Source: Astropecten irregularis (taxonomy: Eukaryota > Echinodermata > Asteroidea > Paxillosida > Astropectinidae). Taken from it: 64,000 bases of DNA. Positions 1-64,000 of this stretch are shown here, in pieces (within the stretch, counting starts at the first letter, position 1; the number at the start of each line of letters is the position of its first letter). The position numbers were made by a program, and so were the translations under genes. The stretch covers positions 34,100,001 through 34,164,000 of the forward strand of contig OZ020244.1 in assembly GCA_963971285.1 (NCBI GenBank). Reading direction: 5' to 3'. The notes below the pieces were generated by a model. That model was not told the DNA's origin and did not search any database. It was given only the letters and a program-made list of their open reading frames with translations.

Positions 1-2
1 AG

Positions 3-329
3 TTCATCTGGCAGATGTACAAAAGGAAAGTACAAGAGAGATATATTAAGATGGGACCTCTCTGGGTTGGCTGTACTGACAAGGAGGAGGAAGGCAAGTG
101 GATGAAGTCTGGTGGGGAAGGTCAGGAGTGCAACTACTTCAACTGGGCAGAAGGACAGCCAGATAAGAGAGATTGCATTGTAATGTCATATGCAAATGTT
201 GGTCTGTGGAGTACCCTAAGATGCCCCTCTACTAGAGCTGCAATGTGCGAGTTCTCTACCAGTCCATCTTCTACCCCCAAGATGTTCTGCCTGCAGGCTG
301 ATGCCAATGGCCGCTTCACAGCTCCTTAA
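3..329 (+). CDS. Secreted C-type lectin-like protein, 5'-partial at window edge
   Basis: This is the C-terminal 108 residues of a family member whose start lies left of the window; the first whole codon is Phe at base 3. The part seen runs from the helix before the core, through the WVGC core strand, a QPD sugar-site motif followed by KRDC, the WST tripeptide where carbohydrate-binding CTLDs have WND, and the family's fixed C-terminal tail with a last cysteine. From here to the stop it matches the genes at 32445 and 53363 residue for residue and the gene at 12672 over its 3' half. By position in the duplicated block it is the counterpart of 32445, so its 5' flank is probably class A. QPD is the galactose-type signature of the family, but loss of Asn and Asp in WND makes normal calcium-dependent sugar binding doubtful. 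Confidence 0.9.
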   Translation, partial: FIWQMYKRKVQERYIKMGPLWVGCTDKEEEGKWMKSGGEGQECNYFNWAEGQPDKRDCIVMSYANVGLWSTLRCPSTRAAMCEFSTSPSSTPKMFCLQADANGRFTAP

Positions 330-792
330 CTCACCAGTCATACCATCATCACATCCTAACTAATTAGAAGTCCATTCTTTGCTAAGTGTCTACATTTGAG
401 GATTAGCCTATCATCATGAAATCAAACAGCAGATAACTGAACAGAACACTTGCAGTTTAACCTACAAGTAGAGTGAAACTCAGCCCATTGGATACAAGGC
501 AAGTTCTATATTGATCTACAAAACATTATTTGTAAATATTTGATTTTTGTAAGGCTTTAAAACACAATACACAGAGGATATGTTTTAAAACTAATCCCAT
601 GATGGAATGACTCATGAGGTGATAAAATACGATCATTAAAGTAAAATATCTAGAATCATTGAAAAGCACTTTGTGCTCATGAAGTGAATATTCAGAGAAA
701 ATAACAATAGGAAGCAACTTGATCAAGTGTCTATGAAGAAAATGTAAAATATTTGAAATATCCAGAAAAACAGAAAATAGTGCAACTTATGT

Positions 793-875
793 TCAACATT
801 TGAAAATGTTGATCACATATTTGCCTCAGGCTCTACCTGAAAGATGCTTTTTAAAGCATCTTTCAGGTAAGGCAA
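793..875. repeat. Conserved double hairpin in lectin 3' flanks
   Basis: Two adjacent inverted repeats occur here. The first is CAACATTT-GA-AAATGTTG (793-810). The second is a 32-bp near-perfect palindrome, CCTGAAAGATGC to GCATCTTTCAGG (836-867), with outer TTGCCT/AGGCAA arms. The main palindrome recurs after almost every gene at about 4217, 8496, 14592, 18413, 23986, 26519, 29600, 33479, 36861, 41141, 46366 (left arm lost), 49428, 54397 and 57773, mostly 500-700 bp past the stop. It may be a small palindromic element fixed before the family expanded, or an RNA 3' structure; sequence alone does not decide. Confidence 0.8.
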
Positions 876-1056
876 GTATGTTAGCCAAAAATAATATATT
901 TTATTTCAGCTTAATGTTTTTGGTTATTTTCTGTTAAATATTCCTGCATGACAATGGTTTGATTGGAAAACATTTTGGGAGGTTGAGTTGTGAATTTTAG
1001 CAAATCAAAAATCATATATGATATGATAAACCAACTTAAATTTCACTCAATATTAA

Positions 1057-1442
1057 AGGGAGCATACATGATTTGCAAAGATGTGCATTTTGGCTGAATT
1101 TGGTAGTTAAACAGAAGTGTGGGTCTTAACTTCCTTACAGACATTGTTTCATGTACCTTTTTACACTTTGTTCATCTGAATAGCAGAAATACGACCAAAA
1201 TAATCTTGCCCCCCTTCGAATTCTTCACGGTTACACCACGCTTTCGAAATGCTACTAGATCGTTCGGACGAATGATCTTTTTAAAAGACACTATAAAATC
1301 TTGATTTTCTTGAAAAACCCAGCATCTGATGAACCAAGATTTCCCACGGTGACTGTGTGCACTGTTTACGAACTGTTGAGTCCATTTTCTGTCTCAAACT
1401 CAATAACTTTTTTTTAGGACTTGCAAATCCTGTACGATGCCT
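1057..1442. mobile_element. TTAA-flanked MITE, family M1
   Basis: Both ends abut TTAA (1053-1056 and 1443-1446). The left end AGGGAGCATACATGATTTGC and the right end read inward (AGGCATCGTACAGGATTTGC) form imperfect terminal inverted repeats. Paralogous flanks without it read TCAATATTAAGTTAATAAATC, which is the empty site with a single TTAA. The 4-bp TTAA duplication is typical of piggyBac and Kolobok superfamilies. At 386 bp it is non-autonomous. Confidence 0.85.
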
Positions 1443-1534
1443 TTAATTTTTCAAAGCTACCATGTTGAAATTAGTATTTTTTGACATGTGAATTAAAAAG
1501 GGAGTCACTGAATACAAATGTGTTGTGTCACCAC

Positions 1535-1851
1535 CATAGAGATAAATACTTATAAACTAGAGGGCGGACGCACAATACTCCCCTGTACTGTGGCGTTGTG
1601 ATCGCATGGGCCTGTGCCACCAATACTATTAAAGGCACGAATTACATATACCCATGCGTACCAGTACCAGGGAATGATATGCTAACAGAGCACTTGCATA
1701 AATTACAGTACAAAGGCCTAAGCCGTACGTACACAGCAAGGATAGTAAAGCGCCGGCGCAGTGCCTTTTTCAGTAATGGCGGATCGATCCCCATGTTGTC
1801 ACAGAAATTTCGCAGAGCCCGCCCTCTAGTTTATTAGTATGTAGCTCTATG
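1535..1851. mobile_element. MITE with 8-bp target duplication (copy 1)
   Basis: The target duplication GTCACCAC flanks it (1527-1534 and 1852-1859); other paralogs have a single GTCACCACAGAG. The ends begin CATAGAG and share an imperfect inverted repeat of about 33 bp that includes AAACTAGAGGGCGG. The interior is GC-richer than its surroundings. An 8-bp duplication is compatible with hAT, P or Merlin; the ends do not settle which. The open frame inside (1598-1837) is probably chance. Confidence 0.88.
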
Positions 1852-3181
1852 GTCACCACAGAGAGAGGGCTAAGTCCCACAAATCCAAAATGGAGATATG
1901 AAGAGGGGCTATCCAACAGAAATAGGAAACCTGAGACCATTCTGAAGATTTCAAGGAGCAGAGGTCAATAAACCTTTGCCTCTGAAAAGCTGAACAGACT
2001 CATGAAACCTGCTGAATTTTCAACTCATGTTGTTATGTTTCTTAACATTTTGGAAGTTCAATTATATTATTATGTGAAATGTACATTACAAGTGAAATAC
2101 TTTCCTTGAAGATATTATTGCCTTTTGTGATACAGTATGAAACATATTCAATTTTGTTGGTGTTAAGAGATTGTAGATATAAATATAATAAATATCACAG
2201 GTAGTTGAAATTAATTTCTTGTAGCATACATAGCTCCTATTATGCCACAACTGTTGCTTGAATGTTGTAAAAGATATTGAATCATCAACTCTTTCACTTT
2301 CCTCAAATGCTCTCACAATTATAACTGGCTGCTTGGAGAATTCAATGTGTAGAAAATGAAGTTTAATCATGTGTAGTCTGCATTAATGCTATTAACAGGT
2401 TGAGACATTAAGCCCCACCCACCCACAACAGAAAAAATATGAAGAGTTGCCGTTTTTTATCATAAACGATGGTATTTACTGTATAGACATTAATTCTATC
2501 CGTTTATTGAAAGCTTGAAGCTGCAGCAAAAGAGGACTCATTTAGGCCATTTTTTTACAATGTTTTATAATGATTGACTTTTTCAAAAACCCTCTCTGTT
2601 TACCTGCTACTTATTTCCCTTCATAGAAACAGTTGCCATAGCAACAAGTCACAGAATGGTATTAATAAAAGGGATGAAAATTGTAGATGCCTGTGGTCCA
2701 ACACTACACAATATTGATTCTCATAGCCTCAAAGCTTCAATCGTGTGTTTATCTTAAGATGGACTGTTTACAAACTGTCATTTGTAATATCTTCATAGAA
2801 ATGTCAGGGTAGTATTTACATGAAGTAAAGGCAGAGTCTGATATAAACGGACCTCATTCTGACTCCAACGGTTTCTACGTTCAGACACTGAATCAGCAAA
2901 ATCACTCAGAAACAAGTTGATCGCTTCAACCACAGAGCAAGTATCTTTTCTGTACACATCAAAAGAGTGGTAACAAACATTTCTTCTGAGGCATGCTCTA
3001 AAGGTGACACTTGATTTATTTGTAACAGACACACTACAAAGTGAATGAAACCTTTCATGTACAAGGCATGTGATCATCAGTATTCAACAAATCTAGAGAT
3101 ATAGAAACTTGATTTGAAACTGGTGAACTTCAGAGTACCATAACTTCACTTTGAGACTACAATCTTCGGTTTGAATCCAGT

Positions 3182-3709
3182 ATGAAGCAGGTTTGGCTGT
3201 ACATGTACATTGTGATCACGGTTGCATGTGTTAATGCCCAGCATTGCCGGCCCGGTCAAGAAGGATTTGGTGGTTCTTGCTACCAGCTGCTGAATAAGAC
3301 AATGACTTGGAAAGCAGCATCTAAAGCCTGCTCTGACATGGGAGGGGGCTTGGTGGTTCCTGGCTCCCTCAGTGAGCATGAGTTCATCTGGCAGATGTAC
3401 AAAAGGAAAGTCCAAGAGGGATATATTCAGAAGGGACCTCTCTGGGTTGGCTGTACTGACGGGGAGGAGGAAGGCAAGTGGATGAAGTCTGGTGGGGAAG
3501 GTCAGGAGTGCAACTACTTCAACTGGGAACAAGGAGAGCCAGATGGGGGAAACTGCATCACTATGAGATTTTTAATGGATGGTTTGTTGGCTGACCTAAA
3601 TTGCTCCAATAACAGAGCTACAATGTGCAAGATCTCTACCAGTCCATCTTCTACCCCCAAGATGTTCTGCCTGCAGGCTGATGCCAATGGCCGCTTCACA
3701 GCTCCTTAA
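3182..3709 (+). CDS. Secreted C-type lectin-like protein (class B 5' flank)
   Basis: This is a 175-residue single-exon gene. Residues 1-19 form a signal peptide (hydrophobic, ending VNA before QHC). The CTLD follows with cysteines at 22, 33, 50, 91, 110, 125, 141, 149 and 163. Cys22/Cys33 look like the N-terminal pair of long-form CTLDs; Cys50/Cys149 and Cys125/Cys141 fit the two canonical pairs; Cys91/Cys110 would be an extra pair, leaving Cys163 in the tail unpaired. WVGC (88-91) replaces the usual WIGL. EPD (119-121) sits at the calcium/sugar site, but LAD (136-138) replaces WND, so the Trp is lost here although the close copy at 7293 keeps it. N-glycosylation sequons are NKT at 38 and NCS at 140. 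The start ATG has A at -3. The gene is nearly identical to those at 35826 and 56741. Confidence 0.93.
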   Translation: MKQVWLYMYIVITVACVNAQHCRPGQEGFGGSCYQLLNKTMTWKAASKACSDMGGGLVVPGSLSEHEFIWQMYKRKVQEGYIQKGPLWVGCTDGEEEGKWMKSGGEGQECNYFNWEQGEPDGGNCITMRFLMDGLLADLNCSNNRATMCKISTSPSSTPKMFCLQADANGRFTAP

Positions 3710-4731
3710 CTCACCAGTCATACCATCATCACATCATAAATAATTAGAAGTCCATTCTTTGCTGAGGATTAGCCTATCATCATGAAATCAAACAGCAGAT
3801 AACTGAACAGAACACTTGCAGTTTAACCTACAAGTAGACTGAAACTCAGCCCATTGGATACAAGGCAAGTTCTATATTGATCTACAAAACATTATTTGTA
3901 AATATTTGATTTTTCTAAGGCTTTAAAACACAATACACAGAGGATATGTTTTAAAACTAATCCCATGATGGAATGACTCATGAGGTGATAAAATACGATC
4001 ATTAAAGTAAAATTTCTAGAATCATTGAATAGCACTTTGTGCTCATGAAGTGAATATTCAGAGAAAATAACAATAGGAAGCAACTTGATCAAGTGTCTAT
4101 GAAGAAAATGTAAAATATTTGAAATATCAAGAAATGAAAAAAGATAGAAAACAGAAAATTTTGCAAATGATGTTCAACATTTTAAAATGTTGATCATATA
4201 TTTGCCTCAGGCCCTACCTGAAAGATGCTTTTAAAAGCATCTTTCAGGCAAGGCAAATATGTTATCCAAAAATAATATATTTTATTTCAGCTAAATGTTT
4301 TTTGTTTTTTTTCTGTTACATATTCCTGCATGACAATGGTTTGATTGGAAAAAAAATTTGGGAGGTTGAGTTGTGAATTTTAGCCAATTAAAAATCAGTA
4401 AATTCTCCATAATATGATAAATCAACTTAACTTTCATTCAATATTAAGTTAATAAATCAAAGCTACCATGTTGAAAATATTATTCATTGACATGAAAAGG
4501 GAGTCAGTGAATACAAATGTGTTGTGTCACCACAGAGTGGGGATAAAGTCCCACAAATCCAAAATGGAGATAAGAAAAGGGGCTATCCAACAGAAAATGA
4601 AACCTGAGACCATTCTGAAGATTTCAAGGAGCAGAGGTCAATAAACCTTTGCCTCTGAAAAGCTGAACAGACTCATGAAACCTACTGAATTTCCAACTCA
4701 TTTTGTTGATATGTTTTAAACATTTTGGATA

Positions 4732-4776
4732 TTCTGCCTGCAGGCTGATGCCAATGGCCGCTTCACAGCTCCTTAA
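4732..4776 (+). pseudogene. Relic of a lectin gene 3' end (last 14 codons and stop)
   Basis: These 45 bases encode the invariant last 14 residues of the family (Phe-Cys to Ala-Pro) and the stop, with no CTLD upstream. The left neighbour is the distal intergenic sequence that normally lies about 1 kb past a gene, and the right neighbour is a 3' flank unlike the common one. This is best read as a deletion scar: a former gene lost its body, leaving only its end. The downstream sequence leads into a class E 5' flank and the truncated copy at 6172. Confidence 0.8.
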
Positions 4777-5299
4777 AACTGACATAACTTACAAGTCAAG
4801 GAATTAACAATGAGAGGCTTTTTCTTTGAGTCTGTGGTGATCCACAAACATGAAATTAAGCAGCAAACCTCAGGTGAAACTGCGGCACTGAAACATTCAT
4901 GAAAAAATCTCAATATGAAACTCATTTTAATTTCTTTTCAAGAATTGGAAATTTGTTTAGGCATGGGAATCCAAAATCAAAAAACAATAAAAAAAGAAAT
5001 TGATAATTTAAAGGACAAACTTGATTCATTAATAGAATTCTTTACTGGAGGAATCACAGGTATATGAAAAATAGAAAGAAAGATCCTGCAGATAACTCAT
5101 AAAACATTGCCTTTTTTCTGCACAAACCAATTGGTTTGCACGTGTTTGTTACTTGGTGACACCGCAATTTTACTTTTATGAATATGGAAATTCTCATTTG
5201 CAATACAAACTAAAAACTTGTAAACACACCCTGAAACAGCGGTGAAAGTGGATAAAATCACAGACATGTTATAGAATAACTGTTCAAGATGTAAAGTTA

Positions 5300-5439
5300 T
5301 TTGAATCCCACCTGAGCCAGCATGTGACTTTTTTCACATGCTCTCACAAGCACTGAGTATACACATAGAGCTACTGTATACAGTGCTCATCCATGTCGGT
5401 GAAGGGCTAGCCTAATTTGCATTATATCTATTTCCCGAA
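5300..5439 (+). mobile_element. 5'-truncated tRNA-SINE fragment in class E 5' flank
   Basis: From TTTGAATCCCACCTGAGC (remains of the B box) to TTTGCATTATATCTATTTCC this matches the minus strand of the 62-kb SINE units, in plus orientation here, with an extra palindromic insertion near 5360. The A-box half is missing, so it is inactive. Confidence 0.78.
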
Positions 5440-6171
5440 AAAAAACATTTAATGTTCATGAGAAAGTATAATGACTGGAAATTTTGTGGCAAAATTTTCC
5501 ACAATTAATGTTTGAAGTTGTTTTATTTTGGTGGTTTTAGATTGGGAATATTTGTGTTTAGCATCAATTTCAAAAAGAATAAAATTCTTTTGACATTTTG
5601 TGTGAAGCCTGAACCTTGGCCTAATGGTGAGATGTGCAGTGTATAAAGACACGTCACTTCACTATTAAAACTGTTCTCAGTTGATGTAAAAAGCACCATT
5701 TCCTGAGAAATACATTAACATTGATTGCAACAATGGGGCACATTTACAGGCATCACTGTTCGCTAAATGAATATCGACAAGTGTAACTCACCAACACCAG
5801 AAAATAGCAACCTGCTATGATGAGAAGATATGTGCATATGTAATGAGACGGTGTGACTTCATGGTGTCAGTGATGGTGTGAATAAATGCACTTCATGAAG
5901 ATAATATTCTTGATAACTTCACTCACTGAGATCGTCGGCATAGCTAGCCTACATGGACATGTAGGAGTGTCTGCTTTTATACAATTTCTAAAGCATTTGC
6001 TGCCAAATTTTCCCTCTACTTGAACAGTAGAAGAGACAGTTAACAATCAGTTTGAATACAGGAACACTTTGCTGTCCCAACAGACTGAGAGAGCAATTTA
6101 CAGACCAAAGACAGAATTGAACATCAACAAACTTCAGCATCTTTATCTGAAAGTGTGTCAGCATAAACACA

Positions 6172-6315
6172 ATGGAGCTCTGTTGGCCGTATTTCATGTT
6201 CATGGTAGCAGGTGTTTATGCCCAGCATTGCCAGCCTGGTCAAGAAGGATTTGGTGGTTCTTGCTACCAGCTGCTGAATAAGACAATGACTTGGGAAGCA
6301 GCATCTAAAGCCTGA
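6172..6315 (+). pseudogene. Truncated lectin gene (class E), 47 codons
   Basis: The reading frame begins with the class E signal peptide (MELCWPY..., as in 25476) and continues through QHC, GSC and the first CTLD helix to Ser-Lys-Ala. It then stops at a TGA formed where the coding sequence is joined to distal intergenic DNA. Intact paralogs read AAAGCCTG-CTCTGACATG at this point; here AAAGCCTG runs straight into AAATTAATTTCTTG, a sequence normally found about 1.5 kb past a stop codon (compare 2210). A TG/TGAA microhomology lies at the joint, so a deletion removed the rest of the gene and most of its 3' flank. A secreted peptide of about 30 residues could still be made, but without the domain core it cannot fold as a CTLD. 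The same break is present at 38816. Confidence 0.85.
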
Positions 6316-7292
6316 AATTAATTTCTTGTAGCAAACATAGCTCTTATTATGCCACAACTGTTGCTTGAATGTTGTAAAAGATATTGAATCATTAACTCTT
6401 TCACTTTCTTCAAATGCTCTCACAATTATAGGCCTATTTGGCTGCTTGGAGAATTCAATGTGTAGAAAATGAAATTTCATTATGTGTAGTCAGCATTAAT
6501 GCTATTAACAGGTTAAGACATTAAGCCCCACCCACCCACAAAAGGAAAATATGAAGAGTTGCCGTTTTTTATCATAAAGGATGGTATTTACTGTATAGAC
6601 ATTAATTCTATCCGTTTATTGAAAGCTTGAAGCTGCAGCAAAAGAGGACTCATTTAGGACATTTTTTACAATGTTTTATAATGATTGACATTTTCAAAAA
6701 CCCTCTCTGTTTACCTGCTACTTATTTCCCTTCATAGAAACAGTTGCCATAGCAACAAGTCACAGAATGGTATTAATAAAAGGGATGAACATTGTAGATG
6801 CCTGTGGTCCAATGCTAGACAATATTGATTCTCATAGCCTCAAAGCTTCTATCCTGTGTTTATCTTGAGACGGACTGTTTACAAACTGTCATTTGTAATA
6901 TCTTCATAGAATTGTCAGGGTAGTATTTACATGAAGTAAAGGCAGAGTCTGATATAAACGGACCTCATTCTGACTCCAACGGTTTCTACGTTCAGACACT
7001 GAATCAGCAAAATCACTCAGAAACAAGTTGATCGCTTCAACCACAGAGCAAGTATCTTTTCTGTACACATCTAAAGAGTGGTAACAAACATTTCTTCTGA
7101 GGCATGCTCTAAAGGTGACACTTGATTTATTTGTAACAGACACACTGCAAAGTGAATGAAACCTTTCATGTACAAGGCATGTGATCATCAGTATTCAACA
7201 AATCTAGAGATATAGAAACTTGATTTGAAACTGGTGAACTTCAGAGTACCATAACTTCACTTTGAGACTACAATCTTCGGTTTGAATCCAGT

Positions 7293-7820
7293 ATGAAGCA
7301 GGTTTGGCTGTACATGTACATTGTGATCACGGTTGCATGTGTTAATGCCCAGCATTGCCGGCCCGATCAAGAAGGATTTGGTGGTTCTTGCTACCAGCTG
7401 CTGAATAAGACAATGACTTGGAAAGCAGCATCTAAAGCCTGCTCTGACATGGGAGGGGGCTTGGTGGTTCCTGGCTCCCTCAGTGAGCATGAGTTCATCT
7501 GGCAGATGTACAAAAGGAAAGTCCAAGAGGGATATATTCAGAAGGGACCTCTCTGGGTTGGCTGTACTGACAAGGAGGAGGAAGGCAAGTGGATGAAGTC
7601 TGGTGGGGAAGGTCAGGAGTGCAACTACTTCAACTGGGAACAAGGAGAGCCAGATGGGGGAAACTGCATCACTATGAGATTTTTAATGGATGGTCTGTGG
7701 GCAGACCTAAATTGCTCCAATAACAGAGCTACAATGTGCAAGATCTCTACCAGTCCATCTTCTACCCCCAAGATGTTCTGCCTGCAGGCTGATGCCAATG
7801 GCCGCTTCACAGCTCCTTAA
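7293..7820 (+). CDS. Secreted C-type lectin-like protein (class B 5' flank)
   Basis: This 175-residue protein differs from the one encoded at 3182 at very few places: Asp25 for Gly (RPDQEG), Lys94 for Gly, and Trp136 retained (GLWADLNC). It has EPD at 119-121 and WAD at 136-138, so Trp and Asp of the WND motif are present and only Asn is replaced. Sequons are NKT at 38 and NCS at 140. The gene sits 977 bp after the truncated class E copy and shares the class B 5' flank (about 6.5-7.29 kb) with 3182. Its 3' flank is unusual for carrying three insertions: a poly(T)-ended retroposon (8269), a 571-bp element (8531) and a TTAA MITE (9273). It is copied at 39937 with one change near the C terminus. 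Confidence 0.93.
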   Translation: MKQVWLYMYIVITVACVNAQHCRPDQEGFGGSCYQLLNKTMTWKAASKACSDMGGGLVVPGSLSEHEFIWQMYKRKVQEGYIQKGPLWVGCTDKEEEGKWMKSGGEGQECNYFNWEQGEPDGGNCITMRFLMDGLWADLNCSNNRATMCKISTSPSSTPKMFCLQADANGRFTAP

Positions 7821-8268
7821 CTCACCAGTCATACCATCATCACATCCTAACTAATTCGAAGTCCATTCTTTGCTAAGTGTCTACATTTGACGATTAGCCT
7901 ATCATCATGAAATCAAACAGCAGATAACTGAACAGAACACTTGCAGTTTAACCTACAAGTAGACTGAAACTCAGCCCATTGGATACAAGGCAAGTTCTAT
8001 ATTGATGTCTAAAACATACTGGTCATCATTTGTAATTATTTGTTTTCTGTAAGGCTATAAAAACACAATACACAGAGGATATGTTTTAAAACTAATCCCA
8101 TAATGAAATGAATCATGAGGTGATAAAATACGATCATGAAAGTAAAACATCTAGAATAATTGAAGAGTACGTTGTGCTCATGAAGTGAATATTCAGAGAA
8201 AATAATAATAGGAACTTAGGAAGCAACTTGATCAAGTGACTATGAAGAAAATGTAAAATATTTGAAAT

Positions 8269-8398
8269 TTTTTTTTTTTTTTATGGAAGTCGCCCAACAC
8301 AAGGCACAAAGGCCACTCGAGGTGAGGGCTAAAAAAGAAAGAGAAAGGAAAAGAAAGCGCACAGAATTAAGATAACAGAAACCTATTCACATTGCACA
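8269..8398 (-). mobile_element. Short retroposon with A-tail, minus strand
   Basis: A run of about 15 T starts the insert, then ATGGAAGTCGCCCAACACAA and a purine-rich stretch. Empty paralogs read TTTGAAATATCAAGAAATG. TGAAAT occurs on both sides (8263-8268, 8399-8404), a likely short target duplication. On the minus strand this is a 3'-end fragment of a LINE or SINE with a poly(A) tail. The duplicate is at 40913-41043. Confidence 0.7.
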
Positions 8399-8530
8399 TG
8401 AAATATCAAGAAATATCAAGAAATGAAAAAGATAGAAAATAGTGCAATTCATGTTCACCATTTTAAAATGTTGATCATATATTTGCCTTAGGCCTTACCT
8501 AAAAGATGCTTTTTAAAGCATCTTTCAGCA

Positions 8531-9101
8531 TAGTCTGGTTCCCGGACCCAAAAAGCGCCAGACTATTGTCTGTCAAATATAGGGTCCGGTATCGGCTACG
8601 TGTACTGGAGGGTCACGTGACCAAAAAGACCAAGTTTTGGCTTTTTACGGAAAAATCCGAAACATTACGAACTCGTTTTCGTTCAACTTCGGATAGCAAC
8701 GTTGACTTTCGGCTATTTCCGACAGGTCACGCGAGGTCATGTACTTCAGGGAAAGACAGGTCGTGTACATATGTTTCATTCCGGCTACAGTTAGCCCAAA
8801 TAGAGCATAATTATTGTCCACATACAACAGAGCACTTTTCCTAATCATGCACTTTTTAGGAGTTTGTTGTATGGTTTTTTTCCCACTCTTTGATTTCTTA
8901 TTCTGTCCAGATAAAATTGCATGTGCTTACAAAAGTGCAAAAATTAATGCTAAAATTGAATCTCGCTAAACTCTAAAACTAGCTTCCGCGCCTGCGCAGA
9001 CATGACAGCTGTGTCATGTTCTATTTTTAACCGTAGCCGATACCTGACCTAAGATTTTTAATAAGAGACGTCGGGGAATCTTTGGGCAGGGAACCAGACT
9101 A
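8531..9101. mobile_element. 571-bp non-autonomous DNA transposon, 9-bp target duplication
   Basis: The ends are TAGTCTGGTTCCC and GGGAACCAGACTA (perfect 13-bp inverted repeats). CTTTCAGCA is duplicated on both sides (8522-8530, 9102-9110). The insertion lies in the right arm of the conserved 3'-flank palindrome. Nine-bp duplications are typical of Mutator-like elements, though terminal repeats are usually longer there. Open frames inside (8506-8848) are probably fortuitous. Confidence 0.88.
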
Positions 9102-9272
9102 CTTTCAGCAAATATGTTATCCAAAAATAATGTTTGTGGTTATTTTCTGTTTAATATTCCTGCATGACAATGGTTTGATTGGAAAACATTCTGGGAGGTT
9201 GAGTTGTGAATTTTAGCAAATCAAAAATCATATATGATATGATAAACCAACTTAAATTTCATTCAATATTAA

Positions 9273-9659
9273 AGGGAGCATACATGATTTGCAAAGATGT
9301 GCGTTTTGGCTGAATTTGGTACTTAAACAGAAATGTGGGTCTTAACTTCCTTACAGACATTGTTTCATGTACCTTTTTACACTTTGTTCATCTGAATAGC
9401 AGAAATACGATCAAAATAATCTTAAACCCCTTTTGAATTCTTCACGGTTACACCACGCTTTCGAAATGCTACTAAATCGTTCGGACGAATGATCTTTTTA
9501 AAAGACACTATAAAATCTTGATTTCCTTGAAAAACCCAGCATCTGATGAACCAAGATTTCCCATGGTGACTGTTTGCACTGTTTACGAACTGTTGAGTCC
9601 ATTTTCTGTCTCAAACTCAATAACTTTTTTTTAGGCCTTGCAAATCCTGTACGCTGCCT
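9273..9659. mobile_element. TTAA-flanked MITE, family M1
   Basis: This is another M1 copy with the right end closest to consensus (GCTGCCT before TTAA). It lies in the 3' flank of the gene at 7293. Confidence 0.85.
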
Positions 9660-10734
9660 TTAAGACAATAAATCAAAGCTACCATGTTGAAAATAGTATT
9701 TTTTGACATGTGAATTAAAAAGGGAGTCACTGAATACAAACCTGTTGTGTCACCACAGAGTGGGGATAAAATCCCACAACTCCAAACTGGAGATAAGAAA
9801 AGGGGCTATCCAACAGAAAATGAAACCTGAGACCATTCTGAAGATTTCAAGGAGCAGAGGTCAATAAACCTTTGCCTCTGAAAAGCTGAACAGACTCATG
9901 AAACCTGCTGAATTTTCAACTCATTTTGTTACATGACTCAACATTTTGGAATTTTAATTATATTATTATGTGAAATGTACATTACAAGTGAAATACTTTC
10001 CTTGAAGATATTATTGCATTTTGTGATACAGTATGTAAAATATTCAATTTTGTTGGTGTTAAGAGATTGTAGATATAAATATAATAAATATCACAGGTAG
10101 TTGAAATTAATTTCTTGTAGCACACATAGATCCTATTATGCCACAACTGTTGCTTGAATGTTGTAAAAGATATTGAATCATTAACTCTTTCACTTTCCTC
10201 AAATGCTCTCACAATTATAACTGGCTGCTTGGAGAATTCAATGTGTAGAAAATGAAGTTTAATCATGTGCAGTCTGCATTAATGCTATTAACAGCTTGAG
10301 ACATTAAGCCCCGCCCACAACAATTGACCAATCAGCTGACACTGTTGGTCAATAAATATTCAGGGTTGCTTTTGATATTATGTTGTAATTGGCTGGTTAT
10401 TTTGAAGGTTGGTTTAAACAATATGAGAAATAAGGCCTTACCAGTAATTAGAATGACCGGGTACATTTTAAATTTTCATTCAAAGCTTGAAGATGCAGCA
10501 AAAAACGGGTTATATTTTGGCCGTTTTCGTATAGGTTTAAAATGATACAGATTCTAAACACCCTCTCTATTACCTGCTATACTTATTTCCCTTTGTAGAA
10601 ACAGTTGCCACAGCAACAAATCAAATGTTATTAATAAAACGGACGATAAATCCTAATATGTTTGGTCCTGCAGTAAGAAATTGAGTCTCATAACCTCATT
10701 CCCAGAGCTTTATTTAATGTAACTGCATATATCT

Positions 10735-11035
10735 GGTATGTGGGTCGGTTTGCGGAAACACCATGTAATAATCGTTCGTACTTTCGCACTTCTATATCCT
10801 TCGCACTTCTATATCCTTTGCACTTCTCGCAATTAAGGTCTCAACGTTTCGACTAGCCTGCTCTAGTCCTCATCAGGAGACGTTGAGACCTAATTGCGAG
10901 AAGTGCGAACGATATAGAAGTGCAAACGATATAGAAGTGCGAACGATATAGAAGTGCGAACGATATAGAAGTGCGAAAGTATGAACGATTATTACATGGT
11001 GTTTCCGCAAACCGATCCACATACCAATTGTCACC
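10735..11035. repeat. Foldback element with 17-bp minisatellite arms (copy 1)
   Basis: The outer arms (GGTATGTGGGTCGGTTTGCG and its near complement ending CCACATACC) enclose tandem copies of a 17-bp unit, GAACGATATAGAAGTGC, in opposite orientation on the two sides: about two on the left, four on the right. The centre is a nested hairpin: AGGTCTCAACG to CGTTGAGACCT enclosing GACTAG-CCTGCT-CTAGTC. GCATATATCTGG occurs just outside both ends. It lies about 1.6 kb before the class A gene. Confidence 0.82.
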
Positions 11036-11482
11036 ATGCAAAGCCTCAAATCTTTCTTGCATATATCTGGACAAGGCACTTCATAATAACCTAAACATAG
11101 ATTGGAATTTGGACAGATGCACAAGTTGTACCATGGTTAATTCAACAATCCAGAATCTGGGCATAATCATCAAATTAACAAAAGGGAAAATGAATGGTGA
11201 TCCCAGTCAGAAGCCATACAACCACTCACATACCTTGATATCCCAAGGATCATTGAAGATACGCGCAACATTAGCAATGCTGCAAGCTGAGAAACGGTAT
11301 ATGGGGGATCACTCAAAGAGATTGTGACTTTTTGATCAATATAATCATCAAATAACCACTACGGAAACTAAAAAAATGTTGTTGTTTTTTTCAATAAAAA
11401 TGATATTGTGTGCTTTATGGATGAAAAAAGCTGAAAAACTACTCTTTTTAATTTCAATGAAAAACATCATGGACCAACTTAA

Positions 11483-11849
11483 AGGGATGGTACAGAATTG
11501 GTAAGACAAAATACACTTCATGATCACAGATTCACACAAAACTTACACAGTATAATGGTGATGATAGGAGAAAACATCACATGAAATGTTTTTGTCTGAA
11601 ATGCCATATTCGTTGAGAAATAAATGAAACTATTTTCCGATTGGAATAAATCGCTTCGAAGCATTTTATTCATTCGTTGAAATGTGTACAGTTCTCTGTA
11701 CACGGGTTTTCACAATTTTCTCGTGACCCAGATGGCTGATTGACCTCAAACTTCTACAGGTTTGTCAGTTAAGGTATATGATGGATTACATAATGTGCTT
11801 TCACTATCAGCAACGGCTTTGTCGCAAAAACCAGTTCTGTACCATCCCT
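11483..11849. mobile_element. TTAA-flanked MITE, family M2
   Basis: The 367-bp element starts AGGGATGGTACAGAA and ends TTCTGTACCATCCCT, a perfect 15-bp terminal inverted repeat, and is bounded by TTAA on each side (11479-11482, 11850-11853). The related region near 31614 has the empty site CAACTTAATGGC with one TTAA, which proves insertion. Superfamily is piggyBac or Kolobok by target site. Confidence 0.92.
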
Positions 11850-12671
11850 TTAATGGCTAAAAAAAAAATAGAAAAAAAGAGTGCAGATACACAGCTTCAA
11901 GAACTAACCATTTATATCAGGCCAGAAACGAGGAGTTTATAATTCCGTCTTTCTTTTTAAATGCTTGAGGATTTTTGAAAATTGTAGATATAGTTTGAAT
12001 GAATATGATTGAAATATGATGAAAATTCTTGGTTTTTTATGTGTTCCTGTTAATTTTTTTTCATTTTAGACAGTTGATAGCAATAAGTTAGAGGACAAAT
12101 TAAGCACACGAATGCAACAGCCTTGTCCATGTGATCAATCGCCGTTAATAACTTACACACATAGCCTCATTTCTAGTGCATGGAGTTTCTGCATATTCTA
12201 AGTAGACTTGGCATTGAAATGAGAATGATACGTGTTTGGATTCTGCTATTAAATACCAGAGAAAATCCTATGCATTATATCATGTACTTATCAGTACATG
12301 CTCATAAGCTCTGCACAGGTTCATGACAAATGGTCTTCATTTACCTCAGTGGTCTGAACCAGGACAATTCCAAATCATTAGCAGAACTTTCTCTACAAAA
12401 GTGGATTCTTGATTAGTATTTCAAGAACCATTCCCAACAAAACATTCTTCTCTTCAGTTTGTGAGGTAGCAGTTTAGGTATCAGATTCTTCAAGCAAGAC
12501 TGATGCTGCATTGTGAAAGTACATGTAACAATGTATGGATGTATGTAGAGTGATTATCTTCATTCATATTTCTTCAAGAGAATTACAGAATTGAGTGAGT
12601 TACAGAGAAGGAAAATTGACTATTCATCAAATCATAACCAGACTTCAAACGTGAACAACTGTAAATGCAAC

Positions 12672-13199
12672 ATGAAGCAGGTTTGGCTGTACATGTACTC
12701 TGTGATCACGGTTGCATGTGTTTATGCCCAGCATTGCCGGCCTGGTCAAGAAGGATTTGGTGGTTCTTGCTACCAGCTGCTGAAAAAGACAATGACTTGG
12801 GAAGCAGCATCTAAAGCCTGCTCTGACATGGGAGGGGGCATGGCGGTTCCTGACTCCCTCAGTGAGCATGAGTTCATCTGGCAGATGTACAAAAGGAAAG
12901 TACAAGAGAGATATATTAAGATGGGACCTCTCTGGGTTGGCTGTACTGACAAGGAGGAGGAAGGCAAGTGGATGAAGTCTGGTGGGGAAGGTCAGGAGTG
13001 CAACTACTTCAACTGGGCAGAAGGACAGCCAGATAAGAGAGATTGCATTGTAATGTCATATGCAAATGTTGGTCTGTGGAGTACCCTAAGATGCCCCTCT
13101 ACTAGAGCTGCAATGTGCGAGTTCTCTACCAGTCCATCTTCTACCCCCAAGATGTTCTGCCTGCAGGCTGATGCCAATGGCCGCTTCACAGCTCCTTAA
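12672..13199 (+). CDS. Secreted C-type lectin-like protein (class A), chimeric gene
   Basis: I place the start at the ATG of MKQVWLY (12672), which is conserved in the family and opens the signal peptide. The frame stays open upstream to 12591, but no upstream ATG is shared by class A genes: the codon at the MNNCK position is GTG here and ATG only at 32424. The protein has 175 residues. The 5' part (LLKKTMTW, lacking the NKT sequon, and a GGGMAVPDS segment) resembles 45317. From about residue 79 (ERYIKMG, QPDKRDC, GLWSTLRC) to the stop it is identical to 32445, 53363 and the gene at 1-329. The 3' flank also follows the 32445 type. The switch falls between about 12845 and 12905, so the gene looks like the product of crossing-over or conversion inside the coding exon. 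A hAT-type element sits 83 bp past the stop. Confidence 0.92.
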   Translation: MKQVWLYMYSVITVACVYAQHCRPGQEGFGGSCYQLLKKTMTWEAASKACSDMGGGMAVPDSLSEHEFIWQMYKRKVQERYIKMGPLWVGCTDKEEEGKWMKSGGEGQECNYFNWAEGQPDKRDCIVMSYANVGLWSTLRCPSTRAAMCEFSTSPSSTPKMFCLQADANGRFTAP

Positions 13200-13282
13200 C
13201 TCACCAGTCATACCATCATCACATCCTAACTAATTAGAAGTCCATTCTTTGCTAAGTGTCTACATTTGAGGATTAGCCTATC

Positions 13283-14159
13283 CAGCGGCGTAGCTACGGG
13301 GGGGCCTGGGGGGGCACGTGCCCCCCCACAAATTCGGCGTGCCCCCCCAGGTGCCCCCCCACAAAAAATCGTGGGTATAGAAAAAAAATAAGCGTTATCT
13401 GTAGGGCATGATTTCTATAAAGGAAATTAAAACAACTTAACAGCTTTTACTGTTCCAAAAGGATATTTTTTACTATCGGCAAATGTTCCTGAGCCCTTAA
13501 AACCCTACAGTGAAGAAATCTGTGCAACATTTCGGTGTAAAAATGCAATTTTCTTACGCGCTTACGGTTGCGAACTTCAAAACAGCCCATCTGCCATTTT
13601 GTCTGGTTTGGCTAGTTAGTCTGGTCCCCAGATTGAATTTCTCCCGCTCAAGAGTGTTGGATTAAAAAGAAATAATGAAGTAATATTATAAATAAATGGA
13701 TAAATTTATCGGAACAATTGCTTCCAAAATAAGGCTCTGATTGCACCAAAGAATATCTAGAACCCCTGAGCTTCCAGGGCCCTTAAGCGGGCCCTGGACC
13801 CCGGCCGTAAGGCTTTCGCGCTTATCCGTGATTTTCCAAGGAGCGTGGAAATAAAATACGCCAATTCAATAGCGACGGATGCGTTTCGGGGCGATCAAAG
13901 CTAGCTAATGTTGCCACCCCCCTCTTTTTCAGCTCCTTTGGAGTCTTTCTGTTTCTGTTTTATATATATATATATATTTTTTTTCTGTTTTTTTTTTTTT
14001 GCTTGAAGAAAAGGTTGCCCCACGCCCGCTGGATCCGCCCCCCCCGCATTTCTCATATTTTGCAAATCTCCAGTTTTGAAAAAATTCCGGGTGCCCCCCC
14101 ACAAAATTCCAAGGCCCCCCCAGTGCCCCCCTGCTGAAAAAATCCTAGCTACGCCGCTG
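13283..14159. mobile_element. hAT-type non-autonomous element, 877 bp
   Basis: The terminal inverted repeat is CAGCGGCGTAGCTA at the left with its complement at the right, and an exact 8-bp duplication AGCCTATC lies at 13275-13282 and 14160-14167. Other lectin 3' flanks have one AGCCTATCATC, the empty site. An 8-bp duplication with ends starting CAG is the hAT signature. Subterminal C-rich repeats (GTGCCCCCCC) occur at both ends and a short TA microsatellite lies near 13962. No transposase frame was seen. It is absent from every paralogous flank, so it is a recent insertion. Confidence 0.93.
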
Positions 14160-14813
14160 AGCCTATCATCATGAAATCAAACAGCAGATAACTGAACAGA
14201 ACACTTGCAGTTTAACCTACAAGTACAGACTGAAACTCAGCCCATTGGATACAAGGCAAGTTCTATATTGATCTACAAAACATTATTTGTAAATATTTGA
14301 TTTTTCTAAGGCTTTAAAACACAATACACAGAGGATATGTTTTAAAACTAATCCCATGATGGAATGACTCATGAGGTGATAAAATACGATCATTAAAGTA
14401 AAATATCTAGAATCATTGAAAAGCACTTTGTGCTCATGAAGTGAATATTCACAGAAAATAACAATAGGAAGCAACTTGATCAAGTGTCTATGAAGAAAAT
14501 GTAAAATATTTGAAATATCCAGAAAAACAGAAAATAGTGCAACTTATGTTCAACATTTGAAAATGTTGATCACATATTTGCCTCAGGCTCTACCTGAAAG
14601 ATGCTTTTTAAAGCATTTTTCAGGTAAGGCAAGTATTTTAGCCAAAAATAATATATTTTATTTCAGCTTAATGTTTTTGGTTATTTTCTGTTAAATATTC
14701 CTGCATGACAATGGTTTGATTGGAAAACATTTTGGGAGGTTGAGTTGTGAATTTTAGCAAATCAAAAATCATATATGATATGATAAACCAACTTAAATTT
14801 CACTCAATATTAA

Positions 14814-15208
14814 AGGGAGCATACATGATTTGCAAAGATGTGCGTTTTGGCTGAATTTGGTAGTTAAACAGAAGTGTGGGTCTTAACTTCCTTACAGACA
14901 TTGTTTCATGTACCTTTTTACACTTTGTATATCTGAACAGCAGAAATACATGTACGACCAAAATAATCTTGCCCCCCCCTTCGAATCCTTCACAGTTACA
15001 CCACGCTTTCGAAATGCTACTAAATCGTTCGGACGAATGATCTTTTTAAAAGACACTATAAAATCTTGATTTCCTTGAAAAACCCAGCATCTGATGAACC
15101 AAGATTTCCCATGGTGACTGTTTGCACTGTTTACGAACTGTTGAGTCCATTTTCTAAATCAAACTCAATAACTTTTTTTTAAGGCCTTGCAAATCCTGTA
15201 CGCTGACT
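14814..15208. mobile_element. TTAA-flanked MITE, family M1
   Basis: This M1 copy lies after the gene at 12672. It has slightly diverged ends (GCTGACT before the right TTAA) and an expanded C-run inside. Confidence 0.82.
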
Positions 15209-16350
15209 TTAAGTTAAAAAATCAAAGCTATGTTGAAAATATTATTCATTGACATGAAAAGGGAGTCACTGAATACAAATGTGTTGTGTCACCACAGAGT
15301 GGGGATAAAGTCCCACAAATCCAAACTGGAGATAAGAAAAGGGGCCATCCAACAGAAAATGAAACCTGAGACCATTCTGAAGATTTCAAGGACCAGAGGT
15401 CAATAAACCTTTGCCTCTGAAAAGCTGAACAGACTCATGAAACCTGCTGAATTTTCAACTCATTTTGTTATGTTTCTTAACCTTTTGGAATTTCAAATTC
15501 CTTGAAGATTTTATAGTGTTTTGTGATATGTCACATTTTCACATTTTTTGGTGTTAAAATGATTGTATATAAGGTAGTTGAAATTAATTTCTTGTAGCAC
15601 ACACAACTCTTATTATGCCAGAACTGTTGCTTGAATGTTGTACAAGATATTGAATCATCAACTCTTTCACTTTCCTCAAATGCTCTCAGAATTATAGGCC
15701 TATTTGGCTGCTTGGAGAATTCAATGTGTAGAAAATGAAGTTTCATTATGTGCAGTCTACATTAATGATATTAACAGGTTGAGACATTAAGCCCCACCCA
15801 CCCACAAAAGAAAAATATGAAGAGTTGCCGTTTTTTAGCATAAAGGATGGTATTTACTGTATAGACATTAATTCTATCCGTTTATTGAAAGCTTGAAGCT
15901 GCAGCAAAAATAGGATTCATTTTGGTCATTTTCACTTTGAAAAGATTGACATTTTCAAACCCTCTCTAATATACTTGTTACTTATTTCCCTTGTTGGAAA
16001 CAGTTGCCATAGCAAAAAGTCACAGAATGGTATTAATAAAAGGGATGATAAATCCTGATATGTTTGTTCCTGCAATAAGTAATTGAGTCTCATCTATATA
16101 GCCTCATCCTATGAGCTTCAATTGTGTATTTATCTTAAAGAAAGGCTGTTTACTAACTAGTGAACTACCACAGAGAAAGTATCTTTTCTGTGGTAATTAA
16201 GAGTGGTAACAAGCATTTCTTCTGAGGCATGCTCTAAAGGTGACACTTGATTTGTATGTAACAGACAAACTACAAAGTGAATGAAACCTTACATGTACAA
16301 GGCATGTGATCATCTGCATTCAACAAATCTAGAGATACAGAAACTGTGGC

Positions 16351-16480
16351 CGTGTCCCAATTCTCTGGCTGTGACCGCAAATTACAGATGCACCTATGGA
16401 AGCCACTAGCCACTGACTGCAGCCGTTTCCATAGACTTATATGTGTTATTTGCTGTCGCAGCCAGAGAATTAGGACACAG
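16351..16480. mobile_element. Small foldback MITE-like element
   Basis: The left arm GTGTCCCAATTCTCTGGCTG matches the complement of the right arm (GTGTCCTAATTCTCTGGCTG), and the match continues inward through GAC-GCAAAT-ACA and CATAGA/TCTATG. Total length is about 130-140 bp. Target duplication is unclear. It lies in the flank before 17380. Confidence 0.7.
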
Positions 16481-16967
16481 CTTTAGTTTCTGTTGTCCTA
16501 CAGTGTCCTTATTCAATCACAATCACTCTGAAACTGGATTCTTCAGGTTGAATGCAGCATGAAACATGGAGTTCATTTTTGGCAGACACACGAGACATAC
16601 AGAAAAGAAATAAGTCCAAAAAAGTTAACACGTCCAATATAATTTACAATTTTTGATGATTTTTCAAAAGGCAATAAGCCAGTGGAAAAATTTATGAACA
16701 AAAACTATCCGCTTATGTGTTGAGGAAGAATATCTGTCAACAGTAACAAAAGTTTGACCCGTCTACAAAGGAAATATTTGAATTGCAGTTATAGCGAACA
16801 GAAAAAACAACAAAACCAAACGAGACTTAACAGACAGCCTCATTATCCTTTCAAACCATAATTATTCACAGCAAGCCAAGGACATCAACCGATTACCGAT
16901 GCAACAAATAATTTCAACACAATTAAATCATACAGTCAACGAAGCACAATACCCTGAAGAGTAGAAT

Positions 16968-17005
16968 TATAAAACTCTCACTTGCCAGTAGATGTTCCTA
17001 CTGGC
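16968..17005 (+). promoter_or_regulatory. Candidate class C promoter elements
   Basis: TTATAAAA (16968-16975) is followed by a hairpin GCCAGTAG-ATGTTC-CTACTGGC (16984-17005). The same pair lies at about 22531-22569 before 22923 (TTATAAAG there). The distance to the ATG is about 400 bp, long for a simple leader, so the role is a guess based on conservation. Confidence 0.35.
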
Positions 17006-17379
17006 TGCATGTGATTCTGCTTTGTGTCTCAGACTTCTGTTTCAGTCAATTCTACCATTTGTTCTTTCTCTTTGTAAAACTATCCAAGAAGAACAGTTGA
17101 ACATCCAAGAAGAACAGTTGAAGACACTATCAGTGACTGTGGCATATATCTTCACTTGATGATACATGGAATGTTCACAGATTACATCAAACTGATCTGA
17201 ATGTACTGATGTAGAATGGTATATTGTAACAGTGTATGAGTATCTCCACTGATCATCATCATTGCTGTACCTTGCAAAGAATAACAGACTCAAAGAAGAA
17301 ACATCATTTGAAAGGTGACATACTCTACTCCTCAAATCACTGACAAGTTTAACTTTGGATTCTTCAGTGTAAACACAAC

Positions 17380-17907
17380 ATGAAGCAGGTTTGGCTGTAC
17401 ATGTACATTGTGATCACGGTTGCATGTGTTTATGCCCAGCATTGCCGGCCCGGTCAAGAAGGATTTGGTGGTTCTTGCTACCAGCTGCTGAATAAGACAA
17501 TGACTTGGGAAGCAGCATCTAAAGCCTGCTCTGACATGGGAGGGGGCTTGGTGGTTCCTGACTCCCTCAGTGAGCATGAGTTCATCTGGCAGATGTACAC
17601 AAGGAAAGTCCAAGAGGGATACATTCCACAGGGACCTCTCTGGGTTGGCTGTACTGACGAGGAGGAGGAAGGCAAGTGGATGAAGTCTGGTGGGGAAGGC
17701 CAGGAGTGCAACTACTTCAACTGGGCAGACGGACAGCCAGATGGGGGAGATTGCATTATTATGAGATTTCAAAATGATGGTCAGTGGAATGACCTAAATT
17801 GCCCCAAAAGCAAAGCTACAATGTGCAAGTTCTCTACCAGTCCATCTTCTACCCCCAAGATGTTCTGCCTGCAGGCTGATGCCAATGGCCGCTTCACAGC
17901 TCCTTAA
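17380..17907 (+). CDS. Secreted C-type lectin with intact QPD and WND motifs (class C)
   Basis: This 175-residue gene has the best-preserved sugar-binding site in the window. QPD lies at 119-121 and WND at 136-138 (GQWNDLNC), with Asp124 before the conserved Cys125. In established CTLD biology QPD plus WND coordinates calcium and favours galactose or N-acetylgalactosamine, so this is the member most likely to be a true lectin. The signal peptide is residues 1-19 (VYA before QHC); the NKT sequon is at 38; all nine family cysteines are present. Residues 81-84 read YIPQ, shared with 25476. The class C 5' flank contains a TATA-like TTATAAAA at 16968 and an 8-bp-stem hairpin at 16984-17005, both also before 22923. 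Confidence 0.94.
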   Translation: MKQVWLYMYIVITVACVYAQHCRPGQEGFGGSCYQLLNKTMTWEAASKACSDMGGGLVVPDSLSEHEFIWQMYTRKVQEGYIPQGPLWVGCTDEEEEGKWMKSGGEGQECNYFNWADGQPDGGDCIIMRFQNDGQWNDLNCPKSKATMCKFSTSPSSTPKMFCLQADANGRFTAP

Positions 17908-18379
17908 CTCACCAGTCATACCATCATCACATCCTAACTAATTAGAAGTCCATTCTTTGCTAAGTGTCTACATTTGAGGATTAGCCTATCATCATGAAAT
18001 CAAACAGCAGATAACTGAACAGAACACTTGCAGTTTAACCTACAAGTAGACTGAAACTCAGCCCATTGGATACAAGGCAAGTTCTATATTGATCTACAAA
18101 ACATTATTTGTAAATATTTGATTTTTGTAAGGCTTTAAAACACAATACACAGAGGATATGTTTTAAAACTAATCCCATGATGGAATGACTCATGAGGTGA
18201 TAAAATACGATCATTAAAGTAAAATATCTAGAATCATTGAAAAGCACTTTGTGCTCATGAAGTGAATATTCACAGAAAATAACAATAGGAAGCAACTTGA
18301 TCAAGTGTCTATGAAGAAAATGTAAAATATTTGAAATATCCAGAAAAACAGAAAATAGTGCAACTTATGTTCAACATTT

Positions 18380-21370
18380 GAAAATGTTGATCACATATTT
18401 GCCTCAGGCTCTACCTGAAAGATGCTTTTAAATCATCTTTCAGGCAAGGCAAGTATGTTAGCCAAAAATAATATATTTTATTTCAGCTAAATGTTTTTGG
18501 TTATTTTCTGTTAAATATTCCTGCATGACAATGGTTTGATTGGAAAATATTTTGGGAGGTTGAGTTGTGAATTTTAGCAAATCAAAATTCAGTAAATTCT
18601 CCATCATATGATAAATCAACTTAATTTTTTATTCAATATTATGTTAATAAATCAAAGCTACCATGTTGAAAATATTATTCATTGACATGAAAATGGAGTC
18701 ACTGAATACAAATGTGTTGTGTCACCACAGAGTGGGGATAAAGTCTCACAAATCCAAAATGGAGATAAGAAAAGGGGTTATCCAACAGAAAATGAAACCT
18801 GAGACCATTCTGAAGATTTCAAGGACCAGAGGTCAATAAACCTTTGCCTCTGAAAAGCTGAACAGACTCATGAAACCTACTGAATTTTCAACTCATGTTG
18901 TTATGTTTCTTAACATTTTGGAATTTGAATTATATTATTATGTGAAATGTACATTACAAGTGAAATACTTTCCTTAAAGATATTATTGCCTTTTGTGATA
19001 CAGTATGAAACATATTCATTTTGTTTGGTGTTAAGAGATTGTAGATATAAATATAATAAATATCACAGATAGTTGAAATTAATTTCTTGTAGCACACATA
19101 GCTCCTATTATGCCACAACTGTTGTTTGAATGTTGTAAAAGATATTGAATCATTAACTCTTTCACTTTCTTCAAATGCTCTCACAATTATAAGCCTATTT
19201 GGCTGCTTGGAGAATTCAATGTGTAGAAAATGAAGTATAATCATGTGCAGTCTGCATTAATGATATTAACAGGTTGAGACATTAAGCCACACCCACCCAC
19301 AAAAGAAAAATATGAAAAGTTGCCGTTTTTTATCATAAAGGATGGTATTTACTGTATAGACATTAATTCTATCCGTTTATTGAAAGCTTGAAGCTGCAGC
19401 AAAAGAGGACTCATTTTGGCCATTTTTTACAATGTTTTATAATGATAACATTTTCAAAATCCTCTCTATTACCTGCTACTTATTTCCCTTCTTAGAAACA
19501 GTTACCATAGTAACAAGTCACAGAATGGTATTAATAAAAGGGATGTAAAATCCTAATGTGTTTGGTCCTGCACTACGTAATTGAGTCTCATCTATATAGC
19601 CTCATCCTATGAGCGTCAATTGTGTATTTAACTTAAAGAAAGGCTGTTTACAAACTAGTAAACTAAAAAAAAAAAAAAGTGTTTTATATCCCATCATGCA
19701 ACGCGGGCCCGCGAGTTTAGCACAGGATGCATGCCAACTTCACTGCGTATGGGCAGTTTGATAGGCATCGTACCGGTGCGATTTGGGTCGCGCTTTTTTG
19801 GCTGTGGGGACACAACAAAAAGCGTGACTATTTGGGTCACAATTTGGAGTGCGCCCAAAATAGTCGTGCATTTTGAAGTGTGAGAATGTGACTAATAAAA
19901 GCCAGGTGTGGAAGAAGCTTTGGCCAGTTCCTACGGTATTTGAGTTCAACAATAATTTACAATTTGTTATGATTTTTCAATAGCGAATAAGCCAGTGGAA
20001 AAATTTATGAACAAAAACTATCTTCAGGTCCATCTCCGCAGTAACACAACTTTAATGCTTTTCAGGACAAATCTAAGGAATATTACCACATTCAAGATTA
20101 TATTTTAGAAATGGAAAATCAAGTTCATTAGACGTAGACTAAATAAATAGACTTGAGACGATGTAATATTGAAACAACTGAGCCACTAAGAACATGAGAC
20201 TGCCAAGAAATTCAATGGATTCTGCCCAGTACCCCGATACACCGATCCAGTAGGCCACGCCCACCATAGCAACGGCCAAGCAACAACGCACACGCGCACA
20301 CAACGTGTCACGATCACCCACTCACGAAGCGTTGCACACTCTCAACCACCGAAAGCACCTCTTTCCGTTGGACTTTGGTTTTGCAGACGCCAAAAATGTA
20401 CATTTCCTCTCAACCATTTTTTGTTCGCGTTGCACAATTCAATGAAAAAAAAAATCCATTCTGAGCAATTTACATGAAATTATTCATCACGAATGTTGTT
20501 GCAAGGGATTTTGTGAAGAATATGGCATTCAAGAAGATGTACACATATATGCATCAAAGGCATGCAGATACCAGGGTTTATATAAAGGAAGGCAAAATTG
20601 TTGTTCAAAAATATGAGCAATGACCAATATAAAAATCGGCGGTAGATTGGCACAGGTCCAACAAATCATCAGAAAAATGACTGTTGCCGATGATGCAATC
20701 ATAAAAAAAAACCTGAATGTGCAAGGGAATTAAGGTTTGCTGATGCGGCAAACGTGATTAGACTAACACTCAAGCCGCTCATGGTAGTGGAATTCGTATA
20801 CGTATCTTGTACATTGTATGCCATGAAATCCAGTTGCATGCATTGTGTCAAAGAATGGACCAAGTGGAGTACATTTACTTGTGCATTCATTGCATTATAT
20901 GTACACATAGTACATGTTTCACACTCGGTTGGCGGCACTATACTTACACTATGTCTTAACAAATCAAGGTCTTATTTCATATTCATTTGTTCTAAATATT
21001 TTGCTTACAAAAAGTCTTAAGGAAGGATATTTGTTATCATTTTCACATTATATTATTTGGGACACTGAGGTTGAAAATGACCACACTAGGGTAACATTAT
21101 CACTTTTAAAGGTAGTATCATACTTTGGTAAGAGAGACCAAAACAGAAATGTTCACAGATTTACGTATAACTTTCAGGGTATGAAGAAGATGCTAGTAGA
21201 AACATACAGTTAAACATTTTTCCGCCTGAAGTGGTGTATTTATCCAGAAATTAGTAAAACAACGACCGAATATCTTTTTGAATTTCTAAAAGATCAAAAA
21301 TAAAAGAGAAAAGACTTAAGAAATACTGTAGCTATTTTTCACTGTTTTCTCAAAAAGTGTGCACCATATG
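18380..21370. repeat. Intergenic duplication, left partner
   Basis: This gene-free stretch is repeated at about 57750-61942. The repeated part includes a non-lectin segment (19.66-20.9 kb) found nowhere else in the window. The partner copy is longer because of the 1151-bp insertion at 60263 and a small internal duplication near 59926. Confidence 0.85.
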
Positions 21371-21473
21371 GGACTGAAATTTTCACAGATGACTGTTACT
21401 CTATCTGTCTTGACATTTTTGACCATGAATCTGTATTTCTTTGATAAAAACAAAGTAAAGTATGATATTACCT
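21110..21473. mobile_element. TTAA-flanked MITE, family M3
   Basis: The ends are AGGTAGTATCATACTTT and, read inward from the right, AGGTAATATCATACTTT, with TTAA immediately outside each. The 364-bp length and target site resemble M2. A copy cut off at its right side begins near 61669 in the duplicated region. Confidence 0.82.
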
Positions 21474-22146
21474 TTAAAAAGTACTGAGACATTCAACATG
21501 AAAGAAAGGCTTATTTCAGAACTTTGTTTTTTTACATTTTCTCAAAAAGGTTTTATGGAATCCGTGGAAATGTCATAATCTGACTTATAACTCAAAATAA
21601 ATATAGTTTTGGGAGATGATAGTCGTACATGTAATAACCATAAAATTATCAAATCTTTAACAAATTTTTGACTTATATATATTTTAGTTTGGGTGTTTAT
21701 ATGTTTTGCCTAAAGGTGACTTTTGAAAATTACTTTTTCCAATTTTTATTGATTTCTTACGATTATCACTGGTATTCGTATTTTTATCAATCATGCATTG
21801 AGATAAATACAAGAAAAATTTCAGATGCATCACCAAAGTATGAAGGTGGCTTTAAAGGTACAATACATGATTGGTAAAGGTCACAGGACAGAACTCATAC
21901 TTTGTCTGATCAAACATGTACCTGAAATAATAAACCTGTGAAAATTTGAGCTGAATCGGACATCCGAGTCACGAAAAAATAGCAAAAACCCAACTCAATT
22001 TTTCTTACAAAACATGAAGAATGGTTTTGATCTTACCCCGAGATCAAAACTGTTTCCAGTTTTTGTTTTACTAATTTCTGGATAAATACAGCATTTCAGG
22101 TAGAAATATTTTAACGGTATGTTTCTACCAGCATCATATTCATACC
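21179..22146. repeat. Long inverted repeat, arms about 85 bp
   Basis: The left arm (21179-21262, through ATGCTAGTAGAAACATAC and TATTTATCCAGAAATTAGTA) matches the complement of 22065-22146 with several substitutions. The arms belong to decayed TTAA-type elements in opposite orientation. A separate perfect 10-bp-stem hairpin (GTTTTGATCT / AGATCAAAAC) lies at 22025-22051. No gene was found in the enclosed 800 bp. Confidence 0.7.
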
Positions 22147-22202
22147 TTCAGTGAAAGGGGATAACTAAAACAACTCAAGTGAGGGTGTCCTTTATGTTTG
22201 TT

Positions 22203-22391
22203 CCAAAAATCGTTCGGACGAACAATCTTTGGAAAAGACACTAAATCTTGATTTCCTTGAAAAACCCAGCATCTGATGAACCAAGATTTCCCATGGTGAC
22301 TGTTTGCACTATTTATGAACTGTTGGGTCCATTTTCTGTCTCAAACTCAATAGTTTTTTTAAGGCATTGCAAATCCTATATGCTACCTTTA
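22203..22391. mobile_element. Partial M1 MITE (right half)
   Basis: From ATCGTTCGGACGAA to CTACCTTTAA the sequence follows the right half of M1 copies. The left half is absent or replaced by a different TTAA-type end at about 21850 (TTAA followed by AGGTACAATACATGATTGG). It forms part of a cluster of decayed elements at 21.1-22.4 kb. Confidence 0.65.
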
Positions 22392-22922
22392 AGCATCATT
22401 AACATTTGGAGCCATTTTCACAGCTAGCCAAGGACACCAACCCACTCAACAAATAATTTTCATCACAATTAAATCATACGGTCAATGAAGGGCAATTAAC
22501 CTTAATACCTTAATACCCTGAAGAGTAGAATTATAAAGCTCTCACTTGCCAGTAGATGTTCCTACTGGCTGCATGTGATTCTGCTTTGTGTCTCAGACTT
22601 CTGTTTCAGTCAATTCTACCCTTTGTTCTTACTCTTTGTAAAACTATCCAAGAAGAACAGTTGAACGTCCAAGAAGAACAGTTGAAGACACTATCAGTGA
22701 CTGTGGTCTTTATCTTCACTTGATGATACATGGAATGTTCATAGATTACTAATGTAGAATGGTACATTGTAACAGTGTATGCGTATCTCCACTGATCATC
22801 ATCAATGCTGTACCTTGCAAAGAATAACAGACTCAAAGAAGAAACATCATTTGAAAGGTGACATACTCTACTCCTCAAATCACTGACAAGTTTAACTTTG
22901 GATTCTTCAGTGTAAACACAAC

Positions 22923-23450
22923 ATGAAGCAGGTTTGGCTGTACATGTACATTGTGATCATGGTTGCATGTGTTTATGCTCAGCATTGCCGGCCTGGTCAA
23001 GAAGGATTTGGTGGTTCTTACTACCAGCTGCTGAATAAGACAATGACTTGGAAAGCAGCATCTAAAGCCTGCTCTGACTTGGGAGGGGGCGTGGCAGTTC
23101 CTGACTCCCTCAGTGAGCACGAGTTCATCTGGCAGGTGTACAAAAGGAAAGTCCAAGAGGGATATATTCAACTCAACCATCTCTGGGTTGGCTGTACTGA
23201 CAAGGAGGAGGAAGGCAAATGGATGAAGTCTGGTGGGGAAGGTCAGGAGTGCAACTACTACAACTGGGCACCAGGGAAGCCAGATGGGAGAGATTGCATT
23301 GCTATGACATATAAAAAGGGTGGTCAGTGGGTTGACGCACTCTGTTATCCTCTAAAAGCTACAATGTGCGAATTCTCGACCAGTCCATCTTCTACCCCCA
23401 AGATGTTCTGTCTGCAGGCTGATGCCAATGGCCGCTTCACAGCTCCTTAA
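22923..23450 (+). CDS. Secreted C-type lectin-like protein lacking one N-terminal Cys (class C)
   Basis: This is a 175-residue family member. The second cysteine of the N-terminal pair is changed: GSYYQLL instead of GSCYQLL, so Cys22 has no partner and total cysteines fall to eight. Other private changes are Leu53 (SDLGGG), Val72 (WQVYKRK), QLNHLWVGC in place of the usual GPLWVGC, and a Tyr in NYYNW. The sugar-site loop is APGKPDGRDC, with KPD at the EPN/QPD position and GQWVDALC, so WVD replaces WND. The frame is fully open with no premature stop, which argues for a functional divergent member, though relaxed constraint is possible. The 5' flank from about 22.38 kb is the class C type shared with 17380. 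Confidence 0.92.
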   Translation: MKQVWLYMYIVIMVACVYAQHCRPGQEGFGGSYYQLLNKTMTWKAASKACSDLGGGVAVPDSLSEHEFIWQVYKRKVQEGYIQLNHLWVGCTDKEEEGKWMKSGGEGQECNYYNWAPGKPDGRDCIAMTYKKGGQWVDALCYPLKATMCEFSTSPSSTPKMFCLQADANGRFTAP

Positions 23451-24228
23451 CTCACCAGTCATATCATCATCACATCATAACTAATTAGAAGTCCATTCTT
23501 GGATAAGTGTCTACATTTGAGGATTGGCCTATCATCATGAAATCAAACAGCAGATAACTGAACAGAACACTGAACAGAACACTTGCAGTTTAACCTACAA
23601 GTAGACTGAAACTCAGCCCATTGGATACAAGGCAAGTTCTATATTGATGTCTGAAATATATTGGTCATCATTTGTGATTATTTGATTTTTCTAAGGCTAT
23701 AAAAGACAATACACAGAATTTGTTTTAAAACTAATCCCAAGACTCATGAGGTGATAAAATATCATCCATTAAAGGAAAATTTCTAGAATAATTGAATAGC
23801 ACTTTGTGTTCATGAAGTGAATATTCAGAGAAAATAACAATAAGAAGCAACTTGATCAAGTGTCTATGAAGAAAATGTAAAATATTTGAAATATCAAGAA
23901 ATGAAAAAGATAGAAAATATAAAAAAAGTGCAATTCATGTTCACCATTTTAAAATGTTGATCACATATTTGCCTTATAGGCCCCACCTGAAAGATGCTTT
24001 TTAAAGCATCTTTCAGGCAAAGCAAGTATGGTATACAAAAATAATATATTTTATTTCAGCTAAATGTTTTTTGGTTATTTTCTGTTACATATTCCTGCAT
24101 GACAATGGTTTGATTGGAAAACATTCTGGGAAAGCAAAATTCAGTAAATTCATGATAAATCAACTTAACTTTCATTCAATATTAAGTTAATAAATCAAAG
24201 CTACCATGTTGAAAATATTATTCATTGA

Positions 24229-24443
24229 CTAGTCTTGTTCAAGACGGTATTACGTAGTTGTACCTGGCCAACAGATCGCACGTACGTGTAAGTGTCAACA
24301 CAACAAACGACCCGAAATAACGTCTACGCCACACAGACAAGCCCGTTGATTTTTGGTAGAGCGGTGGAATGGTCCACTTTGTTCACGTGGGTCGGGTAAT
24401 TGTTTGGAGGGACTTGCGCATAATCAACGTCTTGGACAAGACT
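24229..24443. mobile_element. 215-bp MITE with 9-bp target duplication
   Basis: ATTCATTGA is present on both sides (24220-24228, 24444-24452), while paralogs read TATTATTCATTGACATG. The near-terminal inverted repeat is AGTCTTGTTCAAGACG against CGTCTTGGACAAGACT; itself partly palindromic. Two extra bases (CT) lie outside the repeat at the left. It sits before the class E gene 25476. Confidence 0.85.
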
Positions 24444-24605
24444 ATTCATTGACATGAAAAGGGAGACACCGCAGTTTTACTAATATGAATATGGAAATTC
24501 TCATTTGCAATACAAACTAAAAACTTGTAAACACACCCTGAAACAGCGGTGAATGTGGATAAAATCACAGACATGTTATAGAATAACTGTTCAAGAAGTT
24601 AAACT

Positions 24606-24745
24606 TATTTGAATCCCACCTGAGCCAGCATGTGACTTTTTTCACGTGCACTCACAAGCACTGATTATACACATAGAGCTCAAGTATACAGTGCTCATCT
24701 ACGTTGGTGAAGGTCAAGCCTAATTTGCATTTTATCTATTTTCCA
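24606..24745 (+). mobile_element. 5'-truncated tRNA-SINE fragment in class E 5' flank
   Basis: This is the same fragment as 5300-5439, about 730 bp before the intact class E gene 25476. It is more diverged at its 3' end. Confidence 0.75.
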
Positions 24746-25475
24746 ACCAAATCATTTAATATTCATTAGAAAGTAAAATAACTGGACATTTTGTGGCTAA
24801 TTTTCCACAAGTAATTTTTGAAGTCGGTTTTTTGTGGTTTTAGATTGGGAATATTTGTGCTTAGGATCAATTCCATGAAGAAAAAAAAATGCTTTTGACA
24901 TTATGTGTGAAGCCTGTACCTTGCCCTAATGGTGAGATGTGCAGTGTACAAAGACACGTCACTTCACTATTGAAACTGTTCTCAGTTGATGTAAAAAGCA
25001 CCATTTCCTGAGAAATACATTAACATTGATTGCGACAATGGGGCACATTTACAGGCATCACTGTTCACTAATTGAATATCGACAAGTGTAACTCATCAAC
25101 ACCAGAAAATAGCAACCTGCTATGATGAGAAGATATGTGCATATATAATGAGAGGGTGCGACTTCATGGTGTCAGTGATGGTGTGAATAAATGCACTTCA
25201 TGAAGATAATATTCTTGATTAATTCACTCACTGAGATCGTCGGCATAGCTAGCCTACATGGACATGTAGGAGTGTATGCTTTTATACAAATTCTAGAGCA
25301 TTTGCTGCCACATTTTTCTCTACTTGAACAGTAGAAGAGACAGTTAACAATCAGTTTGAATACATGAACACTTTGCTGTCCCAACAAAATGAGAGAGCAA
25401 TTTAAAGACCAAAGACAGAATTGAACATCAACAAACTTCAGCATCTTTATCTGAAAGTGTGTCAGCATAAACACA

Positions 25476-25997
25476 ATGGAGCTCTGTTGGCCGTATTTAA
25501 TGTTAATGGTAGCAGGTGTTTATGCCCAGCATTGCCGGCCTGGTCAAGAAGGATTTTGTGGTTCTTGCTACCAGCTGCTGAATAAGACAATGACTTTGGA
25601 AGCAGCATCTAAAGCCTGCTCTGACATGGGAGGGGGCTTGGTGGTTCCTGACTCCCTCGGTGAGCAAGAGTTCGTCTGGCAGATGTACAAAGGGAAAGTC
25701 CAAGAGGGATATATTCCACAGGGACCTCTCTGGGTTGGCTGTACTGACAAGGAGGAGGAAGGCAAGTGGATGAAGTCTGGTGGAGAAGGTCAGGAGTGCA
25801 ACTACTTCAACTGGGCAGAAGGAGAGCCAGATGGGAGAGATTGCATTGGTATGAAATATCAAGATGATGGTCTATGGTATGACCAAAGCTGTTCCTTTAC
25901 TAGAGCTACAATGTGCAAGTTCTCTACCAGTCCATCTTCTACCCCTAAGATGTTCTGCCTGCAGGCTGATGCCAATGGCCGCTTCACAGCTCCTTAA
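25476..25997 (+). CDS. Secreted C-type lectin-like protein (class E, 173 aa)
   Basis: This is the only complete gene with the class E signal peptide (MELCWPYLMLMVAGVYA), two residues shorter than classes A-C. ATG is followed by G and preceded by A at -3. An extra cysteine appears in the N-terminal hairpin (GFCGSC, residues 27-31), making ten in the mature chain. The site motif is EPD at 117-119 with GLWYDQSC, so WYD replaces WND; YIPQ matches 17380. The 5' flank from 24.46 kb matches the region before both truncated copies at 6172 and 38816 and contains a fragment of the tRNA-derived SINE. This gene therefore shows what those truncated copies once were. Confidence 0.93.
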   Translation: MELCWPYLMLMVAGVYAQHCRPGQEGFCGSCYQLLNKTMTLEAASKACSDMGGGLVVPDSLGEQEFVWQMYKGKVQEGYIPQGPLWVGCTDKEEEGKWMKSGGEGQECNYFNWAEGEPDGRDCIGMKYQDDGLWYDQSCSFTRATMCKFSTSPSSTPKMFCLQADANGRFTAP

Positions 25998-28544
25998 CTC
26001 ACCAGTCATACCATCATAACAGCTTAACTAATTAGAAGTCCATTCTTGGCTAAGTGTCTACATTTGAGGATTAGCCTATCATCATGAAATCAAACAGCAG
26101 ATAACTGAACAGAACACTTTCAGTTTAACCTACAAGTACAGACTGAAACTCAGCCCATTGGATACAAGGCAAGTTCTATATTGATCTACAAAACATTATT
26201 TGAATATATTTGACTTTTCTAAGGCTTTAAAACACAATACACGGAGGATATGTTTTAAAACTAATCCCATGATGGAATGACTCATGAGGTGATAAAATAC
26301 GATCATGAAAGTAAAATATCTAGAATCATTGAATAGCACTTTGTGCTCATGAAGTGAATGTTCAGGGAAAATAACAATAGGAAGCAACTTGAGTAAGTGA
26401 CTATGAAGAAAATGTAAAATATTTGAAATATCAAGAAATGAAAAGATAGAAAATATAAAAAAGTGCAATTCATGTTCACCATTTTAAAATGTTGATCACA
26501 TATTTGCCTCACGCCCTACCTGAAAGATGCTTTTTAAAGCATCTTTCAGGCGAGGCAAGTATGGTAGCCAAAAATAATATATTTTATTTCAGCTAAATGT
26601 TTTTGGTTATTTTCTGTTACATATTCCTGCATGACAATGGTTTGATTGGAAAATATTCTGGGAGGTTGAGTTGTGAATTTTAGCAAATCAAAAATGATAT
26701 ATGATATGATAAACCAACTTAAGTTTCATTCAATATTAAAGGGAGCATACATGATTTGCAAAGATGTGCGTTTTGGCTGAATTTGGTAGTTAAACAGAAG
26801 TGTGGGTCTTAACTTCCTTACAGACATTGTTTCATGTACCTTTTTACACTTTGTTCATCTGAATAGCAGAAATACGACCAAAATAATCTTGCCCCCCTTC
26901 GAATTCTTCACGGTTACACCACGCTTTCGAAATGCTACTAAATCGTTTCGACGAATGATCTTTTTAAAAGACACTATAAAATCTTGATTTCCAATAAAAA
27001 CCCAGCATCTGATGAACCAAGATTTTCCATGGTGACTGTTTGCACTGTTTACGAACTGTTGAGTCCATTTTCTGTCTCAAACAAAATAACTTTTTTTGGA
27101 GGCCTTGCAAATCCTGTACGCTGCCTTTAAGTTAATAAATCAAAGCTACCATGTTGAAAATAGTATTTTTTGACATGTGAATTAAAAAGGGAGTCACTGA
27201 ATACAAATGTGTTGTGTCACCACAGAGTGGGGATAAAGTCCCACAAATCCAAAATGGAGATAAGAAAAGGGGCTATCCAACAGAAAATGAAACCTGAGAC
27301 CATTCTGAAGATTTCAAGGACCAGAGGTCAATAAACCTTTGCCTCTGAAAAGCTGAACAGACTCATGAAACCTGCTGAATTTTAAACTCACGTTGTTATG
27401 TTTCTTAACATTTTGGAATTTCAATTATATTATTATGTGAAATGTACATTACAAGTGAAATACTTTCCTTGAAGATATTATTGCCTTTTGTGATACAGTA
27501 TGAAACATATTCAATTTTTTTGGTGTTAAGATATTGTAGATATAAATATAATAAATATCACAGGTATTTGAAATTAAATTCTTGTAGCACACATAGCTCC
27601 TATTATGCCACAACTGTTGCTTGAATGTTGTAAAAGATATTGAATCATTAACTCTTTCACTTTCCTCAAATGCTCTCAGAATTATAGCTGGCTGCTTGGA
27701 GAATTCAATGTGTAGAAAATGAAGTTTCATTATGTGCAGTCTGCATTAATGATATTAACAGGTTGAGACATTAAGCCCCACCCACCCACAAAAGAAAAAT
27801 ATGAAGAGTTGCCGTTTTTTATCATAAAGGATGGTATTTACTGTATAGACATTAATTCTATCCGTTTATTGAAAGCTTGAAGCTGCAGCAAAAGAGGACT
27901 CATTTTGGCCATTTTTACAATGTTTTATAATGATCGACATTTTCAAAAACCCGCTCTGTTTACCTGCTACTTATTTCCCTTCATAGAAATAGTTGCCATA
28001 GCAACAAGTCACAGAATGGTATTAAAAAAAAGGATGTAAAATCTAGATGCCTGTGGTCCAACACTACACAATATTGATTCTCATAGCCTCAAAGCTTTAA
28101 TTGTGTATTTATCTTAAGACGGACTGTTTACAAACTGTTATCAATAATGTGATGTGCTTTTAATATCTTCATAGAATTGTCAGGGTAGTATTTACATGAA
28201 GTAAAGGCAGAGTCTGATACAAACAGACTTCATTCTGACTCCAACGGTTTCTACGTTCAGACACTGAATCAGCAAAATCACTCAGAAACAAGTTGATCGC
28301 TTCAACCACAGAGCAAGTATCTTTTCTGTACACATCTAAAGAGTGGTAACAAACATTTCTTCTGAGGCATGCTCTAAAGGTGACACTTGATTTATTTGTA
28401 ACAGACACACTGCAAAGTGAATGAAACCTTTCATATACAAGGCATGTGATCATCTGCATTCAACAAATCTAGAGATATAGAAACTTGGTTTGAAACTGGT
28501 AAACTTCAGAGTACCATAACTTCAATCTTCGGTTTGAATCCAGT
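25998..28544. other. Intergenic: common 3' flank with M1, then class B 5' flank
   Basis: Nothing beyond the shared flank, hairpin pair, M1 MITE and class B flank was seen. Confidence 0.65.
26740..27126. mobile_element. TTAA-flanked MITE, family M1
   Basis: This M1 copy lies in the 3' flank of the class E gene at 25476, with both TTAA sites intact. Confidence 0.85.
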
Positions 28545-29072
28545 ATGAAGCAGGTTTGGCTGTACATGTACATTGTGATCACGGTTGCATGTGTTTATGC
28601 CCAGCATTGCCGGCCAGGTCAAGAAGGATTTGGTGGTTCTTGCTACCAGCTACTGAATAAGAGAATGACTTGGGAAGCAGCATCTAAAGCCTGCTTTGAC
28701 ATGGGAGGGGGCTTGGTGGTTCCTGACTCCCTCAGTGAGCATGAGTTCATCTGGCAAATGTACAAAAGGAAAGTCCAAGAGGGATATATTCTGGAGGAAC
28801 CTCTCTGGGTTGGCTGTACTGACAAGGAGGAGGAAGGCAAGTGGATGAAGTCTGGTGGGGAAGGTCAGGAGTGCAACTACTTCAAGTGGGAACAAGGAAA
28901 GCCAGATGGGGGAAACTGCATCACTATGAGATTTTTAATGGATGATCTGTGGTATGACCTAAGCTGCTCCCCTACTAGAGCTGCAATGTGCAAGTTCTCT
29001 ACCAGTCCATCTTCTACCCCCAAGATGTTCTGCCTGCAGGCTGATGCCAATGGCCGCTTCACAGCTCCTTAA
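28545..29072 (+). CDS. Secreted C-type lectin-like protein (class B), mosaic loop
   Basis: This 175-residue gene has a class B 5' flank. The loop begins like the other class B genes (EQG, then GGNCITMRFLMD) but ends DLWYDLSCSPTRAAMCKF, which resembles 25476 and 63424 rather than 3182, a sign of mosaic origin. It has KPD at 119-121 and WYD in place of WND. Arg40 destroys the NKT glycosylation sequon (LLNKRMTW). Lys114 replaces Asn in the NW pair before the sugar site, Phe51 replaces Ser after Cys50, and ILEEPLWVGC replaces the usual core lead-in. All nine cysteines are present. Confidence 0.93.
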   Translation: MKQVWLYMYIVITVACVYAQHCRPGQEGFGGSCYQLLNKRMTWEAASKACFDMGGGLVVPDSLSEHEFIWQMYKRKVQEGYILEEPLWVGCTDKEEEGKWMKSGGEGQECNYFKWEQGKPDGGNCITMRFLMDDLWYDLSCSPTRAAMCKFSTSPSSTPKMFCLQADANGRFTAP

Positions 29073-32000
29073 CTCACCAGTCATACTATCATCACATCAT
29101 AACTAATTAGAAGTCCATTCTTTGCTAAGTGTCTACATTTGAGGATTAGCCTATCATCGTGAAATCAAACAGCAGATAACTGAACAGAACACTTGCAGTT
29201 TAACCTACAAGTACAGACTCAGCCCATTGGATACAAGGCAAGTTCTATATTGATATATGAAACATAATGGCCATTATTTGTAATCATTTGATTTTTGTAA
29301 GGCTATAAAACACAATACACAGAGGATATGTTTTATAACTAATCCCATGATGGAATGACTCATGAGGTGATAAAATACGATCATGAAAGTAAAACATCTA
29401 GAATCATTGAATAGCACTTTGTGCTTATGAAGTGAATATTCAGAGAAAATAACAATAGGAAGTAACTTGAGTAAGTGACTATGAAGAAAATGTAAAATAT
29501 TTGAAATTCAAGAGATGAAAAAAAGATAGAAAACGGAAAAAAGAGCAATTTTATGTTCAACATTTTAAAATGTTGATCATATATTTGCCTAAGGCCTTAC
29601 CTGAAAGATGCTTTTTAAAGCATCTTTCAGGCGAGGCAAGTATGTTATCCAAAAATAATATATTTTATTTCAGCTAAATGTTTTTTTGTTATTTTCTGTT
29701 AAATATTCCTGCATGACAATGGTTTGATTTGAAAATATTTTGGGAGGTTGAGTTGTGAATTTTAGCAAATCAAAATTCAGTAAATTCTCCATCATATGAT
29801 AAATCAACTTAATTTTTTATTCAATATTATGTTAATAAATCAAAGCTACCATGTTGAAAATATTATTCATTGACATGAAAATGGAGTCACTGAATACAAA
29901 TGTGTTGTGTCACCACAGAGTGGGGATAAAGTCCCACAAATCCAAAATGGAGATAAGAAAAGGGGCTATCCAACAGAAAATGAAACCTGAGACCATTCTG
30001 AAGATTTCAAGGACCAGAGGTCAATAAACCTTTGCCTCTGAAAAGCTGAACAGACTCATGAAACCTACTGAATGTTCAACTCATGTTGTTATGTTTCTTA
30101 ACATTTTGGAATTTGAATTATATTATTATGTGAAATGTACATTACAAGTGAAATACTTTCCTTAAAGATATTATTGCCTTTTGTGATACAGTATGAAACA
30201 TATTCATTTTGTTTGGTGTTAAGAGATTGTAGATATAAATATAATAAATATCACAGATAGTTGAAATTAATTTCTTGTAGCACACATAGCTCCTATTAAG
30301 CCACAACTGTTGTTTGAATGTTGTAAAAGATATTGAATCATTAACTGTTTCACTTTAATCAAATGCTCTCAGACTTATAGGCCTAATCAGCTGCCACTGT
30401 TGGTCAAATATATTCAGTGTTGCTTTTGATATTATGTTGTAATCGGCTACTTATTTTGAAGGTTGGTTTAAACAATATGAAAAATAAGGCCTTAATTAGA
30501 ATTGTACATTTTAAACATTCATTCTAAGCTTGAAGATGCAGCAAAAAAAGGTTATAATTTGGCCATTTTCTGTATTGGTTTAAAATGATACAGATTCTAA
30601 ATACCCTCCCTATTACCTGCTATACTTATTTCCCTTTGAAGAAACAGTTGCCACAGCAACAAGTCATATTGTTATTAATAAAAAGGATGATACATCCTAA
30701 TATGTTTGGTCCTGCACTAAGAAATTGAGTTTCACAACCTCATTCCCAGAGCTTCATTTCATCTAACTGCATATATCTGGTATGTGGGCGATAGGTTTGC
30801 GGAAACACCATGTAATAATCATTCGTACTTTCGCACTTCTATATCGTTCACACTTCTATATCGTTCGCACTTCTCACAATTAAGGTCTCAACGTTTCGAC
30901 TAGCCTGCTCTAGTCCTCATCAGGAGACATTGAGACCTAATTGCGAGAAGTGCGAACGATATAGAAGTGTGAACGATATAGAAGTGCGAACGATATAGAA
31001 GTGCGAAAGATATAGAAGTGCGAACGATATAGAAGTGCGAACGATATAGAAGTATGAACGATATAGAAGTGCGAACGATATAGAAGTGCAAACGATATAG
31101 AAGTGCGAAAGTATGAACGATTATTACATGGTGTTTCCGCAGACCGACCCACATACCAATTGTCACCATGCAAAGCCTCAAATCTTTCTTGCATATATCT
31201 GGACAAGGCACTTCATATTAACCTAAACATAGATTGGAATTTGCACAGATGCACAAGTTGTACCATGGTTATTTCAACAATCCAAAATCTGGGCATAATC
31301 ATCAAATTAACAAAAGGGAAAATGAATTGTAATCCCAGTCAGAAGCCACGAAACCACTCACATATCTTTAAATCCCAAGGATCATTGAAGATACGTGCAA
31401 CATTAGCAACGCTGCAAGCTGAGAAACGGTATATGGGGGATCACTCAAAGAGATTGTGACTTTTTAATCAATATAATCATCAAATAACCACTAGGAAAAC
31501 TAAAAATTGTTGTTGTTTTTTATTCAACGGAAATGATATTGTGTGCTTAATGGATGAAGAAAGCTGAGAAACTACTCTATATAGTTTCAATGAAAAACAT
31601 CATGGACCAACTTAATGGCTAAAAACAAAAAATTTTAAAAAAGAGTGCAGATTTTGTATACACAGCTTCAAGAACTAACCATTTATATCAGGCCAGAAAT
31701 GAGGAGTTTATAATTCCGTCTTTCTTTTTAAATGCTTGAGGATTTTTGAAAATTGTAGATATAGTTTGAATGAATATGATTGAAATATGATGAAAATTCT
31801 TGTTTTTTTAATGTGTTCCAGGTAAAAATTTTTTCATTTTAGACAGTTGATAGCAATAAGATAGAGGATAAATTAAGCAAACGCATGAAACAGCCTTGTC
31901 CATGTGATCAATCGCCGTTAATAACTTACACGCAAAGCCTCATTTCCAGTGCATGGATTTTCTGCATATTCTAAGTAGACTGGGCATTGAAATGAGAATG

Positions 32001-32444
32001 ATACATGTTTGGATTCTGCTATTAAATACCAGAGAAAATCCTATGCATTATATCATGTACTTATCAGTACATGCTCATAAGCTCTGCACAGGTTCATGAC
32101 AAATGGTCTTCATTTACCTCAGTGGTCTGAACCAGGACAATTCTAAATCATTTAGCAGAATTTTCTCTACAAAAGTGGATTCTTGATTAGTATTTCAAGA
32201 ACCATTCCCAACAAAACATTCTTCTCTTCAGTTTGTGAGGTAGCAGTTTAGGTATCAGATTCTTCAAGCAAGACTGATGCTGCATTGTGAAAGTACATGT
32301 AACAATGTATGGATGTATGTAGAGTGATTATCTTCATTCATATTTCTTCAAGAGAATTACAGAATCGAGTGAGTTACAGACAAAGAAAACTGACTATTCA
32401 CCAAATCACATACACACTTCAACATGAACAACTGTAAATGCAAC
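29073..32444. other. Intergenic: 3' flank without M1, then class A 5' flank
   Basis: The 3' flank joins the class A 5' flank near 30.38 kb. The foldback element (long right arm) is present and the M2 MITE is absent, giving the empty TTAA site near 31614. Confidence 0.65.
30774..31158. repeat. Foldback element with 17-bp minisatellite arms (copy 2)
   Basis: The architecture matches 10735-11035, but the right arm holds about nine units and the left arm about two. It lies before the class A gene 32445. Confidence 0.82.
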
Positions 32445-32972
32445 ATGAAGCTGGTTTGGCTGTACATGTACTCTGTGATCACGGTTGCATGTGTTTATGC
32501 CCAGCATTGCCGGCCCGGTCAAGAAGGATTTGATGGTTCTTGCTACCAGCTGCTGAATAAGACAATGACTTGGGAAGCAGCATCTAAAGCCTGCTCTGAC
32601 ATGGGAGGGGGCTTGGTGGTTCCTGACTCCCTCAGTGAGCATGAGTTCATCTGGCAGATGTACAAAAGGAAAGTACAAGAGAGATATATTAAGATGGGAC
32701 CTCTCTGGGTTGGCTGTACTGACAAGGAGGAGGAAGGCAAGTGGATGAAGTCTGGTGGGGAAGGTCAGGAGTGCAACTACTTCAACTGGGCAGAAGGACA
32801 GCCAGATAAGAGAGATTGCATTGTAATGTCATATGCAAATGTTGGTCTGTGGAGTACCCTAAGATGCCCCTCTACTAGAGCTGCAATGTGCGAGTTCTCT
32901 ACCAGTCCATCTTCTACCCCCAAGATGTTCTGCCTGCAGGCTGATGCCAATGGCCGCTTCACAGCTCCTTAA
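32445..32972 (+). CDS. Secreted C-type lectin-like protein (class A)
   Basis: The start is taken at MKLVWLY (32445). An in-frame ATG lies 21 bases upstream (32424), but the matching codon is GTG in the other class A genes, so the conserved inner ATG is preferred; the longer start would add seven residues before the signal peptide. The protein has 175 residues, with GFDGSC at 28-33, an NKT sequon at 38, QPD at 119-121 followed by KRDC, and WST at 136-138. The protein is identical to that of 53363, and its C-terminal part matches 1-329 and 12672. It is the first gene of the second copy of the large duplicated block. Confidence 0.93.
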   Translation: MKLVWLYMYSVITVACVYAQHCRPGQEGFDGSCYQLLNKTMTWEAASKACSDMGGGLVVPDSLSEHEFIWQMYKRKVQERYIKMGPLWVGCTDKEEEGKWMKSGGEGQECNYFNWAEGQPDKRDCIVMSYANVGLWSTLRCPSTRAAMCEFSTSPSSTPKMFCLQADANGRFTAP

Positions 32973-33699
32973 CTCACCAGTCATACCATCATCACATCCT
33001 AACTAATTAGAAGTCCATTCTTTGCTAAGTGTCTACATTTGAGGATTAGCCTATCATCATGAAATCAAACAGCAGATAACTGAACAGAACACTTGCAGTT
33101 TAACCTACAAGTAGATTGAAACTCAGCCCATTGGATACAAGGCAAGTTCTATATTGATCTACAAAACATTATTTGTAAATATTTGATTTTTGTAAGGCTT
33201 TAAAACACAATACACAGAGGATATGTTTTAAAACTAATCCCATGATGGAATGACTCATGAGGTGATAAAATACGATCATTAAAGTAAAATATCTAGAATC
33301 ATTGAAAAGCACTTTGTGCTCATGAAGTGAATATTCAGAGAAAATAACAATAGGAAGCAACTTGATCAAGTGTCTATGAAGAAAATGTAAAATATTTGAA
33401 ATATCCAGAAAAAAAGAAAATAGTGCAACGTATGTTCAACATTTGAAAATGTTGATCACATATTTGCCTCAGGCTCTACCTGAAAGATGCTTTTTAAAGC
33501 ATCTTTCAGGTAAGGCAAGTATGTTAGCCAAAAATAATATATTTTATTTCAGCTTAATGTTTTTGGTTATTTTCTGTTAAATATTCCTGCATGACAATGG
33601 TTTGATTGGAAAACATTTTGGGAGGTTGAGTTGTGAATTTTAGCAAATCAAAAATCATATATGATATGATAAACCAACTTAAATTTCACTCAATATTAA

Positions 33700-34086
33700 A
33701 GGGAGTATACATGATTTGCAAAGATGTGCATTTTGGCTAAATTTGGTAGTTAAACAGAAGTGTGGGTCTTAACTTCCTTACAGACATTGTTTCATGTACC
33801 TTTTTACACTTTGTTCATCTGAATAGCAGAAATACGACCAAAATAATCTTGCCCCCCTTCGAATTCTTCACGGTTACACCACGCTTTCGAAATGCTACTA
33901 GATCGTTCGGACGAATGATCTTTTTAAAAGACACTATAAAATCTTGATTTTCTTGAAAAACCCAGCATCTGATGAACCAAGATTTCCCACGGTGACTGTG
34001 TGCACTGTTTACGAACTGTTGAGTCCATTTTCTGTCTCAAACTCAATAACTTTTTTTTTAGGACTTGCAAATCCTGTACGATGCCT
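33700..34086. mobile_element. TTAA-flanked MITE, family M1
   Basis: This is the duplicate of the copy at 1057, one base longer in the internal T-run. Confidence 0.85.
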
Positions 34087-34178
34087 TTAATTTTTCAAAG
34101 CTACCATGTTGAAATTAGTATTTTTTGACATGTGAATTAAAAAGGGAGTCACTGAATACAAATGTGTTGTGTCACCAC

Positions 34179-34495
34179 CATAGAGATAAATACTTATAAA
34201 CTAGAGGGCGGACGCACAATACTCCCCTGTACTGTGGCGTTGTGATCGCATGGGCCTGTGCCACCAATACTATTAAAGGCACGAATTACATATACCCATG
34301 CGTACCAGTACCAGGGAATGATATGCTGACAGAGCACTTGCATAAATTACAGTACAAAGGCCTAAGCCGTACGTACACAGCAAGGATAGTAAAGCGCCGG
34401 CGCAGTGCCTTTTTCAGTAATGGCGGATCGATCCCCATGTTGTCACAGAAATTTCGCAGAGCCCGCCCTCTAGTTTATTAGTATGTAGCTCTATG
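34179..34495. mobile_element. MITE with 8-bp target duplication (copy 2)
   Basis: This is the duplicate of 1535-1851, same 317-bp length, with one visible base change inside. Confidence 0.88.
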
Positions 34496-35825
34496 GTCAC
34501 CACAGAGAGAGGGCTAAGTCCCACAAATCCAAAATGGAGATATGAAGAGGGGCTATCCAACAGAAATAGGAAACCTGAGACCATTCTGAAGATTTCAAGG
34601 AGCAGAGGTCAATAAACCTTTGCCTCTGAAAAGCTGAACAGACTCATGAAACCTGCTGAATTTTCAACTCATGTTGTTATGTTTCTTAACATTTTGGAAG
34701 TTCAATTATATTATTATGTGAAATGTACATTACAAGTGAAATACTTTCCTTGAAGATATTATTGCCTTTTGTGATACAGTATGAAACATATTCAATTTTG
34801 TTGGTGTTAAGAGATTGTAGATATAAATATAATAAATATCACAGGTAGTTGAAATTAATTTCTTGTAGCATACATAGCTCCTATTATGCCACAACTGTTG
34901 CTTGAATGTTGTAAAAGATATTGAATCATCAACTCTTTCACTTTCCTCAAATGCTCTCACAATTATAACTGGCTGCTTGGAGAATTCAATGTGTAGAAAA
35001 TGAAGTTTCATCATGTGTAGTCTGCATTAATGCTATTAACAGGTTGAGACATTAAGCCCCACCCACCCACAACAGAAAAAATATGAAGAGTTGCCGTTTT
35101 TTATCATAAACGATGGTATTTACTGTATAGACATTAATTCTATCCGTTTATTGAAAGCTTGAAGCTGCAGCAAAAGAGGACTCATTTAGGCCATTTTTTT
35201 ACAATGTTTTATAATGATTGACTTTTTCAAAAACCCTCTCTGTTTACCTGCTACTTATTTCCCTTCATAGAAACAGTTGCCATAGCAACAAGTCACAGAA
35301 TGGTATTAATAAAAGGGATGAAAATTGTAGATGCCTGTGGTCCAACACTACACAATATTGATTCTCATAGCCTCAAAGCTTCAATCGTGTGTTTATCTTA
35401 AGATGGACTGTTTACAAACTGTCATTTGTAATATCTTTATAGAAATGTCAGGGTAGTATTTACATGAAGTAAAGGCAGAGTCTGATATAAACGGACCTCA
35501 TTCTGACTCCAACGGTTTCTACGTTCAGACACTGAATCAGCAAAATCACTCAGAAACAAGTTGATCGCTTCAACCACAGAGCAAGTATCTTTTCTGTACA
35601 CATCTAAAGAGTGGTAACAAACATTTCTTCTGAGGCATGCTCTAACGTTGATGCTTGATTTATTTGTAACAGACACACTGCAAAGTGAATGAAACCTTTC
35701 ATGTACAAGGCATGTGATCATCAGTATTCAACAAATCTAGAGATATAGAAACTTGATTTGAAACTGGTGAACTTCAGAGTACCATAACTTCACTTTGAGA
35801 CTACAATCTTCGGTTTGAATCCAGT

Positions 35826-36353
35826 ATGAAGCAGGTTTGGCTGTACATGTACATTGTGATCACGGTTGCATGTGTTAATGCCCAGCATTGCCGGCCCGGT
35901 CAAGAAGGATTTGGTGGTTCTTGCTACCAGCTGCTGAATAAGACAATGACTTGGAAAGCAGCATCTAAAGCCTGCTCTGACATGGGAGGGGGCTTGGTGG
36001 TTCCTGGCTCCCTCAGTGAGCATGAGTTCATCTGGCAGATGTACAAAAGGAAAGTCCAAGAGGGATATATTCAGAAGGGACCTCTCTGGGTTGGCTGTAC
36101 TGACGGGGAGGAGGAAGGCAAGTGGATGAAGTCTGGTGGGGAAGGTCAGGAGTGCAACTACTTCAACTGGGAACAAGGAGAGCCAGATGGGGGAAACTGC
36201 ATCACTATGAGATTTTTAATGGATGGTTTGTTGGCTGACCTAAATTGCTCCAATAACAGAGCTACAATGTGCAAGATCTCTACCAGTCCATCTTCTACCC
36301 CCAAGATGTTCTGCCTGCAGGCTGATGCCAATGGCCGCTTCACAGCTCCTTAA
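35826..36353 (+). CDS. Secreted C-type lectin-like protein (class B), copy of 3182
   Basis: The 175-residue product is identical to that of 3182, including EPD, the LAD replacement of WND and Gly94. The two genes sit 32,644 bp apart in matching positions of the large duplication. The 3' flank shares the short deletion after CTTTGCTGAGG found at 3182 and 56741, so these three genes descend from one recent ancestor. Confidence 0.93.
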   Translation: MKQVWLYMYIVITVACVNAQHCRPGQEGFGGSCYQLLNKTMTWKAASKACSDMGGGLVVPGSLSEHEFIWQMYKRKVQEGYIQKGPLWVGCTDGEEEGKWMKSGGEGQECNYFNWEQGEPDGGNCITMRFLMDGLLADLNCSNNRATMCKISTSPSSTPKMFCLQADANGRFTAP

Positions 36354-37375
36354 CTCACCAGTCATACCATCATCACATCATAAATAATTAGAAGTCCATT
36401 CTTTGCTGAGGATTAGCCTATCATCATGAAATCAAACAGCAGATAACTGAACAGAACACTTGCAGTTTAACCTACAAGTAGACTGAAACTCAGCCCATTG
36501 GATACAAGGCAAGTTCTATATTGATCTACAAAACATTATTTGTAAATATTTGATTTTTCTAAGGCTTTAAAACACAATACACAGAGGATATGTTTTAAAA
36601 CTAATCCCATGATGGAATGACTCATGAGGTGATAAAATACGATCATTAAAGTAAAATTTCTAGAATCATTGAATAGCACTTTGTGCTCATGAAGTGAATA
36701 TTCAGAGAAAATAACAATAGGAAGCAACTTGATCAAGTGTCTATGAAGAAAATGTAAAATATTTGAAATATCAAGAAATGAAAAAAGATAGAAAACAGAA
36801 AATTTTGCAAATGATGTTCAACATTTTAAAATGTTGATCATATATTTGCCTCAGGCCCTACCTGAAAGATGCTTTTAAAAGCATCTTTCAGGCAAGGCAA
36901 ATATGTTATCCAAAAATAATATATTTTATTTCAGCTAAATGTTTTTTGTTTTTTTTCTGTTACATATTCCTGCATGACAATGGTTTGATTGGAAAAAAAA
37001 TTTGGGAGGTTGAGTTGTGAATTTTAGCCAATTAAAAATCAGTAAATTCTCCATAATATGATAAATCAACTTAACTTTCATTCAATATTAAGTTAATAAA
37101 TCAAAGCTACCATGTTGAAAATATTATTCATTGACATGAAAAGGGAGTCAGTGAATACAAATGTGTTGTGTCACCACAGAGTGGGGATAAAGTCCCACAA
37201 ATCCAAAATGGAGATAAGAAAAGGGGCTATCCAACAGAAAATGAAACCTGAGACCATTCTGAAGATTTCAAGGAGCAGAGGTCAATAAACCTTTGCCTCT
37301 GAAAAGCTGAACAGACTCATGAAACCTACTGAATTTCCAACTCATTTTGTTGATATGTTTTAAACATTTTGGATA

Positions 37376-37420
37376 TTCTGCCTGCAGGCTGATGCCAATG
37401 GCCGCTTCACAGCTCCTTAA
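37376..37420 (+). pseudogene. Relic of a lectin gene 3' end, second copy
   Basis: This is the duplicate of the relic at 4732-4776, at the offset expected from the large duplication. It encodes the last 14 residues and the stop, with the same junctions on both sides, so the deletion that made it happened before the duplication. Confidence 0.8.
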
Positions 37421-37943
37421 AACTGACATAACTTACAAGTCAAGGAATTAACAATGAGAGGCTTTTTCTTTGAGTCTGTGGTGATCCACAAACATGAAAT
37501 TAAGCAGCAAACCTCAGGTGAAACTGCGGCACTGAAACATTCATGAAAAAATCTCAATATGAAACTCATTTTAATTTCTTTTCAAGAATTGGAAATTTGT
37601 TTAGGCATGGGAATCCAAAATCAAAAAACAATAAAAAAAAAAATTGATAATTTAAAGGACAAACTTGATTCATTAATAGAATTCTTTACTGGAGGAATCA
37701 CAGGTATATGAAAAATAGAAAGAAAGATCCTGCAGATAACTCATAAAACATTGCCTTTTTTCTGCACAAACCAATTGGTTTGCACGTGTTTGTTACTTGG
37801 TGACACCGCAATTTTACTTTTATGAATATGGAAATTCTCATTTGCAATACAAACTAAAAACTTGTAAACACACCCTGAAACAGCGGTGAAAGTGGATAAA
37901 ATCACAGACATGTTATAGAATAACTGTTCAAGATGTAAAGTTA

Positions 37944-38083
37944 TTTGAATCCCACCTGAGCCAGCATGTGACTTTTTTCACGTGCTCTCACAAGCACTGA
38001 GTATACACATAGAGCTACTGTATACAGTGCTCATCCATGTCGGTGAAGGGCTAGCCTAATTTGCATTATATCTATTTCCCGAA
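37944..38083 (+). mobile_element. 5'-truncated tRNA-SINE fragment in class E 5' flank
   Basis: This is the block duplicate of 5300-5439, before the truncated gene 38816. One base change restores the CACGTG in the middle, as in the SINE units. Confidence 0.78.
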
Positions 38084-38815
38084 AAAAAACATTTAATGTT
38101 CATGAGAAAGTATAATGACTGGAAATTTTGTGGCAAAATTTTCCACAATTAATGTTTGAAGTTGTTTTATTTTGGTGGTTTTAGATTGGGAATATTTGTG
38201 TTTAGCATCAATTTCAAAAAGAATAAAATTCTTTTGACATTTTGTGTGAAGCCTGAACCTTGGCCTAATGGTGAGATGTGCAGTGTATAAAGACACGTCA
38301 CTTCACTATTAAAACTGTTCTCAGTTGATGTAAAAAGCACCATTTCCTGAGAAATACATTAACATTGATTGCAACAATGGGGCACATTTACAGGCATCAC
38401 TGTTCGCTAAATGAATATCGACAAGTGTAACTCACCAACACCAGAAAATAGCAACCTGCTATGATGAGAAGATATGTGCATATGTAATGAGACGGTGTGA
38501 CTTCATGGTGTCAGTGATGGTGTGAATAAATGCACTTCATGAAGATAATATTCTTGATAACTTCACTCACTGAGATCGTCGGCATAGCTAGCCTACATGG
38601 ACATGTAGGAGTGTCTGCTTTTATACAATTTCAAGAGCATTTGCTGCCAAATTTTCCCTCTACTTGAACAGTAGAAGAGACAGTTAACAATCAGTTTGAA
38701 TACAGGAACACTTTGCTGTCCCAACAGACTGAGAGAGCAATTTACAGACCAAAGACAGAATTGAACATCAACAAACTTCAGCATCTTTATCTGAAAGTGT
38801 GTCAGCATAAACACA

Positions 38816-38959
38816 ATGGAGCTCTGTTGGCCGTATTTCATGTTCATGGTAGCAGGTGTTTATGCCCAGCATTGCCAGCCTGGTCAAGAAGGATTTGGTG
38901 GTTCTTGCTACCAGCTGCTGAATAAGACAATGACTTGGGAAGCAGCATCTAAAGCCTGA
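38816..38959 (+). pseudogene. Truncated class E lectin gene, second copy
   Basis: This is the duplicate of 6172-6315 with the same junction and the same TGA after 47 codons. The shared breakpoint dates the deletion before the block duplication. Signal peptide and the first 30 mature residues remain; the WVGC core, sugar site and C-terminal tail are gone. Confidence 0.85.
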
Positions 38960-39936
38960 AATTAATTTCTTGTAGCAAACATAGCTCTTATTATGCCACA
39001 ACTGTTGCTTGAATGTTGTAAAAGATATTGAATCATTAACTCTTTCACTTTCTTCAAATGCTCTCACAATTATAGGCCTATTTGGCTGCTTGGAGAATTC
39101 AATGTGTAGAAAATGAAATTTCATTATGTGTAGTCAGCATTAATGCTATTAACAGGTTAAGACATTAAGCCCCACCCACCCACAAAAGGAAAATATGAAG
39201 AGTTGCCGTTTTTTATCATAAAGGATGGTATTTACTGTATAGACATTAATTCTATCCGTTTATTGAAAGCTTGAAGCTGCAGCAAAAGAGGACTCATTTA
39301 GGACATTTTTTACAATGTTTTATAATGATTGACATTTTCAAAAACCCTCTCTGTTTACCTGCTACTTATTTCCCTTCATAGAAACAGTTGCCATCGCAAC
39401 AAGTCACAGAATGGTATTAATAAAAGGGATGAACATTGTAGATGCCTGTGGTCCAATGCTAGACAATATTGATTCTCATAGCCTCAAAGCTTCTATCCTG
39501 TGTTTATCTTGAGACGGACTGTTTACAAACTGTCATTTGTAATATCTTCATAGAATTGTCAGGGTAGTATTTACATGAAGTAAAGGCAGAGTCTGATATA
39601 AACGGACCTCATTCTGACTCCAACGGTTTCTACGTTCAGACACTGAATCAGCAAAATCACTCAGAAACAAGTTGATCGCTTCAACCACAGAGCAAGTATC
39701 TTTTCTGTACACATCTAAAGAGTGGTAACAAACATTTCTTCTGAGGCATGCTCTAAAGGTGACACTTGATTTATTTGTAACAGAAACACTGCAAAGTGAA
39801 TGAAACCTTTCATGTACAAGGCATGTGATCATCAGTATTCAACAAATCTAGAGATATAGAAACTTGATTTGAAACTGGTGAACTTCAGAGTACCATAACT
39901 TCACTTTGAGACTACAATCTTCGGTTTGAATCCAGT

Positions 39937-40464
39937 ATGAAGCAGGTTTGGCTGTACATGTACATTGTGATCACGGTTGCATGTGTTAATGCCCAGCATT
40001 GCCGGCCCGATCAAGAAGGATTTGGTGGTTCTTGCTACCAGCTGCTGAATAAGACAATGACTTGGAAAGCAGCATCTAAAGCCTGCTCTGACATGGGAGG
40101 GGGCTTGGTGGTTCCTGGCTCCCTCAGTGAGCATGAGTTCATCTGGCAGATGTACAAAAGGAAAGTCCAAGAGGGATATATTCAGAAGGGACCTCTCTGG
40201 GTTGGCTGTACTGACAAGGAGGAGGAAGGCAAGTGGATGAAGTCTGGTGGGGAAGGTCAGGAGTGCAACTACTTCAACTGGGAACAAGGAGAGCCAGATG
40301 GGGGAAACTGCATCACTATGAGATTTTTAATGGATGGTCTGTGGGCAGACCTAAATTGCTCCAATAACAGAGCTACAATGTGCAAGATCTCTACCAGTCC
40401 ATCTTCTACCCCCAAGATGTTCTGCCTGCAGGCTGATGCCAATGGCTGCTTCACAGCTCCTTAA
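39937..40464 (+). CDS. Secreted C-type lectin-like protein (class B), copy of 7293
   Basis: The 175-residue product matches 7293 (Asp25, Lys94, EPD, WAD) except at residue 171, where CGC has become TGC, so Arg is Cys (NGCFTAP). This adds a tenth cysteine, eight residues after Cys163 in the otherwise invariant tail. It is the only gene in the window that breaks the tail sequence. It could add a tail disulfide or simply be a recent polymorphism; the C-to-T change at a CpG is what methyl-cytosine decay would produce. Confidence 0.93.
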   Translation: MKQVWLYMYIVITVACVNAQHCRPDQEGFGGSCYQLLNKTMTWKAASKACSDMGGGLVVPGSLSEHEFIWQMYKRKVQEGYIQKGPLWVGCTDKEEEGKWMKSGGEGQECNYFNWEQGEPDGGNCITMRFLMDGLWADLNCSNNRATMCKISTSPSSTPKMFCLQADANGCFTAP

Positions 40465-40912
40465 CTCACCAGTCATACCATCATCACATCCTAACTAATT
40501 CGAAGTCCATTCTTTGCTAAGTGTCTACATTTGACGATTAGCCTATCATCATGAAATCAAACAGCAGATAACTGAACAGAACACTTGCAGTTTAACCTAC
40601 AAGTAGACTGAAACTCAGCCCATTGGATACAAGGCAAGTTCTATATTGATGTCTAAAACATATTGGTCATCATTTGTAATTATTTGTTTTCTGTAAGGCT
40701 ATAAAAACACAATACACAGAGGATATGTTTTAAAACTAATCCCATAATGAAATGAATCATGAGGTGATAAAATACGATCATGAAAGTAAAACATCTAGAA
40801 TAATTGAAGAGTACGTTGTGCTCATGAAGTGAATATTCAGAGAAAATAATAATAGGAACTTAGGAAGCAACTTGATCAAGTGACTATGAAGAAAATGTAA
40901 AATATTTGAAAT

Positions 40913-41043
40913 TTTTTTTTTTTTTTTATGGAAGTCGCCCAACACAAGGCACAAAGGCCACTCGAGGTGAGGGCTAAAAAAGAAAGAGAAAGGAAAAGAA
41001 AGCGCACAGAATTAAGATAACAGAAACCTATTCACATTGCACA
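40913..41043 (-). mobile_element. Short retroposon with A-tail, second copy
   Basis: This is the duplicate of 8269-8398. The T-run is one base longer, which accounts for a one-base shift in the block offset. Confidence 0.7.
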
Positions 41044-41175
41044 TGAAATATCAAGAAATATCAAGAAATGAAAAAGATAGAAAATAGTGCAATTCATGTT
41101 CACCATTTTAAAATGTTGATCATATATTTGCCTTAGGCCTTACCTAAAAGATGCTTTTTAAAGCATCTTTCAGCA

Positions 41176-41746
41176 TAGTCTGGTTCCCGGACCCAAAAAG
41201 CGCCAGACTATTGTCTGTCAAATATAGGGTCCGGTATCGGCTACGTGTACTGGAGGGTCACGTGACCAAAAAGACCAAGTTTTGGCTTTTTACGGAAAAA
41301 TCCGAAACATTACGAACTCGTTTTCGTTCAACTTCGGATAGCAACGTTGACTTTCGGCTATTTCCGACAGGTCACGCGAGGTCATGTACTTCAGGGAAAG
41401 ACAGGTCGTGTACATATGTTTCATTCCGGCTACAGTTAGCCCAAATAGAGCATAATTATTGTCCACATACAACAGAGCACTTTTCCTAATCATGCACTTT
41501 TTAGGAGTTTGTTGTATGGTTTTTTTCCCACTCTTTGATTTCTTATTCTGTCCAGATAAAATTGCATGTGCTTACAAAAGTGCAAAAATTAATGCTAAAA
41601 TTGAATCTCGCTAAACTCTAAAACTAGCTTCCGCGCCTGCGCAGACATGACAGCTGTGTCATGTTCTATTTTTAACCGTAGCCGATACCTGACCTAAGAT
41701 TTTTAATAAGAGACGTCGGGGAATCTTTGGGCAGGGAACCAGACTA
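41176..41746. mobile_element. 571-bp non-autonomous DNA transposon, second copy
   Basis: This is the duplicate of 8531-9101 with the same ends and the same CTTTCAGCA target duplication. Confidence 0.88.
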
Positions 41747-41917
41747 CTTTCAGCAAATATGTTATCCAAAAATAATGTTTGTGGTTATTTTCTGTTTAAT
41801 ATTCCTGCATGACAATGGTTTGATTGGAAAACATTCTGGGAGGTTGAGTTGTGAATTTTAGCAAATCAAAAATCATATATGATATGATAAACCAACTTAA
41901 ATTTCATTCAATATTAA

Positions 41918-42304
41918 AGGGAGCATACATGATTTGCAAAGATGTGCGTTTTGGCTGAATTTGGTACTTAAACAGAAATGTGGGTCTTAACTTCCTTACA
42001 GACATTCTTTCATGTACCTTTTTACACTTTGTTCATCTGAATAGCAGAAATACGATCAAAATAATCTTAAACCCCTTTTGAATTCTTCACGGTTACACCA
42101 CGCTTTCGAAATGCTACTAAATCGTTCGGACGAATGATCTTTTTAAAAGACACTATAAAATCTTGATTTCCTTGAAAAACCCAGCATCTGATGAACCAAG
42201 ATTTCCCATGGTGACTGTTTGCACTGTTTACGAACTGTTGAGTCCATTTTCTGTCTCAAACTCAATAACTTTTTTTTAGGCCTTGCAAATCCTGTACGCT
42301 GCCT
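41918..42304. mobile_element. TTAA-flanked MITE, family M1
   Basis: This is the duplicate of the copy at 9273 in the second large block. Confidence 0.85.
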
Positions 42305-43379
42305 TTAAGACAATAAATCAAAGCTACCATGTTGAAAATAGTATTTTTTGACATGTGAATTAAAAAGGGAGTCACTGAATACAAACCTGTTGTGTCACCA
42401 CAGAGTGGGGATAAAATCCCACAACTCCAAACTGGAGATAAGAAAAGGGGCTATCCAACAGAAAATGAAACCTGAGACCATTCTGAAGATTTCAAGGAGC
42501 AGAGGTCAATAAACCTTTGCCTCTGAAAAGCTGAACAGACTCATGAAACCTGCTGAATTTTCAACTCATTTTGTTACATGACTCAACATTTTGGAATTTT
42601 AATTATATTATTATGTGAAATGTACATTACAAGTGAAATACTTTCCTTGAAGATATTATTGCATTTTGTGATACAGTATGTAAAATATTCAATTTTGTTG
42701 GTGTTAAGAGATTGTAGATATAAATATAATAAATATCACAGGTAGTTGAAATTAATTTCTTGTAGCACACATAGATCCTATTATGCCACAACTGTTGCTT
42801 GAATGTTGTAAAAGATATTGAATCATTAACTCTTTCACTTTCCTCAAATGCTCTCACAATTATAACTGGCTGCTTGGAGAATTCAATGTGTAGAAAATGA
42901 AGTTTAATCATGTGCAGTCTGCATTAATGCTATTAACAGCTTGAGACATTAAGCCCCGCCCACAACAATTGACCAATCAGCTGACACTGTTGGTCAATAA
43001 ATATTCAGGGTTGCTTTTGATATTATGTTGTAATTGGCTGGTTATTTTGAAGGTTGGTTTAAACAATATGAGAAATAAGGCCTTACCAGTAATTAGAATG
43101 ACCGGGTACATTTTAAATTTTCATTCAAAGCTTGAAGATGCAGCAAAAAACGGGTTATATTTTGGCCGTTTTCGTATAGGTTTAAAATGATACAGATTCT
43201 AAACACCCTCTCTATTACCTGCTATACTTATTTCCCTTTGTAGAAACAGTTGCCACAGCAACAAATCAAATGTTATTAATAAAACGGACGATAAATCCTA
43301 ATATGTTTGGTCCTGCAGTAAGAAATTGAGTCTCATAACCTCATTCCCAGAGCTTTATTTAATGTAACTGCATATATCT

Positions 43380-43680
43380 GGTATGTGGGTCGGTTTGCGG
43401 AAACACCATGTAATAATCGTTCGTACTTTCGCACTTCTATATCCTTCGCACTTCTATATCCTTTGCACTTCTCGCAATTAAGGTCTCAACGTTTCGACTA
43501 GCCTGCTCTAGTCCTCATCAGGAGACGTTGAGACCTAATTGCGAGAAGTGCGAACGATATAGAAGTGCAAACGATATAGAAGTGCGAACGATATAGAAGT
43601 GCGAACGATATAGAAGTGCGAAAGTATGAACGATTATTACATGGTGTTTCCGCAAACCGATCCACATACCAATTGTCACC
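43380..43680. repeat. Foldback element with 17-bp minisatellite arms (copy 3)
   Basis: This is the large-block duplicate of copy 1, with the same unit numbers (two left, four right). It lies before the class A gene 45317. Confidence 0.82.
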
Positions 43681-44127
43681 ATGCAAAGCCTCAAATCTTT
43701 CTTGCATATATCTGGACAAGGCACTTCATAATAACCTAAACATAGATTGGAATTTGGACAGATGCACAAGTTGTACCATGGTTAATTCAACAATCCAGAA
43801 TCTGGGCATAATCATCAAATTAACAAAAGGGAAAATGAATGGTGATCCCAGTCAGAAGCCATGAAACCACTCACATACCTTTATATCCCAAGGATCATTG
43901 AAGATACGCGCAACATTAGCAATGCTGCAAGCTGAGAAACGGTATATGGGGGATCACTCAAAGAGATTGTGACTTTTTGATCAATATAATCATCAAATAA
44001 CCACTACGGAAACTAAAAAAATGTTGTTGTTTTTTTCAATAAAAATGATATTGTGTGCTTTATGGATGAAAAAAGCTGAAAAACTACTCTTTTTAATTTC
44101 AATGAAAAACATCATGGACCAACTTAA

Positions 44128-44494
44128 AGGGATGGTACAGAATTGGTAAGACAAAATACACTTCATGATCACAGATTCACACAAAACTTACACAGTATAA
44201 TGGTGATGATAGGAGAAAACATCACATGAAATGTTTTTGTCTGAAATGCCATATTCGTTGAGAAATAAATGAAACTATTTTCCGATTGGAATAAATCGCT
44301 TCGAAGCATTTTATTCATTCGTTGAAATGTGTACAGTTCTCTGTACACGGGTTTTCACAATTTTCTCGTGACCCAGATGGCTGATTGACCTCAAACTTCT
44401 ACAGGTTTGTCAGTTAAGGTATATGATGGATTACATAATGTGCTTTCACTATCAGCAACGGCTTTGTCGCAAAAACCAGTTCTGTACCATCCCT
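44128..44494. mobile_element. TTAA-flanked MITE, family M2
   Basis: This is the duplicate of 11483-11849 with the same ends and length. The third class A flank (about 52.53 kb) lacks it, like 31.6 kb. Confidence 0.92.
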
Positions 44495-45316
44495 TTAATG
44501 GCTAAAAAAAAAATAGAAAAAAAGAGTGCAGATACACAGCTTCAAGAACTAACCATTTATATCAGGCCAGAAACGAGGAGTTTATAATTCCGTCTTTCTT
44601 TTTAAATGCTTGAGGATTTTTGAAAATTGTAGATATAGTTTGAATGAATATGATTGAAATATGATGAAAATTCTTGGTTTTTTATGTGTTCCTGTTAATT
44701 TTTTTTCATTTTAGACAGTTGATAGCAATAAGTTAGAGGACAAATTAAGCACACGAATGCAACAGCCTTGTCCATGTGATCAATCGCCGTTAATAACTTA
44801 CACACATAGCCTCATTTCTAGTGCATGGAGTTTCTGCATATTCTAAGTAGACTTGGCATTGAAATGAGAATGATACGTGTTTGGATTCTGCTATTAAATA
44901 CCAGAGAAAATCCTATGCATTATATCATGTACTTATCAGTACATGCTCATAAGCTCTGCACAGGTTCATGACAAATGGTCTTCATTTACCTCAGTGGTCT
45001 GAACCAGGACAATTCTAAATCATTGGCAGAAATTTCTCTACAAAAGTGGATTCTTGATTAGTATTTCAAGAACCATTCCCAACAAAACATTCTTCTCTTC
45101 AGTTTGTGAGGTAGCAGTTTAGGTATCAGATTCTTCAAGCAAGACTGATGCTGCATTGTGAAAATACATGTAACAATGTATGGATGTATGTAGAGTGATT
45201 ATCTTCATTCATATTTCTTCAAGAGAATTACAGAATCGAGTGAGTTACAGAGAAAGAAAACTGACGATTCACCAAATCACAACCACACTTCAAACGTGAA
45301 CAACTGTAAATGCAAC

Positions 45317-45844
45317 ATGAAGCAGGTTTGGCTGTACATGTACACTGTGATCACGGTAGCATGCGTTTATGCCCAGCATTGCCGGCCTGGTCAAGAAGGA
45401 TTTGGTGGTTCTTGCTACCAGCTGCTGAAAAAGACAATGACTTGGGAAGCAGCATCTAAAGCCTGCTCTGACATGGGAGGGGGATTGGCGGTTCCTGACT
45501 CCCTCAGTGAGCATGAGTTCATCTGGCAGATGTACAAAAGGAAAGTCCAAGAGGGATATATTAAGATGGGACCTCTCTGGGTTGGCTGTACTGATGAGGA
45601 GGAGGAAGGCAAGTGGATGAAGTCTGGTGGGGAAGGTCAGGAGTGCAACTACTTCAACTGGGCAGACGGACAGCCAGATAGGAGAGATTGCATTGTAATG
45701 TCATATGCAAATGTTGGTCTGTGGAGTGCCCTAAGATGCTCCACTACTAGAGCTGCAATGTGCGAGTTCTCTACCAGTCCATCTTCTACCCCCAAGATGT
45801 TCTGCCTGCAGGCTGATGCCAATGGCCGCTTCACAGCTCCTTAA
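45317..45844 (+). CDS. Secreted C-type lectin-like protein (class A)
   Basis: The ATG of MKQVWLY at 45317 is the start; upstream frame extension to 45296 relies on GTG and is not credible. The product has 175 residues, lacks the NKT sequon (LLKKTMTW), and has EGYIKMG, Glu94, QPD at 119-121 followed by RRDC, and GLWSALRC, so WSA stands at the WND position. It resembles the 5' half of 12672 most closely and keeps a loop that is a diverged form of the 32445 loop (ADG for AEG, STTRAA for PSTRAA). It lies at the end of the second copy of the large block, where similarity to the first copy falls. Confidence 0.93.
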   Translation: MKQVWLYMYTVITVACVYAQHCRPGQEGFGGSCYQLLKKTMTWEAASKACSDMGGGLAVPDSLSEHEFIWQMYKRKVQEGYIKMGPLWVGCTDEEEEGKWMKSGGEGQECNYFNWADGQPDRRDCIVMSYANVGLWSALRCSTTRAAMCEFSTSPSSTPKMFCLQADANGRFTAP

Positions 45845-48384
45845 CTCACCAGTCATACCATCATCACATCATAACTTATTAGAAGTCCATTCGTTGCTAA
45901 GTGTCTACATATGAGGATTAGCCTATCATCATGAAATCAAACAGCAGATAACTGAACAGAACACTTGCAGTTTAACCTACAAGTAGACTGAAACTCAGCC
46001 CATTGGATACAAGGCAAGTTCTATATTGATCTACAAAACATTATTTGTAAATATTTGATTTTTCTAAGGCTTTAAAACACAATACACAGAGGATATGTTT
46101 TAAAACTAATCCCATGATGGAATGACTCATGAGGTGAAAAAATATGATCATTAAAGTAAAATATCTAGAATAATTGAAAAGCACTTTGTGCTCATCAAGT
46201 GAATATTCAGAGAAAATAACAATAGGAAGCAACTTGAGTAAGTGACTATGAAGAAAATGTAAAATATTTGAAATATCAAGAGATGAAAAAGATAGACAAC
46301 GGAAAATAGTGCAATTTATGTTCAACATTTTAAAATGTTGATCATATATTTGCCTTAGGCCTTACCTGAAAAAGCATCTTTCAGGAAAGGCAAATATGTT
46401 ATCAAAAAATAATATTTTTTATTTCAGCTAAATGGTTTTTGGTTATTTTCTGTTTAATATTCCTGCATGACAACAGTTTGATTGGAAAATATTTTGGGAG
46501 GTTGAGTTGTGAATTTTAGCAAATCAAAATTCAGTAAATTCTCCATCATATGATAAATCAACTTAATTTTTTATTCAATATTATGTTAATAAATCAAAGC
46601 TACCATGTTGAAAATATTATTCCTTGACATGAAAAGGGAGTCACTGAATACAAATGTGTTGTGTCACCACAGAGTGGGGATAAAGTCCCACAAATCCAAA
46701 ATGGAGATAAGAAAAGGGGCTATCCAACAGAAAATGAAACCTGAGACCATTCTGAAGATTTCAAGGACCAGAGGTCAAAAAGCCTTTGCCTCTGAAAAGC
46801 TGAACAGACTCATGAAACCTGTTGATATTTCAACTCATGTTGTTATGTTTCTTAACATTTTGGAAGTTCAATTATATTATTATGTGAAATGTACATTACA
46901 AGTGAAATACTTTCCTTGAAGATATTATTGCCTTTTGTGATACAGTATGAAACATATTCAATTTTTTTGGTGTTAAGAGATTGTAGATATAAATATAATA
47001 AATATCACAGGTAGTTGAAATTAATTTCTTGTAGCACACATAGCTCCTATTATGCCACAATTGCTACTTGAATGTTGTAAAAGATATTGAATCATTATTT
47101 CTTTCACTTTCCTCAAATGCTCTCACTATTATAGGCCTATTTGGCTGCTTGGAGAATTCAATGTGTAGAAAATGAAGTTTCATTATGTGTAGTCAGCATT
47201 AATGCTATTAACAGGTTGAGACATTAAGCCCCACCCACCCACAAAAGAAAAATATGAAGAGTTGCCGTTTTTTTATAATAAAGGATGGTATTTACTGTAT
47301 AGACATAAATTCTATCTGTTTATTGAAAGCTTGAAGCTGCATCAAAAGAGGATTCATTTTGGCAATTTTTTACAATGTTTTATAATGATTGACATTTGCA
47401 AAATCCTCTCTATTACCTGCTACTTATTTCCCTTCATAGAAACAGTTGCCATAGCAACAAGTCACAGAATAGTATTAATAAAAGGGATGGAAAATCCTAA
47501 TGTGTTTGGTCTTGCACTAAGTAACTGAGTCTCATCTAAAAGTCTCATTGTCTTCAATTGTGTATTTATCTTAAGTTAAATAAAGGCTGTTTACAAACAA
47601 GTAAACTACCACAGAGAAAGTATCTTTTCTGTGGAAATAGCGCTCCGCACTAATGACGTCACAAAATCCCCGGATGACAGACAAACATTGGCTCACACAC
47701 GTAGTGTACATGCAATATGCTAAGCGTAAGCCATAAGAAATCTGCTATCGTAAGTGAAGAACATTTTCTTACGGAAACAGTTCCCATGAAATTGTGCACT
47801 GGTCGCAAAGACTGACAAACTTGATTAAATGATTTCAAAATTCTGATTTATTTGACCCTGCACTCTCAATCAATTCAGACCGCAGATCATCATCCCAAGA
47901 GATTTAATTTTGATCATATCACATTGGAAGGCAGTGTTTACACATGAGTATTAAGAATGACATGCCTGTTTATAACTTCATTAAATCAGCTCTTCATTAC
48001 ATGTACCCATCTAGGGGGGCTTATATGTGCTGCATCATCAGCTAAGTAAGGCAGTGTCTGATAAAGGCTTCATCCCGACTACATGCTTTCGAAACGCCTG
48101 TATAAAGCATTCTGAAGCAAGGGGATCACATTTTGAATATCCCAAGAGTGATGAGGAAAGTTTGACTTGAGGTCTGTTAGAGAAGTGACTGACTGTTTCT
48201 TTTTCAAAGCCTGGATATCTGCTGAGGTATAACGTGAATGGACACTTAGCTGTATGTGATCATTTGCATTGAACACACCCAAAGATACAGACAGTAAAAC
48301 TGCACGAGAGTTAAGATACAACAGAGATCATCGTCTCATATTCTAAATGACTTTGAACGTGAACTTTTCAGTTTTCAACTCAAC
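45845..48384. other. Intergenic: 3' flank without M1, then class D 5' flank
   Basis: The hairpin here is reduced by deletion of its left arm (46366). From about 47.64 to 47.85 kb there is a short stretch with no match elsewhere in the window, then the class D flank. Confidence 0.65.
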
Positions 48385-48906
48385 ATGAAACTAGTTTGGC
48401 TGTATTTAGCACTCATTGTCGGGCATGTTCAAGCCCAGCATTGCCGGCCCAGTCAAGAAGGATTTGGTGGTTCTTGCTACCAGCTGCTGAATAAGACAAT
48501 GACTTGGGAAGCAGCATCTAAAGCCTGCTCTGACATGGGAGGGGGCTTGGTGGTTCCTGACTCCCTCAGTGAGCAAGAGTTCATCTGGCAGATGTACAAA
48601 AGGAAAGTCCAAGAGGGATATATTCAGAGGGGACCTCTCTGGGTTGGCTGTACTGACAAGGAGGAGGACGGCAAGTGGATGAAGTCTGGTGGGGAAGGTC
48701 AGGAATGCAACTACTTCAACTGGGCAGACGGGAAGCCAGGTGGGAGAGATTGCATTGCTATGAAATATCTCAAGGATGGTCAGTGGGATGACCTAAGCTG
48801 CTTCTATAACAGATATACAATGTGCAAGTTCTCTACCAGTCCATCTTCTACCCCCAAGATGTTCTGCCTGCAGGCTGATGCCAATGGCCGCTTCACAGCT
48901 CCTTAA
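48385..48906 (+). CDS. Secreted C-type lectin-like protein (class D, 173 aa)
   Basis: The signal peptide is of the class D form (MKLVWLYLALIVGHVQA), giving 173 residues. The sugar-site loop reads ADGKPGGRDC, so even the Asp of the PD pair is replaced by Gly (KPG at 117-119), which should abolish a standard calcium-2 site. GQWDDLSC keeps Trp and Asp of WND. Asp96 replaces Glu in the KEEDGKW stretch, and FYNRYTMC is private to this gene. The NKT sequon and all nine cysteines are present. The 5' flank (47.85-48.38 kb) is shared only with 63424. Confidence 0.93.
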   Translation: MKLVWLYLALIVGHVQAQHCRPSQEGFGGSCYQLLNKTMTWEAASKACSDMGGGLVVPDSLSEQEFIWQMYKRKVQEGYIQRGPLWVGCTDKEEDGKWMKSGGEGQECNYFNWADGKPGGRDCIAMKYLKDGQWDDLSCFYNRYTMCKFSTSPSSTPKMFCLQADANGRFTAP

Positions 48907-49648
48907 CTCACCAGTCATACCATCATCACATCATAACTAATTAGAAGTCCATTCTTTGCTAAGTGTCTACATTTGAGGATTAGCCTATCATCATGAAATC
49001 AAACAGCAGATAACTGAACAGAACACTTGCAGTTTAACCTACAAGTAGATTGAAACTCAGCCCATTGGATACAAGGCAAGTTCTATATTGATTTACAAAA
49101 CATTATTTGTAAATATTTGATTTTTCTAAGGCTTTAAAACACAATACACAGAGGATATGTTTTAAAACTAATCCCATGATGGAATGACTCATGAGGTGAT
49201 AAAATACGATCATGAAAGTAAAATATCTAGAATCATTGAATAGCACTTTGTGCTCATGAAGTGAATATTCAGAGAAAATAACAATAGGAAGCAACTTGAT
49301 CAAGTGTTTATGAAGAAAATGTAAAATATTTGAAATATCAAGAAATGAAAAAGATAGAAAATGGAAAATAGTGCAATTTATTTTCAACATTTTAAAATGT
49401 TGATCATATATTTGCCTCAGGCTCTACCTGAAAGATGCTTTTTAAAGCATCTTTCAGGCAAAGCAAATATGTTTTCCAAAAATAATATATTTTATTTCAG
49501 CTAAATCTTTTTTGCTTATTTTCTGTTAAATATTCCTGCATGACAATGGTTTGATTGGAAAATATTCTGGGAGGTTGAGTTGTGAATTTTAGCAAATCAA
49601 AAATCATATATGATATGATAAACCAACTTATATTTCATTCAATATTAA

Positions 49649-50036
49649 AGGGATCATACACGATTTGCAAAGATGTGCGTTTTGGCTGAATTTGGTAGTT
49701 AAACAGAAGTGTGGGTCTTAACTTCCTTACAGACATTGTTTCATGTACCTTTGTACACTTTGTTCATCTGAATAGCAGAAATACGACCAAAATAATCTTG
49801 CCCCCCACCGAATCCTTCACGATTACACCCCGCTTTTGAAATGCTACTAAATTGTTCGGACAAATGATCTTTTTAAAAGACAATATAAAATCTTGATTTC
49901 CTTGAAAAACCCAGCATCTGATGAACCAAGATTTCCCATGGTGACTGTTTGCACTGTTTATGAACTGTTGAGTCAATTTTCTGTCTCAAACTCAATAACT
50001 TTTTTTTTAAGGCCTTGCAAATCATTTACGCTGCCT
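49649..50036. mobile_element. TTAA-flanked MITE, family M1, decayed right site
   Basis: This M1 copy follows the class D gene 48385. The right target site reads TATAA instead of TTTAA and the ends carry extra substitutions, so it is older or less homogenised than the others. Confidence 0.8.
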
Positions 50037-51102
50037 ATAAGTTAATAGATCAAAGCTACCATGTTGAAAATAGTATTTTTTGACATGTGAATTAAAAAGG
50101 TATTTACTAAATACAAATGTGTTGTGTCACCACAGAGCGGGGTTAAAGTCCCACAAATCCAAAATGGAGATAAGAAAAGGGGCTATCCAACAGAAAATGA
50201 AACCTGAGACCATTCTGAAGATTTCAAGGACCAGAGGTCAATAAACCTTTGCCTCTGAAAAGCTGAACAGACTCATGAAACCTGTTAAATTTTCAACTCA
50301 TGTTATTATGTTTCTTAACATTTTGGAATTTCAATTATATTATCATGTGAAATGTACATTACAAGTGAAATACTTTCCTTGAAGATATTATTGCCTTTTG
50401 TGATACAGTATGAAACATATTCAATTTTTTTGGTGTTAAGAGATTGTAGAAATAAATATAATAAATATCACAGGCAGTTGAAATTAATTTCTTGTAGCAC
50501 ACATAGCTCTTATTATGCCACAACTGTTGCTTGAATGTTGTAAAAGATATTGAATCATTAACTCTTTCACTTTCCTCAAATGCTATCAGAATTATAGGCC
50601 TATTTGGCTGCCTGGAGAATTCAATGTGTAGAAAATGAAGTTTCATCATGTGCAGTCTGCATTAATGATATTAACAGGTTGAGACATTAAGCCCCACCCA
50701 CCCACAAAAATTTACCAATCAGCTGCCACTGTTGGTCAAATATATTCAGTGTTGCTTTTGATATTATGTTGTAATCGGCTACTTATTTTGAAGGTTTGTT
50801 TAAACAATCTGAAAAATGAGGCCTTAATTAGAATTGTACATTTTAAACATTCATTCTAAGCTTGAAGATGCAGCAAAAAAGGTTATAATTTGGCCATTTT
50901 CCGTATTGGTTTAAAATGATACAGATTCTAAACACCCTCTCTATTACCTGCTATACTTATTTCCCTTTGTAGAAACAGTTCCCACAGCAACAAATCAAAT
51001 GTTATTAATAAAACGGATGATAAATATGTTTGGTCCTGCACTAAGTATTTAAGTCTCATAACCTCATTCCCAGAGCTTCATTTTATCTAACTGCATATAT
51101 CG

Positions 51103-51360
51103 GGTATGTGGGTCGGTTTGCGGAAACACCATGTAATAATCGTTCGTACTCTCGCACTTCTATATCGTTGCACTTCTATATCGTCCGCACTTCTATATCG
51201 TTCGCACTTCTATATCGTTCGCACTTCTATATCGTTCGCACTTCTCGCAATTAAGGTCTCAACGTTTCAACTAGCCTGCTCCAGTCCTCATCAGGAGACG
51301 TTGAGACCTAATTGCAAGAAGTGCGAACGATATAGAAGTGCGAAAGTACAAACGATTATT
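51103..51360. repeat. Foldback element with 17-bp minisatellite arms (copy 4, interrupted)
   Basis: Here the left arm is the long one (about five units) and the right arm has one. The right outer arm is separated by the 681-bp insertion and resumes at 52043. It lies before the class A gene 53363. Confidence 0.8.
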
Positions 51361-51361
51361 C

Positions 51362-52042
51362 ATATCAATTCCTTCCATAGCAAAAACGCTCCTTTTAAAA
51401 CCCTGTGCATGTACCCTTATCTATCTTTGGCCTTGAGTATTGTGTAAACAAACTTCCTTCCATATGTACAGTACAGCTAGCTATGTACCATGCACAGTAT
51501 GTGCAGTGTACTGTACATGTGCGTACCTACCACATGTGTTAAGTGCTGGTGGACCATGGATATAAGAGATTATTCAATTGGTTGAAGATTCTTCGTCTCC
51601 ATTTGGACGGTGGTTAACATTGGCCAATCACAATGAAATTTATATTGATAGTAAGCTTAGGAATCACTGAGTCTACTGTGCTTTTAACAGAGTCAAAGGA
51701 GGGCGCTAGCAAAATTTGTGGCGAGTTGAAAAAGGGCAGTGCAGCAGAAAGTAGCGGAAAAAGCCATTCTACACACAAATTTTGAAAAAACCTGGAGAGA
51801 GTTGTGAAGTTTATCCAAAAAATGACGGTTTTTAATTGTCATTTATTCCAAAAAAAGTCACAGAAATCGAAAGAACATGATATATTCTTCCTCATACTCG
51901 ATTAACAACTGAAACTTTTACCACGTTTGTTAGTTATGACATTGGAATTGAAAAAAGTCCGCTAATTCCATGTACTGTTCCAATGGGGGGATGTTTGGGT
52001 GGTAGTGTGGTGCCTTGAAAAGGAGCGAAAAGGAATTGATAT
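51362..52042. mobile_element. 681-bp inserted element inside the foldback element
   Basis: Intact foldback copies read GATTATTACATGG; here ATATCAATTCCTT follows GATTATTC and AAGGAATTGATAT precedes ACATGG, a perfect 13-bp inverted repeat. No clear target duplication longer than 1-2 bases was found, so it may be a transposon with a very short duplication. Internally there is a patch of overlapping palindromes (TGTACAGTACA, CATGTACAGTACAC types at 51465-51540). Confidence 0.7.
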
Positions 52043-53362
52043 ACATGGTGTTTCCGCAAACCGACCCACATACCAATTGTCACCATGCAAAGCCTCAAAT
52101 CTTTCTTGCATATATCTGGACAAGGCACTTCATATTAATCTAAACATAGATTGGAATTTGGACAGATGCAAAAGTTGTACCATGGTCATTTCAACAATCC
52201 AAAATCTGGGCATAATCATCAAATTAACAAAAGGGAAAATGAATGGTGATCCCAGTCAGAAGCCATGAAACCACTCACATATCTTTATATCCCAAGGATC
52301 ATTGAAGATACACGTAACATTAGCAATGCTGCAACCTGAGAAACGGTATATGGGGGATCACTCAAAGAGATTGCGACTTTTTAATCAATATAATCATCAA
52401 ATAACCACTAGAAAAACTAAAAATTGTTTTTTTTTTTTTTTCAACAAAAATGATATTGTGTGCTTAATGGATGAAGAAAGCTGAGAAACTACTCTATATA
52501 GTTTCAATGAAAAACACCATGGACCAACTTAATGGCTAAAAACAAAAAAATTTAAAAAAGAGTGCAGATTTTTTATACACAGCTTCAAGAACTAACCATT
52601 TATATCAGGCCAGAAACGAGGAGTTTATAATTCCGTCTTTCTTTTTAAATGCTTGAGGATTTTTGAAAATTGTAGATATAGTTTGAATGAATATGATTGA
52701 AATATGATGAAAATTCTTGTTTTTTTAATGTGTTCCAGGTAAAATTTTTTTCATTTTAGACAGTTGATAGCAATAAGATAGAGGATAAATTAAGCAAACG
52801 CATGAAACAGCCTTGTCCATGTGATCAATCGCCGTTAATAACTTACACGCAAAGCCTCATTTCCAGTGCATGGATTTTCTGCATATTCTAAGTAGACTGG
52901 GCATTGAAATGAGAATGATACGTGTTTGGATTCTGCTATTAAATACCAGAGAAAATCCTATGCATTATATCATGCACTTATCAGTACATGCTCATAAGCT
53001 CTGCACAGGTTCATGACAAATGGTCTTCATTTACCTCAGTGGTCTGAACCAGGACAATTCTAAATCATTTAGCAGAATTTTCTCTACAAAAGTGGATTCT
53101 TGATTAGTATTTCAAGAACCATTCCCAACAAAACATTCTTCTCTTCAGTTTGTGAGGTAGCAGTTTAGGTATCAGATTCTTCAAGGAAGACTGATGCTGC
53201 ATTGTGAAAGTACATGTAACAATGTATGGATGTATGTAGAGTGATTATCTTCATTCATATTTCTTCAAGAGAATTACAGAATCGAGTGAGTTACAGACAA
53301 AGAAAACTGACTATTCACCAAATCACATACACACTTCAAACGTGAACAACTGTAAATGCAAC

Positions 53363-53890
53363 ATGAAGCTGGTTTGGCTGTACATGTATTCTGTGATCAC
53401 GGTTGCATGTGTTTATGCCCAGCATTGCCGGCCTGGTCAAGAAGGATTTGATGGTTCTTGCTACCAGCTGCTGAATAAGACAATGACTTGGGAAGCAGCA
53501 TCTAAAGCCTGCTCTGACATGGGAGGGGGCTTGGTGGTTCCTGACTCCCTCAGTGAGCATGAGTTCATCTGGCAGATGTACAAAAGGAAAGTACAAGAGA
53601 GATATATTAAGATGGGACCTCTCTGGGTTGGCTGTACTGACAAGGAGGAGGAAGGCAAGTGGATGAAGTCTGGTGGGGAAGGTCAGGAGTGCAACTACTT
53701 CAACTGGGCAGAAGGACAGCCAGATAAGAGAGATTGCATTGTAATGTCATATGCAAATGTTGGTCTGTGGAGTACCCTAAGATGCCCCTCTACTAGAGCT
53801 GCAATGTGCGAGTTCTCTACCAGTCCATCTTCTACCCCCAAGATGTTCTGCCTGCAGGCTGATGCCAATGGCCGCTTCACAGCTCCTTAA
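53363..53890 (+). CDS. Secreted C-type lectin-like protein (class A), copy of 32445
   Basis: From the conserved MKLVWLY start the 175-residue product is identical to 32445. The codon at the upstream MNNCK position is GTG here, which supports the inner ATG as the real start. It is 20,918 bp from 32445 and begins the third copy of the class A plus class B gene pair. Identical coding sequence in three places indicates very recent duplication or active homogenisation. Confidence 0.93.
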   Translation: MKLVWLYMYSVITVACVYAQHCRPGQEGFDGSCYQLLNKTMTWEAASKACSDMGGGLVVPDSLSEHEFIWQMYKRKVQERYIKMGPLWVGCTDKEEEGKWMKSGGEGQECNYFNWAEGQPDKRDCIVMSYANVGLWSTLRCPSTRAAMCEFSTSPSSTPKMFCLQADANGRFTAP

Positions 53891-54615
53891 CTCACCAGTC
53901 ATACCATCATCACATCCTAACTAATTAGAAGTCCATTCTTTGCTAAGTGTCTACATTTGAGGATTAGCCTATCATCATGAAATCAAACAGCAGATAACTG
54001 AACAGAACACTTGCAGTTTAACCTACAAGTAGAGTGAAACTCAGCCCATTGGATACAAGGCAAGTTCTATATTGATCTACAAAACATTATTTGTAAATAT
54101 TTGATTTTTGTAAGGCTTTAAAACACAATACACAGAGGATATGTTTTAAAACTAATCCCATGATGGAATGACTCATGAGGTGATAAAATACGATCATTAA
54201 AGTAAAATATCTAGAATCATTGAAAAGCACTTTGTGCTCATGAAGTGAATATTCAGAGAAAATAACAATAGGAAGCAACTTGATCAAGTGTCTATGAAGA
54301 AAATGTAAAATATTTGAAATATCCAGAAAAACAGAAAATAGTGCAACTTATGTTCAACATTTGAAAATGTTGATCACATATTTGCCTCAGGCTCTACCTG
54401 AAAGATGCTTTTTAAAGCATCTTTCAGGTAAGGCAAGTATGTTAGCCAAAAATAATATATTTTATTTCAGCTTAATGTTTGGTTATTTTCTGTTAAATAT
54501 TCCTGCATGACAATGGTTTGATTGGAAAACATTTTGGGAGGTTGAGTTGTGAATTTTAGCAAATCAAAAATCATATATGATATGATAAACCAACTTAAAT
54601 TTCACTCAATATTAA

Positions 54616-55001
54616 AGGGAGCATACATGATTTGCAAAGATGTGCATTTTGGCTGAATTTGGTAGTTAAACAGAAGTGTGGGTCTTAACTTCCTTACAGA
54701 CATTGTTTCATGTACCTTTTTACACTTTGTTCATCTGAATAGCAGAAATACGACCAAAATAATCTTGCCCCCCTTCGAATTCTTCACGGTTACACCACGC
54801 TTTCGAAATGCTACTAAATCGTTCGGACGAATGATCTTTTTAAAAGACACTATAAAATCTTGATTTCCTTGAAAACCCAGCATCTGATGAACCAAGATTT
54901 CCCACGGTGACTGTGTGCACTGTTTACGAACTGTTGAGTCCATTTTCTGTCTCAAACTCAATAACTTTTTTTTTAGGACTTGCAAATCCTGTACGATGCC
55001 T
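54616..55001. mobile_element. TTAA-flanked MITE, family M1
   Basis: This is the third member of the 1057/33700 set, in the flank of the gene at 53363. Confidence 0.85.
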
Positions 55002-55093
55002 TTAATTTTTCAAAGCTACCATGTTGAAATTAGTATTTTTTGACATGTGAATTAAAAAGGGAGTCACTGAATACAAATGTGTTGTGTCACCAC

Positions 55094-55410
55094 CATAGAG
55101 ATAAATACTTATAAACTAGAGGGCGGACGCACAATACTCCCCTGTACTGTGGCGCTGTGATCGCATGGGCCTGTGCCACCAATACTATTAAAGGCACGAA
55201 TTACATATACCCATGCGTACCAGTACCAGGGAATGATATGCTGACAGAGCACTTGCATAAATTACAGTACAAAGGCCTAAGCCGTACGTACACAGCAAGG
55301 ATAGTAAAGCGCCGGCGCAGTGCCTTTTTCAGTAATGGCGGATCGATCCCCATGTTGTCACAGAAATTTCGCAGAGCCCGCCCTCTAGTTTATTAGTATG
55401 TAGCTCTATG
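55094..55410. mobile_element. MITE with 8-bp target duplication (copy 3)
   Basis: This is the third copy, carried by the A-B gene-pair duplication. Its presence at the same site in all three copies shows that insertion came before the duplications. Confidence 0.88.
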
Positions 55411-56740
55411 GTCACCACAGAGAGAGGGCTAAGTCCCACAAATCCAAAATGGAGATATGAAGAGGGGCTATCCAACAGAAATAGGAAACCTGAGACCATT
55501 CTGAAGATTTCAAGGAGCAGAGGTCAATAAACCTTTGCCTCTGAAAAGCTGAACAGACTCATGAAACCTGCTGAATTTTCAACTCATGTTGTTATGTTTC
55601 TTAACATTTTGGAAGTTCAATTATATTATTATGTGAAATGTACATTACAAGTGAAATACTTTACTTGAAGATATTATTGCCTTTTGTGATACAGTATGAA
55701 ACATATTCAATTTTGTTGGTGTTAAGAGATTGTAGATATAAATATAATAAATATCACAGGTAGTTGAAATTAATTTCTTGTAGCACACATAGCTCCTATT
55801 ATGCCACAACTGTTGCTTGAATGTTGTAAAAGATATTGAATCATCAACTCTTTCACTTTCCTCAAATGCTCTCACAATTATAACTGGCTGCTTGGAGAAT
55901 TCAATGTGTAGAAAATGAAGTTTCATCATGTGTAGTCTGCATTAATGCTATTAACAGGTTGAGACATTAAGCCCCACCCACCCACAACAGAAAAAATATG
56001 AAGAGTTGCCGTTTTTTATCATAAACGATGGTATTTACTGTATAGACATTAATTCTATCCGTTTATTGAAAGCTTGAAGCTGCAGCAAAAGAGGACTCAT
56101 TTAGGCCATTTTTTTACAATGTTTTATAATGATTGACTTTTTCAAAAACCCTCTCTGTTTACCTGCTACTTATTTCCCTTCATAGAAACAGTTGCCATAG
56201 CAACAAGTCACAGAATGGTATTAATAAAAGGGATGAAAATTGTAGATGCCTGTGGTCCAACACTACACAATATTGATTCTCATAGCCTCAAAGCTTCAAT
56301 CGTGTGTTTATCTTAAGATGGACTGTTTACAAACTGTCATTTGTAATATCTTCATAGAAATGTCAGGGTAGTATTTACATGAAGTAAAGGCAGAGTCTGA
56401 TATAAACGGACCTCATTCTGACTCCAACGGTTTCTACGTTCAGACACTGAATCAGCAAAATCACTCAGAAACAAGTTGATCGCTTCAACCACAGAGCAAG
56501 TATCTTTTCTGTACATATCAAAAGAGTGGTAACAAACATTTCTTCTGAGGCATGCTCTAAAGGTGACACTTGATTTATTTGTAACAGACACACTGCAAAG
56601 TGAATGAAACCTTTCATGTACAAGGCATGTGATCATCAGTATTCAACAAATCTAGAGATATAGAAACTTGATTTGAAACTGGTGAACTTCAGAGTACCAT
56701 AACTTCACTTTGAGACTACAATCTTCGGTTTGAATCCAGT

Positions 56741-57268
56741 ATGAAGCAGGTTTGGCTGTACATGTACATTGTGATCACGGTTGCATGTGTTAATGCCCAG
56801 CATTGCCGGCCCGGTCAAGAAGGATTTGGTGGTTCTTGCTACCAGCTGCTGAATAAGACAATGACTTGGAAAGCAGCATCTAAAGCCTGCTCTGACATGG
56901 GAGGGGGCTTGGTGGTTCCTGGCTCCCTCAGTGAGCATGAGTTCATCAGGCAGATGTACAAAAGGAAAGTCCAAGAGGGATATATTCAGAAGGGACCTCT
57001 CTGGGTTGGCTGTACTGACGAGGAGGAGGAAGGCAAGTGGATGAAGTCTGGTGGGGAAGGTCAGGAGTGCAACTACTTCAACTGGGAACAAGGAGAGCCA
57101 GATGGGGGAAACTGCATCACTATGAGATTTTTAATGGATGGTTTGTTGGCTGACCTAAATTGCTCCAATAACAGAGCTACAATGTGCAAGATCTCTACCA
57201 GTCCATCTTCTACCCCCAAGATGTTCTGCCTGCAGGCTGATGCCAATGGCCGCTTCACAGCTCCTTAA
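56741..57268 (+). CDS. Secreted C-type lectin-like protein (class B), third copy of 3182 type
   Basis: This 175-residue gene matches 3182 and 35826 apart from Arg70 for Trp (EFIRQMY) and Glu94 for Gly. The Trp70-to-Arg change falls in the second CTLD helix region and also occurs independently at the matching residue of 63424. EPD and LAD are kept at the sugar site. It is followed by a 3' flank that switches at about 57.7 kb from the 3182 type to the type found after 17380. Confidence 0.93.
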   Translation: MKQVWLYMYIVITVACVNAQHCRPGQEGFGGSCYQLLNKTMTWKAASKACSDMGGGLVVPGSLSEHEFIRQMYKRKVQEGYIQKGPLWVGCTDEEEEGKWMKSGGEGQECNYFNWEQGEPDGGNCITMRFLMDGLLADLNCSNNRATMCKISTSPSSTPKMFCLQADANGRFTAP

Positions 57269-57749
57269 CTCACCAGTCATACCATCATCACATCATAAAT
57301 AATTAGAAGTCCATTCTTTGCTGAGGATTAGCCTATCATCATGAAATCAAACAGCAGATAACTGAACAGAACACAAGTTGCAGTTTAACCTACAAGTAGA
57401 CCGAAACTCAGCCCATTGGATACAAGGCAAGTTCTATATTGATCTACAAAACATTATTTGTAAATATTTGATTTTTGTAAGGCTTTAAAACACAATACAC
57501 AGAGGATATGTTTTAAAACTAATCCCATGATGGAATGACTCATGAGGTGATAAAATACGATCATTAAAGTAAAATATCTAGAATCATTGAATAGCACTTT
57601 GTGCTCATGAAGTGAGTATTCAGAGAAAATAACAATAGGAAGAAACTTGATCAAGTGTCTATGAAGAAAATGTAAAATATTTGAAATATCAAGAAATGAA
57701 AAAAGATAGAAAACAGAAAATTTTGCAATTTATGTTCAACATTTTAAAA

Positions 57750-60700
57750 TGTTGATCATGCCTCAGTTCTTACCTGAAAGATGCTTTTTAAAGCATCTTT
57801 CTGGCAAGGCAAGTATGGTATACAAAAATAATATAATTTATTTCAGCTAAATGTTTTTTGGTTATTTTCTGTTGAATATTCCTGCATGACAATGGTTTGA
57901 TTGGAAAATATTTTGGGAGGTTGAGTTTTAGCAAATCAAAATTCAGTCAATTCTACATCATATGATAAATCAACTTAATTTTTTATTCAATATTAAGTTA
58001 ATAAATCAAAGCTACCATGTTAAAAATATTATTCATTGACATGAAAAGGGAGTCAGTGAATACAAATGTGTTGTGTCACCACAGAGTGGGGATAAAGTCC
58101 CACAAATCCAAAATGGAGATAAGAAAAGGGGCTATCCAACAGAAAATGAAACCTGAGACCATTCTGAAGATTTCAAGGACCAGAGGTCAATAAACCTTTG
58201 CCTCTGAAAAGCTGAACAGACTCATGAAACCTGCTGAATTTTCAACTCATGTTGTTATGTTTCTTAACCTTTTGGAATTTCAATTGTATTTTGTGAACAT
58301 ACATTACAAGTAAAATACTTTCCTTGAAGATATTATTGCCTTTTGTGATACAGTATGAAACATTTTCAATTTTTTTGGTGTTAAGAGATTGTAGATATAA
58401 ATATAATAAATATCACAGGTAGTTGAAATTAATTTCTTGTAGCACACATAGCTCCTATTATGCCACAACTGTTGCTTGAATGTTGTAAAAGATATTGAAT
58501 CATCAACTCTTTCACTTTCTTCAAATGCTCTCAGAATTATAGGCCTATTTGGCTGCTTGGAGAATTCAATGTGTAGAAAATGAAGTTTAATCATGTGCAG
58601 TCTGCATTAATGATATTAACAGGTTGAGACATTAAGCCCCACCCACCCACAAAAGAAAAATATGAAGAGTTGCCGTTTTTTATCATAAAGGACGGTATTT
58701 ACTGTATAGACATTAATTCTATCCGTTTATTGAAAGCTTGAAGCTGCAGCAAAAGAGGATTCATTTTGGCCATTTTTTACAATGTTTTATAATGATTGAC
58801 ATTTTCAAAAACCCTCTCTATTATAATTACCTGCTACTTATTATCCTTAATAGAAACAGTTGCCATAGCAACAAGTCACAGAATGGTATTAATAAAAGGG
58901 ATGTAAAATCCTGATATGTTTGGTCCTGCACTAAGTAATTGAGTCTCATCTATATAGCCTCATCCTATGAGCTTCAATTGTGTATTTATCTTAAAGAAAG
59001 GCTGTCTACAAACTAGTAAACTAAAAAAAAAAATACTGTTTTTTTTTTATATCCCATCATGCAAGGCGGGTCCGCGAGTTTAGCACAGGATGCATGCCAA
59101 CTTCACTGCGTATGGGCTGTTTGATAGGCATCGTACCGGTGCGATTTGGGTCGCGCTTTTTTGGCTGTGGGGACCAACAAAAAGCGTGACTATTTGGGTC
59201 AAAATTTTGAGTGCGACCCAAATAGTCGTGCTTTTTGAAGTGTGAGAATGTGACTAATAAAAGCCAGGTGTGGAAGAAGCATTGGCCAGTTCCTACGGTA
59301 TTTGAGTTCAACAATAATTTACAATTTTTTTATGATTTTTCAATAGCGAATAAGCCAGTGGAAAAATTTATGAACAAAAACTATCTTCAGGTCCATCTCC
59401 GCAGTAACACGACTTAAATGCTTTTCAGGACAAATCTAAGGAATATTACCACATTCGAGGATTATATTTTAGAAATGGAAAATCAAGTTCATTAGACGCA
59501 GACTAAATAAATAGACTTGAGACGATGTAATATTGAAACAACTGAACCACTGAGAACAAGAGACTGCCTAGAAATTCAATGGATTCTGCCCAGTTCCCTG
59601 ATACACCGATCCAGTAGGCCACGCCCACCAAAGCAACAGCCAAGCAACAAAGCGCACGCACACAACGTGTCAAGATCACCCACTCACGAAGCGTCGCACA
59701 CTCTCAACCACTGAAAGCACCTCTCTCCGTTGGACTTCGGTTTTGCAGAAGGCCAAAAATGTACATTTCCTCTCAACCATTTTTTTTTTTGCGTTGCACA
59801 ATTCAATGAAAAAAAAAATCCATTCTGGGCAATTTACATGAAATTATTCATCATGAATGATGTTGCAAGGGATTTTGTGAAGAATATCGCATTCAAGAAG
59901 ATGTACACATATATGCATAAAAGGCATGCAGATACCAGGGTTTATATTGGAAGGCAAAGGCATGCAGATACCAGGGTTTATATAAAGGAAGGCAAAATTG
60001 TTGTTCAAAAATATGAGCAATGACCAATATAAAAATCGGCGGTAAATTGGCACAGGTCCAACAAATCATCAGAAAAACGACTCTTGCCGATGATGCAATC
60101 ATAAAAAAACCCTGAATGTGCAAGGGAATTAAGGTTTGCTCATGCGGCAAACGTGATTAGACTAACACTCAAGCCGCTCAAGGTAGTGGAATTCGTATAC
60201 GTATCTTGTACATTGTATGCCATGAAATCCCGTTGCATGCAATGTGTCAAAGAATGGACCTATACTGTTTTCACACAGCTCTGAAATTACCCGGGTAATT
60301 ACTTACCCGGGTAGTTATCCGCAACCGGGTAAAAAGTAACCCGGAGAATTGGTTTCACATTACAAAATTAACCCCGCAATTCAGCTTTACCCGCTTGGTG
60401 CATACCCGGGTAAGTTGTGACGGCATTCACACTATCGAAGCGCGGACCCGGAGAATTTGCACTAGCCTACATCTGCCCTCTCCAAATCCATTGCCCTCAC
60501 AGCCGCTTGGAACAACAGCCCGACGTTTTAGCGTTGATAATACTACTTCTGAATTTTCAAAGTAGAAAGCGCTATCTATCTAGCGCAACATCCAAGTTTT
60601 TTTATCTTTTGGACGAAATTTTACCAGTTTTACCGGTCTCTTGCGACATTTTCCTACTCGAAGTAAGTGTCGATCACAAAATGCTGGTGTTAAGGTATAG

Positions 60701-61942
60701 ACTGTCCGCGTGTTGAGTGGTCTCACTGCGTGTGGTGGACCAATAAGGTCACGATACGTCACACCATTCATGTGCACATCACGACGGAAAGGTGTGCTGA
60801 GTTGTTTATGTCCTAGCTTGCTGTTCGTACCGCACGCAATATTATCGAGTAGGCTATGCTGTATCCCATGTACGTACATGTGTTTTCCGCACGCCAGACA
60901 GTTGAGCTTGTGACACCAGAATGAAATTTCGTGCACGCAAGTGGAAGTTCTGCATATTAGTGCACATACTATTGTTGATTGGTGCCCTGTAATTCGTCAA
61001 AATAATAATACTGAACGGAAGCTTGTTACAGGCTACCAGCTACGGAACGCAATCATTGCGCTGAGAAATGACATCATGCCATGACGGTTAACTTCCGGGT
61101 TTGTGTCCAGCACGCGCTGACTGCCCAACGAACGTACCCGGGTAGGAAAACTGGGCGAGCATTCACACATCCAACGATAACCCGGAGAATTTTCTCAAGG
61201 CCGCCGTTAAACCCCGAGATTGGTGGGTTAACCCACCTCGCGAGCAGGGTTAAAAATTACCCGGGTTAAGTGGTGTTTTGGGGCAGTTAACCCGGAGAAT
61301 TTCTAACCCGGAGAAGTGTTGTGTGAATGCTCCAAGTTACCCGGGTAATCTCGGGGTTAAATTTTTCGTTAACCCCGAGATTACCCGGGTAACAGCTGTG
61401 TGTGAAACCGGTACTAGTGGAGTACATTTACATGTACATTCATTGCATTATATCCATGTACACATAGTACATGTTACTCACTCGGTTGGCGGCACTATAC
61501 TTACACTATGTCTTAACGAATCAAGGTCTTATTTCATATTCATTTGTTCTAAATATTTTGCTTACAAAAAGTCTTAAGAAAGGATATTTGTTATAATTTT
61601 CACATCATATTATTTGGGACACTGAGGTTGAAAATGACCACACTAGGGTAACATTATCACTGTTAAAGGTTGTATCATACTTTGGTAAGAGACCAAAACA
61701 GAAATATTCACAGATCTACGTAAAACTTTTAGGGTATGAATAAGATGCTAGTAGAAACCTACAGTTAAACATTTTCCACCTGAAGTTGTGTATTTATCCA
61801 GAAATTTAAGTAAAACAACGACCGAAAATCTTTTTGATTTTTTAAAAGATCTTAAATAAAAGAGAAAAGACTTAAGAAATACTGTAGCAGTTTTTCACTG
61901 TTTTCTCAAAAAGTGGGCACCGTATGGGACTGAATTTTTCAC
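57750..61942. repeat. Intergenic duplication, right partner
   Basis: This is the partner of 18380-21370. It ends abruptly at 61942 inside a copy of the TTAA element found whole at 21110-21473, where it joins the SINE array and the class D 5' flank. Near 59926-59990 the GGCATGCAGATACCAGGG segment is tandemly doubled; the left partner has one. Confidence 0.85.
60263..61413. mobile_element. 1151-bp DNA transposon with CCCGGGTAA repeats
   Basis: The paralogous locus at 20858 reads GAATGGACCAAGTGGAG, giving the empty site. The ends are TACTGTTTTCACAC and, inward from the right, TACCGGTTTCACAC, followed by further matching sequence to TTACCCGGGTAAT. CTA lies on both sides (60260-60262, 61414-61416), suggesting a 3-bp duplication as in PIF/Harbinger. 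TTACCCGGGTAA-like and AACCCGGAGAA-like motifs recur many times in both subterminal regions, in both orientations, and probably bind the transposase. No transposase frame is evident. Confidence 0.82.
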
Positions 61943-61956
61943 AGATTTGACCCTGC

Positions 61957-62215
61957 AAATTAGGCTTGCCCTTCACCGACGTGGCCGGATGAGCACTGTA
62001 TACTCAGTGCTTGTGAGAGCACGTGAGAAAAAACCACATGCTTGCTCAGGTGTGATTCGAACCCACGACTTCCTGCTTACTAGTGCAGATGCCTTACCTG
62101 CTATAGGCCACCGAGCTAGCTGGGGTCTGCAGGGTGAATCGAATCCAATATCGCGGTGGGTACCGCAGTAAATCATGAATATTGATGATTTTTGGTCGGG
62201 AAATAGATAATATGC
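61957..62215 (-). mobile_element. tRNA-derived SINE, tandem unit 1 (259 bp)
   Basis: This is unit 1 of a tandem array with exact 259-bp period. On the minus strand it contains an A-box-like TAGCTCGGTGG and a B box GGTTCGAATC, here altered by one base (GGTGTGATTCG on the plus strand), so its internal promoter is weaker than in the other units. The variable spot reads GCTTACTAG. Confidence 0.8.
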
Positions 62216-62474
62216 AAATTAGGCTTGCCCTTCACCGACGTGGCCGGATGAGCACTGTATACTCAGTGCTTGTGAGAGCACGTGAGAAAAAACCACATGC
62301 TTGCTCAGGTGGGATTCGAACCCACGACTTCCTGCTAACTAGTGCAGATGCCTTACCTGCTATAGGCCACCGAGCTAGCTGGGGTCTGCAGGGTGAATCG
62401 AATCCAATATCGCGGCGGGTACCGCAGTAAATCATGAATATTGATGATTTTTGGTCGGGAAATAGATAATATGC
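62216..62474 (-). mobile_element. tRNA-derived SINE, tandem unit 2
   Basis: On the minus strand the unit shows A-box-like TAGCTCGGTGG, a B box GGTTCGAATCC (complement of 62312-62322) and a perfect 5-bp T-arm GTGGG-TTCGAAT-CCCAC, then a non-tRNA tail reaching TTTGCATATTATCTATTTC. Variable spot GCTAACTAG. It is tRNA-derived but not a functional tRNA: the anticodon arm is irregular. Confidence 0.82.
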
Positions 62475-62733
62475 AAATTAGGCTTGCCCTTCACCGACGT
62501 GGCCGGATGAGCACTGTATACTCAGTGCTTGTGAGAGCACGTGAGAAAAAACCACATGCTTGCTCAGGTGGGATTCGAACCCACGACTTCCTGCTTACTA
62601 GTGCAGATGCCTTACCTGCTATAGGCCACCGAGCTAGCTGGGGTCTGCAGGGTGAATCGAATCCAATATCGCGGCGGGTACCGCAGTAAATCATGAATAT
62701 TGATGATTTTTGGTCGGGAAATAGATAATATGC
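62475..62733 (-). mobile_element. tRNA-derived SINE, tandem unit 3
   Basis: Its variable spot is GCTTACTAG, like unit 1 and unlike units 2 and 4, which suggests that a two-unit block was amplified. A and B boxes are intact. Confidence 0.82.
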
Positions 62734-62883
62734 AAATTAGGCTTGCCCTTCACCGACGTGGCCGGATGAGCACTGTATACTCAGTGCTTGTGAGAGCACG
62801 TGAGAAAAAACCACATGCTTGCTCAGGTGGGATTCGAACCCACGACTTCCTGCTAACTAGTGCAGATGCCTTACGTGCTATAG
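62734..62883 (-). mobile_element. tRNA-derived SINE, truncated tandem unit 4
   Basis: The unit is cut in the tRNA-like part just before the A box, where class D flank sequence begins. GATTTGACCCTGCA lies on both sides of the whole array (61944-61957 and 62883-62896), which could be a target duplication. Confidence 0.8.
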
Positions 62884-62884
62884 A

Positions 62885-63945
62885 TTTGACCCTGCACTCT
62901 CAATCAATTCAGACTGCAGATCATCATCCCAAGAGCTTTAATTTTGATCATATCACATTGGAAGGCTGTGTTTACACATGAGTATTAAGAATGACATGCC
63001 TGTTTATAACTTCATTAAATCAGCTTTTCATACATGTACCCATCTAGGGGGCTTATATGTGCTGCATCATCAGCTAAGTAAGGCAGTGTCTGATAAAGGC
63101 TTCATCCCGACTACATGCTTTCGAAACGCCTGTATAAACCATTCTGAAGCAAGGGGATCACATTTTGAATATCCCAAGAGTGATGAGGAAAGTTTGACTT
63201 GAGGTCTGTTAGAGAAGTGACTGATTGTTTCTTTTTCAAAGACTTGATATCTGCTTTTACTTGGAGTATTACGTGAATGGACACTTAGCTGTATGTGATC
63301 ATTTGCATTGAACACACCCAAAGATACAGACAGTAAAACTGCACGAGATTTAAGATACGACAGAGATCGTCGTCTCATATTCTAACTGACTTTGAACGTG
63401 AACTTTTCAGTTTTCAACTCAACATGAAACTAGTTTGGCTGTATTTAGCACTCATTGTCGGGCATGTTCAAGCCCAGCATTGCCGGCCCAGTCAAGAAGG
63501 ATTTGGTGGTTCTTGCTACCAGCTGCTGAATAAGACAATGACTTGGGAAGCAGCATCTCAAGCCTGCTCTGAGATGGGAGGGGGCATGGCAGTTCCTGAC
63601 TCCCTCAGTGAGCAAGAGTTCATCCGGCAGATGTACAAAAGGAAAGTCCAAGAGGGATATATTCAGATGGGACCTCTCTGGGTTGGCTGTACTTACAAGG
63701 AGGAGGAAGGCAAGTGGATGAAGTCTGGTGGGGAAGGTCAGGAGTGCAACTACTTCAACTGGGCACCAGGGAAGCCAGGTGGGGGAGATTGCATTGCTAT
63801 GATATATAAAAAGGGTAGTCTATGGTATGACCCAAGTTGCTCCTATAACAGAGCTGCAATGTGTGAGTTCTCTACCAGTCCATCTTCTACCCCCAAGATG
63901 TTCTGCCTGCAGGCTGATGCCAATGGCCGCTTCACAGCTCCTTAA
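62885..63945. repeat. Class D gene and 5' flank duplication
   Basis: The sequence from TTTGACCCTGCACTCTC through the class D gene is repeated from 47850 to 48906. The flank shows single-base differences and a few small indels. This is the only region shared by the two class D genes and not by the others. Confidence 0.85.
63424..63945 (+). CDS. Secreted C-type lectin-like protein (class D, 173 aa)
   Basis: This is the second class D gene, with the same signal peptide as 48385. Private or rare features: Gln in place of Lys before Ala-Cys-Ser-Glu (SQACSEMG), Arg for Trp in EFIRQMY, VGCTYKEEEG (Tyr for Asp after Cys), and the loop APGKPGGGDC with KPG, then KKGSLWYDPSC. The loop mixes the APGKP and YKKG pieces seen at 22923 with the LWYD..SC piece seen at 25476 and 28545. 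Downstream of the stop the sequence departs at once from the common 3' flank (no CTCACCAGTCAT block), so its 3' end belongs to a different lineage or has been rearranged. Confidence 0.93.
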   Translation: MKLVWLYLALIVGHVQAQHCRPSQEGFGGSCYQLLNKTMTWEAASQACSEMGGGMAVPDSLSEQEFIRQMYKRKVQEGYIQMGPLWVGCTYKEEEGKWMKSGGEGQECNYFNWAPGKPGGGDCIAMIYKKGSLWYDPSCSYNRAAMCEFSTSPSSTPKMFCLQADANGRFTAP

Positions 63946-64000
63946 ATCATCACATTCTAATACGTACAGTTTGAATGCAATGTTCAAACATTGAAGGATT

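Follow-up and report, generated by a model that had tools for sequence, protein, structure and literature searches.

The window, i.e. the whole stretch of 64,000 nucleotides analysed here, contains 15 full-length CTLD open reading frames of 173–175 aa between positions 3182 and 63945, all on the + strand, all intact and all uninterrupted. They belong to 5' classes A to E. The class A genes, each of 175 aa, are located at 3182..3709 (loop codons 116–147 at 3527–3622, patch of codons 83–86 at 3428–3439), 7293..7820 (loop 7638–7733), 28545..29072 (loop 28890–28985, with an end unlike that of other class A copies), 35826..36353 (loop 36171–36266; CDS identical to that of 3182), 39937..40464 (loop 40282–40377) and 56741..57268 (loop 57086–57181). 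Class B, also of 175 aa, is found at 12672..13199 (loop 13017–13112), 32445..32972 (loop 32790–32885), 45317..45844 (loop 45662–45757) and 53363..53890 (loop 53708–53803). The class C genes of 175 aa lie at 17380..17907 (loop 17725–17820) and 22923..23450 (loop 23268–23363; Cys33 replaced by Tyr). Genes of 173 aa represent class D at 25476..25997 (loop 25815–25910) and class E at 48385..48906 (loop 48724–48819) and 63424..63945 (loop 63763–63858); the bases following the stop codon of the latter differ from those of the other 14 genes.

A further CTLD copy (3..329, + strand) is truncated at the left edge of the window and becomes complete once the adjoining sequence is included (G000:C1:34099802, + strand). 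An N-terminal gene fragment is present on the + strand at 6190..6312, with a second copy at 38834–38956, and a short C-terminal one, also on the + strand, at 4729..4773 and again at 37373–37417. Several of the CTLD genes are carried by a segmental duplication unit (1..13282, + strand) that is 99.57% identical to 32644–45927. The array extends past the window: in the 254 kb examined, 44 intact copies with 30 distinct loop sequences were recovered. These tandem duplicates form two stretches of opposite orientation, about 0.3 Mb apart.

The four window proteins that were scanned match the PF00059 profile with 49.8–60.4 bits, the cut-off being its gathering score of 22.6 bits. Cysteines C50, C91, C110, C125 and C149 are present in all 44 copies, and C141 and W88 (WIGL-like core) in 43 of them. 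The genes would encode single-CTLD proteins that are probably secreted. An AATAAA signal was not found within 600 bases past the stop codon in 30 of the 44 copies, and a pattern scan of viral contigs gave no hit. The AlphaFold model (mean pLDDT 40) was too poor for placing sites and was not used.

Distribution of the variation

Among the 15 window copies, 60 of the 156 mature codons are variable at the amino-acid level, and 26 of these 60 are inside the 32-codon loop 116–147 (hypergeometric p=3.7e-8). Of all 32-codon segments, the one starting at codon 116 is the richest in variable codons. An earlier note on this DNA had placed the variation at about residues 114–148, in good agreement with this result. 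The loop motifs that it listed, and the triplets WST, LAD, WAD, WND, WVD, WYD and WDD, are all present; it missed WSA in the gene at 45317. Its description of residues 1–80 and 150–175 as almost fixed holds for parts of these segments only. The signal-peptide codons 1–19 have diverged (dS 0.37, dN 0.19 in nine representatives), codons 25, 30, 44, 57, 58 and 61 are variable, and so are 150–151. A second hypervariable patch, at codons 83–86, displays nine different residues at codon 83 and seven at codon 84 in 34 representatives; it had been overlooked in that note.

In the window, divergence amounts to 26% in the loop, 5.3% in the frame and 5.3% in the 3' noncoding flank. The loop is more divergent than the 3' flank in 28 of the 28 pairs whose 3' flank can be aligned (of 36 pairs), and in the wider set of 561 pairs this holds for 178 of the 185 that can be aligned. 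Two observations speak against the explanation preferred below. Compared with 5'-proximal divergence, the loop is not the higher in 7 of 71 same-class pairs. The gene at 12672 differs from those at 32445 and 53363 by 3.2% upstream, yet the loops are identical.

Tests for selection, silent change and recombination in the loop

Selection was analysed with 34 representatives drawn from the 44 intact copies, and with nine representatives of the 15 window genes as a window-only set. With its own tree and its own synonymous rate, the loop of the 34 representatives has an omega of 1.80 (LRT p=6e-4), and among 300 neutral simulations, each with four recombining blocks, only one gave a value at least as high (p=0.0066). 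M8 is preferred over M8a for the loop (2d=60.5; 50.4 when multinucleotide changes are allowed), and the loop halves 116–134 and 135–147 are each significant in this comparison. M8/M8a is liberal under recombination: at a nominal 5% level it was significant in 11 of 20 null simulations. In these neutral recombining simulations 2d was never above 36.2. In the window alone, loop and frame differ in omega (p=0.015) and the loop is significant with M8 (p=2e-6; p=2e-4 with multinucleotide changes). These results support an omega above 1 in the loop, as the earlier note had predicted. The second half of that prediction, values near 0 elsewhere, did not hold: dN/dS outside the loop is 0.6–0.8.

Could the loop be old neutral divergence that was left in place while conversion erased it elsewhere, with no selection for change? 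Silent change in the loop is clearly raised, and part of the data is what this explanation would predict. The synonymous rate is 2.6–3.5 times that of the frame (p=0.018 to 7e-5), the NG86 dS ratio is 3.5 (CI 1.8–6.4), and at codons with a conserved amino acid silent difference is 0.145 in the loop (10 codons) versus 0.034 in the frame (102 codons), i.e. 4.3-fold higher (p=0.0012). The third position is variable in 21 of the 32 codons of the loop versus 58 of the 124 of the frame (p=0.07), and a tree-free codon bootstrap of loop dN/dS spans 1 (0.73–2.66; P(<=1)=0.17). However, the nonsynonymous excess is larger, at 6.9-fold (CI 4.3–10.9), the loop omega obtained with its own synonymous rate was nearly out of reach of the neutral recombining simulations, and codons with synonymous variation only are not enriched in the loop (3 of 17, and 2 of 23). 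In four representative pairs of the same 5' class, nonsynonymous loop changes exceed the expectation from the upstream flank in all four, for example 24 versus 3.2 expected for 17380/22923 and 16 versus 1.8 for 48385/63424; silent loop changes likewise exceed it in three of the four. We therefore regard neutral age alone as an unlikely explanation. Since silent changes are 3–4 times denser in the loop, the concentration of synonymous change that the earlier note had named as evidence against its own reading is partly present, below the approximately 7-fold density of amino-acid changes. On balance, we read the loops as positively selected, as of greater age than the young or homogenised frame around them, and as recombining within it.

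Recombination within the loop is supported by the PHI test at a scale of 5 codons (p=0.0002). The test gives p=0.20 in the loop at 15 codons and is not significant at 10–30 codons over the whole mature CDS. High-scoring triplets are in excess among 34 copies (p=0.025); at the family-wise level none of the individual mosaics reaches significance (p=0.29 for 9 copies, p=0.08 for 34). The gene at 63424, whose first half resembles 22923 and whose second half resembles other copies, is convincing as a mosaic by eye, but it is not significant family-wise and we do not claim it. Clustered extra differences between 12672 and 45317 were considered as a recent gene conversion and set aside, since they lie where the duplicated block ends and may only mark its junction. 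Gene conversion between copies is probable and not proven, given that a crossover junction would account just as well for the divergent edges of the segmental duplications. The nearest neighbour is located in the other array stretch for 6.3 of 34 representatives by frame and for 11.5 of 34 by loop, with 17 expected; nearest neighbours thus mostly lie within the same stretch, and exchange between the stretches is limited. The idea that the loop follows the 5' class, suggested by the window alone, was dropped, as same-class and different-class loop divergence differ little (0.198 and 0.237, 34 representatives).

The calcium region and other explanations

The variable positions of the loop align with the calcium and sugar region of MBP-A, i.e. 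EPN/QPD, Glu193 and the WND region, and the earlier note had proposed that they are calcium and sugar contacts and that sugar specificity is being diversified. The alignment itself stands, and some copies carry the familiar motifs: QPD in 13 of 44, EPN in one, EPD in 10, and WND in nine, of which the gene at 17380 is the only one among the 15 window copies. A working Ca2+-dependent sugar site nevertheless seems distinctly improbable. Position 123, which corresponds to Glu193 when aligned to 1kmb and 1msb (with 1hup, a gap stands opposite the acidic residue), is G in 21, R in 21 and K in two of the 44 copies. At position 119, corresponding to Glu185, 20 of the 44 have Lys; N137 and D138 occur together in nine. 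All five ligand-type residues are found in none of the 44 copies and four of them in six, and the loop is four residues shorter than that of MBP-A. Among the CTLD loci of the same genome, the eight with the highest scores, a sample chosen on that basis and read by eye, have Glu (5) or Gln (3) at the Glu193 place. The canonical calcium ligand set is incomplete in this family, so a changing binding face would be a safer reading of these sequences than a changing sugar specificity, for which the case is weak. Binding of ligands might be calcium-independent or altered.

A targeted mutation of the loop, by a hotspot or a diversity-generating mechanism and with little selection, would raise silent and replacement changes together, and both excesses do fade only a few codons away from the edge of the loop. 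We find this very hard to sustain: omega exceeds 1 in the loop, positions of all four bases vary there (23 of 33 with A, 12 of 15 with C, 20 of 26 with G, 13 of 22 with T), unlike adenine-directed change of diversity-generating retroelements (DGR), and 10 other open reading frames of the window that were scanned have no Pfam match (E<=0.01), in a scan that is not a full search for reverse transcriptase. Finally, a relaxation of constraint, with the copies redundant or on their way to loss, is hardly credible: although an omega of 0.80 for the frame is compatible with 1 (p=0.16) and damaged copies occur, 44 intact genes stand against one with an internal deletion, two frame-broken copies and three N-terminal fragments in 254 kb, plus the two short C-terminal pieces of the window; the mature CDS of the nine window representatives has no gap, whereas the 3' flank has 9.15 gap openings per kb; no gap is present at codons 20–174 across the 44 copies, though these were picked as intact; and tail dN/dS is 0.2–0.4. 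Preservation of the reading frame is thus supported. Neutral age alone, hypermutation, adenine-directed change, pseudogene decay and sugar-site tuning all rank below the explanation that we prefer.

A probably diversifying CTLD family and its relation to known systems

We consider it probable that the array is a young, still-expanding tandem family in which the loop 116–147 and the patch 83–86 are under positive selection while similarity is maintained in the frame, tail and 3' flank. Positive selection would diversify the codons of the patch and those of the loop, a region that in alignment corresponds to the calcium loop and the final strands of the MBP-A domain. Recent duplication, and probably gene conversion too, would keep the rest alike. 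As the DNA of the loop is more selected, silently more diverged and internally recombining, the probable source of new loops is point change combined with the re-pairing of short segments. The animal may then keep a repertoire of binding proteins, in which a change of the loop is favoured, and these could have a recognition role, in defence or in self or gamete recognition. A bolder version, which we find doubtful, is a germline CTLD repertoire resembling V regions: dozens of genes would share a homogenised frame, loop segments of about 6–20 codons would be re-paired under positive selection, sometimes across the two opposite stretches, the 5'-proximal classes could permit different expression, and the binding face would be calcium-independent and reach beyond sugars.

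With about 30 binding loops carried by one protein frame, the array is a compact natural experiment. Most genes have a noncoding reference, the 3' flank, beside them, so selection and homogenisation can be separated. The repertoire seems to be diversifying while its standard set of calcium ligands is incomplete, and the question of binding face versus sugar site is therefore directly testable by expressing a few copies.

By sequence, the domain is the same as that of MBP-A and other collectins (PF00059; aligned to 1kmb and 1msb), with the difference that the calcium loop is four residues shorter and the Glu193 position is never acidic in the 44 copies. Snake-venom snaclecs are fast-evolving CTLDs without the classical sugar site. 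They are among the PDB matches and are, unlike the proteins described here, venom proteins. To our knowledge, the Sp185/333 (SpTransformer) proteins of sea urchins have no CTLD. Their genes resemble the present array, as described in PMC5103432, in being similar, rapidly diversifying and tightly clustered, with segmental duplications and a suggested gene conversion. They differ, in that account, by units bounded by microsatellites and by an almost complete lack of pseudogenes, whereas fragments and broken copies exist here. In the variable proteins of DGR with a CLec fold, too, the later beta-strands of the C-type lectin fold carry the variability, according to PMC5006420. Here, in contrast, the genes are germline paralogues of an animal, and change is not adenine-directed, all four bases varying at 59–80% of loop positions.

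Bivalve C1q-domain genes form, as reported in PMC6835236, a large tandem family in which positive selection acts on a few sites soon after duplication. Likeness lies in a tandem, lectin-like recognition family with localised positive selection; the fold is a jelly roll and not a CTLD, and most other sites are under negative selection in that report (PMC6835236). In the present array, by contrast, the frame evolves at a rate not significantly below neutral, and the loop shows elevated silent divergence. The F-lectins of oyster sperm bindin likewise combine positive selection on the sugar pocket with recombination, and some isoforms lose the canonical sugar ligands, in the description of PMC5712786. 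That system differs by its F-type lectin fold, by few genes with repeats, by alternative splicing and by recombination in a mid-domain intron (PMC5712786). In the CTLD array, the open reading frames are uninterrupted. By analogy, the CTLD array could be seen as a variant of recognition-gene arrays such as the oyster C1q or bindin repertoires.

The CTLD gene array and its duplications

The + strand of the window carries 15 complete, uninterrupted open reading frames for C-type lectin domain (CTLD) proteins of 173–175 amino acids. A further copy is truncated at the left edge, and there are four gene fragments, two N-terminal and two C-terminal. All four window proteins that were scanned match Pfam Lectin_C (49.8–60.4 bits, cut-off 22.6), and their N-terminus, judged by eye, is probably a signal peptide. 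The window corresponds to G000:C1:34100001-34164000 in an animal-like assembly of 475.7 Mb with 168 contigs. Of 200 kb more from this genome, 190 kb lie near the window; joined with it they make 254 kb (33.82–34.06 Mb lying outside the count), in which 44 copies are intact and full-length, a minimum for the array. Fifteen of these occupy the - strand at 33.747–33.820 Mb and the other 29 the + strand at 34.093–34.204 Mb. The first stretch (G000:C1:33747037-33820000 on the contig of the window, loci L017–L024) is an oppositely oriented part of the family, some 0.3 Mb from the window. The 254 kb also contain one copy lacking an internal segment (33814720), two whose frame is broken, each counted as one (33776261–33776751 and 34095972–34096501), and three N-terminal fragments, among them G000:C1:33787484-33787720 in the opposite-orientation stretch. 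The 44 intact copies represent 38 distinct mature coding sequences and 30 distinct loop amino-acid sequences; statistics for this wider set use 34 representatives that differ from one another by at least 4 nt, 10 near-duplicates being excluded. A Lectin_C search of the genome gave 1282 candidates, including 150 scored matches, many clustered and free of internal stops (contigs C23, C25, C26, C9 and C122).

The window has two recent segmental duplications: a 13.3-kb block (1–13282 versus 32644–45927, 99.57% identity), and one that links 1–4733 with 53562–58279. The more divergent edges of both lie at or just behind CTLD genes, the pattern expected from unequal crossing-over between copies. A tandem repeat at 61954–62883 comprises 3.6 copies of a 259-bp unit, three of which contain a tRNA (Rfam) on the - strand (62042–62117, 62301–62376 and 62560–62635). 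From the stop codon onward (63943–63954), the copy starting at 63424 alone reads TAAATCATCACA; the others read TAACTCACCAGT.

Probable selection and lack of conversion in the loop

As the earlier note had claimed, variation is concentrated in the loop, here taken as codons 116–147. In the 15 window copies, 26 of the 60 amino-acid-variable codons, among 156 mature codons, fall there (p=3.7e-8), as do 16 of the 23 codons with at least three residues. In the 44 copies 94 of the 156 codons vary, including 29 of the 32 loop codons (p=3e-5), and 22 of the 39 codons with at least three residues are in the loop (p=2.6e-9). The edge is sharp, the per-pair amino-acid difference rising from 0.017 at codons 109–115 to 0.349 at 116–120. 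The note had omitted a second hypervariable patch, codons 83–86, which is as variable as the loop (amino-acid difference 0.563, dS 0.35, dN 0.43). It lies directly before the WVG strand, at start+246 to start+257 in the 175-aa genes, e.g. 3428–3439.

Synonymous changes equally concentrated in the loop would, according to the same note, indicate only a local lack of conversion; such a concentration was found in part. For nine window representatives, loop dS is 0.230 and dN 0.344 (ratio 1.49, bootstrap 0.77–3.39), against 0.069 and 0.042 in the frame (codons 20–115 and 148–175). In the wider set the values are 0.218 and 0.296 for the loop, with a bootstrap range of dN/dS that spans 1 (0.73–2.66), and 0.062 and 0.043 for the frame. 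Silent divergence is thus raised 3.5-fold in the loop (CI 1.8–6.4), but replacement divergence 6.9-fold (CI 4.3–10.9). At codons with the same amino acid in at least 80% of copies (83–86 excluded from the frame set), silent differences reach 0.145 in the loop (10 codons) versus 0.034 in the frame (102 codons; permutation p=0.0012). The loop has few codons with an unchanged amino acid, and their silent excess is borderline in one comparison (3/6 versus 14/91, p=0.065) and absent in a second, on the wider set (2/3 versus 21/56, p=0.55). Codons variable only synonymously are not concentrated in the loop, which holds 3 of the 17 such codons of the window and 2 of the 23 of the wider set. By our tests as a whole, the codon models below included, loop variation probably reflects both selection and lack of conversion.

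Noncoding DNA gives a second yardstick. A 3' flank can be aligned for 28 of the 36 window pairs; their mean divergence is 5.3% for the frame, 5.3% for the flank, 2.1% for the C-terminal tail and 26.2% for the loop. In every one of these 28 pairs, which are not mutually independent, the loop is more divergent than the flank. In the wider set the loop is the more divergent in 178 of the 185 pairs with an alignable flank (561 pairs in total), and averages are 5.0% for the frame (all pairs) and 6.1% for the flank (where alignable). The frame therefore evolves hardly more slowly than noncoding DNA, and its similarity looks mainly due to youth or homogenisation. The CTLD frame still behaves as a reading frame: the mature coding sequences of the nine representatives have no gaps, versus 9.15 gap openings per kb in the 3' flank, and tail dN/dS is 0.2–0.4. 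In four representative pairs with common upstream sequence (2.2–4.2% apart there), the loop differs by 5–31%. Nonsynonymous loop changes number 24 versus 3.2 expected in 17380/22923 (copies named by window start), 16 versus 1.8 in 48385/63424, 10 versus 2.6 in 3182/28545 and 5 versus 1.6 in 12672/45317, where the whole-loop test is not significant (p=0.16); in the first three pairs silent loop changes are likewise above expectation. There are counter-examples: the loop of 12672 is identical to those of 32445 and 53363 despite a 3.2% upstream difference, 3182 and 7293 are 3.1% apart in the loop against 2.0% upstream, and in 7 of 71 same-class pairs of the wider set loop divergence does not exceed that of the 5'-proximal DNA.

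In the codon models the loop had a tree and a rate separate from those of the frame, so that faster synonymous change could not pass for selection. With 14 distinct window copies and optimised branch lengths, omega was 1.65 for the loop (p=0.057) and 0.76 for the frame (p=0.28 against 1); the two differ (p=0.015). M8 was favoured over M8a for the loop (2d=22.6; p=2e-4 with multinucleotide changes allowed), and by halves at 116–134 (p=4e-5, or 0.002 with such changes) and 135–147 (p=0.047). With the 34 representatives and a scaled nucleotide tree for branch lengths, omega was 1.80 for the loop (p=6e-4) and 0.80 for the frame (p=0.16), and the loop M8 statistic was 60.5 (50.4 with multinucleotide changes; 53.4 and 20.2 for the halves). 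Loop sites with posterior above 0.9 in this set are 117, 127, 129, 131, 132, 135, 137, 139, 140, 142, 143, 144 and 147. The frame gave a nominal, uncalibrated M8 signal (2d=50.3) at 83–86 and codons 40, 57, 66, 74 and 150. Because the copies recombine, the loop tests were calibrated on simulated data in which four blocks of the loop evolved independently. Under such recombination M8 proved liberal, 11 of 20 null simulations exceeding 3.84 (maximum 36.2); the observed loop value lies above all 20. A single-omega fit at least as high as that observed (1.82) came up once among 300 data sets simulated as fully neutral with recombination (p=0.0066), and our claim of selection leans on this calibrated value in preference to the nominal ones.

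Possible exchange between copies

Codon-level PHI gave a significant signal in the loop, in the window at 10 codons (p=0.0006) and in the wider set at 5 (p=0.0002) and 10 codons (p=0.002), but not at 15 (p=0.20). The best single mosaics are not family-wise significant (p=0.29 for the nine window representatives, p=0.08 for the 34); high-scoring triplets number 26 versus 3.1 expected (p=0.025). Upstream DNA sorts the 44 copies into eight groups, seven with 3–10 members and one singleton. Among the nine window representatives these groups are mutually unalignable up to 8–19 bases before the ATG, the unalignable segment covering, by copy, roughly the last 70 to 1,900 bases; more distal DNA is alignable again (75–95%). 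The 5'-proximal groups form a second island of difference and could reflect different promoters. For pairs of copies from different array stretches, the 3' flanks align over 400 nt in 8 of 280 cases, against 177 of 281 for pairs from one stretch, yet frame dS is no higher (0.056, versus 0.061 and 0.046 within stretches). This contrast is consistent with conversion of the coding frame or its recent copying and falls short of proof. Nearest neighbours are mostly within the own stretch: 6.3 of the 34 by frame and 11.5 by loop lie in the other, 17 being expected.

The proposed binding face and comparable families

The variable loop had been read as calcium and sugar contacts, with specificity as the target; this reading now looks unlikely. 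HMMER alignment to mannose-binding protein A (MBP-A; 1kmb, 1msb) leaves the array family four residues short in the stretch from the EPN-like motif to the loop cysteine. Through it the MBP-A ligands Glu185, Asn187, Glu193, Asn205 and Asp206 correspond to positions 119, 121, 123, 137 and 138. An Endo180 domain likewise places its acidic residue opposite 123; human MBP (1hup) has its acidic residue opposite a gap instead. All 44 copies have G, R or K at position 123, 20 have Lys at 119, and WND occurs in nine; four of the five ligand-type residues are present in six copies and all five in none. In L001–L008, the best-scoring eight of 150 scored CTLD matches in the genome and hence a sample favouring typical domains, the Glu193 place holds Glu (5/8) or Gln (3/8), as read by eye. 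A typical calcium site thus exists elsewhere in the genome and is incomplete in the array family. Since, moreover, the selected sites 127, 129, 131, 139, 140, 143 and 144 are not calcium ligands, in our view the target is a binding face rather than a sugar pocket in particular. The selected sites may form one face; the predicted structure is too poor for placing them in space. A conserved cysteine of the C-terminal tail (codon 163, 44 of 44 copies) has no obvious partner and could form an inter-chain disulfide.

We propose that the array grows by unequal crossing-over, and that exchange and recent copying would hold the frame and the 3' end similar. Selection would favour copies whose loops have changed, and their loop lineages would persist longer, with raised silent divergence, and would be re-paired. 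Probably secreted, the protein would bind varied ligands via the loop face; by analogy with comparable families only, it may serve in defence or in self/gamete recognition.

Judged from titles and the starts of abstracts, no CTLD array of the same type was recognised among the open-licence papers that the searches listed. C-type lectin domains are reported as over-represented among dispensable genes of the lancelet pangenome (PMC12373286), and DGR proteins carry their variability on the C-type lectin fold (PMC5006420). Other comparable systems are tandem oyster C1q genes with localised positive selection (PMC6835236), oyster bindin F-lectins with a pocket under positive selection plus recombination (reviewed in PMC5712786), and the Sp185/333 clusters (PMC5103432). 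The pattern of the CTLD array is known in kind, with oyster C1q, oyster bindin, Sp185/333 and DGR proteins as examples.
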